A stretch of 64,000 bases of DNA from Apostichopus japonicus (taxonomy: Eukaryota > Echinodermata > Holothuroidea > Aspidochirotida > Stichopodidae), in contig NC_092567.1 in NCBI RefSeq assembly GCF_037975245.1, positions 167,501 to 231,500 of the forward strand, read 5' to 3'. How positions within the stretch are numbered: the stretch's first letter is position 1; each line of letters begins with the position of its first letter. Below the pieces are notes generated by a model. That model saw only the letters and a program-made list of their open reading frames with translations, ran no database searches and had not been told where the DNA came from. A program made the position numbers and the translations under genes. Positions 1 to 64,000 of this stretch are shown in pieces.

Positions 1-299
1 GTCAACCTCAGACCAAGGCAACATACCGCAGTACCCTCCCTTCTCACAGTCATGTAGCTCGCGAAGCGGACGTGTATATCCGCTGGTATGGCGTGAGCAC
101 TGACACATTCAATGTAAATATCGACACCTGTTGTGATGGCGCGGGTTACGACTTCGATACCCGACGTTCAAGGATAAACTTTTTCATTTTTTCGCAGCTC
201 ATTTGAAGAAAATACGAATTACTGTGCTTACTGTCCTTATGAAAAACCAACTCAGATGATGGGAGTTGAATATAACAAAACATATATATATATATTTTT

Positions 300-397
300 T
301 TACCAACCCAAATCTCAGATGGGGGAGCACTCGGGGGGCACTAGGTTTTCCAGGGGGGGGGCACGTGCCCCCCGGGCCCCTCTTGGCGACGCCACTG
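300..397. mobile_element. Possible terminal end of a hAT-like element
   Basis: A G-run and C-run block ends in GGCGACGCCACTG at 397. Its reverse complement begins CAGTGGCGTCGCC, the same style of terminus (CAxxGGCG plus poly-G) as the well-bounded hAT-like elements elsewhere in this window. The partner end and the target duplication (which would be CCTACAAT) are not visible to the left, so the other end may lie outside the window or be lost. Confidence 0.35.
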
Positions 398-1415
398 CCT
401 ACAATAATAACGACATACACTTGGTCGCCACCCCCTTCCAGTTTTTTTATATATATATATATTTTTTTTTTAATTTATGTAATATTTTAATCATTACTAT
501 TATGATAAACCAACGCATACAAAACAAATTATATTGTGATCGTTGCATATTAACATTAAAATATCCCCCTTTTTGTTTATAAAGTGAGAATTCATAACAA
601 TTTAAAATACCACATATACCGGGACACTTACTGATTATAATGATAGGCTGCTCATAACAAGGTTCCGTCGAGTTGCGTGAGAGAGGCTTCATTAAAAGTC
701 GTCAGTGTAGCTCCTGATTTGAGAGTGCTGAAAATTTACTGGTGATTAAAAGAAGGTAGGTTCAGGCTGGATGCTCTGACCCTGTAAATTATCCATAGAA
801 AAATATGTTCCTACTTCCATGCCGTTAAAAAATGCAATAGATGTCTAGTAGTAATGATGGCGGCAGTAAAATATCTATATAAAAAAGTTGACTTTTATAT
901 TTGAATTTGTAGCGTATCGGAAGGGCATGACCTATCACCAAATCAATAAGACAATATATTTGGTGGATCTGAAATAACATACTGTAATTTCGCTTTAGAA
1001 ACGAATTTGAAATTTCATCTTTTGAGCATGTTGTGAATTAAAGTTAATGAATTAGGCTAATAAATCAACTTTCAATGAACATTAACGAGTAGGCGTACAT
1101 TTGTACATCAAGTGATCATGAAAAGTCATATTGCCTTGAGAGAATGTCATTTCAGGCAAATTTCTAACATTTCAAGAATCTTCTTGAACCTGCAGTACAG
1201 ATAGACACAACGAAGAGTATAGTTACATATACTTAAATAGTCTTCGTTTTTTGTTACGCAGGTTCCAAAAGATTAGATTATCTCGCTATAGTTGTCTCAT
1301 ATGTTATTTAAATTGGGAGTCGCGACCCTTCCTAGGGTTGCGAAGATATTTAATTCAGAAATGGAGAAGTAAATTGCTGAAATTAGTGAGTGAAAATGTC
1401 TTCACCATACATAAC

Positions 1416-1418
<3 letters not shown>

Positions 1419-1456
<38 letters not shown>
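1419..1456. repeat. (TA)n microsatellite
   Basis: An uninterrupted AT dinucleotide tract of about 37 bp. It is a simple repeat with no coding content. Confidence 0.95.
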
Positions 1457-1459
<3 letters not shown>

Positions 1460-2755
1460 TATATGACTCGTGTCACTATAGGCTATACAGGGTCAACTGG
1501 GAACCATACTCGATCATTAATAATTAAGTTAATGAAGAAAACAAACATCATATTTCACCAATTTGCGATACGAACGGATGGTGAAATTATATTCAAAGTT
1601 CGGCAAACGAAGGAAAAAAAGTATTTTGTTAAATTTGTGGGACTCAAACATTTTAATTGAATGGTTAGTAATTCGGAGCTACAATGTTTTCTTTATTATT
1701 ACTATTATTTTACATTTGATTTGCCTTGCGCATATTCTTTGTCATGTTATTATCGATCAGACAAACAAGAAACCATCTGAAATCTGATGTAACTCTGTAA
1801 AAATATTACATGATAGATATAGCTAGAACGTCCCAGTATACAAAAAGTAGACATGGATACGAATATTGTGCATAATGTATTTTACCCTCCCACAAAGTCT
1901 GTGTTACTGTTACAATGAATCAGTCCCATACACAATCCAATGTTTTTTATTTATTATGCAAACAAAATTTTGATAATGCAAATAAGAATACAAGTCTGAA
2001 ACAATAGAGAAAAGAACAATTTGTCTCTGGCGATTGGATTTCCTTGAATATAGGATTGAATGATTCGGAATAGAAGACTGTTAAATTGGCCATTTTGTGG
2101 AATTACTTCACTCTAATTTTTAAATGCTGGTGGGTTTAGCGCGTGTTTGTCGGGGGAGGGGGAGGGGGGGGGGTGGATTGGTGGTGATTCGATAATATTT
2201 GGCTATAACCTTGTCCATCTCATGTCCTGTATGCACCCACAGTTATGGCAAGTTTATCATTGCTTTGCGCCATTGATACGAAGAATAAACTAATTGATAT
2301 AATCATTTAAGTAGTGCATAAGGTGTTATTAAGTGAAGCAAGGTATTAAAACATGTATTAGAATAATAGAATGTGAGTTCTCTCATAAATGAGCATATAG
2401 AAACTTATTTTACCTAACATATTATTGCAAAATAGATGCAAGGTCACGTTGTAGCGAGTCTTACATGCAGTTCCGCAGAAGTGATGGCGGTAGTTACTTT
2501 TCTTGGACTTGCACTCTGTGTGCAGTTGCTATGCAACTTGTCACGATGTAAACATTGTACTTCCGCAAATTGTACTCGTTGGTTGTATACAAAGGCTTGT
2601 TTCCACTAATGCTTAGCGACACTACTTGTGGCAGGCAATTTGTTAGCGTGACTAGTCAACTGCATTGAGACAACTGTCAAATCCCGAAGAGATAAGAAGA
2701 CCGAGGAGCTTGGTCCAGACTATTTTCCGTAATTTAGATAAATTAAGACATAATC

Positions 2756-5700
2756 ATGACTCGAGATCAACGGTTCGATCTAAAGCACACCAGTTCTGGC
2801 AAAGGACTTGATTACAGGCCAGGATATTATTTTCCTGCTTCAGATTTTAAGGTTTGTACAAAAGCCGAGGTTGTTAAATGATTCTACCAGCCCATAGCCT
2901 AGTTGAAAACATTTTAGGCTAGGCCTAAGTTAGGTTATGTAACTTCTAGGAACAAACCGTTAAAAAATAACTGTTTTCGTTAACTTTATTATTTAGGGAC
3001 CTAATTTGCATGGGAAATTTCATACAAGGTTAATTTTACCCATAAAGTTTGTGTCTCATGGCTATCCTGACATTACTGTAGAGTTACAAGTTATAGTTTA
3101 CCAAGTTTGGCAAGGGTACTAAGTCTGTACATATTTTCTCACAATTCCAGTCTTTAACTCAGACTGTAGTCCATTTCTTGGCAAGGGTACTAAGTCTGTA
3201 CATATTTTCTCACAATTCCAGTCTTTAACTCAGACTGTAGTCCATTTCATAGTGTAGCTTCAGGATGTTTACTTTGTTGATTTATTTACCTGTTCCCCTG
3301 TAGGCCTAGGCATATTATTTCAATGTTCTCTATCAGGATCTAGTGCCTAAGTGCCATTCCACCATAGGTACATACCGTCATACCTTTCCGCCATAGGTTT
3401 CTATCCTTTCCACCATGTCCGAAAGACTCAAAACTTATCGCGGAAAGGTACATTTTAGGAATGGATGTTACCCTGATGTACAGGAATGTATTAGTGAAAC
3501 TTTCTTTGAATCGCGTGGAAGGATACGCAGGTACAGTGTCTTCAAATGTGACAGTTGGCTGGATAGACTGAATTGTAGTTAAGACAAGATTGGGGAATTG
3601 ATACACTGTCTTTAATAAACAGGTTAATTGAATAATTCTAATTGTAAGTGTGTAAGAGTCGATACACTGTCTTCAAATATGTAATAGTTGGTTGAATAAA
3701 TCAAATTTAAGGCTACGGCTGATTGTGTAGTTAAAATTCTGAATCTAATTTGATTTTGTGGATTTTGCGGGCCTTGGTTAGAATTACGCAAAGCAATATA
3801 CAGTGCATATACAATGCACCCACAATAATGTGCTCTTTCCGCCATAAAAAAAAGTGTTTCACGGCCATGGCAGTAACATGGCAGATTGGCAGTTTGTCTA
3901 TAACGCAAAGAGCACATATATTCTATATAGCGAAAGTACAGATGGCAGAATGACACGGCCCCCATTACTTGTATAACGATCAACTTGAGTCTAACTATTA
4001 TTGGACCTTGATTTAACTGGTTGTGATGGTTGTAGTTAAACAGTTCTATTTATATCTTTCTGATATTTTTTTTCTGGAAATCAGCCACTTTCCTTTAATT
4101 TCTGAGGCTCAATATTTGTAAGTTTCACATTATGCTTTCAGTTATTTCTTGAAAAAGATTTAACACCATTTCAATTCTTTATACTATTTGTAGACAACAA
4201 TTGACAATCCTTTACCCCCTGATCTGGCAAAGCAAGATGAAATCATCAAACCTTTCACCACAACCACTGGAGAAACACATAACTTGAAACATCATGGAGG
4301 AGTACTTAGCAACGATCAGCACATGAAAGCACCAGGACGTTGGAATGTTCACTATAACAAAGATTTAAGAGAAAAGGTTTGTAGTTTGCCATTAATCTTA
4401 AAGCTATCAAAGAATCTGTAAAATGAGACAAAATTATAACTGTTTGTATTGTTTTTCTTACCCTATTGCTGAGGTTGTGACAAGTCAGTGTAGGCTTACT
4501 AGGCCTAGCTAAAATGTTAATTGTGAACAGAAAGATACATACCAAATGAAGCAAAAGTGATGGTCATATGAATTGGAGCAACTTGTCATGTGAGAAAATG
4601 GAAACACTATAGTAAACAGTTGTAACTGTACAAGTGGTTAACTTTGTACATTTCCATGTTTAATTGATATTTCCAGCTTCAAGACCGTCCATGGAGAAAA
4701 CCATTAACAATGGGATGCCAGGAAACAGAGGTGCAAGCACAATATAAAGGAGCCCAGACCCAGCCTGGTGTAGATTTTGGTAGAAAACTGGCTAGCAACC
4801 CCCAATCAACTAACTTACAGACCCACCACAAGAGTATGCCATCTCCAGTGAAGGTTAGTATCATGTACCTCCCTTAACTATCATAATGGCATGATCATAG
4901 CAATATCAGACATTTTACACCAAATATTTAGGAAGATGGCTGGTTAGTTTGAAGCAAGTTTCCTGATTAGAATGTTGTCTTCCACAATTCTGTGAATATG
5001 GCCTCCACTGACATAATGTGATAATTAATGTGCACTATTGTTCCTCATCTATAGGAAAACCTTCCTAAGTACAAACCGACATTAGTACGAGATGATGGAG
5101 TGATGCAGATACTGGATCCCTATGTCCCAACATCTCACAGGACCCACAAGAGATTCAGCAGACATGAACTGGATGGAGTGCCAAAGAAGGATGCTGCCAC
5201 CTATTGGAGGTGTGAGGACTATCCTCAGGCATGGGGTCATGGAACAAAGCATAAGTAAGTACATCATTCAGCCACTAATTTATCCCACATCGCAAAATCT
5301 TATGCAAAATGGGTATACAGAGTGTGTATACAGAGTGCAAAGAAGTAAAGCAGTCTCTGTTGTATGAGACAAAATACAGAGCCTTGAAAACTGCTACACA
5401 AAGTTTGAACACTTAATTATTCGCTGGCATTGACCCTCCAGGACAAAGTAAGGTGTTGTTAAACACTTAATATCATCACGATTGACAGACTATTATCAAG
5501 TTTGAATCATATGGCTCAGGCAAGTCAATGGTTTACTTATAAACTTCAGGTTGAGACCTAAGTTATGTAGATTTATAGCGGTTTCAGTAGACATTAGACA
5601 ACACAAATTAACTCATTGTCTCAAAGAACAATATTCTGTAATCATTCATGCATAGTTGATTTTCATGTGTAAGACGAACACTGTGTTAATACATGTAAAT

Positions 5701-6192
5701 CAAACTGTAGTCAATAATGTAATCATTATGGTCCTATTCAGCAAATCGGTGTCTCTACTAATCATGCCAGCAAACTTAGTAGTTTTAACAACTTTTAAAA
5801 ACTGTGCTAGGTGTGCCAGCAGCCATCAGTGTATCCTTGATTAAGTTTTGTCTCTCTTCTTTTTCATGTTTAGTCTCCTACCAAAAGGATCTGTACCCAG
5901 AGAGCAGCGACGAGGACCAATGAGAGACAAGATGGTGTTCAAAACTCCAATCATTGAACCTGTCCGCTGGCCAGAGAAGTTTCAGCGGTGTCCTCATGAT
6001 GGTATTAAATCCATCCAAACCACATCATATCAAACTCCGTCAGATCCAAAGATGCGTGAAATATTTTCTTGTCCTGTTGATACTCCTTGGGTAATTCCTG
6101 AAGCAGGACCCCAACAAACATTCTCAGTACCCAATATGTACAAGACAGAATATGGAACATATGCAAGTGGCAAACCTGTGATAACTTTATGA
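2756..6192 (+). CDS. Uncharacterised 324-aa protein, five exons
   Basis: Exons 2756-2851, 4194-4376, 4677-4853, 5055-5254 and 5874-6192 sum to 975 nt, which is 324 codons plus TGA. All introns are GT-AG. Junctions are phase 0 except the last, which splits an Asn codon (AA|T). The start is the ATG in AATCATGAC, giving MTRDQRFDLKHTSSGKGLDY. The protein is soluble-looking, with no signal peptide or membrane segment. It is rich in Pro, Lys, His, Thr and Tyr, and has scattered short aromatic/proline motifs such as APGRWNVHYNK, RPWRKPL, TYWRCEDYPQAWGH and EPVRWPEKFQRCP. This low-complexity, Trp/Tyr/Pro-punctuated style is typical of axonemal and sperm microtubule-associated proteins, but that is only an impression of composition and I cannot name an orthologue. 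The consistent phases and good splice sites make the gene model itself strong. Confidence 0.8.
3107..3248. repeat. 71-bp tandem duplication in intron 1
   Basis: Two essentially identical 71-bp copies (3107-3177 and 3178-3248) lie in intron 1 of the plus-strand gene. Their near identity suggests a recent duplication. Confidence 0.95.
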
Positions 6193-7218
6193 TGAAATGA
6201 TATGACTGCCAACTAGATCATGAAAGTGGAAAATTGAGTGTAAAGACCTGTGCTGCCAGTTACATAATCTATCCTTTTGCAAGATTTGGTTGTTCATATG
6301 TAATCTCCTAATGAGTAGTCAACAAAAATCTACCAGCACAATCATGAGTTATGTCAAATGTTTGTTTCAAAGCTAGTGATCATGTTTTGATTGATCTTGT
6401 TTTATCATTAACCTAAACGGTCATTGGATTTTGCATCCAGATTGATTGTTTTGCTAATCTTCTTAACAATTCTTTCAAATCCTGCACATTGCTGTCAGAT
6501 ATTGATTGGGACAGTGTGAACTAGTAGAACTGCTTGTACGGCCCACTTGGGAAAAATAATGATCATCTTGAAAAGCTTATTCTTAATGATAGCAACTGTC
6601 AATACACAATGTATGATGTGAATACATTATTTGAATGTTCCAATGTCATGGTAAGAAACAGCCACAAGGGTGTTCTTTAAAGATATTATGTGGAATTCTC
6701 CTGCTTTAGTCATTTCAGACAAAATTCTTTCAGTGATGAAATTTATTTCCCAACATGATGTTAGATGTTTCAGTGTATGAAATATTTGAATGACATGTAA
6801 CTCTATGTCATAGCTGAAAGATCCTTACTGATACATATACAGGTAGATCCCAAAAGGAATATGAAAATGTATTCAAGGTACATGAGCAGTTGATAAACTA
6901 ATATGCAATTGCTAAGATAGCCATTTGTGCTGTTCATGCTGAAGTTCATTTATCTGATATGTAATCCTAGCCTGAGATGCATTTTCTTAACAAGTAAATT
7001 ATGCCTAAATTTACTATCTATACAATAGGATTTTATTATATAACCATTTTTTAAACAAACCTTTCACTAGAAGTGAGCCATTTTATGATCATAAGGGTGG
7101 CCAGATTATGATCTGATTATGTTTCATCTAGACTACTATGGATCAGGACAGCATTCTGCGGGAATTATATCTCAAATGTGTTACTTTGTAAAATAATTGT
7201 ACATAGAAATCTATTTTT

Positions 7219-7224
7219 AATAAA
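7219..7224 (+). terminator. Poly(A) signal AATAAA for the plus-strand gene
   Basis: A canonical AATAAA about 1.03 kb after the stop codon, within AT-rich sequence. It is a plausible 3' end for a ~1-kb 3' UTR. There is no transcript evidence. Confidence 0.5.
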
Positions 7225-9114
7225 CTGTGATGAAAACCTTAAGTATCTATGTCAAATCTTATCATTTTGAAATTATTATGCCTCTGACTTGAGGGGTTTC
7301 TCCATTTGACAGTTTAATATAGCAAGTTCTATCAACTTTTATGCAGCAAAACTTAACATTTCTGTGGAATCCAGACCTTGTGCAAAATTTGAGACATTGA
7401 CCAGGGCATTGCCAATGCCTTGGCATTGACATCTGTTATCAGCTCACAGTGTGTGGAGTGCCTTATTAAACATTTACTAATAATATAAGGGATTTGGAAT
7501 GGATTTCGAGCAGATCCCAGTTTGGATTGTCTATCTTACCCTGACTATTTCCAACTTAAACCTAGGCAGTATCATCACTTTCCATTGAATTGATAGATGC
7601 ACTCTTTTGTTAGTTGCACATACAAAATTTTCTGGGTAGAACTCAAAATAAATGTACCTAGTTGTGTCTGGAAGTGCTTACAGATGCCCCAAGGCATTTG
7701 TCTCATCTAAGCCTGTTGGATAACATGGCACTGGTCTATTTCTAGGACCAGATTCATTTCTAAGAGGGGGCACTTGCGAAGTTGTTGAAAATTGTTGCAG
7801 CGCTGTTAACTTCCGTTGATTGTTTGCTTCAAAGCATACATCAGTATGTAGTTGGATCGATCTACTGTAAGTTACAGGGCTTGGTAAGCTGGATCATTTC
7901 GGTCAACCAACACAGTGGTATAGAATTGATCTAATTATGTCCTCAGATTGGATGATATTTCTGTATGGTAGTTAGGTCTATTATTGACATGGGACTCACA
8001 ATTGGGATTATGAAAGATGAGTTTTATCCATTTCTTCTTTGTACCAAGATTATCTTCATCTTTTGACAAAGTCTATATAAGAGGGACATGCCTTCTGCCC
8101 TTCTCATGCCTTCTGCCCTTCCTATGCCTTCTGCCCTTCTCATGCCTTCTGCCCTTCTCATGCCTTCTGCCCTTCTCATGCCTCCTGCCCTTCTCATGCC
8201 TTCTGCCCTTCTCATGCCTTCTGCCCTTCTCATGCCTCCTGCCCATCTCACGCCTTCTGCCCTTCTCATGCCTTCTGCCCTTCTCATGCCTCCTGCCCAT
8301 CTCATGCCTTCTGCCCTTCTCATGCCTTTCTGCCCTTCTCAAGAAGCATAAGTTTTCGAGGGACATGCCTTCTGCCCTTGTCAAGAAGGATAAGTTGTCA
8401 ACTTTATTAAAAAAGACCAAATAGTGCTTGGGCAGTGTTACATATCACATGTAAAGTGAAATAAGTAAACCATGCATCCTTATAATTCAAGAAGAATTTG
8501 AAATGATTCCAAAATAATAAAGGAGAGAAATCATTCAATTACTCTTATTTATTACAGTAACAAAAGTTATTGGACATACCCTACCAACAGATCCTCTCAA
8601 TAATCACATATTTACAATTCATCCATTCCTTACTCTTTACTGTAGGGTTGTAACAGGTAGAGTGACTGATCTTCCCTAATAGAGACAATATACAGTACCT
8701 TGTTGAGCAGCAGGCTTTAAACTTACAGAGCTGCAGTATTTAAAAAATAAAGACTACTTTTCCTAGGATATTAATACTCAACAGTCATGGACTTTGATCC
8801 AACAATGGATGTGTTCCTTCAACATCAACCTGCATTTGGAGTTGAAACGTTGTCAGCTTTCATATTCAAGCATTTTTAACTTTCAAAATATGAAACCCAA
8901 AGACATCTGGAAATATAGCAGCAGAGATTATTACTACGGCAACCCAGAGACCATTGCATCTATTATTATACTCGACAACTTACTAACAAGCTTCTTTTTT
9001 GGCAGGGCCTTTTTTACTATACTGTAACAGGACTAAAGTCAAGGCATGTTTTTGATGACTCCATAAAATGGAGTGACTATAGTTACAACACTAACATTGA
9101 ACCAGTACACATTA
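7225..9114. other. Convergent intergenic region
   Basis: This lies between the predicted 3' ends of the plus-strand gene and the minus-strand SR gene. No coding exon is supported. The only notable structure is the 18-bp minisatellite at 8088-8341. Confidence 0.5.
8088..8341. repeat. 18-bp minisatellite, about 14 copies
   Basis: Tandem copies of ATGCCTTCTGCCCTTCTC with CTCCTGCCCATCTC variants. A stray further copy follows at about 8366. The unit is a multiple of three and stop-free in several frames, so it produces long artefactual open frames on both strands. One strand is pyrimidine-rich. Confidence 0.95.
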
Positions 9115-9120
9115 TTTATT
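9115..9120 (-). terminator. Candidate poly(A) signal of the SR gene
   Basis: TTTATT on the plus strand reads AATAAA on the minus strand, about 1.2 kb downstream of the SR stop codon at 10333. Another AATAAA on the same strand lies at 8547-8552, so the exact 3' end is uncertain. Confidence 0.4.
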
Positions 9121-9375
9121 GAAGAACAAACACAAAAATATACCACCACAATCTACAAGTTCTGATTGTGCTTAGGTAATTGCAGAGGTAACTTTAAAAC
9201 AAAATGATTCAATTTGGGGACTCCTCACAAACCACATCATTTGCCATCACTCCTTGCAGAGAAAAGAAAATGTATAGAAATCATACTCACACATTATGCT
9301 GTGATATTTGCAATCTGTGAATGCATTTAAAAGGAATATTTGGTAGCTGAAGTTGAATTCTTACTAGCAAACTTG

Positions 9376-9500
9376 CTCATAGCACTTTGTATGGCAAAGA
9401 TATGAACATTTCACATCCTCATAGCCCTTTGTATAGCAAAGATATGAACATTTCACATCCTCATAGCCCTTTGTATGGCAAAGATATGAATTTTTCATAT
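9376..9500. repeat. 42-bp tandem repeat, three copies
   Basis: Units start at 9376, 9418 and 9460 and carry the core TTTGTATGGCAAAGATATGA. They fall within the predicted 3' UTR of the SR gene. The third copy diverges at its end. Confidence 0.9.
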
Positions 9501-10332
9501 GTTGTAAATGCATCTGGCAACAACATAATGTCAACAGCGCAATTCAGCTGAAAATGCCTTCGTTTTTGTCAGTTTTTCAGATCTTTAAGCTACATGGACA
9601 GATGCAGCTATGTCTACACGTTGTTGCCTTAACTGCTGTTTGTGTATCTACAGTCCAAGTTAGGAAGTGAGGTTAGGAAGTGAGACCACAGTTTCATTTG
9701 ATTTCAATCAAGATAAAGGAATTAAACAAGCACATCAGATACTCAGATGATTGCTGGAGATAACTGTGTTCTAATGAAATATCTAGCAATCTTGACTCCT
9801 GATGTAATGGAATACCTACAAAATAAGCAGAATATATGCAAGGTAAATATGAATAGTGTCAAACCCTTAATTTGAAAACCTGAACTGCTGAAAATTTAAG
9901 ATGCAGGGAAAGTGAAAAATGTCTCTTGTGGTGCACTCTGTAAAAAACCACCTCAAGGGAGACTTGACCCAAATATTGTAATTGCTCAGGATACAATATG
10001 AACTTAATAGAGATTTAATTAAACTGTGATTAAGTTAATTCATGCCAGAATACAAATTTTGAGCAAAGCTTGGTAATAAATGTCAAATTTTGTGTAATGA
10101 ATACATCTATTTTTTGAGCAAAGCAAATCTAATATTCTGTCACTTTTCTAGAAAATACTGCCTGGTACCTTAAATCCCAAACAAATAATTGTAGAAGGGT
10201 CACAAAACTTATGCCAGTGTACATCAAAAGTTTTCAGTTTTATAATGTCACCCTTAGGAATGAATTTCATAAAAGTTTGTTAGTTTTCATGAAAACAATT
10301 TTCAAAAGGGGATCAACAAGAAAGGTGAAAGT

Positions 10333-10576
10333 TCATGAAGCTGATTCCTGGTGTCCATTTTTGTTCGGTCCATCGTTGTATTCTGCCTGTTCATTTGGCA
10401 CAATGGGACTAGCTTCTCGCTGGGACCTCTCTGGACTTTCACCCCTTGCCCCTCCCTCGTTGTTATCACGCCCCTTTGATGGAGATCTGCTCCTGTCTCG
10501 ACTCCTAGAGCGGCTGTTTCTCTCCCGGCTTCTGGATTTAGATCGACTTCTGTTCTCTCGTACAGGTGACCTGCTC
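10333..10576 (-). CDS. SR gene exon 8 (C-terminal RS domain, stop)
   Basis: The acceptor is TTCAAAG|GAGC and the exon enters in phase 2. It encodes residues 172-252: SRSPVRENRSRSKSRSRE, more RS dipeptides, then a non-RS tail rich in Asn, Glu, Gly and Pro ending NGHQESAS. TGA is at 10335-10333. About 7.8 kb of intron, mostly minisatellite, separates it from exon 7. Confidence 0.9.
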
Positions 10577-13500
10577 CTTTGAAGCAAACATAACATTATA
10601 CGTTACAATTACAAAAGATGAACACACCACGGCACGATTAATCTAATATCGCAATAATGGCATAGGGAATATAACCAGAATGAAAACATTTCATGGTTCC
10701 TTGCTGCTGCTCATTGATTAATCTAGTATGGCAGGGAATATAACCAGAATGAAAACATTTCATGGTTCCTTGCTGCTGCTCACTGATTAATCTAGTATGG
10801 CAGGGAATATAACCAGAATGAAAACATTTCATGGTTCCTTGATGCTGCTGCTCATTGATTAATCTAGTATGGCATAGGGAATATAACCAGAATGAAAACA
10901 TTTCATGGTTCCTTGCTGCTGCTCAATGATTAATCTAGTATGGCAGGGAATATAACCAGAATGAAAACATGGTTCCTTGCTGCTGCTGCTCATTGATTAA
11001 TCTAGTATGGCATAGGGAATATAACCAGAATGAAAACATTTCATGGTTCCTTGCTGCTGCTCATTGATTAATCTAGTATGGCATAGGATATATGACAAGA
11101 ATGAAAACATTTCATGGTTCCTTGCTGCTGCTCAATGATTAATCTAGTATGGCATAGGATATATAACCAGAATGAAAACATTTCATGGTTCCTTGCTGTT
11201 GCTCATTGATTAATCTAGTATGACAGGGAATATAACCAGAATGAAAACATTTCATGGTTCCTTGCTGCTGCTCAATGATTAATCTAGTATGGCATAGGGA
11301 ATATAACCAGAATGAAAACATGGTTCCTTGCTGCTGCTCATTGATTAATCTAGTATGGCATAGGGAATATAACCAGAATGAAAACATGGTTCCTTGCTGC
11401 TGCTCAATGATTAATCTAGTATGGCAGGGAATATAACCAGAATGAAAACATGGTTCCTTGCTGCTGCTGCTCATTGATTAATCTAGTATGGCATAGGGAA
11501 TATAACCAGAATGAAAACATTTCATGGTTCCTTGCTGCTGCTCATTGATTAATCTAGTATGGCATAGGATATATAACCAGAATGAAAACATTTCATGGTT
11601 CCTTGCTGCTGCTCAATGATTAATCTAGTATGGCATAGGATATATAACCAGAATGAAAACATGGTTCCTTACTGCTGCTCATTGATTAATCTAGTATGGC
11701 ATAGGATATATAACCAGAATGAAAACATTTCATGGTTCCTTGCTGCTGCTCATTGATTAATCTAGTATGGCAGGGAATATAACCAGAATGGAAACATTTC
11801 ATGGTTCCTTGCTGCTGCTCAATGATTAATCTAGTATGGCATAGGGAATATAACCAGAATGAAAACATTTCATGGTTCCTTGCTGCTGCTGCTCATTGAT
11901 TAATCTAGTATGGCATAGGGATATATAACCAGAATGAAAACATTTCATGGTTCCTTGCTGCTGCTCATTGATTAATCTAGTATGGCATAGGGAATATAAC
12001 CAGAATGAAAACATTTCATGGTTCCTTGCTGCTGCTCATTGATTAATCTAGTATGGGCATAGGGAATATAACCAGAATGAAAACATTTCATGGTTCCTTG
12101 CTGCTGCTCAATGATTAATCTAGTATGGCATAGGATATATAACCAGAATGAAAACATGGTTCCTTGCTGCTGCTCATTGATTAATCTAGTATGGCATAGG
12201 GAATATAACCAGAATGAAAACATGGTTCCTTGCTGCTGCTGCTCATTGATTAATCTAGTATGGCAGGGAATATAACCAGAATGAAAACATTTCATGGTTC
12301 CTTGCTGCTGCTGCTGATTGATTAATCTAGTATGGCATAGGATATATAACCAGAATGAAAACATTTCATGGTTCCTTGCTGCTGCTCATTGATTAATCTA
12401 GTATGGCAGGGAATATAACCAGAATGAAAACATTTCATGGTTCCTTGCTGCTGCTGCTCATTGATTAATCTAGTATGGCAGGGAATATAACCAGAATGAA
12501 AACATTTCATGGTTCCTTGCTGCTGCTCAATGATTAATCTAGTATGGCATAGGGAATATAACCAGAATGAAAACATTTCATGGTTCCTTGCTGCTGCTCA
12601 TTGATTAATCTAGTATGGCATAGGATATATAACCAGAATGAAAACATTTCATGGTTCCTTGCTGCTGCTCATTGATTAATCTAGTATGGCATAGGGAATA
12701 TAACCAGAATGAAAACATTTCATGGTTCCTTGCTGCTGCTCAATGATTAATCTAGTATGGCAGGGAATATAACCAGAATGAAAACATTTCATGGTTCCTT
12801 GCTGCTGCTCATTGATTAATCTAGTATGGCATAGGGAATATAACCAGAATGAAAACATGGTTCCTTGCTGCTGCTCAATGATTAATCTAGTATGGCAGGG
12901 AATATGACCAGAATGAAAACATTTCATGGTTCCTTGCTGCTGCTCATTGATTAATCTAGTATGGCATAGGGAATATAACCAGAATGAAAACATTTCATGG
13001 TTCCTTGCTGCTGCTCATTGATTAATCTAGTATGGCATAGGGAATATAACCAGAATGAAAACATGGTTCCTTGCTGCTGCTCATTGATTAATCTAGTATG
13101 GCAGGGAATATAACCAGAATGAAAACATGGTTCCTTGCTGCTGCTCATTGATTAATCTAGTATGGCAGGGAATATAACCAGAATGAAAACATTTCATGGT
13201 TCCTTGCTGCTGCTCATTGATTAATCTAGTATGGCATAGGATATATAACCAGAATGAAAACATTTCATGGTTCCTTGCTGCTGCTGCTCATTGATTAAGC
13301 TAGTATGGCAGGGAATATAACCAGAATGAAAACATTTCATGGTTCCTTGCTGCTGCTCAATGATTAATCTAGTATGGCATAGGGAATATAACCAGAATGA
13401 AAACATTTCATGGTTCCTTGCTGCTGCTCATTGATTAATCTAGTATGGCATAGGATATATAACCAGAATGAAAACATTTCATGGTTCCTTGCTGCTGCTC

Positions 13501-16500
13501 ATTGATTAATCTAGTATGGCATAGGGAATATAACCAGAATGAAAACATTTCATGGTTCCTTGCTGCTGCTCAATGATTAATCTAGTATGGCAGGGAATAT
13601 AACCAGAATGAAAACATTTCATGGTTCCTTGCTGCTGCTCATTGATTAATCTAGTATGGCATAGGGAATATAACCAGAATGAAAACATGGTTCCTTGCTG
13701 CTGCTCAATGATTAATCTAGTATGGCAGGGAATATAACCAGAATGAAAACATTTCATGGTTCCTTGCTGCTGCTCATTGATTAATCTAGTATGGCATAGG
13801 GAATATAACCAGAATGAAAACATTTCATGGTTCCTTGCTGCTGCTCATTGATTAATCTAGTATGGCATAGGGAATATAACCAGAATGAAAACATGGTTCC
13901 TTGCTGCTGCTCATTGATTAATCTAGTATGGCATAGGGAATATAACCAGAATGAAAACATGGTTCCTTGCTGCTGCTCATTGATTAATCTAGTATGGCAG
14001 GAAATATAACCAGAATGAAAACATTTTATGGTTCCTTGCTGCTGCTCATTGATTAATCTAGTATGGCATAGGATATATAACCAGAATGAAAACATTTCAT
14101 GGTTCCTTGCTGCTGCTGCTCATTGATTAATCTAGTATGGCAGGGAATATAACCAGAATGAAAACATGGTTCCTTGCTGCTGCTCATTGATTAATCTAGT
14201 ATGGCAGGGAATATAACCAGAATGAAAACATTTCATGGTTCCTTGCTGCTGCTCATTGATTAATCTAGTATGGCAGGGAATATAACCAGAATGAAAACAT
14301 TTCATGGTTCCTTGCTGCTGCTCATTGATTAATCTAGTATGGCATAGGGAATATAACCAGAATGAAAACATTTCATGGTTCCTTGCTGCTGCTGCTCATT
14401 GATTAATCTAGTATGGCATAGGGAATTTAACCAGAATGAAAACATGGTTCCTTGCTGCTGCTCATTGATTAATCTAGTATGGCATAGGGAATATAACCAG
14501 AATGAAAACATGGTTCCTTGCTGCTGCTCATTGATTAATCTAGTATGGCAGGGAATATAACCAGAATGAAAACATTTTATGGTTCCTTGCTGCTGCTCAT
14601 TGATTAATCTAGTATGGCATAGGATATATAACCAGAATGAAAACATTTCATGGTTCCTTGCTGCTGCTGCTCATTGATTAATCTAGTATGGCAGGGAATA
14701 TAACCAGAATGAAAACATGGTTCCTTGCTGCTGCTCATTGATTAATCTAGTATGGCAGGGAATATAACCAGAATGAAAACATTTCATGGTTCCTTGCTGC
14801 TGCTCATTGATTAATCTAGTATGGCAGGGAATATAACCAGAATGAAAACATTTCATGGTTCCTTGCTGCTGCTCATTGATTAATCTAGTATGGCATAGGG
14901 ATTATAACCAGAATGAAAACATTTCATGGTTCCTTGCTGCTGCTGCTCATTGATTAATCTAGTATGGCATAGGGAATTTAACCAGAATGAAAACATGGTT
15001 CCTTGCTGCTGCTCATTGATTAATCTAGTATGGCATAGGGAATATAACCAGAATGAAAACATGGTTCCTTGCTGCTGCTCATTGATTAATCTAGTATGGC
15101 AGGGAATATAACCAGAATGAAAACATTTCATGGTTCCTTGCTGCTGCTGATTGATTAATCTAGTATGGCATAGGATATATAACCAGAATGAAAACATTTC
15201 ATGGTTTCCTTGCTGCTGCTCATTGATTAATCTAGTATGGCATAGGGAATATAACCAGAATGAAAACATTTCATGGTTCCTTGCTGCTGCTCATTGATTA
15301 ATCTAGTATGGCAGGGAATATAACCAGAATGAAAACATTTCATGGTTCCTTGCTGCTGCTGCTCATTGATTAATCTAGTATGGCAGGGAATATAACCAGA
15401 ATGAAAACATTTCATGGTTCCTTGCTGCTGCTCAATGATTAATCTAGTATGGCATAGGGAATATAACCAGAATGAAAACATTTCATGGTTCCTTGCTGCT
15501 GCTCATTGATTAATCTAGTATGGCATAGGATATATAACCAGAATGAAAACATTTCATGGTTCCTTGCTGCTGCTCAATGATTAATCTAGTATGGCATAGG
15601 ATATATAACCAGAATGAAAACATTTCATTGCTGCTGCTCATTGATTAATCTAGTATGGAAGGGAATATAACCAGAATGAAAACATTTCATGGTTCCTTGC
15701 TGCTGCTGCTCATTGATTAATCTAGTATGGCAGGGAATATAACCAGAATGAAAACATGGTTCCTTGCTGCTGCTCATTGATTAATCTAGTATGGCAGGGA
15801 ATATAACCAGAATGAAAACATTTCATGGTTCCTTGCTGCTGCTCATTGATTAATCTAGTATGGCAGGGAATATAACCAGAATGAAAACATTTCATGGTTC
15901 CTTGCTGCTGCTCATTGATTAATCTAGTATGGCATAGGGAATATAACCAGAATGAAAACATTTCATGGTTCCTTGCTGCTGCTGCTCATTGATTAATCTA
16001 GTATGGCATAGGGAATTTAACCAGAATGAAAACATGGTTCCTTGCTGCTGCTCATTGATTAATCTAGTATGGCATAGGGAATATAACCAGAATGAAAACA
16101 TGGTTCCTTGCTGCTGCTCATTGATTAATCTAGTATGGCAGGGAATATAACCAGAATGAAAACATTTCATGGTTCCTTGCTGCTGCTGATTGATTAATCT
16201 AGTATGGCATAGGATATATAACCAGAATGAAAACATTTCATGGTTTCCTTGCTGCTGCTCATTGATTAATCTAGTATGGCATAGGGAATATAACCAGAAT
16301 GAAAACATTTCATGGTTCCTTGCTGCTGCTCATTGATTAATCTAGTATGGCAGGGAATATAACCAGAATGAAAACATTTCATGGTTCCTTGCTGCTGCTG
16401 CTCATTGATTAATCTAGTATGGCAGGGAATATAACCAGAATGAAAACATTTCATGGTTCCTTGCTGCTGCTCAATGATTAATCTAGTATGGCATAGGGAA

Positions 16501-19500
16501 TATAACCAGAATGAAAACATTTCATGGTTCCTTGCTGCTGCTCATTGATTAATCTAGTATGGCATAGGATATATAACCAGAATGAAAACATTTCATAGTT
16601 CCTTGCTGCTGCTCAATGATTAATCTAGTATGGCATAGGATATATAACCAGAATGAAAACATTTCATTGCTGCTGCTCATTGATTAATCTAGTATGGAAG
16701 GGAATATAACCAGAATGAAAACATTTCATGGTTCCTTGCTGCTGCTGCTCATTGATTAATCTAGTATGGCAGGGAATATAACCAGAATGAAAACATTTCA
16801 TGGTTCCTTGCTGCTGCTCAATGATTAATCTAGTATGGCATAGGATATATAACCAGAATGAAAACATGGTTCCTTGCTGCTGCTCATTGATTAATCTAGT
16901 ATGGCATAGGGAATATAACCAGAATGAAAACATTTCATGGTTCCTTGCTGCTGCTCATTGATTAATCTAGTATGGCATAGGATATATAACCAGAATGAAA
17001 ACATTTCATGGTTCCTTGCTGCTGCTCATTGATTAATCTAGTATGGCATAGGATATATAACCAGAATGAAAACATTTCATGGTTCCTTGCTGTTGCTCAT
17101 TGATTAATCTAGTATGACAGGGAATATAACCAGAATGAAAACATTTCATGGTTCCTTGCTGCTGCTCATTGATTAATCTAGTATGGCAGGGAATATAACC
17201 AGAATGAAAACATGGTTCCTTGCTGCTGCTCATTGATTAATCTAGTATGGCATAGGGAATATAACCAGAATGAAAACATGGTTCCTTGCTGCTGCTCAAT
17301 GATTAATCTAGTATGGCATAGGGAATATAACCAGAATGAAAACATGGTTCCTGACTGCTGCTCATTGATTAATCTAGTATGGCATAGGGAATATAACCAG
17401 AATGAAAACATGGTTTCTGACTGCTGCTCATTGATTAATCTAGTATGGCATAGGGAATATAACCAGAATGAAAGCATGGTTCCTTACTGCTGCTCATTGA
17501 TTAATCTAGTATGGTACAACAAGCTATGCTTGATTCCTTTACATACATGGTTTGGTTAATGATATCAGAAGCTAAAAACTTGCATTGGTGTAAATATGGC
17601 TACCATTGTAGTATTGGAACAGCACTATTGTGACATCAGTGTGAACTATAGGTTACTGGTTCATGCATAGCTCATGGAGAGAGTTGCTGTATTTCACATC
17701 AGTGTGAACTATAGGTTACTGGTTCATGCATAGCTCATGGAGAGAGCTGCTTAGCACTATTGTGACCTTAGTGTGAACTATAGGTTATTATACAACACCT
17801 AATTATATTCCGGCCATTTGATTGGTCAATTGCTCGTCGATTGCATGCAAAATCCGCTCTATTGCACGCTATGATCATAGAACCATGCGTTATGCTTTTT
17901 TGATAGCACTTTTTCAATGGTAAGAGAGCAGAGAAACCTGTCTGTTCAAAACAATCTGTTGCATGAGTGCATTTTACATCCAATTATATCCAAATTTGAA
18001 GGTGTTGTATAAAACAAATAATGAATGGTTTTCCATTCGTGCAATAGTGCAAATATTCCATTCGTTGAAAGATGTAATTTGTTCCATTCAACTCGGCTGC
18101 GCCTCGTTGAATGGAACATTCCATCTTTCAACTCATGAAATATTTGCACTATTGCACTCATAACCATTCATTATTTGTATACTGGTTCATGCATATCTCA
18201 TGGAGAGAGTTGCTTAGCACTATTGTGACATCAGTGTGAACTATAGGTTACTGGTTCATGCATGGCTCATGGAGAGAGTTGCTTAGCACTATTGTGACAT
18301 CAGTGTGAACTATAGGTTACTGGTTCATGCATAGCTCATGGAGAGAGTTGCTTCAAAACACAACCAGTTGCTTCTTACTTTGATCTAGATCTACGATGCG
18401 GGCTTTGTTTCCTTTCCCTGCTGATGCTACGATCTCTACTCCTGCTGCGATCTCTACTGTCACTTCTGTGTCTAGTTCGATCCCTGCTGCGACTTCGACT
18501 CCTGCTACGGCTGTATCTGAAAGTAGACCGTGGTGTAAATGTCTTTATTTGTTTCTGCAGTTGAAACATTTCTAAATCAATTGCATCATGAGTAGTAACA
18601 GTGTTACAAAAGCTATTGTACACAGAGAAGAGAAAATATATAGTAAAGAGAAAATAACAATTAAAACAGAAGGAGAAGAGGAGCAGAAAATATCTGCGGT
18701 GAATTCATGGGAAATGTACAGGGAAATGAGTGGTTTGTACACTGTTATCAACATCAACTAGAATTCATGGGAAATGTACAGGGAAATGAGTGGGTTGTAC
18801 ACTGTTATCAACATCAACTAGAATTCATGGGAAATGTACAGGGAAATGAGTGGGTTGTACACTGTTATCAACATCAACTAGAATTCATGGGAAATGTACA
18901 GGGAAATGAGTGGTTTGTACACTGTTATCAACATCAACTAGAATTCATGGGAAATGTACAGGGAAATGAGTGGGTTGTACACTGTTATCAACATCAACTA
19001 GAATTCATGGGAAATGTACAGGGAAATGAGTGGGTTGTACACTGTTATCAACATCAACTAGAATTCATGGGAAATGTACAGGGAAATGAGTGGTTTGTAC
19101 ACAGATTATGACGTTTCATTATCAACAGAGTCACTGATATTTAACATAAGCATTCTTAAAAGAAGTGTAGACAATGCTGAGTTGAGTATGTTGATGGTCT
19201 TGATTAGATTGTGCCTACTCTTTGTCAAGGAACAAAATACATTTTTATAGAAGCAAGTATGAGTTCTGCAACTATGTGTAACACTGAAACCCCATACTTC
19301 TCATTTGAAGACTGATTCTGTGTAACATTTATCTTCTAATGGTAATGCATTTCAAAAGGATGTCCCCTCTCAGGTTCTCCTTACCTTTCACATCTTGACA
19401 TCCACCTTCCCCACTCACCCTCAAATTTCTACATAAAATCCTGTCCACAGGCAAATCCAAGTTGGCAGTGAAAACTTATTCCTTGCCGCAGTGCTCGATA

Positions 19501-22500
19501 TTTAGAATAGTGAAATAATTCATCAACACAAATGTAAATGCTCACCTTCTTCTTGACCTGTGAAAAGAAAAATGATGAAAAAACAAAGAAATGTTTAATT
19601 TAAATAAGGATATTCCATAGTCAGTTCATCTTAAAGTTGCATTATTATGGCTAAGCCATGTAATATACAAAAACTGCATACTCCTCAATCTAACTCTCTG
19701 ATACTGTGGTTACAATTTAGATATTCCTACATCTAAAAGGGGGGGGGGGGGGTGGGTGACTTTAGGCAGAATTGAGTATTTATATGTAATAACTGTCCAA
19801 AAAAGTGAGGCAATAAAACTCTTCCGTTTTCCTGTTTAGTTTTGTGTTGCATCTAAGGGACTGACCTAATAGTTTGTGTTAGACTTTGTAGTCCAGTCAC
19901 TGTAATTGATGAGCCTCAGATGCATGAAGAGTTTTGTCTTCAATATCAATACAACCTGGCCTGCTCAGTGTTTCTAACAGTCTACAGCATATCAACATTA
20001 ATATTGTGCCTAAAATCATTCCTTAATGTAAACATCGTTTCTTATAATGCTGGATATTTGGTGTCTTACAAATGTTATGAAATGTTTCAGTATTCCATCT
20101 GTAAATAATGTATTACTTTATCATTCTTATTGCAACTTTGTTGGAATTATAAGAAGAAACCAGATGTTTTAAGGTATCTTTAAATATATTTATAGTTAGT
20201 ATCGTCCAACATTATGAAGACAATTAAAAGCAAATGCCAAGTTAGGTAACACTATTGTACACCTGCTGTTTCATATTTCACCCTCTTTGTATTTATGCTT
20301 CACTTGAAAAATACAGTTACATTAAGGAAAATACAGTTACATTAAGGAAAGTACTGTTACATTGTGGAAAATACTGTTACATTATGGAAAATACTGTTTC
20401 ATGAAGGAAAATGCTGTTACATTAAGGAAAATACTGTTACATTAAGGAAGGACCATTACACCAAGGCATGTATTGTTACACCAAGGAAAGTACTCCATAA
20501 AGCACTACTTTACCAGGATATTAATTTAATATAATTATGCAGAAAGAGTAATTATTTGCTTGACCAAGTGACAGGCATTTTCATAATTTTTAGATTAAAT
20601 CCTGTTTGGATTGAACACTATTGTTGCCAAATTAAATGTTAAAGTGAGTAAGATGTGTCAACCTAGGTTGGAGTGACTTATAAAGCAAAGTCAATGGCTG
20701 AATGCTCAGTTCAAAATGCTTTGTAAGATTTCTGTACTTTCTTGCTGAGAGAACTTATAAAGTTGTACTAAATTTGAGCTCAATGCCAGCAACTCACCTA
20801 TCACCACCACGCCAGCCACCACGACTCCCACCTCCTCCTACAGAAAAAAATCATGATCAAAGAAAACATTTTGAAACACACCAGAAAAGTAGCTTACATA
20901 ATGAAACAACAACCAAATTCCTCACCAAGGAGAGTGAAGTAATGCTAATGAGAGGGGCACAACAAGGGAGCCTTAATAGGAAATATTGACATACTGTAAT
21001 GTACCAAGAGGAAGAGAGATAAATGTAATAACTGGGACAAATCAGTGTTAAACATCATAACTAGCCTTAATAGTAAATATTGACATAATGTACCACAGGA
21101 AGAGAGATAAATGTTATAACTGGGACAAATCAGTGTTAAACATCATAACTAGCCTTAATAGCAAATATTGACATAATGTACCACAGGAAGAGAGATAAAT
21201 GTTATAACTGGGACAAATCAGTGTTAAACATCATAACTATTGTCTCTTGCTTTACAGTTTGCCAAAGTCTGTTCTCTACCTGGGAGTCTTGTTAATATGA
21301 CATGGTTTATTGCTTTCATGCAACAAAGAAAATTCCTTGGATGCATTTCAAAGTTCATTAATCCATATACTTTCATACATAGTTTAATATTTATCATGAA
21401 AAGCACCATGCTGCAAAGTATCTATAATATTTAGCCTGTTAGCTGTGATTAATCAAGAATATTACAAACTTTAAGTACAGTTATAATTAACATTCTTACG
21501 AGATCTTCCTCCAAAGCGACGGGCTTCCTCGCAATCTCTGGCAAAGTGACCAGGTTGATGGCAATTATAGCACTCATCCTCCCCTTGCTGAAAGCAAACA
21601 CAAGAAAATGAGCAAATCATGTCCTAGGGATATTCTATAGATTGAATGAGCAAATCATGTCCTAGGGATATTCTATAGATTAAATGAGCAAATCATGTCC
21701 TAGGGATATTCTATAGATTGAATGAGCAAATCATGTCCTAGGGATATTCTATAGATTGAATGAGCAAATCATGTCCTAAGGATATTCTATAGATTGAATG
21801 AGCAAATCATGTCCTAGGGATATTCTATAGATTGAATGAGCAAATCATGTCCTAAGGATATTCTATAGATTGAATGAGCAAATCATGAGTACTTGTTGTG
21901 ATCTTGCACTAACACTTGTATTCTAGCATTTGTCCCTGTTCTCGTTCTGGCCTATCGGTGTTTGTTCTCATACTCAGTGCATTTGAAAATTTATCTACTA
22001 GAGCCTTGTTCTAGTACTCATAATTTGGTAATTCTACTTGTACCTATGCTGTTATACTTATACCACACATCTGCTGAGAGGTATGTAATTCTACTTGTAC
22101 CTATGCTGTTATACTTATACCACACATCTGCTGAGAGGTATGTAATTCTACTTGTACCTATGCTGTTTTACTTATACCACACATCTGCTGAGAGGTATGT
22201 AATTCTACTTGTACCTATGCTGTTATACTTATACCACACATCTGCTGAGAGGTATGTAATTCTACTTGTACCTACGCTGTTATACTTATACCACACATCT
22301 GCTGAGAGGTATGTAATTCTACTTGTACCTACGCTGTTATACTTATACCACACATCTGCTGAGAGGTATGTAATTCTACTTGTACCTACGCTGTTATACT
22401 TATACCACACATCTGCTGAGAGGTATGTAATTCTACTTGTACCTACGCTGTTATACTTATACCACACATCTGCTGAGAGGTATGTAATTCTACTTGTACC

Positions 22501-25500
22501 TACGCTGTTATACTTATACCACACATCTGCTGAGAGGTATGTAATTCTACTTGTACCTATGCTGTTATACTTATGCCACACATCTGCTGAGAGGTATGTA
22601 ATTCTACTTGTACCTATGCTGTTATACTTATGCCACACATCTGCTGAGAGGTATGTATTTCTACTTGTACCTATGCTGTTATACTTATACCACACATCTG
22701 CTGAGAGGTATGTATTTCTACTTGTACCTATGCTGTTATACTTATACCACACATCTGCTGAGAGGTATGTAATTCTACTTGTACCTATGCTGTTATACTT
22801 ATACCACACATCTGCTGAGAGGTATGTATTTCTACTTGTACCTATGCTGTTATACTTATGCCACACATCTGCTGAGAGGTATGTAATTCTACTTGTACCT
22901 ATGCTGTTATACTTATGCCACACATCTGCTGAGAGGTATGTATTTCTACTTGTACCTATGCTGTTATACTTATGCCACACATCTGCTGAGAGGTATGTAA
23001 TTCTACTTGTACCTATGCTGTTTTACTTATGCCACACATCTGCTGAGAGGTATGTAATTCTACTTGTACCTATGCTGTTATACTTATGCCACACATCTGC
23101 TGAGAGGTATGTAATTCTACTTGTACCTATGCTGTTATACTTATGCCACACATCTGCTGAGAGGTATGTATTTCTACTTGTACCTATGCTGTTATACTTA
23201 TGCCACACATCTGCTGAGAGGTATGTAATTCTACTTGTACCTATGCTGTTATACTTATACCACACATCTGCTGAGAGGTATGTATTTCTACTTGTACCTA
23301 TGCTGTTATACTTATGCCACACATCTGCTGAGAGGTATGTAATTCTACTTGTACCTATGCTGTTTTACTTATGCCACACATCTGCTGAGAGGTATGTAAT
23401 TCTACTTGTACCTATGCTGTTATACTTATGCCACACATCTGCTGAGAGGTATGTAATTCTACTTGTACCTACGCTGTTATACTTATGCCACACATCTGCT
23501 GAGAGGTATGTAATTCTACTTGTACCTACGCTGTTATACTTATACCACACATCTGCTGAGAGGTATGTAATTCTACTTGTACCTACGCTGTTATACTTAT
23601 ACCACACATCTGCTGGGAGGTATGTAATTCTACTTGTACCTACGCTGTTATACTTATACCACACATCTGCTGAGAGGTATGTAATTCTACTTGTACCTAT
23701 GCTGTTATACTTATACCACACATCTGCTGAGAGGTATGTAATTCTACTTGTACCTATGCTGTTATACTTATACCACACATCTGCTGAGAGGTATGTAATT
23801 CTACTTGTACCTATGCTGTTATACTTATACCACACATCTGCTGAGAGGTATGTATTTCTACTTGTACCTATGCTGTTATACTTATGCCACACATCTGCTG
23901 AGAGGTATGTATTTCTACTTGTACCTATGCTGTTATACTTATGCCACACATCTGCTGAGAGGTATGTAATTCTACTTGTACCTATGCTGTTATACTTATA
24001 CCACACATCTGCTGAGAGGTATGTAATTCTACTTGTACCTATGCTGTTATACTTATGCCACACATCTGCTGAGAGGTATGTAATTCTACTTGTACCTATG
24101 CTGTTATACTTACACCACACATCTGCTGAGAGGTATGTAATTCTACTTGTACCTATGCTGTTATACTTATACCACACATCTGCTGAGAGGTATGTAATTC
24201 TACTTGTACCTATGCTGTTATACTTATACCACACATCTGCTGAGAGGTACAGTATGTATTTCTACTTGTACCTATGCTGTTATACTTATACCACACATCT
24301 GCTGAGAGGTATGTAATTCTACTTGTACCTATGCTGTTATACTTATACCACACATCTGCTGAGAGGTATGTAATTCTACTTGTACCTATGCTGTTATACT
24401 TATGCCACACATCTGCTGAGAGGTATGTAATTCTACTTGTACCTATGCTGTTATACTTATACCACACATCTGCTGAGAGGTATGTAATTCTACTTGTACC
24501 TATGCTGTTATACTTATACCACACATCTGCTGAGAGGTATGTAATTCTACTTGTACCTATGCTGTTATACTTATACCGCACATCTGCTGAGAGGTACAGT
24601 ATGTATTTCTACTTGTACCTATGCTGTTATACTTATACCACACATCTGCTGAGAGGTATGTAATTCTACTTGTACCTATGCTGTTATACTTATACCACAC
24701 ATCTGCTGAGAGGTATGTAATTCTACTTGTACCTATGCTGTTATACTTATACCACACATCTGCTGAGAGGTATGTAATTCTACTTGTACCTATGCTGTTA
24801 TACTTATGCCACACATCTGCTGAGAGGTATGTATTTCTACTTGTACCTATGCTGCTATACTTATATCACACATCTGCTGAGAGGTATGTAATTCTACTTG
24901 TACCTATGCTGTTATACTTATATCACACATCTGCTGAGAGGTATGTATTTCTACTTGTACCTATGCTGTTATACTTATACCACACATCTGCTGAGAGGTA
25001 TGTAATTCTACTTGTACCTATGCTGTTATACTTATACCATACATCTGCTGAGAGGTACAGTATGTAATTCTACTTGTACCTATGCTGTTATACTTATGCC
25101 ACACATCTGCTGAGAGGTATGTAATTCTACTTGTACCTATGCTGTTATACTTATGCCACACATCTGCTGAGAGGTACAGTATGTAATTCTACTTGTACCT
25201 ATGCTGTTATACTTATGCCACACATCTGCTGAGAGGTATGTAATTCTACTTGTACCTATGCTGTTATACTTATACCACACATCTGCTGAGAGGTACAGTA
25301 TGTAATTCTACTTGTACCTATGCTGTTATACTTATACCACACATCTGCTGAGAGGTATGTATTTCTACTTGTACCTATGCTGTTATACTTATACCACACA
25401 TCTGCTGAGAGGTATGTAATTCTACTTGTACCTATGCTGTTATACTTATACCACACATCTGCTGAGAGGTATGTAATTCTACTTGTACCTATGCTGTTAT

Positions 25501-28500
25501 ACTTATACCACACATCTGCTGAGAGGTATGTAATTCTACTTGTACCTATGCTGTTATACTTATACCACACATCTGCTGAGAGGTATGTAATTCTACTTGC
25601 ACCTATGCTGTTATACTTATGCCACACATCTGCTGAGAGGTATGTAATTCTACTTGTACCTATGCTGTTATACTTATGCCACACATCTGCTGAGAGGTAT
25701 GTAATTCTACTTGTACCTATGCTGTTATACTTATGCCACACATCTGCTGAGAGGTATGTATTTCTACTTGTACCTATGCCTGTTATACTTATGCCACACA
25801 TCTGCTGAGAGGTATGTAATTCTACTTGTACCTATGCTGTTATACTTATGCCACACATCTGCTGAGAGGTATGTAATTCTACTTGTACCTATGCTGTTAT
25901 ACTTATATCACACATCTGCTGAGAGGTATGTAATTCTACTTGTACCTATGCTGTTATACTTATACCACACATCTGCTGAGAGGTATGTAATTCTACTTGT
26001 ACCTACGCTGTTATACTTATACCACACATCTGCTGAGAGGTATGTAATTCTACTTGTACCTATGCTGTTATACTTATACCACACATCTGCTGAGAGGTAT
26101 GTAATTCTACTTGTACCTATGCTGTTATACTTATACCATACATCTGCTGAGAGGTATTACACTTTGCATATGGAAATATATTTGTACAGACTGATGCATT
26201 GACAGTGTATCAAATTAGATAATGATGAATGTTGTTAGCAAAACAAAAATACACTCAAGACAGAAATGATTACAGCAAATATGTATCCTTGCACATTGCA
26301 CTGTAATGATGGATTGTACATCTTACAAAGCAAGCAATTGGTTTCCATGCCATATTTAACTTTCATCAATTTCATTTTTTATGAAGGTCATGCTCAAATG
26401 TGAATTCTAATTTCATGAATTATCAGCTCTTGTAAAAATTGAGAAAATATCTGATAGAACTCTGTTTTTTTTTATAGCAAGATCTTTTGAAGAATTTTCT
26501 GTTGCTATTTCAGCACCTTGAAAGCTTTTATAATAGTCCATTGTCAAGATAATTTGACCCTCAGTATCCAAGCAATGCATTAAAGGATAGAGATAACTGC
26601 CTCTAGAGCCCTAAAGACCCTCAGTATCCAAGCAATGCATTAAAGGATAGAGATAAATGCCTCTAGAGTCCTAAAGACCCTCAGTATCCAAGCAATGCAT
26701 TAAAGGATAGAGATAACTGCCTCTAGAGCCCTAAAGACCCTCAGTATCCAAGCAATGCATTAAAGGATAGAGATAAATGCCTCTAGAGTCCTAAAGACCC
26801 TCAGTATCCAAGCAATGCATTAAAGGATAGAGATAACTGCCTCTAGAGTCCTAAAGACCCTCAGTATCCAAGCAATGCATTAAAGGATAGAGATAACTGC
26901 CTCTAGAGCCCTAAAGACCCTCAGTATCCAAGCAATGCATTAAAGGATAGAGATAACTGCCTCTAGAGCCCTAAAGACCCTCAGTATCCAAGCAATGCAT
27001 TAAAGGATAGAGATAACTGCCTCTAGAGTCCTAAAGACCCTCAGTATCCAAGCAATGCATTAAAGGATAGAGATAACTGCCTCTAGAGTCCTAAAGACCC
27101 TCAGTATCCAAGCAATGCATTAAAGGATAGAGATAACTGCCTCTAGAGTCCTAAAGACCCTCAGTATCCAAGCAATGCATTAAAGGATAGAGATAACTGC
27201 CTCTAGAGCCCTAAAGACCCTCAGTATCCAAGCAATGCATTAAAGGATAGAGATAACTGCCTCTAGAGCCCTAAAGACCCTCAGTATCCAAGCAATGCAT
27301 TAAAGGATAGAGATAACTGCCTCTAGAGCCCTAAGGACCCTCAGTATCCAAGCAATGCATTAAAGGATAGAGATAACTGCCTCTAGAGCCCTAAAGACCC
27401 TCAGTATCCAAGCAATGCATTAAAGGATAGAGATAACTGCCTCTAGAGCCCTAAAGACCCTCAGTATCCAAGCAATGCATTAAAGGATAGAGATAACTGC
27501 CTCTAGAGTCCTAAAGACCCTCAGTATCCAAGCAATGCATTAAAGGATAGAGATAACTGCCTCTAGAGTCCTAAAGACCCTCAGTATCCAAGCAATGCAT
27601 TAAAGGATAGAGATAACTGCCTCTAGAGTCCTAAGGAGCTTTGGATTCGAAAGGTTCTACTCTGCATCTAAGGTTACAATTGAAATTTGAAGGCAGTTTT
27701 TACATCATCATATTTATAAATCTACCACTTTAAGTCCAAAAATTCCTAACGTTTAGGTTATGGAATAAACTTTGGAGATGTGCAAGTGAAAAACTGTATG
27801 ACATTAACTTTGAGGGATATGATTTTTTTTAACTAAATGGTTTCATCACTGGGTTATTATTATTTTGGTTAAAACAGCATTATTTTGTTAGCTTCTTGAA
27901 TTAATCTTAGCATATTTTGAGAATCTGATAATCCTACAACAGGTCAGCCTCACTTTTCCAGTTTTATTCAAATGTCCAGGAAAAAGTAGAAACTTTATGC
28001 CAGGTCAGTAACTACTGTTTGCATAACTTACTAGAACTTAGATATTGAAAGAGTGTCTGGGTGACAATTTCTTCAAAAATTTATTCCAGTTAATCTATAT
28101 TTTCTTCAAACAATATCTCACAGAATGCCTTGGTTTGATCATTCAATCTTATTTGGGGAAATTTTTGTCTGGTTTGGTACAATTGCAAAATATTGCAGAC
28201 CAACTCAATTCAAAAGCTGCTTAAAGGTGACATCTATGTTTACAATTATCATCACAGCAGTCATTTTTGTTCTACATTTTAACAATACTTACAGATCCTC
28301 TCTTGGGGCCGCGAGCCCATTCAACTACGATCCTCTGGCCTTCTATCTCCCGGTCATTTTCGTATCTCATGGCATCCTGAAGTGCAATATAAATGTCAGA
28401 GCTTGTAAATGCTTCTTTATAAGGTATACCATACTTCTAATTGGTAACCTTCAAATGTAACAAACAATTTAAAGAAACACATACATAGACCCAAATGTAA

Positions 28501-31500
28501 TTTTAATCTTTCTTCAGAGAAATGGTTCAACTACTATTCTTTTTAGAGTCAGATACCAAAGTTGTCAGAGAGTGTCATTCAGTCCCCACTGTACTGTCAG
28601 TGACTCTGAGATTGATTATGTTTAGGCTTGCCTTCCTTTGTCTGCTTATGAAGTATCTTTAATGCATAAAACAGATTACAAAATGGTAATATTTAATCTA
28701 TGCCAGTAAACCATCAACAGAAACTTATATTGTCCCTAGAGCATACCGAAATACTGTATTAATTCCTTTCCTCTCTCAGAAAGAAATAACTATGCATAAA
28801 AGCATAACACAATGTCACTAGTTTGCCAAAGTCTAATTAAATACCTCATACAATGATACCTCATAAGTCCCATATGAATTTTTCTTTCTGCTTGGAGAGT
28901 TGTTCACTTAACACATCTCACAATGGTTGTTGTTAAGGGTTGGGATTGCTGCTCCTTCAAAATATGTCCACTAACTTTTGTTTCCTGTAACTCTCTTAGA
29001 ATCTATATAAATTTCATACTGTAATATTTGACAAGACACTGCTTTTAACAAATTGAAACAGAACTTTTGTGGTTCAGTTAGAAGCTGGTACAGAGTGGTC
29101 ACATTGTATTAAGTCACTGGGACTTCAACCAAACAGTCAATATATTTAGGGAAAGGTGTGTTACTGAAGAACAGCAGTAAACAACACAATATTCAGGCCT
29201 GGTCATTTTGTTCTGTTCGTGACAAAGGTCAAAGTGATAGTACATGCGACGATAATGCCATCTTATTGAATAACAGTGAAGGGCAATGTTTGGTTTCAAA
29301 GTAAGATATCTAACTCCATGTAGGAAAGAATGAAGGCTCCCATCTTTCTGTCTTGAACTCTTCCCTATATTTTACTGCTGTGTGTGGTAAATGTGTGCTT
29401 TGAAAAATGTTTATATTGCTTTGGAAGTAGACAAAAGGAATGTCAAACACCAGAAGACGTAACCATAGCAACTTAAGATTCATTAGAATATATACATATC
29501 TTATCGTGAGAAACTCAACATTCACAAAGTACTTTTTAACCTACTTAAGGACCCTAAGCCTAACCATTTTAAGGGACCATACCTAACCATGAAGAGAATT
29601 TTAATGAAAGCATACCTGAGACATGCATATGTCTAAAAGCAATATTGTGTTTTATCGGCAATTTTACCAACCTACAGAGTATTATTCAGAGCTGTGTTGA
29701 TCAACTTTAGCAATCCTACATTTTTTCATCTGATGAAAATTTATTATGTTGCCAAACATTTGATACAAAAACATCTGTTAAAAATGGGAAAACAGGAGAG
29801 AGTCCTAGCAGTAGTTGGTGGTATTTTTAAAACAATATTCAAGCACCAGCAGTTATTCATATTAAATGAAACATTGAATATTTCAATTGATTTATTGGAG
29901 GCCAGTGTGGAAGAGGGTACCACATCTGTTTGCTTCAAGTTTACTTTACAACCTGTGACAAGTTCAAATATCCAAAGGAGAGACCAAATGCAAACTCCAC
30001 TGAAATACAACGTGACCCTCTTCCCTTGGTCGAATAAATTGACATGGAATTACTTGTAGACTAATATATAAACAAGCAAATTAAGCCATATGACTTTTAA
30101 TGGTCCTCAATATTTCAAAGTATCTAAGGCACTAGAAACTGTAGATGGTCAACTTTGTAATCTTCAAGGTAAAGTTACAGTCTGCTGATACCTCATGTAA
30201 ACAAAATCATGTCAGAATGACAAATTACTGCAAGTAATTAAATTTCTATGCCAAAAAACCCATTACATAAAATTTAAGGTATCAAGCATCCTGGAAAGCA
30301 GTTTACTTTGAATACAAGTTTATAAATTTAACATTTGATCAAGTGGATTGGGTCAGAAGTTTTATGTTAATGTAAAGTACAGCTCTATAAGATATGAATG
30401 GAAATTTGCTTCAAACATCCATGTAGATGATATAATCAACCACTCATTGACTATCATTGTCCTAGGCTAGCTGAACATTACCTATCTATTAGTAATTGCA
30501 TTCAGCAATAACACCTCATGTTAGAAGAAATCTATGAGATGACATTTGCAACCAGCAATGTGAAATATTTTAACTTGTAACCATGCAAGTAACAAACTAT
30601 TTCAAAGTAATTTCAAAGTAAGATGTTAGTACCAATGAAACCATGTTTTACAACCCAACACTTTTTGATGATGAGTAACATTCATTTATAACACAATTTG
30701 ACTTTAACAAAGTGGTAAATGTGACCTGTTTTTTCTACCTTACAATAATATTGCTTAGTTCCCAGTCAATGTGATAAAAGCATTTGGAAAAGCAAAATTT
30801 CAGCCTTAATTCAGTCTAAGCTTGTAACTAACTGGATGAACTGTACCACTGTATACGAACTTCAGAGTGACTTGATCTAGTTTGTGATAATCCTGTGATC
30901 ACCACGTTGATCACCACCCTTCAAATAGTATCAAACCACCAGACCATGACATAACCTTGGACCTATGAGGCTCACAAAATGAAACTCAAATGCCTTACCT
31001 TCTCCCATCATCCCCATCAAGATAAACATTATCAGAGTCATGCACATAAGCCACAAATTAACTGTTAGATCAAATTGAAATGTCTGTGTATGTAACTTAC
31101 CTGCATTGCATGTTTGCAGAGGACTGTACTGTACACAATGTTACTTAGAGGAATGCACATTCCATCGCTATGACAACCTTACATAACAGAAAATACTGCA
31201 TATATACTAGTCCCCAGAGTAACATCCAACTCTTTCAATTTTCTCATTCAGTCTTATTTAGATCAACGTATCTGCCATTAGAATTATAATTCCACACTAA
31301 AATTTGAGAAGTTCTATCAAATTTTGTCAAAACTAATACATCAATATTATTACAATAATTAATTTCTCTGCCTCGAGATAACCCCATCATATTTGCAACT
31401 ACAGGGTACAACTTTTAGCCAATATAACAAACTTTTGTTTACTACCTAATTAACTACAAATATTTCCTTTTGGCAAACCACTTTTGGAGTAAACATTTTT

Positions 31501-34500
31501 GATATTAACTACTCTGTTGTTTTAATTACCCTACTTCCCTCCCAGAAAATATGTGAACGATCTCTACCCTCCATCTCGACCGCTGGACAGGTCTTGCATC
31601 AAAAAGACTTGGCTTTTGGCATGTTTGGTTGGAAAGGCTCCAACAGGCTGTCTTTTTGTCTAACGGTAAGCGCAAAACTTAGGCTCAACAGGGAGCTTCT
31701 GGTCACCCACGGTAACATACGGCCCGTTTGAAAGGTCTGTCGGTTTCGGGTTATTTGCCATTTTGTCAGACAATTTGGCAATGAGAGGAAATGTGGCTGA
31801 GCAGGTAAGTCAGGCGTGGCGTAGATTGGCTTAGCAATCAAACAGGGTAGCAAAAGGTAGAACTTTGGCACTCTGTGTGTCAAAAATTGTTCAATAAAGA
31901 GTAAATATTCAAGAAAATAAAAATCACTGAAGTGTGATAAAGATGATAATTTCTTCTAATATTGCACCCTCATATCTAATGATAAATATCTTGTTGCAAA
32001 GGATACCAATAATTCATGCAAAATGGACTTAGGCAACCGTTCCACACAAAAAGTGTGTCATACACTATAGATCTTTAAAATAGTAAGATATATTTCAAAA
32101 TGTAAACCTTGAAAATATGGATAAAGTACAATATGAAACTTAGCATGCATGTACTTTTACAAAATATGTTTAAAATCTGCTATGACATTGGCTCAACTGT
32201 TACAACCCAAGCAGTGTCCTTTTGTATGGTGAAAACAAAGTAAACATTTTCAACATTTTATGATTCATAGATATGTTAGATGTAGGTTCATAAATTGTTA
32301 CTATTTCCTGAGAATATGTTCTGAGATTTTCTAACTTAAACCCAATGTTTGCATTAGATGTGTCTACTTAGCTTCACAAACATAATGTCTTGGCTGTGCT
32401 AGGTCTCGGCATTACTCAATCTATGGAGAAATTTGATGAGTCTGTTGTGGTCTGAATGGTACAGTATTGATAACTGCTTGAGTAGTATGGTTTCCTATGA
32501 GACAATCTGTTGTGGTCTGAATGGTACAGTATTGATCACTGCTTGAGTAGTATGGTTTCCTATGAGACAATCTGTTGTGGTCTGAATGGTACAGTATTGA
32601 TAACTGCTTGAGTAGTATGGTTTCCTATGAGACAATCTGTTGTGGTCTGAATGGTACAGTATTGATAACTGCTTGAGTAGTATGGTTTCCTATGAGACAA
32701 TCTGTTGTGGTCTGAATGGTACAGTATTGATAACTGCTTGAGTAGTATGGTTTCCTATGAGACAATCTGTTGTGGTCTGAATGGTACAGTATTGATAACT
32801 GCTTGAGTAGTATGGTTTCCTATGAGACAATCTGTTGTGGTCTGAATGGTACAGTATTGATAACTGCTTGAGCAGTGTGGTTTCCTATGAGACAATCTGT
32901 TGTGGTCTGAATGGTACAGTATTGATAACTGCTTGAGGAGTATGGTTTCCTATGAGACAATCTGTTGTGGTCTGAATGGTACAGTATTGATAACTGCTTG
33001 AGCAGTATGGTTTCCTATGAGACAATCTGTTGTGGTCTGAATGGTACAGTATTGATAACTGCTTGAGCAGTATGGTTTCCTATGAGACAATCTGTTGTGG
33101 TCTGAATGGTACAGTATTGATAACTGCTTGAGCAGTATGGTTTCCTATGAGACAATCTGTTGTGGTCTGAATGGTACAGTATTGACAACTGCTTGAGCAG
33201 TATGGTTTCCTATGAGACAATCTGTTGTGGTCTGAATGGTACAGTATTGACAACTGCTTGAGCAGTATGGTTTCCTATGAGACAATCTGTTGTGGTCTGA
33301 ATGGTACAGTATTGATAACTGCTTGAGCAGTATGGTTTCCTATGAGACAATCTGTTGTGGTCTGAATGGTACAGTATTGATAACTGCTTGAGCAGTATGG
33401 TTTCCTATGAGACAATCTGTTGTGGTCTGAATGGTACAGTATTGATAACTGCTTGAGCAGTATGGTTTCCTATGAGACAATCTGTTGTGGTCTGAATGGT
33501 ACAGTATTGATAACTGCTTGAGCAGTGTGGTTTCCTATGAGACAATCTGTTGTGGTCTGAATGGTACAGTATTGATAACTGCTTGAGCAGTGTGGTTTCC
33601 TATGAGACAATCTGTTGTGGTCTGAATGGTACAGTATTGATAACTGCTTGAGCAGTGTGGTTTCCTATGAGACAATCTGTTGTGGTCTGAATGGTACAGT
33701 ATTGATAACTGCTTGAGTAGTCTGGTTTCCTATGAGACAATCTGTTGTGGTCTGAATGGTACAGTATTGATAACTGCTTGAGTAGTATGGTTTCCTATGA
33801 GACAATCTGTTGTGGTCTGAATGGTACAGTATTGATAACTGCTTGAGTAGTATGGTTTCCTATGAGACAATCTGTTGTGGTCTGAATGGTACAGTATTGA
33901 TAACTGCTTGAGTAGTCTGGTTTCCTATGAGACAATCTGTTGTGGTCTGAATGGTACAGTATTGATAACTGCTTGAGTAGTATGGTTTCCTATGAGACAA
34001 TCTGTTGTGGTCTGAATGGTACAGTATTGATAACTGCTTGAGTAGTATGGTTTCCTATGAGACAATCTGTTGTGGTCTGAATGGTACAGTATTGATAACT
34101 GCTTGAGTAGTGTGGTTTCCTATGAGACAATCTGTTGTGGTCTGAATGGTACAGTATTGATAACTGCTTGAGTAGTATGGTTTCCTATGAGACAATCTGT
34201 TGTGGTCTGAATGGTACAGTATTGATAACTGCTTGAGTAGTATGGTTTCCTATGAGACAATCTGTTGTGGTCTGAATGGTACAGTATTGATAACTGCTTG
34301 AGTAGTCTGGTTTCCTATGAGACAATCTGTTGTGGTCTGAATGGTACAGTATTGATAACTGCTTGAGTAGTATGGTTTCCTATGAGACAATCTGTTGTGG
34401 TCTGAATGGTACAGTATTGATACCTGCTTGAGTAGTATGGTTCCTATGAGACACTCTGTTGTGGTCTGAATGGTACAGTATTGATGGGATTATCCTCCTT

Positions 34501-37500
34501 TATTATAGATGCATTGCAGCAACAATGAATCGTCTATGAGAACTTACTTAACGAGTTACTTCGTTACTCATGAGTAGTTGATGCAAACCGATCTAATCAG
34601 ACTTACCTGTGCATCTCTCTTGTATTGGTAATCAACAAAGGCATATGCTGCAAGATAAAGAAAACAACTGATATTATACAAACTTATTCCAGAAAAAGAA
34701 CTGGTATAATTTCTCCTTCTAAATGCTTTGATCAATTAATTCAATTTCTATAGTTTAAACTTGTTTATTAACTGTCTCATTTGTTTTTCATTTCAGAATA
34801 AAAGAAATACAAACCAATCAAAGAAAAAACAACTTTTCAATTTCTTACAAACTGACCGACAGAGGTGAAGTGGCTAAAATTTGTTAACGGTGGTCCATAA
34901 ATTTCTATGGCATTACACGGTCTATTTGGTTGCTCTACTGTCACAGTTAACACTGCATTTGCACTGCAAATACTGTCACTGAAGCCTTTTGGTATTGTAC
35001 TGTAGATTTGCTCGAAGTAACATCTGTTAACCTTCCCTTAACCTGTTAATCTGTTAACCATCTGTTAAAATCACCCTCACAGTCGACCTGTACATTTGCT
35101 ACTAAAAACAGATAAATAACAAACAATAGAGTTGATCTACTTGGGTCACATTTTTGTAGTGCTCAGTAGTTAATCCTCTTCAAAGTACAATGGAATGTGA
35201 TCATAGTTAATTGTATATTTCAGCTTTGATCTTCCTCATCAATAATCTGAAAGTTAACCTGCTAACGTAACTTAACATTGCACTACAGAGACATACCTAT
35301 AACACTAGTCTGCACAGTAAGTCTTCAGAAAGTAATTTCAACTTATTCATCAGCCAATATCCACTTAAGTAGCACTGTTGATGCCAGGATAACAGTTAGG
35401 AGTATTGGGGTGTCAATTGGGACACATACATACATGTATGTGAGTAAATGCTACATACAGTATTTACCAGCGCCATGCACTAAGAAGGAAAAGTGAAGTA
35501 AATCCCAACATAAAAACTGGTTTTCACCGAGCTTTAACTGTGAACTTGATCACTTCTTTGTCACACAAACTAAAAAGGATTTTCTTTAATCAACAATGCT
35601 TGCAAGGAATAATTTAGTGTTCCAATTTTTGTGTAGCAGTTATAAAGGGTTCGGAACTTTGTCTAGTACTATACAGACTCTGTGTAGTAGAACTGCTATA
35701 ACTTGCGATAAATGGCAATATGCAATGAAAATGTTGGTACTCACCCATGCCAGTTCCTGTGATACAAAATGAAAGAGAATTTGTCACAAAGTCATACATG
35801 TGCAAAAAACATATTTTTTCAATGTTAGGCCTAGGCAAGGTTGTCATCCTGAAGGGATTTAGCTTCCTACATCCCTAAGGCTTCCCACGTATCAATGGCC
35901 ATTGAAGTACTTCACACTTAGTATTACTAAAAACAAGGGTACTCCTGTAAGTGACAGCTTGTCAGTCATAATGTCAAATTAACACCCACATTTTTTTCTC
36001 CAAATTTGACAAACAGGCTACAGTTAGACAGACTAGAAGACAGATGTAGATCATACTCATAGGGTTAAACTTAGGCCACCACCTACAGCAAGAAAGTTAA
36101 GATACAGTAGCCATATGGACTGTTTTAGGATCAAGCAAGCATGGCAAAAAAATTGCTGCAACTTAAAGCCCATTCTGAAATAGCAAGCTTGACTGTATTT
36201 TTGAAGTGTTTTGTTATATCCTTTTTATAAATTATTATCTTGTGCTTAATAATATAATTGTTCCAACTAAACTTACTTGTAACAAGATATTGAATAGTGG
36301 TGAAATTAATGCATTAGGGACAGGTAGCCATCTTACGGGAAAAGGCACTCCTACAAGTCATATTAAAGGGTGTGAAGAATCGCGCACAAAGAAACGTCTC
36401 ATGCCAGTAATCTGACCTAGTTTCGAATGAGGTGTGACAGAAATGTTAGACACCACCATCGATCCCAGAAAATACACACACAGCTTGCTACCGTCGGTAA
36501 TTAGACAATAGTGTACAGTCGATACATACAGCGACGTTCAATACCCACAACACAGCGTACATAGCAGCGTGGAAATCTCAGGCTTAGATAAAAGATAAAA
36601 AGGTATCACCTTTCATTACTGTCTGCATTTTGGGCTAAACTGCAGAATACCCCGCTACTTAAAATATTTTTATAGGTAGGCTACGAGGTACGCAGTGGAA
36701 AAATATTTATAGATAGCCTACGCGGTACGCAGACCTTCATAGAAAATTAATAAACTTAAATTAAAACCCTTCCTTAAAACGTAAACCCAATAGTTGATGT
36801 TTCGTTCTTTATACTTCGAAAAATAATGGTTTTTGCTCAAATCACAGTGATCGTAACTTTACTATATGGGCAATTCCACGGTTACTCACGTTACATTTTT
36901 GAAGACTTTGGCTTACAAATGGTCAGATAGCTCCACCATTCATTAATTTGAATGACTGCTCTCTATGCATTGATTGGGTAACAAATTTACCTGAACATTG
37001 GTAAAAACACAATTTGATTATCTTGTTTCTTGTAGGATATAGGTACATGAAAGTGTCGGTTACTCACGTTACATTTGAAAATCACCCTGATGCCAAAAAT
37101 AAACTTCATTCAAAAAGTGTCCTCATACTGGATATATTTGAAGAAAATGAATTCATGTTTTTTGGACCTTAGGTGATGATACAAATACTGAACACAATCA
37201 AAATCACATCTGGTTTCCTGTCTCGGTGAAAATGAGGCATTCACCGGTTACTCACGTTACGGTTACTCACGTTACAGTTTGTCCACCTATACAATACATA
37301 GGGAATCAAGAGTCTGTGAGGAACTTGCTGCTAGGAAACACCCATATATCAGTGGAATTGACATTTTGAACATCTTCTCCAGTGTAATTCAATAATATTA
37401 CAATCAAAAAGAGATATATACCATGTCCTTTTGAGATAATGCATGAATCATATCTTCACAAATCGGCAGCAAATTCTGGATTGTAATTAAGTTTTATTTG

Positions 37501-40500
37501 AGGACTAGCAGTGTGTCAAACTTTAATGTACCCAGATATAATACTCAGGGAACTAAATGTTTCTGGGGAAGTAACAGGCCAACTGAACAACAACCATGAA
37601 TCAATAAGAAATTGGTAACATATGTTCAACATTAACAACTCGATTGAACATTGAGTAACGTTTGGAAGAGGCTTTCTCTTCGAGAGCTGATTCATTCAGT
37701 CTTCAAAAGGCGACAGAAAATTTGAAGTGCCCACGGTTATTGGCCAAGGTTGGTGCATCAAGTTTGGTGATGAGTATCTTCTGGGATAGAATATCTTGTC
37801 CCTTGGGTTTGGCCATTTCCAATTGGGCACAGCTGGCTGCATCACTGACACTTGTACGTCATTCTGGTCCCCATTTGCTTCTATTACACCGGGGTACAAT
37901 ACCCCTTCTTATTCAACGGCATACCAGTCTATACCAATTTCTTTACCAGCATTGCCACTCCCTGAGCAGGTTGCATTTTTCTGTGGCCTCCCAATTCCTG
38001 AGGGGGGGGGGGGGTATTCCTTTCAGCAGAGCTGTTGCCATAATCTGTAATGGTGAAGGAGAAGACATCCTTGTTCTGTACCTGGCAAGTGATGTTTACT
38101 GGCAATTCCAACGATTTGCTTGGTATTCTCAAATACAGATTTAAGACCGAGGTCGCTGTTTCTCGCCTCAATTTCAGCTTGCAGAAATTCTGGAGAAGCA
38201 TTGTGTAAACTATTTACAGCATACATAAAGTTCTCATGATATCTGCACATGCATACGTTATGTGGTAGCTTGTTGCTTAACAGGACATGTTTTGGTTGCA
38301 ATTCGGCAAATTTGCTCTTGCCGACCTTGATGTTGGGATAGTCCTCCCGGAATAGGATGAAAGTTTCCATGATGGATGACGTCAAATGTCTCATTTGCTT
38401 CTTTATTTTGCCCCCTTCTTTTGGCCATGTTGACCACATCCTTCCTGCCTGGCGCCTGCCGACTGATGTCATCTCGCTGATAAAACTGCTGGATAACTTC
38501 AACAGTTTCATCATGGCGTAGCAGCAGTTGTTAGTTGATGGGTGAATGTAGTCGCCTAGCTCAGACCTGCAGAGATTAAGACAAACAGCTTTCCGGCGAT
38601 GTGGTGTTTTGGGCAATCTGTCGCATACTCTTGCTGTTGCTTTTGCATATGCTCGTGCACTGCTGAAAGGCAACTTCTTCATGGCCTCCTTCGTCTTCCT
38701 CTTCTCCCAGTAGGATGAAACTCGTCTTCTAGTGGCCACCCTCCTAGCTTCTTGCTGAATCTTCTTCATGGGTGATGGGAGAGTACTCTCCAGGTTTCTT
38801 GCTAACCCTAACCTTAACCCCTACTGCCCTCTCTTATTGAGCAATTATTTACAAGACAATAATAGGCATTTCCTGCATTGTTTCAGTGTGTTAGCTTGGT
38901 TACTCACGTTACACATTGGTTACTCACGTTACACGGTTACTCACGTTACAGATTTCAGTGATCTATCACTCACACATGATAAGTCTCTCCTCATTAGTGA
39001 TCTTGTTTCCACACTTGGGACTATGAGTACTAACGAAATTATGGTTATCAGATTTCCACTTGTTAAAGAAATGTCACATAGAGAAAAAGTTGTTTTTTCG
39101 GTTACTCACGTTACATCAGTGATTGAGGTCTGAAAAATGTCTGTTCTGAAGTTGTCATGAAGAAATTTTGAAATGTTTTTCTGTCATAACACAGTCAACA
39201 GGAGTATCTATCATAACACATAATAAAACTACTAGATACTATCTGATGAGTATCATATAGGATGGAATAAAATGTATGATACATTTTCAGGATTATTTTG
39301 AGTTCTCATCCTCCTTGATTATCTGAGCCATGTATTCAAAATTTGAGTGTTTGAGAAAAATTGCTTACCTATTCCACAAACTTAGATATGTATACTACAA
39401 CATTAGACTGATAGCAGGTTGAAAACTGACACTTCTTATTTTTAGGCCATGTCCCCTCCATCATGGAATTGCCCATATACGTACCGCGTAGCCATAATTT
39501 TTTTTTTTTTAGATCAACCACGCACCACGTAGCCATTTATTAAACATATTATACTTCCATTGTGTACATTTAAAACAGTCACGACGTACCGCTTACAACA
39601 TGATTTACATTAACCCTCATTTCACTACGTACCGCGTAGCCATCAATAAAAAAATTACATTTCAACCACGTACCACGTAGCCATTTATAAAACATGTCAT
39701 ATTCCCTTGTGTGCGATAATAACAGTCACGACGTACCACGTAGCTATCAAAAAAATGAATACGCTCCACGTACCGGGAACCACATAGCCAAATCAAAAGC
39801 AACTTGAAATCTATTCGGACAACGTAGGCAAATACTTTTAAATTACCCCACCAGAAAATACTCTGTCCAAGTACCACGTAGCCAAATCAAAGACATATTA
39901 AAATTAACTACATCAGGAATCATTTCAAATCTGATATTTCTAAAACGCCCTCAATTAAAGCAAAGGGCTTAAATTCCAAACAATTATAACATGAAGAGAA
40001 TTAATTAAGTCCAGCGCTATGGACTGTACTGGAACATTTCCAAAAAAAAGTACAAAATAACTCTCACGCCCTCTGTATAACTTACGACTGCGTACCGCGT
40101 ATCCTGTTTTCACCAAAAAGGATATCCAAAAAAATGCAGGGTATTCTGCAGGTACTCCGCATTTTGTAGCGACAAGAAGAAAATGTCATTTGCACGCAAC
40201 AGAAGTTAACTTTTTCAGAGCACGGCAGCGGCGAGTCTTCAATGCCTTTAACTAAATTCAAATCCACATAGGCTATACCAGTTTAAATTGATGATATGTC
40301 AATTTAAATCGGTAGAAATCAATTTAAGCTGCTAGAAACTGCATAAAGTCAAAGGAAATTGGTATAGCCTATAATATATGTCGATTTAAATCAGTAGCCT
40401 ATATAGCCTAATGTCAATTCCCATGATTTGAGACTGATGGCCCGCCACTATGGAGCTAGGCTAGCTGGCTATGTGGCTAAGTTACAATGCACCCTGCTGC

Positions 40501-40810
40501 TGGAATAGAATTGGTTGGTGTGGAGGGTGGGGATTGTTGCTGATAGTGTTTTCGTAAATTGTAGTGACACCAGCTAGGCAAAGTATAGGCCTAACGTTAG
40601 GCCTTTACTTGGTTATGTTAGGTTAGGAATAAAGCTTGGTGAACGTTAGGCTACACCGCTTGACTATCCTATCCCTACTTTCCGTTAAATTCTCTCACCA
40701 TATTTTACGTCACATCTCACAAGTCGACCATACGCACCGAATATGTCCTGAACATGTCTTTCCTTAACATTTTTACTAAGTCTCCCGACAAATAAGTTGG
40801 CAGACGACAT
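10333..40810 (-). CDS. SR-type splicing factor: one RRM, CCHC zinc knuckle, RS domain
   Basis: Eight coding exons in transcription order: 40810-40699, 34647-34607, 28376-28293, 21587-21500, 20837-20798, 19557-19546, 18516-18379 and 10576-10333. They total 759 nt, or 252 aa plus TGA. All introns are GT-AG and every phase agrees. Residues 5-79 form an RRM, with RNP2-like LFVGRL (6-11), RNP1-like YAFVDY (39-44) and an IVVEWARGPKRG end. Residues 85-98 form a CX2CX4HX4C zinc knuckle (C85, C88, H93, C98). A short RGGG/GGWRGG linker follows, then an RS domain from about 122 with long SR/RD runs and an acidic/Asn-rich tail. SR proteins of this plan (SRSF7/9G8 and RSZ types) bind exonic enhancers and recruit the spliceosome in the nucleus. 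The RRM wording (IGRLS-like start, EWARGP end) is closer to the SRSF4/5/6 first RRM, so I do not assign an orthologue symbol. Confidence 0.93.
10637..17514. repeat. 6.9-kb minisatellite, ~66-74-bp unit, about 100 copies
   Basis: The plus-strand unit starts with ATTGATTAATCTAGTATGGC and ends with CCTTGCTGCTGCTC. Units differ by a 2-bp TA indel after GGCA, a 5-bp indel in ACATTTCATGG versus ACATGG, a variable number of GCT triplets, and scattered substitutions. Blocks recur at ~830 bp (12676-12993 versus 13506-13823) and at 1039 bp (14880-15481 versus 15919-16520), so the array has grown by multi-unit duplications. The many short open frames it creates on both strands are artefacts. Confidence 0.97.
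17620..18353. repeat. 69-bp minisatellite interrupted by an insertion
   Basis: About six copies of a 69-bp unit carry the core CTATAGGTTACTGGTTCATG. Full-length spacing is seen at 18234 and 18303, and the left copies (17639, 17702, 17771) are slightly shorter. The third copy is split at GGTTA/CTGG by the element at 17788-18179 and resumes at 18182. Confidence 0.9.
17788..18179. mobile_element. 392-bp foldback/MITE-like insertion with TA flanks
   Basis: The insertion lies inside a minisatellite unit, so the empty site is known from neighbouring copies. TA occurs on both sides (17786-17787 and 18180-18181). The left part has inverted repeats TTATACAACACCT and AGGTGTTGTATAA (to about 18012). 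The right part (about 18017-18178) is a long imperfect palindrome built from CAAATAATGAATGG and its complement. It has no coding capacity. TA duplication would fit Tc1/mariner or PIF-like mobilisation, but the family is not identified. Confidence 0.7.
18379..18516 (-). CDS. SR gene exon 7 (RS domain core)
   Basis: This 138-nt exon has phase 2 at both ends and encodes residues 126-171: a dense RS/RD repeat (SRSRSRSRDRTRHR...) followed by ERKQSPHRRSRS. Being a multiple of three with matching phases, it can be skipped without a frameshift. Reading through its donor gives AAG TAA immediately, so an unspliced transcript would end at 18375 with a 172-aa product. Confidence 0.9.
18702..19101. repeat. 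60-bp minisatellite, seven copies
   Basis: Seven near-identical 60-bp units start at the GAATTCATGG motif, in SR intron 6. A single T/G variant (TGGTTTG or TGGGTTG) runs T-G-G-T-G-G-T along the array, a 180-bp higher-order pattern. The open frame through it is an artefact of the 60-bp period. Confidence 0.95.
19546..19557 (-). CDS. SR gene exon 6 (12-nt microexon)
   Basis: The acceptor is TTTTCACAG and the donor is GTGAGC, enclosing GTCAAGAAGAAG in phase 2. It adds RSRR at the start of the RS domain. Its length and symmetrical phases make it optional without frameshift. Exon 5 (40 nt) cannot join exon 7 in frame unless its own phase is kept, and this exon preserves that phase. Confidence 0.75.
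20311..20490. repeat. 20-bp tandem repeat, about nine copies
   Basis: Units resemble ATACTGTTACATTAAGGAAA, with increasing divergence at the right end. The array lies in SR intron 5. Confidence 0.9.
20798..20837 (-). CDS. SR gene exon 5 (RGG/GGW linker)
   Basis: This 40-nt exon has acceptor TTCTGTAG and donor GTGAGT. It encodes RGGGSRGGWRGGD, a Gly/Arg-rich hinge between the zinc knuckle and the RS domain. It enters in phase 1 and leaves in phase 2. Confidence 0.85.
20970..21239. repeat. ~88-bp tandem repeat, three copies
   Basis: Units start at GCCTTAATAG at 20970, 21064 and 21152. The first is slightly longer and more diverged. The array lies in SR intron 4. Confidence 0.92.
21500..21587 (-). 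CDS. SR gene exon 4 (CCHC zinc knuckle)
   Basis: This 88-nt exon encodes QGEDECYNCHQPGHFARDCE and then EARRFGGRS. The CX2CX4HX4C pattern is complete (C85, C88, H93, C98), with the usual aromatic residues after the first Cys and after the His. Such knuckles bind single-stranded RNA in SRSF7-type proteins. Confidence 0.93.
21608..21886. repeat. 38-bp minisatellite, seven and a half copies
   Basis: Units start every 38 bp from 21608 (21646, 21684, and so on to 21874) with ATGAGCAAATCATGTCCTA. They differ only by single substitutions. The array lies in SR intron 3, just upstream of exon 4 in transcript order. Confidence 0.95.
22028..26156. repeat. 4.1-kb minisatellite, 57-bp unit, about 72 copies
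   Basis: The unit begins GTAATTCTACTTGTACCTAT and ends CACACATCTGCTGAGAG. Variants include TATGTATTTC for TATGTAATTC, CTACGC for CTATGC, TTATGCC for TTATACC, and an occasional 5-bp ACAGT-type insertion. A rare variant (GTTTTACTT for GTTATACTT) recurs 342 bp apart (23021 and 23363), which is six units, showing block duplication. Because 57 is a multiple of three and the unit lacks stops in some frames, it is open for 784 codons on plus and up to 289 on minus. Both are artefacts. Confidence 0.97.
26559..27634. repeat. 60-bp minisatellite, 18 copies
   Basis: Almost perfect 60-bp units begin CCCTCAGTATCCAAGCAATG. Variable sites are ACTGC/AATGC and AGCCC/AGTCC. Homogeneity is very high, so the array is young or actively homogenised. 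It lies in SR intron 3. Confidence 0.97.
28293..28376 (-). CDS. SR gene exon 3 (second half of RRM)
   Basis: This 84-nt, phase-0 exon encodes DAMRYENDREIEGQRIVVEW followed by ARGPKRGS, the alpha-2/beta-4 part of the RRM with the SR-typical VEWARGP ending. The donor is GTAAGT. Confidence 0.93.
28377..34606 (-). other. SR gene intron 2 (6.2 kb)
   Basis: From 28377 to 32440 I see unique AT-rich intron with no supported exon. The open frames near 29694-30059 (plus) and 31599-31883 (minus) have no recognisable protein and no splice context. The rest is the 65-bp array at 32441-34486. Confidence 0.7.
32441..34486. repeat. 2.0-kb minisatellite, 65-bp unit, 31 copies
   Basis: Units begin TCTGTTGTGGTCTGAATGGT every 65 bp. 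The last is truncated and one unit lacks one T. Variants cluster: AGTAGTATGG in the first and last thirds, AGCAGTATGG or AGCAGTGTGG in the middle. This suggests local block expansion. Confidence 0.97.
34607..34647 (-). CDS. SR gene exon 2 (RNP1 strand)
   Basis: This 41-nt exon has acceptor ATCTTGCAG and donor GTAAGT. It encodes A38 to Q51, AYAFVDYQYKRDAQ, the RNP1-like beta-3 strand of the RRM with two exposed aromatics. Confidence 0.93.
37696..37899 (-). pseudogene. C-terminal remnant of a transposon protein, frameshifted
   Basis: The reading frame includes MYPGVIEANGDQNDVQVSVM and WKWPNPRDKIFYPRR, then changes frame: the adjacent frame gives a plausible ILITKLDAPTLANNRGHF continuation. This looks like the small tail domain of proteins carried by uncharacterised metazoan DNA transposons. 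It is separated from the N-terminal part at 38023-38769 by a degenerate stretch, so this copy cannot make a full protein. Confidence 0.6.
38023..38769 (-). pseudogene. N-terminal/central remnant of the transposon protein
   Basis: This 248-codon open frame is very basic at the start (MKKIQQEARRVATRRRVSSY, then Lys/Arg/Ala-rich helices around RVCDRLPKTPHRRKAV). Next comes a Cys/His-containing part, LSNKLPHNVCMCRYHENFMY. The final ~35 residues are probably out of frame, because the overlapping frame (37929-38201) reads more like the expected continuation. It lies inside the 2.6-kb terminal-inverted-repeat element and is presumed to be its transposase-related protein. I see no intact DDE/D catalytic core, so much of the catalytic region is likely deleted. 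Confidence 0.6.
40699..40810 (-). CDS. SR gene exon 1 (start, first half of RRM)
   Basis: ATG at 40810-40808 is the first in-frame Met before LFVGRL. The exon encodes MSSANLFVGRLSKNVKERHV and continues QDIFGAYGRLVRCDVKY, then one base (phase 1). The start fits SR proteins, which place the RNP2 strand within ten residues of the N-terminus. Confidence 0.93.
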
Positions 40811-41416
40811 TTTCTAACTTTTGATCAGTACGTTTGAAAAATCCTTTTCGCATATCTCGAGGAGTATGCTTATTTGCACGGTCTGTTCAATTAAATCATG
40901 TATGCAAGCGTACTTGTACTTCATCAAGTTAGATGCCTACAACAACACAGAACTTAATGACATAGAGGCTACTTCCGGCTTGTCTCTTACAGCAATTCTA
41001 GACCAACAGATCACCCAAAAGCGTCAACCTACACTGCTATGTTTACGTAGAGTCAAGGAAGTGCCCAACTAATTTTTCAGATTGTAAGAGGATACAATAA
41101 AATAAATACGCAGAATTGTGAGCCACATCCAAGGGATCTTTATGCAGAACAGAAGGCAAAAAGGAATCTTTGACATGTTTCTATACTAAAAATAAACGGT
41201 TCCACGAAACAGTTTGTTGCTGCTCGATCTGTACTGCTTGGACGTTATTGGCCCCAAATATGCTAGATATTTAAATATGGTCAACTTTGGTCAAATGTCT
41301 TAAATTATTTTTATTATAACCTTCGAGGAAATTTTCCTCACTGGAATATTCAGTCATCTTGTGTGTCCTTAAAAATGTCTGAGAACAATTTGGAGAATAA
41401 AGACCTCCAGTAAAGT
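40811..41416. promoter_or_regulatory. Presumed promoter/5' flank of the SR gene
   Basis: This sequence lies immediately upstream of the SR start codon on minus and should hold the 5' UTR and core promoter. No TATA box or CpG-dense island stands out. The small plus-strand open frame at 40821-41072 has no recognisable product. Confidence 0.35.
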
Positions 41417-41490
41417 CATAGGCGTACGGGACCATTTCAGTTTAGGGGGGGGGGGGCAGAACTTTTTGTGCCCGAAAGTTCCCGTGACAC

Positions 41491-41585
41491 TATCTAAGCG
41501 CCACCATCGGTTGGCGCGTAGCGTACAAGAAAATTTTTGGCAAACAATGCCTCTCAGATTGCCGGAAACGGCACTTCTGAGGCCT
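41491..41585 (+). repeat. ~100-bp repeat family, copy A
   Basis: It begins TATCTAAGCG and runs through CCACCATCGGTTGGCGCG and a GAAAATTTTTGG core to GGAAACGGCACTTC. Related copies lie at 42310-42408 (plus), 45594-45689 (minus, near-identical plan), 59778-59874 and 59958-60055, plus two weaker ones near 45.2 and 45.4 kb. The CCACCATCGGTTGGCGC part is partly self-complementary. Confidence 0.85.
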
Positions 41586-41972
41586 TGCAAGTTGCATCTA
41601 AACATTCTTTATTTTATAATCTCACGTTTTAGAAATTTACACTTCCCGAAAAATTTGGTAAATTAGAAGAAGAAAAAATGGTAACATCACTTTGAAGGGG
41701 AAAAATGGGACAGTATATTTTTTAAGCTCCTATTTAGTTACCTTATTTATTATTTTAACACAGTACTCAGCTACCTCCAGAAAAACATACATTGTTCAAC
41801 GACACGTAGGGGGGATAATGTCGCTGTGTCGGGTGAGACTGCAATTTGTCTCACAAAAAGTAGAAAATATAATAAAGAATATGATAAACCTGTACTTCTA
41901 GGCTTGTAGGCACCCCCCATCCATGAAAAAGAAAATGTTTCTTATATACACTCATGTTGGGGATGTCCAGGT

Positions 41973-42549
41973 CAAGGGCGGCGGAAGCACTTTTAATCTG
42001 GGGCGGGCACCGACATCAAAGGGCACTTTGCAGAAATTCGATTGGACTGATGCAGCCTTGCTGCAGCCTTATTTGTGTATACACATCACTCCATCAACGC
42101 CCCCCCCCTCTAAAGGAAAATATGCATACTAGCACTGCAATATCCAATGCGCAAATTGGGAAACAAAGAACAAGTTTTCTTTTGAGACAAAATGAGGTGA
42201 AATCATGCTAGTTGCTAATGTAGGAATCTTCCGAATTAGAGTTTTTTTCTTGTTAACATCTTAACAAATTTTTTTCCATTCGAAATATTTGCAAAGTTGT
42301 ATGCACGACTATCTGAGCGGAGCGCCACCATCAGTTGGCGCGGAGCGTACTAGAAAATTTTTGGTTTTACAAACCCCTCAGATGGACGGAAACGGCCCTT
42401 CCCGAGTGTTCATTCTGGTTCCCTCAGGCTGGCCTCTTACTACCTTGAGGCACCTCAATTTTTATGTAGAAAAAAGGCACATTTTTAACCTGAGGAAAAG
42501 TGGGGGGCACGTACCCCCTGTGCCCCCCCCCCCGGTTTCGCCACCCTTG
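41973..42549. mobile_element. 577-bp hAT-like element nested in the previous one, TSD GTCCAGGT
   Basis: The left end CAAGGGCGGCGGAA and the right end, inverted CAAGGGTGGCGAAA, are flanked by perfect 8-bp repeats GTCCAGGT (41965-41972 and 42550-42557). G/C runs lie inside the ends. It has no coding capacity. Insertion into the 41417-42891 element gives a relative age order. Confidence 0.85.
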
Positions 42550-42723
42550 GTCCAGGTATACAATTGACTAGTTAGAACAAAATTGATCTTGCAAAAAGCG
42601 TGGTAGCCCAGATGAACTGCGCTTACGGTGGTGTAACACGGAAATATTCGGGCATCATGATGCTAAATAAAGAAAATCATGGAATTGTCGGGCAAAAATT
42701 TGAAAAAGATTCGGGCAAGCTAC

Positions 42724-42726
<3 letters not shown>

Positions 42727-42780
<54 letters not shown>
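42727..42780. repeat. (TA)n microsatellite inside the hAT-like element
   Basis: About 54 bp of uninterrupted AT dinucleotides. It is followed directly by a short inverted structure in which AATTCGG...AAGAACTTTTG sequence recurs complemented within 50 bp. Confidence 0.9.
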
Positions 42781-42782
<2 letters not shown>

Positions 42783-43099
42783 CCAGAGGACAAGAAATTC
42801 GGAGGACAAGAACTTTTGCCCGAATTTCTTGTCCTCTGGAAATTTGGGGGGGGGGCAGTCTGCCCCCCTGCCCCCGCCTCGTACGCCTATGAGTAAAGTA
42901 CTTTTTGCAAAACATTCAAGTGGCAACAACGGTACCGTGGCAGACTGCTAAAAATGCTGCAAAACACGTTTGTAGGTATATGATGGTGCATTGTAAGTTC
43001 TTCAATAAAGGCATGCATATTGTAAAAAACAAATAGAATACCATGTCAATCATTGTTACCTTGAGTTTTACCCTGAGTTGCCACCCTCCTTCTTCAGTG

Positions 43100-43695
43100 A
43101 TCTTCTGAAAGAGACTGGCTGTTATGGATAGAGGGTCTCATGACCCTTGAAGATCCATTTCATGTTCCTCTCCAACTTGCTTTTAAACACATTCAGTGAT
43201 GGTTCCGGTCTTACTGTATCTTCCGGTAATAAATTCCATATTTTCCATATCCTGCAGAAATATATATATATGTGTATATATGTGTGCTTCCTTACATTTA
43301 ATCTTACATTTTTTGGTCTGATTTTGAATGAATTCCCTCTTGTCTTCGCTTCTCCTCCCACTATGTCTATAATGTCTTGGATTTCAATGTCAATTTTGTT
43401 ATTGAGTATGTTATACATGGTAATCATGTCCTGTCTAATATGTCGCTGCTCTAAAGTCATTAGGTTCGGATGCTCTAGTCTTTCCATATATGTTTTGCTT
43501 CTTAGTTCCGGAATAAGATTTGTCATTATTCTTTGCACTCCTTCCATTAGCCTGATATCTTTGGTTAAATTGGGTCTCCATACTTGTACGGCGTAGTCCA
43601 GATGTGGTCTCACTCATAATTTGTACAGACTTATAAGCATTTTCCTATCAAAATTCACAAAATTCCTTTTAATAATTCCAATGACTTTGTTTGCC
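43100..43695 (-). pseudogene. 5'-truncated non-LTR retrotransposon reverse transcriptase, C-terminal end
   Basis: The minus-strand frame 43613-43122 reads VRPHLDYAVQVWRPNLTKDI, then LEGVQR-like, LIPELRSKTYMERL, DMITMYNILN and a WNLLPEDTVRPEPSLNVFKS end. This is the conserved post-catalytic C-terminus of CR1/L2/Jockey-type reverse transcriptases. Upstream, the same frame continues ANKVIGIIKRNFVNFDRKML...LYKL but with a TGA just before VRPHL, so it is broken. An in-frame TA-rich stretch (43259-43285) has expanded inside the domain. The catalytic part is absent, consistent with 5' truncation. Confidence 0.85.
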
Positions 43696-44941
43696 CATTA
43701 TTATGTTAAGTGACATATTAAAAAAAAACGTAACCATGTTATTGGGGGAGGGGAGGAGAGTTGGATATTTGCAGAGAGGTTATCTGTTCTATCTTCCATC
43801 TTGATTTTTATTTTGCAAGTATGTTCAGATATCTGTTCCAATTGGACAATCTGATAAGTCTTGGTTGTTTCATTTCTGTGAGGTCGTACCTTTCACATCA
43901 CGATCTTCCCTGTCTATAGCAAATACCACCCGAGTTCCTTGTTTTTGGCCAAAAACGGGGGAGATTGGATGATATCTACCTGAGTTCCTAATGCTAGCCA
44001 TACTGAAAGCTCCTCTGCACAAGTCATGATTAAATACACAGTATTCTATTTCAATGGTCAAGCCAAATTTGTCTTCACACAGGAAAGTTGTTCTGGTCAC
44101 TAAACACTTGTGTTTACAATCATACTTTACTTTACATTACAGGTCAATTAATTAGGTGCGCTCAAGGATGACTCTTAAATGGCGTACTTGGGGTAGTGTA
44201 TGCTATCAAGCATGGGCGGGATTACGGGAAGGGGTCAAGAGGGGGCATTTGCCCCCACTTTTTCCCAGACCTTAGTTCACTTTTGTGTCGTTTTTGCAGA
44301 CAAATGTGCACAACCCTAATCGAAATTATTCCCCCACAACAGCTCTATCAAATAGGCATATATTTGTTTCGAATCTAAGTCGAATTTGTGTTTAACATCG
44401 TAACATGTAGCATGCAGAATAACTGGAGCTGGAGCTAGCACATGGTTCGCAGCACAGGTTACGAATCCTGGAGCAAACACACTAGCGATTCAATTCTGTA
44501 TGCAATGAACCCGCGGCATGTGCTACAGTGCTAGCTTCAGGAATTGATTTTCAACGTTGCTGCTCTACTGAATGCGTTGAATAACTAAATCCAAAGAAAC
44601 GATTTACGAAAGCCAGATTTGCATATTTGGTATCAATAATTCAATTCAATACACTGACACATGACACCCCCACCCCCCCCCCCGTGTCATTCAATTCGAT
44701 TCGCCACACATGAAAGTGTCAGCGGACGTCGTCTAGCTCTTCATTAACAGTAAGTAACATTCAAGTATTTATTATGCATTTCTATGCTGCTTGATAATCT
44801 GGCAATAGTTCAAACATAATGCTGGTACTGCCAGGTAATAATTTCATTTTCAAAATCTCAGCCAGCACTATGAAATGACCCGTAAATATTTTTTGCTCCA
44901 TGTTGCATTGTAAAATCTAAAAAGTCACCCCGCCTCGACTT
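43696..44941. other. Intergenic, with a possible hAT-like end at 44211
   Basis: No gene is supported. CATGGGCGGGATTACGGG at 44211, followed by G-runs and C-runs, resembles the left terminus of the bounded elements, but no matching right end or 8-bp repeat was found. Confidence 0.35.
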
Positions 44942-45700
44942 CAGTGGCGACGGAACCGGTGTACTTGAGGGGCTTATCCCCCATGAAAAAAAGCGGAGGG
45001 GGGGGGTCAAAGGTATGTTCATCCCCCAATATTTGCCAAGTGCTCCAAGAAGTGGGGACCGCGGGGAGAATTTCGAAGTGGGTGCTGAACATATTCTTTA
45101 TCGGTCCAATGCACAATATACTAATAATTTTAGGGGGAAAGAACTGTCTAGATGCGATTTATTGTTACCAGAGGTGTCATTTTTGCTGATCTAGGATTTC
45201 CTTTTTGCTTAAATTTCGACGCGCTGCGCCAACTGATGGTGGTGCACCGCCTAAATAGTGACGTATAAGCTTCAGTTCACCATATAAGTTCTTCTATCCG
45301 TCCTCCCTAAATTTACACACGTTCATTAATTGTTTAGATTAAATTTAAAGCCTACTATATGGGTGTTAATTTGACCGATCTAAGGGTACCTTTCATCGAA
45401 AATTTCGACGCTCCTTGCAAACTGATGATGGCGCTCGCTTAGATAGTGACGTATAAAAAAAGTTGTACATCACCATCTGACCATTTGTTCTACTATCAAT
45501 CCTCTTCAAATTTTTAAACGATAATGAACTATCTAGGTACAATTGCAGACATGATATCCATATTTCAAGGATGGGTACATGCAGCTTAGAGCACTCGGGA
45601 AGTGCCGTTTCCGGCCATCTGGAGGGTTTGTAAAGCCAAAAAATTTCTTGTACGCTCCGCGCCAACCGATGGTAGCGCTCCGCTTAGATTTTGAATTTGA
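44942..45700. mobile_element. Degenerate hAT-like sequence with three inverted-orientation ~100-bp repeats
   Basis: It starts CAGTGGCGACGGAACCGG, a hAT-style terminus followed by a G-run. It contains minus-strand copies of the ~100-bp repeat at 45186-45270, 45378-45460 and 45594-45689. The first two belong to a ~190-bp diverged tandem duplication. The right terminus and target duplication were not found, so its bounds are approximate. Confidence 0.4.
45594..45689 (-). repeat. ~100-bp repeat family, inverted copy C
   Basis: The minus strand reads TCTAAGCGGAGCGCTACCAT, then GGTTGGCGCGGAGCGTAC, AAATTTTTTGG and GGAAACGGCACTTCCCGAG. This matches copies A and B in order and spacing. Confidence 0.85.
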
Positions 45701-46133
45701 GGAGGTCTAGTTTGTCTCATAGGCAGGCTTGACCCTCATGTAGCAATTTTCGAAGATCTTTCCCGGAGCTTCAGCACTTGTAGACTTAATTTGCCATAAA
45801 AAATGTTCAAGAAAATGTTTTACCTCAACATACATTGTATATCAGTCTGTATTGTGGAAATGAAATCAAAAAAAGAAAGAAATTCGTCCCACCAGCATGT
45901 GAGCCAACTCTTCACAAGTAACATCACATGAGTATTGTACCCTCCTTTTATTATTGGTTCACCCTCCATAAATTGTTGGTGCCCCCCCCCCACTATTGGA
46001 GTACATAACCTAGGGCCCAAACATAACTGTAAAGTCGCCTGCCCAACATTTCGGTCTAATCAAAATTAGCATGGTTAACAATAAAGACGACTGTTCTGTG
46101 TTTCCTATTTGTCTAGTTTAAGGAAATCGAAGG

Positions 46134-46221
46134 GTTAGAGTAGCAGCTCCCTGGTAAGACTACAACATTTGGGAACATGCTAGGTTTTTTCTTTCTTCAA
46201 GCAGGGAGCTGCTACTCTAAC
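46134..46221. repeat. Perfect 20-bp inverted repeat (hairpin)
   Basis: GTTAGAGTAGCAGCTCCCTG at 46134-46153 is exactly complemented at 46202-46221, with a 48-bp loop. It could be a tiny foldback MITE or a transcribed hairpin. No flanking duplication is obvious. Confidence 0.9.
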
Positions 46222-49107
46222 GCACCAAGTGTTTCTATATGTGAAAATGAAAAATATTTTGACGATAAGATCAGGATTTCGTCGAAACCTCATTACTGAA
46301 ACGTAGGCAACCCTTTGCGCGAGTCATTGGTTTGGGTGTAGCAAGATGGCGCGAGTGACCTTCAAATCGCTGCAAAACGTAGTATTGTCATCACGTGCGC
46401 TATGGCTTCTACGTGCAAATTTCTGTGGTATACAATCGCGTGGATTTTGGGAACCTTATGGAACGCCAAAATGTATAGGAGTTTCCCCGTAACAACGTGA
46501 AACGGGTCAGTCATCTGTTTACTTGTAACCCGTATCGTTACTGTATTCGTGTGCGTATATATTTGCCGTGAAACTTGACTTCGTTACATCATGATTTGAA
46601 GAGCAATGGATACTAATTCGTGGTAAAGGAGTTTTTCAGCGAACATACTAATTTTCAAAATTGAAAATGATGATATTCATGCCAAAAAAAGCAATTTTTC
46701 TAAACAGTTCGAAAGTGGTTAATTTACGTTCGGAAAATATGGCCGAAATTCCCTTTCCACTCCTTTTTTGTGTCTTTTGTCTATATTGATTGGACTACAC
46801 ACCATTCCTTCATCAAATTCAGTAATTAGCAGCCATATAATTGGTTAATGACTGAGAAATTGGCCTTCGGAAAGGATAAGTTTAAACTAATTAAATATTA
46901 ATGAGGAGTGACGTCAAGAAACTCTGTGCATATTCTATAAGAAAAGAAAGCACTTTTCGCACCGCTGGGGACTGCCTGTATCAATCACTCTGCTGTTGAG
47001 TTATCACAGGCGCACACACATATTTGCGCGCCCACGCCTTCCTGACTGCATAGGTTCATTTGCTTCCAACAAGGAACCAACAAGTAGAAAGGAAACTTAA
47101 TGTGTATACCTGCAGAATATACATGCATGCATACATACACACCATAGAAACATACAAATACACACACACACACACTTGCCCATATAAACACATAAATAAC
47201 CAGAAAGCCAGTTACTGTAGCTTTGTGATGTTTTGCCATACAACTTGCTCAAAATTCAAAATAACTGTCTGACTAATGTACAGCAAGTGAGTTAAATTTG
47301 TCTAAGAATTAAATGAGAACCAGTTCAGGTTTGAAGCAATCCCTTGCTGGCCTCAACCATGTCTTGCAAGGATTTTATGGCGTAGAATTTTTAAAGAGTT
47401 TCAATATCCAGAAAGGAACTGTCTTCCTTTGTGAAATATACATTTTTTCAATTTTGAGCTACCAAAACCCATTCTGCCATGATTTGAGATAACCTTAGAC
47501 CCTTTGAGCCAGTCTGTGTCCATTTGAGATAATCTGTTGACCCCTTGAAGCTCAGAGGGTGAAACCTGATAGGAGGTTTAAGTGCATGTTTAAAGCAAGA
47601 GTATGAATTCTGAAACGGATTTCATTATCTGGATGTCAGGTATGCTTCGTTGAAGACCTGTAGAGCCCTTCACAGTACTAAACTGAACTTGCCACAGTAT
47701 GTTCAACAAAAGAAAATAAGGGCATTGGAGATTTCACAGATTAATTGTGGCTTTAATTCATGAGTTATCATGTTGAAACGGTTTTCAGACTTTGGTACCC
47801 GTTGAACTCATGTGACCTATGACAATTTATAGGATTCCTGCCCTCATCAAGCTGGATCTATCTACTAAGTATGAAAGAAAGACATACTCCTTGTGTTATC
47901 ATGTTTATACGATTATCAGACTTAAATATTCACCGCAAATGACCTTTGACCTCCACCAATTTCATAGGGTTCTTGTACTCTACAAGAAAAATCTGCATAA
48001 GATGTATTAAGTTCAACAAAGATTTACTTTATTTTACCTCTATTGACCGTAAATGACCAATCACCTTCACAGAAAACCATAGCTTTTTATGCTCAACAAG
48101 ATGGATCCACATACCAAGTACGAGGTTAATCCACCAGTAACTTTTTGAGTTCCGTGTTTACAAGCTAGTGTCACATACATACACACACACTATCACCATA
48201 GGATAGATTCCAATTGCCTGGGCAAGGAATAAAAAACCAAATAACAAAAGATAACATAACAGATTGTATGTATTGTACCAAGTTTAAAGTAGCGTAATTC
48301 ACCATTCTTAGGTAAACCACTCTAAAATAATGTATACAGACACAGAAAATGTTGGTAAGAAATTTCAATAGACCTGCATTAAAGAATATTTAGAACCATC
48401 ACTTCGATTATACCATCAACATTTAATGCTGTCCTTCTACATTGAGTTGCCTTCATAGAAACATTATAGAAAATATGAAAATTTATCTCTTTTCTAATTT
48501 TCATTCAAATTCTCCAGATAGTTTGACACCTGTCTGGTTGCAGTTTGTTGAAATCATTAAAGTGTTAATTGCTTCATCATTGTCAGATGGAGTGAAACCA
48601 ATTTCACCAGATGAAATATAAAGGTGTCCTTTTTCTTTCTTCGTTTTCTCTCTTCTTTTTTTTTAACATCGGCAGAATGCCACAATCAAACTTCAATATA
48701 GCATTTAAACAAACCATATTCATTCCCTTCCTCTACAATCACTTCTAAACTAACCTAAATATTAAAAGAGATCAGTACTTTGCATTGTGTTTGCAAAATG
48801 GTGATATTAAACGGTGTGGCATTTGAACAATAATTAGAATCTTATAAATTTTATCTAAAACAATAACCTTCATCTCAGGCAAACTCTTTATCCTTAGGCA
48901 TTGTTGTAAACCAAATGGGAAACACAAAGGAATGATAAAGAATCCACATTCCTTAAGCCTCTGCTAATATTTGAAGCAAATTTTTAAATAAAATGGTAGT
49001 TTCAATAATTTATTTTTTAAATGGAACAATGCATGGATACAGTTGTACAGGTTTTACGTACAAATGAAGTCCTTTACCTTGACACATTCTTAATAGCTTT
49101 TATCTTC

Positions 49108-49198
49108 TTTCCAGTAAATTAATACCACTTTATCAATTTATATAGACAGAGCTTCCAGTAAATTAATACCATTTATCAATTTATATAGACAGAGCTTC
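49108..49198. repeat. 43-bp tandem duplication
   Basis: Two copies of a segment starting TTCCAGTAAATTAATACCA and ending TATAGACAGAGC. They differ by a 1-base indel (ACTTTATC/ATTTATC). Confidence 0.9.
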
Positions 49199-51997
49199 AA
49201 TGTCTTCTCTAGCAGAACCACGAATATTGGCCAAGTTTTGCCAAATGAGAAAAAAATCATATTACCTAAGACATCAGAAACAATTGCTGAAATTAAAGTA
49301 TATCAGATTTCATACTGCCAACCAGAGTAATTTAAAATAGCCAAATTTGACAAGAGAATGAAAAAGGAAAAAAGACAAAAATTGTTTGTCTTTGCAATAA
49401 AAAACAAATGAAAAGCATTGTCACAAAGAGATGTGAAATAAGAAAATGTTGCAATAAATGCATTCAGTATCACACTTTTCTTAAACAAAATAGTAACATA
49501 GTTATAGTTCACAGTAAGGATGTTTAGCAACTAACATGGTGAAGGTGTTAACTTGTTCACTGTTCCTCCATGAAGACCATAGCCTCACATAACAAACACA
49601 GAATCTTTGTTACAAAGTGTGTCAACGTATGTTGATATGTTTGTGAACAGTGCACACACAGTGACATGCACATAACAAGCTCTGTGACACAAACTTGGTT
49701 TGCAGGATAAGCAAAACACTCCACATAAGTGTCTAGATCTTTAATGGGATTTCCATGTTGTAGTCGATGTAAATCTAAAATTGACAAGTAAAATATCTCA
49801 CACTGTTAGTTGAATACCCCATCTCAAATCTTCTGCCTATTAAACTATGTTTGATTGAATTGATCCTATTTTGACTTACTCCAAGAAGTGGATCTCAGTA
49901 GATAGCATGTGATGTCATCAGGGTAACTGCTCTTTAACAGCTTTACCTAGGCTACATTAACTTTAGATTGATCTATCCTTGAAACCTCATACATTAGAAT
50001 GTTTGCTTTGCTGTCAATCTTCTCTGTGTATAGAAATGCAAGACTTTTTTTGTTCTTTTCTCTTTGGATCAAAGATTGAATGATATAAAGACATTTTCAA
50101 CTCCATTGCCCTTATGACATCATTCACTATATTCTTGCCAGATGCATTTACAAAACATCACCAACTTTAGGAACATTCATGTTGTTACAACACAAAATGT
50201 TATGGAGATATAGTTCTCACTAAGAGATTCAGAAAATATTGAGTAACTCTCCTTAGCAATCGACGTAATGGATCAATTAGTACCAGTAGCAATCCCTTCA
50301 TTTTGCTCATCTACTGTACCTTAAAGTTCTCTTGCCACAGTCAAATATGTCATTTAGTATTACAAACTTACAATGTGAGGCATGCGCAATGTATAAACCA
50401 TACAGTATACATAGTACAAAATGTGCCTTATGCACATTTGGGATATTGGCACAGTGCATGTGGTATGCACAAAGTACCATTGCATTTGTAGCATTTATAT
50501 GTCAAATATTTTAAAGGCTAAATTCAGAATTATTTCAGTATAATTTGTTACAAACTTTTTGTGTTTGATATTCCTTATTCCCTATGTCGACTGTCTTACT
50601 GCATATGTTACACTGAAGTATATCATAACTGTTGCTTCAGATATTTTGGCAATATATCTCAATTACAAGGTCAAAATACTTACAAACATTGAATAGACTG
50701 AGAACTTATGCCGAGACACTCAAGGGCAACTTTCTGTCGTAAAACTGAGGAATACTCAAGACTTCTACTTCCACAGTTTACAAAATCTGAACATTCTGTG
50801 GAAATTCAAATATTTGTCAAAATGGAAGAAATTTATAACAGTCATTGTAGACCCTTTAAAAAGTGACATGTGATATCTGAGCCAACCACTCATGAATATT
50901 TACAATAAATCAATTTAATAGAAATTTAGAAAACTGAGTATTTTCTCTACTGACAAGACAATGGAACCACTTGCATTAAAGTTAAACTCCAAGTTACAAA
51001 TTTATTATCATAAAAAAAGGGCAAACCGATCATGAGGGATGAGTTTCCTGATAAAAGCTGACAAGAAGGTTACAATTAACCACTGACATCCTCCACATAA
51101 CTAAAACCAAAACCTACCACCACTAACCAATACCTTCAGTCTACATTTTCAAGTTTTTCTTGATTTCAGATTTAATAACTCAACTTAAATGATATCCAAC
51201 ATCTGATAGAAAATAATAATTATGAAGACAACTTAGGATGTACAGTAATCACATTACAACCAGTTTCTTAATTAGTCCCTTTCAAGTAAAGAAACAGTTG
51301 GAAAAGAAGGTAATTTTGACCTTGTTAATTCATCACTGGCACTTATATGTGAATACATATTGCAAAAATTACCAACATTCACATTTTCCAGTTATTCTTG
51401 TAGACATTAAGATTACCACTTTTCCAAGGAGAGAAATTTGAATTGTATTAAAAGAGAATCAAAGAAAAAATTAACACGTACATGTTACTTTACTTCAATA
51501 TAGCCTCAAACGAACCTTTCCAATTTTGTCAAATATTGGAAAGTTTGCTTAGTGCTGCTTACACAATGAGCTGTATGATGTGTAACACCCTATGGCATGC
51601 AACAGACGTCATAAATAACATTGAAAATTCTTACACAAAATTTGAAGCCAAAGTTACTCACAGTTTTAGTCACAGTGCTGGCAACATGTTTTAAATTCTT
51701 GCATGCATTAAAGAACATATATTGTTATCAAATATAAGATAGTCAAGACATTTATAAAGTGATGATTATACTGGAAGCCCTGATGTAAATAAAATGCATT
51801 AACACTTAATCACATATTGGTTAAAACTCAGGCTCACCACAATATACACTATTTAATATATTCCAAGTAGAAATTCCAAATAAAACACCCTTTTTGGCCA
51901 TGCATAACATGTGTAAATATGAGGCATGGATAACACTGTCAACAGACGAGGGCAGCAAACTATAAGGTTTGAGGGCAGCAAACTTGACACTCAACAG

Positions 51998-52289
51998 GAC
52001 AACATTGTGTGAATGTGTTTAGGATATACAGACACGTGCTAGAATAAGATTATTTGTGCCTGGCTAGGTAGTAACAGTAACATTAGGCAGAGGGAGCAAA
52101 ATGATACTGAAGACAACATTGTGTGAATGTGTTTAGGGCACACAGACATGTAGAGATCAATGTCTACATGTGCTAGAATAAAGATTATTTGTGCCTGGCT
52201 AGGTAGTAACAGCATGGAGGTCTGTTTTACCTCCATGGTAACAGTAACTGTGGATACTAGGCAGAGGAAGCAAAATGATACTGAAGACA
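51998..52289. repeat. ~114-bp duplication with partial third copy
   Basis: GACAACATTGTGTGAATGTG at 51998 recurs at 52112. The later AGGCAGAGG(G/A)AGCAAAATGA part also recurs near 52259. The second copy carries internal insertions. Confidence 0.85.
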
Positions 52290-53118
52290 GATGGCAAGGT
52301 GAATACTGAACAATTCTGTTCAGAACAGCAAGTATGGCTGTATAAACCTGTCCAGGGTAGATGGACAGTACTACTGTATATACACATGATAAGGCTGGTA
52401 AATACCAAACCCTATTAACATAGCCAGTGGTCAGGCTACAAAAGACTTACACTGTATCAATCTGCCAATGTATCAAAGCAACCATTAGCTGGTCAAAAAC
52501 TCTCCCACTGACATTTCATAATAGTTGTACAACATGTGTCCTTTTATACAACTAAGACATCCACCCCTTAGTTGGTGGTTATCTTATATAACCATTTCTA
52601 TGCTGGGTGAGCCAGTCAGAGGCCACTGTACCTTGGATGCAATAAAACCTCAATTTCCGTACATACAACCCATATAGCTGCAGGGAACTCACTCTAATAA
52701 TTTTCTGTGTAAATATGCAGTAGAGCCATCTAGGAATACCATTATCTCAGCATAAGAAATTAAATACTATCAGTTTAACACTATCAGAAATACTGTTTGT
52801 TAATATGATTGCAACAGTAACAATAACAAAGAAGAATAAGACAAACTAAAGAAACAAGATGATAAAAAGAACCAAAACCTGTCACTTAAATACACAAGAA
52901 TTAAAAGCAGATTTGACATAGGACATATAATTTTAAAGTGCTCAAGACAAATGCACAAAATGAGTGGTGAAGAGTCACTGATATTATTTAACAGCTGTAC
53001 GTTAGATTTGTTTGATACTGATTTTGACAAAAACACAATGTCAAACAGAACAGCTGCCAAAAAGTGTATGTTGAATAGAATTGATATAGCAATGGATTAA
53101 CATGAACATTTAGCTATA

Positions 53119-53349
53119 CGGTGTTCAGTATTATGTATGTTCACATAGGGTGTTCAGTATTATGTATGTTCACATAGGGTGTTCAGTATTATGTAAGTCA
53201 TCATAGGGTGTTCAGTATTATGTATGTTCACATAGGGTGTTCAGTATTATGTATGTTCACATAGGGTGTTCAGTATTATGTAAGTCATCATAGGGTGTTC
53301 AGTATTATGTATGTCATCATAGGGTGTTCAGTATTATGTATGTTCACAT
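53119..53349. repeat. 29-bp minisatellite, eight copies
   Basis: Units resemble GTGTTCAGTATTATGTATGT followed by TCACATAGG or a TCATCATAGG variant. The array lies near the predicted 3' end of ARL1. Confidence 0.93.
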
Positions 53350-53979
53350 AAGTTCACAGAACACATCTTGGTTGATTTATTAGATTAACATGAACATTTA
53401 GCTTTGCACTGAAGAGATGACATCAGCAAATCAACCTTCAAGAAGCATTCCAAGCATTGAGGGCGCATATTTTAAAGGTTTAATTCTTGAAATTGATTAC
53501 CAATAGGAGCATGTCTTAGCACATATTTCTTTCTACTGAACTATGACATATCAAAGCTAAGATTCTCTTTTAAGTCGATATAACTTTTGTGTCCGACAAG
53601 TTTGACGTAATGAGACTTATTTCACTTACATGCATAGTTGCATTACAGGTGTTCTATATCTCAGCTGATCAAGGAACCCAATCAATGTGGAATATTCAAC
53701 ACAACACGTGGAGCTAAATAATTTGACTCCATTTGCTTCAATTGTTGGGACATTTTTCTTACTTTCTTTCCTTCCTTTGAAATTAAACTATACTGCAAGA
53801 CAGTCCTGTCCTGAATTCTGAGGTAGTTGACACTACCATAAAACACACAGAATCTGCTCCTTGAAGAGGAAAGGTCACTTTATAAGAAGATGTCCAACAA
53901 GATTTAAGCTGCTCAGCTTAAAGTTGTACTGAAGATACCTGCATCTTTACAAAGACTATGTACAGCTTCCGAACCTTTG

Positions 53980-59013
<5,034 letters not shown>

Positions 59014-59697
59014 CGCAATGCAGTAATGATAAATTCTATGTTGAAGACGGCCTTAGTTTAGGTTAGGCCAACGGCGATCTGTCACAGATGCAGGTTATGT
59101 AGATATTCAAGAATTGGAAACCTCTGTCAAGACTCAATAAGGCTAACTTCCATGAACCATCCTTTGAAAATGTCTAGATAAATGGCTGATTTTCTTGTTC
59201 GCTGTCTTTGATAACAGTGAAGGGTCCCCTAACTACAAACTTGGCACACTTGTGTATGTATTTACGCTGTACGGTTTCGTCGTTCGTGAAAGCGTTACCG
59301 CTTGTTAAGTTTAGAAGATTACCTGTACGTAAACACTGTTGACAGTTATACTACAATACTTTACAAACGTGGAATATGAGTTAGGCTTCAGATTTGCAAT
59401 GTCCAACGTGTCCACTGATACGTTTTCAGTACGGATGCCTCTTCGTGCCAGATCGTATTACTCACATAATTCGTATGGTAGTATTGGAAATCCATACAAA
59501 ACATAATGATTAGGTTGGGATTTAGCGAGTGTCTATGGGCGGCTATTATTGCATCAAGGCAAATTATATGAATCTACATATATCTATATATATATATCTA
59601 TATATGTAATTATACATTAAATGACTTTCGAGTTGGTTAGAATCATGTTTGGTCTCTAGAGGCAATTATGTCACCAATACAGAACTAGTATTGTTCG
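59014..59697. promoter_or_regulatory. Presumed promoter/5' flank of ARL1
   Basis: This is upstream of the ARL1 start on minus. It is likely to include the 5' UTR and promoter. No TATA box is evident. A TA-rich tract lies at about 59570-59606. Confidence 0.35.
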
Positions 59698-60782
59698 CAT
59701 TGGCGAAGCCAGGATTTTTTCACTGGGGGGGGGGGCGCTGGGGTGCTTGACCATTTCCTGGGAGGGCGTCTTGTTACTATCTAAGCGGAGCGCCACCATG
59801 TTGGCGCGCAGCGTAACCAAATTTTTAAGCTATAAAGCCCTCCTAGATCGTCGGATATGGCACTTCCCGGGCATTTTAAGCATGGGCGTCGATCCGATAT
59901 GAAACGTGGGGGAGGGGGGGGGGACGTAATCGATTCGAGTATTCCGGCCGCAAGTACTATCTAAGCGGAGCGCCACCATCGGTTGACGCGCAGCGTACCA
60001 AAGAAAATTTCAGATTTCAATACCTGCCAGATCGCTGGAGATGGCACTTGCCAGGCTGGATAGCAGCCATCTAGTTGCGTGATTTCGGGAAAATGACAAT
60101 TTCGTCACTCAGGAAATCTGCAATAAAGTTCATGCGGCCTTAATTTTGGTGGATTATTTCTGTTATTAGTGATTCCAATTGACATGAGCATTAGAACCCA
60201 GTGTAAGTTGACAAATGATGCGGCGAACTGGAAACCCCAGCCCCATTATGCCCTATGTTTCAGGATAGAATACCCCTCATTTGTTCGAACCCATGACAAC
60301 TAACAATCTGTGAATAAATTTATTTCGAAATGGGCACATTATATTGCATCAAGTCGGTCAAGGAATGACCCCAGAGCCTCAGATATAGGCCTACAGGAAC
60401 GATGTCCCAAAATGTCCTAACGAACTTTATGTCAAACTGACATCAAAGATTGCATCTGAAACATTATTCGGGTGATAAACTGATTCTCAGCGATAGTATT
60501 GTCTTTCTTGAAAATTTGTTTTTTTGGCGGTTTTAAGAGCATCAGGGTACGTCCCAGAAGTGAAAACCCAGCCTATGCGCTATGTCACGTCCGGTTTTTC
60601 AGCAACTATAGCCTACTGCCGGTCCGCTGTCGAAGGGTCGTTCATGAGTGGTTATCATGGAGATTCGAGACCATTCAGACCAATGATATATTTTTCGAAC
60701 ATGACACCCAAATTCCCAGTGGGGGGCGACAAGCTTTCATGGGGGGCTGTCGCCCCCCACGCCCCCCTTGGCTATGCCACTG
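59698..60782. mobile_element. 1085-bp hAT-like non-autonomous element, TSD ATTGTTCG
   Basis: The left end is CATTGGCGAAGCCAGG. The right end, inverted, reads CAGTGGCATAGCCAAGG. Perfect 8-bp direct repeats ATTGTTCG flank it (59690-59697 and 60783-60790). G-runs lie inside both ends, and two copies of the ~100-bp repeat sit near the left end (59778, 59958). No transposase frame is visible. A second CATGGGCG-plus-G-run block at 59881 suggests an internal older insertion. Confidence 0.88.
59778..60055 (+). repeat. ~100-bp repeat family, two copies 180 bp apart
   Basis: Copies at 59778-59874 and 59958-60055 both begin TATCTAAGCGGAGCGCCACC and end in a GGCACTT(C/G)CC-like stretch. They are the plus-orientation relatives of the copies at 41.5, 42.3 and 45.6 kb. 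Confidence 0.85.
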
Positions 60783-60840
60783 ATTGTTCGATACAGGAGG
60801 CCCAGGTTCGAATCCCGGTAGAGGCTGGAAGTTTTTTTCA
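60783..60840 (+). repeat. Possible tRNA-derived SINE fragment with B box
   Basis: GGTTCGAATCC at 60805-60815 is an exact match to the RNA polymerase III B-box consensus, in tRNA-like context (AGGCCCAGGTTCGAATCCCG). The hAT-like element lies directly upstream and may have split the tRNA-like head. The A-box candidate (TGGTTAGAATC near 59634) would be about 80 bp away after removing the insertion, longer than in a tRNA. It is not a functional tRNA gene. Confidence 0.5.
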
Positions 60841-60929
60841 GTTTCTGGATTTTACAACTCATTCCGTTTTCAATTATATATATATACATGATAAGACATA
60901 CATATAAATATAAAAATAAAAAATGATTT

Positions 60930-61024
60930 GAGGTAAAACAGCCAATGTTTGGTTTTTGCTGAGCTTTCTAGGGCTATTTTTGCTCAAAAGCTCTGCAAAA
61001 ACCGAACATTGGCTGTTTTACCTC
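60930..61024. repeat. 37-bp inverted repeat (foldback)
   Basis: The arms 60930-60966 and 60988-61024 start GAGGTAAAACAGCCAATGTT and pair with two mismatches. Pairing extends a few bases outward (AATGAT/ATCATT). The loop is about 21 bp. It is MITE-like and has no coding. Confidence 0.9.
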
Positions 61025-61107
61025 CCATCATTATTTAATTCAATTATTGTATCACTCGAGATCCAGCCTTTCTCTAAATGCAGCATAATTGTTTAACAGT
61101 TTTTTCT

Positions 61108-61142
<35 letters not shown>

Positions 61143-64000
61143 GAATGAATGTGTACCAGGTGGTATCACAGGATATAGAATATATTCATAAAGATCAGCA
61201 TACCAGAAAAATTCCACTTCACAACCACTTGCTACAGATATCATACTCCTGTAGTTGTACTTTTTGCAAGTTTTATCGATACAATTGTAAACACAGATGC
61301 AACATGATATATGCACATTTTGTCGGGGCACGATGTGTACCAGTTTTGAGAAAGGTTTTGAAATGTTTTATTCGATCATGGTAATATTCATCATATCATT
61401 TAACAGTCACTGCCTCACATTATTTGAAACAGGCTATTCAAACTATTGTATATATTATGTCGTTATTCATCCACTAGCAATAATTGATGGGAAAAGTCTA
61501 ATTTTCTGTAAGGGGGGGGGGGGGGCGTGTCCACTGTGATCGTCACCCCAGATAAATGAACAAATTGCTAAAAAGGTCTTTCTAGATTTAAATAAGGCTC
61601 AATCTGAATGGAATCAATGAATTTTATTGTCTCATTCGTTAGACTTGACATGTTAATTTCAAAAATAATGACACAAACAGAAGGATATAGAAGTAGAATG
61701 GTGGTCACAATATTTTAATTGAAGTCACTGTTGATTATATACCTAATCTGAATAATGACAAATGATACCTTAGATGATAACTTAAGGTTAATAACACAAC
61801 CGAGAGATGTTCCTCAGTATAGATTTTTGTGGTGTTTCTGAGAAGATGTCAAATTAGCATGTTTGCTAGACTAGGTGTTCCAGCCACTTGAACTAAAGAG
61901 CTTCCAAGGCTGGCTAAATATGCATTTTCTCAATCTATTAACTTTGTATAGTAACCAGAACTAGCAACTGTTTTTAACCCTTCTACAAGTATCAAACTAA
62001 TACCCTTGCAATGATTTATCATTTTAACTTTAAAGCAGAAAAAGAGAAAATAAAAGTCAAAGTAAGTACAAGAGAAAATTATCTACAGCAGCAAGAAAAA
62101 TAGAATTAACCTTCAATATTTGATGACACTTTTTAGAGTAATCCTTTACTTCAAAGGGTTATTATTCTTTTCAAAGAAAAAATCTGTTAACTACATACAA
62201 TTTAGCCAAAACCAATTTGAAGGATTGCAATATTTACTCAAGAATGGTGAAAGAGCATTAGAATTAATCTATAGTTTAGTTTGCAAAGTTTTATAAAAAA
62301 AGCTATCTAAAGTACTTTCTTCAATAAGGAAAATTAAAATCTTGAGATGCAAAGCCACACTTGTTGCAGAATAACCACTGAGATTCTCCGAAGGTCAAAT
62401 TTCATCAATATTGGTCTACAAAATATAAGAATATCTGTCTTCCAAGGAGCATTTTAAACCAACAATTATTTGTGATTTATGTTGAGTCTTTTTTAATATA
62501 TAACTAAAATGTTGAGTTACATCTTTCAGGAAAGTGTACTACAAAAACTTTAGTATACCACCTGGGAGAGGTGAGGAGGGGGGGGGGTGAGGAGGGGGGC
62601 AGGGTTGTTGGGAGGGGACCAAACTGAAGAACTTTAAAACAATGCTTCATGCAAGAAACAGGTATTCATATATGAATGCAAGTAGGAAATGGCATCAACA
62701 AGTCTATGGTCATGAGACTTGACTAATACAAAGTATTTTCATACGCAAGACATCCATTGACCTCCCATGACATGTTTACTATCACTAATAATGCCATTTA
62801 CTAGAAATACTAGTACATCTACAGTCATTTCACTGGGAAAACAAACTGGTTTTCAGGCAACATTTCAGTGGTTTAATAGGACATTACAATATGCTAAAAA
62901 ATGGCAGAAATATTTCAGTTTTGTTCCCCAAAGGTAGAAGGGGACAGAAGACACATGTTTGTAGAGTGAATTTACTAAAGTACATGGTCTTCATGAGTAA
63001 TTTAAATGTCATTACATTTATTTAAAGCTTATGTGAGAAGAAAAGCTAACCATTATCTATCAACCATGTGAAAGAGGAGCTTGTGATGAACAACAACCAC
63101 CAAGAAAAGCAAATTATTAAAACATATACAGTGTTAGTGATTACTGAGTAACAAAGCATACAAATCAAAACAAATAAAGAAACAAGGCGAATACACAACC
63201 GACAAGCTGCGACATGTATGTACAATCAAATCTTCACATTTGTTTCTTGTCACAATGAAGTTTTTGAAACTTTAATTGCCACACATACTTCCCCGCAGTC
63301 ACAGAGCTACCTGTATTTCTAAAAAAGATTGTTTAATGGCAATAAAGGAATCCTTTCAAGCATTTGTGGATTGTGAGTTATCCACCTTACATAAATGGCA
63401 CTTGGTCAAGCTAGACTAAAGCAAAATGTCTATTAAATTTAAAGCTTTTTCTTGTTTCAAACTGTGAATGTCTGAGGAGAGATATTTTCCTGCTTTTCAT
63501 TTGGAGATATCAAACTAATTACCAAATCAGTGATGCAAAAGAAACATCAGTAATAGTGAGAAAGTTTGAGTGAGAAGTCTGCTATATTTCTTCACTATTT
63601 ACTATGTTTTGCAGTTAATTATTAGTGAATTTAGTGACAAAGAAATTCAGTAGATGGGGCCGGGGCCCTCTCTGGGTTCTTATAACGCCTAAAGAAATGG
63701 GCAGAAAAAGTAAAGAAATTGGAAATGACTTATCTCATTATCCTGATAAATGAGAAAGCAGCATCACTATCAGTATTGAAGGAGATGATTGTAAAGCATC
63801 ATTATGCATTCAAATATGAAGTTCTAAAGATGGGACAATATTTGGGTTTAATTTTTAATTTGCTCAATCACTGTGAATGGGCCGAAAGTTTAGCATGCAA
63901 AGCACATTGTCATGATTGTGTGATTATTTACCTCACAATTGTACCAACACATTATTAAAGAGTAAGGGATCGGCTAATGGAATGCATAATGAGGCTTCAT
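61025..64000. other. Right-hand intergenic region, no gene recognised
   Basis: It holds a (TA)n tract (61118-61141), poly-G tracts near 61510 and 62578, and otherwise AT-rich sequence. The open frames here (for example 63719-63958 plus) are short and unlike any family I know. The next gene presumably starts beyond the window. Confidence 0.5.

What the first reader, a model, noticed from the sequence alone, without database searches (positions are those of the whole stretch)
10333..40810. One SR splicing-factor gene carries a large minisatellite in most of its introns
Exon mapping places nine separate tandem arrays inside this gene's introns 3 to 7 and intron 2. Unit lengths are about 70, 69, 60, 20, 88, 38, 57, 60 and 65 bp. 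Together they make up about 15 kb of a 30-kb gene, while the two neighbouring genes have only minor duplications. The unit sequences are unrelated, so the arrays arose independently. A gene-specific tendency to expand 57-70-bp units is unusual. It might reflect local replication or recombination behaviour, or tolerance or selection of long introns in an autoregulated splicing gene. The structure is seen in the sequence; the cause is inference.
Basis: partly seen in the sequence, partly recalled or inferred. Interest (0 to 1): 0.75.

Follow-up and report, generated by a model that had tools for sequence, protein, structure and literature searches.

The report
Splicing-factor gene stuffed with intronic minisatellites
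A gene for an RNA-splicing protein really is half made of repeated DNA in its introns, but such arrays are common in this genome and the next-door sister gene has some too, so this looks like a dense patch of ordinary repeat growth rather than a proven special property of the gene.

Summary
The gene (minus strand, 8 exons, 252 aa, RRM + zinc knuckle + RS tail) has nine tandem-array families in 6 of its 7 introns, 15.5 kb of 29.7 kb of intron. Units are unrelated to each other.

The reading as a gene-specific tendency is weakly supported. Arrays cover 15.8% of 39 interior pieces and 28.8% of 18 pieces taken 200 kb from other contig starts; this gene lies 178-208 kb from its contig start. A diverged sister gene next door carries three further arrays. 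The largest array (6.9 kb, 71-bp unit) has a relative on another contig, beside a dispersed element that supplies ~49 bp of the unit. Two arrays make up 71% of the array bases. Against this, the locus stays an outlier: six other RRM-gene stretches have 2.4%.

Best explanation: chance minisatellite birth and growth in an array-prone genome. I found no support for a splicing role.

The most interesting by-product is in the sister gene: a 21-copy array whose unit carries an exon end, its 5' splice site and an acceptor-like sequence, like amphioxus 'mirages' (PMC3087553).

The parts
10333..10576 (-). exon 8 (RS domain, C terminus, stop)
   Evidence: joined CDS in frame, AG before
18379..18516 (-). 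exon 7 (RS domain)
19546..19557 (-). exon 6, 12-nt microexon
   Evidence: flanked by AG and GT and keeps the frame; not confirmed by RNA
20798..20837 (-). exon 5 (Gly/Arg-rich)
21500..21587 (-). exon 4 (CCHC zinc knuckle)
28293..28376 (-). exon 3 (end of RRM)
34607..34647 (-). exon 2 (middle of RRM)
40699..40810 (-). exon 1 (start codon, start of RRM)
10657..17514 (.). intron 7: 71-bp unit x 99, 92% match; repeated multi-unit blocks inside; unit shared with an array on C19
17633..17751 (.). intron 7: fragment of the 69-bp array, 1.9 copies
17790..18180 (.). 391-bp dispersed sequence with inverted repeats between the two parts of the 69-bp array (limits set by eye)
18180..18353 (.). intron 7: 69-bp unit x 2.5, ends 25 nt from the exon 7 donor
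18701..19102 (.). intron 6: 60-bp unit x 6.7
   Evidence: genome matches only here
20308..20449 (.). intron 5: 20-bp unit x 7.1
   Evidence: not searched in the genome
20969..21239 (.). intron 4: 88-bp unit x 3.0
   Evidence: genome match only here
21607..21887 (.). intron 3: 38-bp unit x 7.4, ends 19 nt from the exon 4 acceptor
   Evidence: not searched in the genome
22028..26157 (.). intron 3: 57-bp unit x 72, 19 unit variants; open frame on + strand is a by-product of a stop-free unit of 3n length
   Evidence: close matches only here
26556..27634 (.). intron 3: 60-bp unit x 18
   Evidence: genome matches only here
32441..34485 (.). intron 2: 65-bp unit x 31.5
   Evidence: genome matches only here

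Best explanation
This is a dense cluster of ordinary intronic minisatellites in a genome that makes them readily, in a stretch 178-208 kb from its contig start. Each array starts from a short duplication of whatever sequence is there (or, for the 71-bp array, from unit DNA shared with an array on C19). It then grows by replication slippage and unequal exchange between units. Introns tolerate this as long as splice sites stay intact. Shown: array anatomy, unrelated units, high background density, different arrays in the paralogue, repeated blocks inside the 71-bp array. Inferred: the growth mechanism, the youth of the arrays, neutrality, and that position contributes to the density.
For: Background by one rule (period >=15, length >=100, copies >=2.5): arrays cover 15.8% of 39 readable interior 3-kb pieces (14 of 39 hold one; the 40th piece, L037, was all N and left out) and 28.8% of 18 2-kb pieces at 200 kb from contig starts (11 of 18). 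Nine arrays in 30.5 kb compare with 17 in 117 kb of interior sample, about 4.4 expected (Poisson P about 0.04, hand calculation). The base excess comes mostly from two arrays (10,988 of 15,501 bp). In the 57-bp array neighbouring units are slightly more alike than distant ones (0.982 vs about 0.975); the 71-bp array shows repeated multi-unit blocks and identity peaks at lags 12 and 15. The paralogue's three arrays have other units, so arrays turn over. In the 57-bp array the commonest variable columns change the amino acid of the open frame, so it does not look like a protein gene.
Against: Six stretches of about 10 kb at other RRM genes hold only 2.4% arrays (0 to 4.2%), so genes of this kind are not usually filled like this. 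Resampling interior pieces as independent reaches the gene's 50% in 0.18% of trials (0 of 100,000 if the three all-satellite pieces are dropped); with the 200-kb pieces 1.05% (1e-5 without the two that are array throughout). The ends-versus-interior contrast is not significant (permutation p 0.088). Five of eight other C7 pieces at 20-163 kb hold no array by the rule, and the rest of the window (33.5 kb) only 612 bp. The neighbour-likeness expected of slippage is not seen in the 60-bp (intron 3) and 82-bp arrays, and in the 65-bp array identity rises again at long lags.
Confidence: 0.7

Rival explanations
1. The gene pair (this SR gene and its paralogue) is a local hotspot that spawns tandem repeats because of some replication, transcription or recombination property.
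For: Both genes hold several unrelated arrays: 9 families in this gene, 3 arrays in the paralogue. Other RRM-gene stretches hold few (2.4%). The other 33.5 kb of the window has only 612 bp.
Against: Single pieces as rich or richer occur elsewhere: C7 at 20 kb (66%) and 100 kb (58%), and several at 200 kb of other contigs. The paralogue's 15.7% over 16 kb equals the interior mean. The locus was picked because it looked extreme.
Confidence: 0.17
2. The arrays are kept because they regulate splicing of an autoregulated SR gene, as long introns, binding arrays for SR protein, or interacting introns.
For: SR genes are widely known to autoregulate (recalled). Arrays come within 19 nt of an acceptor and 25 nt of a donor. 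Human TERT intron 6 VNTR length is linked to splicing (PMC11830802, listing with start of abstract) and the C. elegans minisatellite CeRep25B is enriched beside multiple splicing decisions (PMC4039745, passages).
Against: Units are unrelated in sequence and in reverse complement, so the introns do not share one array motif. Intron 1 has none. The paralogue's arrays differ. Donor-like hexamers in the arrays lie almost all on the antisense strand (4.58 against 0.26 per kb), but with only nine independent units this says little. Poison exons were not looked for and no RNA was available.
Confidence: 0.06
3. Copy numbers or whole arrays are assembly artefacts.
For: No reads were available; the 4.1-kb and 6.9-kb arrays in particular could be misassembled.
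Against: Contigs of 19-46 Mb (the lengths printed), TTAGGG arrays present (places listed on C1, 43,033 matches in all), no N in the window, unit variants in irregular order. Arrays under about 2 kb are short for long reads (general knowledge).
Confidence: 0.05

Closest known systems
Intronic minisatellites / VNTRs, e.g. genes rich in VNTRs near human chromosome ends (PTPRN2, DLGAP2; PMC7608644, passages); also a 27-bp intron 3 minisatellite in an abalone TSSK1-like gene (PMC6905558, passages)
   Same: Many arrays of units longer than 15 bp in one gene near a chromosome end; in human the number depends on gene length and position.
   Different: The human ones stressed there are GC-rich (>60%); these lie in DNA of about 34-38% GC. 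Polymorphism not measured here. The gene here is much shorter than those human genes (recalled), with a large array fraction.
Amphioxus 'mirages', minisatellite-like duplications of intron-exon boundaries (PMC3087553, passages)
   Same: The paralogue's 82-bp x 21 array repeats an exon end with its donor, and most units carry AG/GT signals.
   Different: None of the nine families in the gene of the finding spans an exon boundary. The amphioxus globin gene BflGb6 has 6 and 3 units of 150-160 bp in its two haplotypes, BflGb9 a duplicate of 157 bp; Adh3 units are 10-72 bp.
Tandem arrays built from parts of dispersed elements (review PMC9659126, search listing with start of abstract only)
   Same: About 49 bp of the 71-bp unit also occurs as dispersed single copies, and the C19 array runs on one side into such an element.
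   Different: The short C7 flanks searched (73 and 118 bp) match none of nine element loci, so how the array came there is unknown.

Membership tests
minisatellite (VNTR-type tandem array) | head-to-tail units of about 10-100 bp in arrays of 0.1 to some kb | tested here: met
   nine families
minisatellite (VNTR-type tandem array) | copy number varies between individuals | not testable with these tools
   one assembly only
minisatellite (VNTR-type tandem array) | unit largely private to its locus | tested here: met
   6 of the 7 units searched: 57, 65, 60, 60, 69 and 88 bp have close matches only here (the 57-bp unit has weak 67-79% matches on C9 and C16). The 71-bp unit is not private (C19 array). 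20- and 38-bp units not searched. The tool warns that weak or very common matches can be missed
mirage (exon-intron boundary array), for the gene of the finding | unit spans an exon-intron boundary | tested here: not met
   its arrays stop 19 nt or more from every exon
mirage (exon-intron boundary array), for the paralogue's 82-bp array in L041 | unit spans an exon-intron boundary | tested here: met
   last 33 nt of exon 3 and GTAAGT in the unit; by pattern count 21 donors (the gene's own one included), 20 ACAG acceptors, 10 perfect acceptor-33 nt-donor units
SR protein | RRM followed by an arginine/serine-rich domain | tested here: met
   RRM_1 43.6 bits, zf-CCHC 26.1 bits; first 108 aa match an SR splicing factor 6 variant in the PDB, E 4.7e-17; RS tail read in the CDS
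autoregulated SR gene | poison exon or other autoregulated splicing | not testable with these tools
   no RNA data, no related animal genomes; not looked for in sequence

The most novel reading that the evidence does not exclude
In the adjacent paralogue the 82-bp x 21 array works as a bank of mini-exons: most units offer an acceptor (TTGTTACAG), a 33-nt in-frame exon end (VEWAHGPKRGF) and a donor (GTAAGT), so alternative use would lengthen the end of the RRM by multiples of 11 residues or create new introns. More generally, this SR gene pair would be a place where tandem duplication can be watched generating splice sites and introns.
Probability: 0.07. Interest if true: 0.75.

Novelty: new member of a known kind. 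Interest (0 to 1): 0.36.

Why it matters
It gives a first base rate for judging array-rich genes in this genome: half-repeat introns are a clear excess, but arrays are common there. The sister gene's exon-boundary array is a clean natural case for the old question whether tandem duplication of splice sites makes new introns and exons, and RNA reads could settle it.

Tried and rejected
Coding reading of the 804-aa open frame in the 57-bp array: rejected. A stop-free unit of 3n length gives it automatically, long frames also run on the other strand, and its commonest variable columns are amino-acid changing.

Common origin of the units and a shared intron-pairing motif: not supported (both orientations).

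Whole-genome TRF scan: not possible, since the genome gives no file; I sampled it. Limits of the samples: the 40 interior positions were drawn at random from 1 Mb up to the highest RRM hit on 20 contigs, so not from the whole genome; the 200-kb sample is one fixed position on each of 18 contigs. The six RRM-gene stretches were picked by me as runs of same-strand hits some 10-30 kb long, at most 10 kb of each taken from a lower hit; I did not show that each is one gene, and other such runs were not taken.

Subtelomere explanation: only suggestive (p 0.088). TRF reports the first 1.5 kb of C7 as a 148-bp-period repeat, not a TTAGGG array, so I say 'contig start', not telomere.

Species: not identified. 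Orthologues in related animals: no suitable collection. Literature: a search for minisatellite + arginine-rich splicing factor + introns gave one paper, on TRA2B, not of this kind by its listing; one for mirages gave only PMC3087553; others gave general papers, of which I saw listings and, for those cited, passages. This is too little to claim that nothing is in print.
Full report
WHAT IS THERE. The window is G000:C7:167501-231500 of a 671.6-Mb genome in 35 contigs; TTAGGG arrays are present, with listed places near the start of C1. The gene of the finding lies on the minus strand. Joining eight exons gives a 759-nt frame coding for 252 residues with all seven introns GT...AG. The protein has an RRM (43.6 bits) and a CCHC zinc knuckle (26.1 bits), followed by a long RS tail; the best match of its first 108 residues among solved structures is an arginine/serine-rich splicing factor 6 variant (E 4.7e-17). 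Exon 6 has only 12 nt and rests on frame and splice signals alone.

THE ARRAYS. TRF confirms nine unit families in this gene: 71 bp x 99, 69 bp (split), 60 bp x 6.7, 20 bp x 7, 88 bp x 3, 38 bp x 7, 57 bp x 72, 60 bp x 18 and 65 bp x 31.5. They lie in introns 2 to 7, none in intron 1, and cover 15,501 of 29,719 intron bases, 92% of intron 7 and 82% of intron 3. Two arrays, the 71-bp and the 57-bp, hold 10,988 of these bases. The arrays approach but do not touch exons: 19 nt from the exon 4 acceptor (38-bp array) and 25 nt from the exon 7 donor (69-bp array) are the closest.

ARE THE UNITS RELATED, AND ARE THEY LOCAL? Twelve units, nine here and three of the paralogue, were compared in both orientations; one of 66 pairs beat all 200 shuffles and three were reached by two, near what chance gives. 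Seven of the nine units were searched in the whole genome. The 65, 60 (intron 3), 60 (intron 6), 69 and 88-bp units match only here; the 57-bp unit has only weak matches (67-79%) elsewhere, on C9 and C16. The 20- and 38-bp units were not searched. The 71-bp unit is different: a second array of 25.8 copies sits on C19, and of 401 first-look candidates 40 were scored, of which 38 are single matches of 43-53 bp spread over many contigs. Nine of these 38 were read: they share a block of about 40-49 bp beginning AACCAGAATG, and five of them align to each other over 487-850 bp in the longest piece, as members of a dispersed repeat family. The C19 array passes on one side straight into this kind of element (84% over 118 bp to L067), while the short C7 flanks (73 and 118 bp) match none of the nine. 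So the largest array was probably not grown from intron 7's own sequence (inference); how it reached C7 is unknown.

HOW THE ARRAYS GROW. Unit maps: in the 57-bp array (72 units, 19 variants) neighbours are 98.2% identical and units 3 or more apart about 97.5%. In the 65-bp array identity falls from 98.9% at lag 1 to 97.2% at lag 13 but rises again to 98.5% at lag 25. The 60-bp array of intron 3 and the paralogue's 82-bp array show no trend. The 71-bp array (100 units, 41 variants) has whole blocks repeated, with identity peaks at lags 12 and 15 units. Slippage and unequal exchange would leave such patterns; that is inference. The 57-bp array's 804-aa open frame does not look like a gene: its commonest variable columns change the residue (I/F, M/T, Y/C).

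IS IT UNUSUAL? One rule for all samples: period >=15, length >=100, copies >=2.5. Interior sample: 40 pieces of 3 kb, one all N and left out; 14 of 39 hold an array, 17 arrays in all, 12 of them with 18-81-bp units; mean cover 15.8%, or 8.8% without three pieces that are satellite throughout. Pieces of 2 kb at 200 kb from the start of 18 other contigs: 11 of 18 hold an array, mean 28.8%. C7 itself at 20-163 kb: 4,897 of 24,000 bases (500 of them N), all in three of eight pieces. Five C7 pieces at 270-453 kb: 237 of 15,000 bases. Six stretches at other RRM genes: 1,407 of 59,833 bases, 2.4%. The gene: 15,382 of 30,478, 50%. Resampling pieces as if independent gives 50% in 0.18% of trials from the interior set and 1.05% from the 200-kb set; without the pieces that are array throughout, 0 of 100,000 and 1e-5. 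But it was chosen for looking extreme, the number of arrays is only about twice expectation (9 against 4.4), and the genome holds some 22,000 blocks of this size. The end-versus-interior difference alone is not significant (p 0.088).

THE SISTER GENE. Beyond the window's right edge, on the same strand, lies a diverged paralogue with matching RRM, CCHC and RS exons (about C7:231.7-246.1 kb; Pfam on a partial protein). Its intron numbers below are by likeness to the first gene. It carries a 39/78-bp array in intron 7, a 37-bp array in intron 2 and an 82-bp x 21 array at the start of intron 3, with units unrelated to those of the first gene but for one borderline pair. The arrays therefore came after the duplication or have been replaced since (inference). 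The 82-bp unit is found only there. It contains the last 33 nt of exon 3 with the donor GTAAGT, and the copies are preceded by TTGTTACAG. By pattern count 21 donors (the gene's own included) and 20 acceptors are intact, 10 units are a perfect acceptor-33 nt-donor, and 15 of 17 matched inserts are 33 nt long and in frame. This is the structure called 'mirage' in amphioxus globin and Adh genes: repeats spanning exon-intron boundaries, many with AG/GT signals, reported not to disturb regular splicing, and proposed as a source of intron gain (PMC3087553, passages). Intron gain by tandem duplication is also described in PMC4974935 (passages). Whether any unit here is spliced in cannot be told without RNA.

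WHAT IT MOST LIKELY IS. A dense cluster of intronic minisatellites in an array-prone genome, grown by the usual turnover and tolerated because splice sites are spared. In human, genes with the most VNTRs are likewise long and, for the two leading ones, near chromosome ends (PMC7608644, passages). Shown: anatomy, unrelated units, background density, paralogue arrays, the C19 relative. Inferred: mechanism of growth, lack of function, effect of position. Intronic repeats can affect splicing elsewhere (PMC4039745, passages; PMC11830802, start of abstract), but nothing I found points to it here: units share no motif, intron 1 is free, and the sister gene's arrays differ.

VERDICT. Observation confirmed; interpretation partly supported. 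It is a strong example of a known kind, with one by-product, the exon-boundary array next door, that deserves RNA data.

Noticed in passing
L041:5021-6751 (C7:236521-238251, just right of the window): 82-bp x 21 array in the paralogous SR gene; unit includes the last 33 nt of exon 3, its donor GTAAGT and an upstream TTGTTACAG: a mirage-type array of possible mini-exons.
   Followed up: partly
L063:438-2247 (C19:30998438-31000247): Second array of the 71-bp unit, 25.8 copies, passing on one side into a dispersed element that shares about 49 bp with the unit.
   Followed up: partly
window 17790-18180: 391-bp dispersed sequence with inverted repeats between the two parts of the 69-bp array; of 898 first-look candidates 40 were scored, and these matched along nearly the whole length at 96-100%.
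   Followed up: partly
window about 36640-40160 (intron 1): Probable transposable element: inverted-looking ends (AGAATACCC), several copies of the motif GGTTACTCACGTTAC and of GTACCGCGTAGCC-like blocks, and a 265-aa open frame on the minus strand (38023-38820). Seen by eye only.
   Followed up: no
window 43122-43613, minus strand: 163-aa open frame that reads like the end of a LINE-type reverse transcriptase (recalled resemblance, not searched).
   Followed up: no
C7:270001-353000 (L052-L055): Four pieces 20-40 kb apart have near-equal GC (0.43) and the same 42 bp of low-stringency repeat cover, as if part of one large tandem array of long units.
   Followed up: no
window 8087-8341: 18-bp x 14 array beyond the 3' end of the gene, open in several frames because the unit has 3n length.
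   Followed up: no
C7:1-1500 (L043): The first 1.5 kb of the contig is a repeat of 148-bp period (GC 0.52) by TRF, not reported as a TTAGGG telomere.
   Followed up: no
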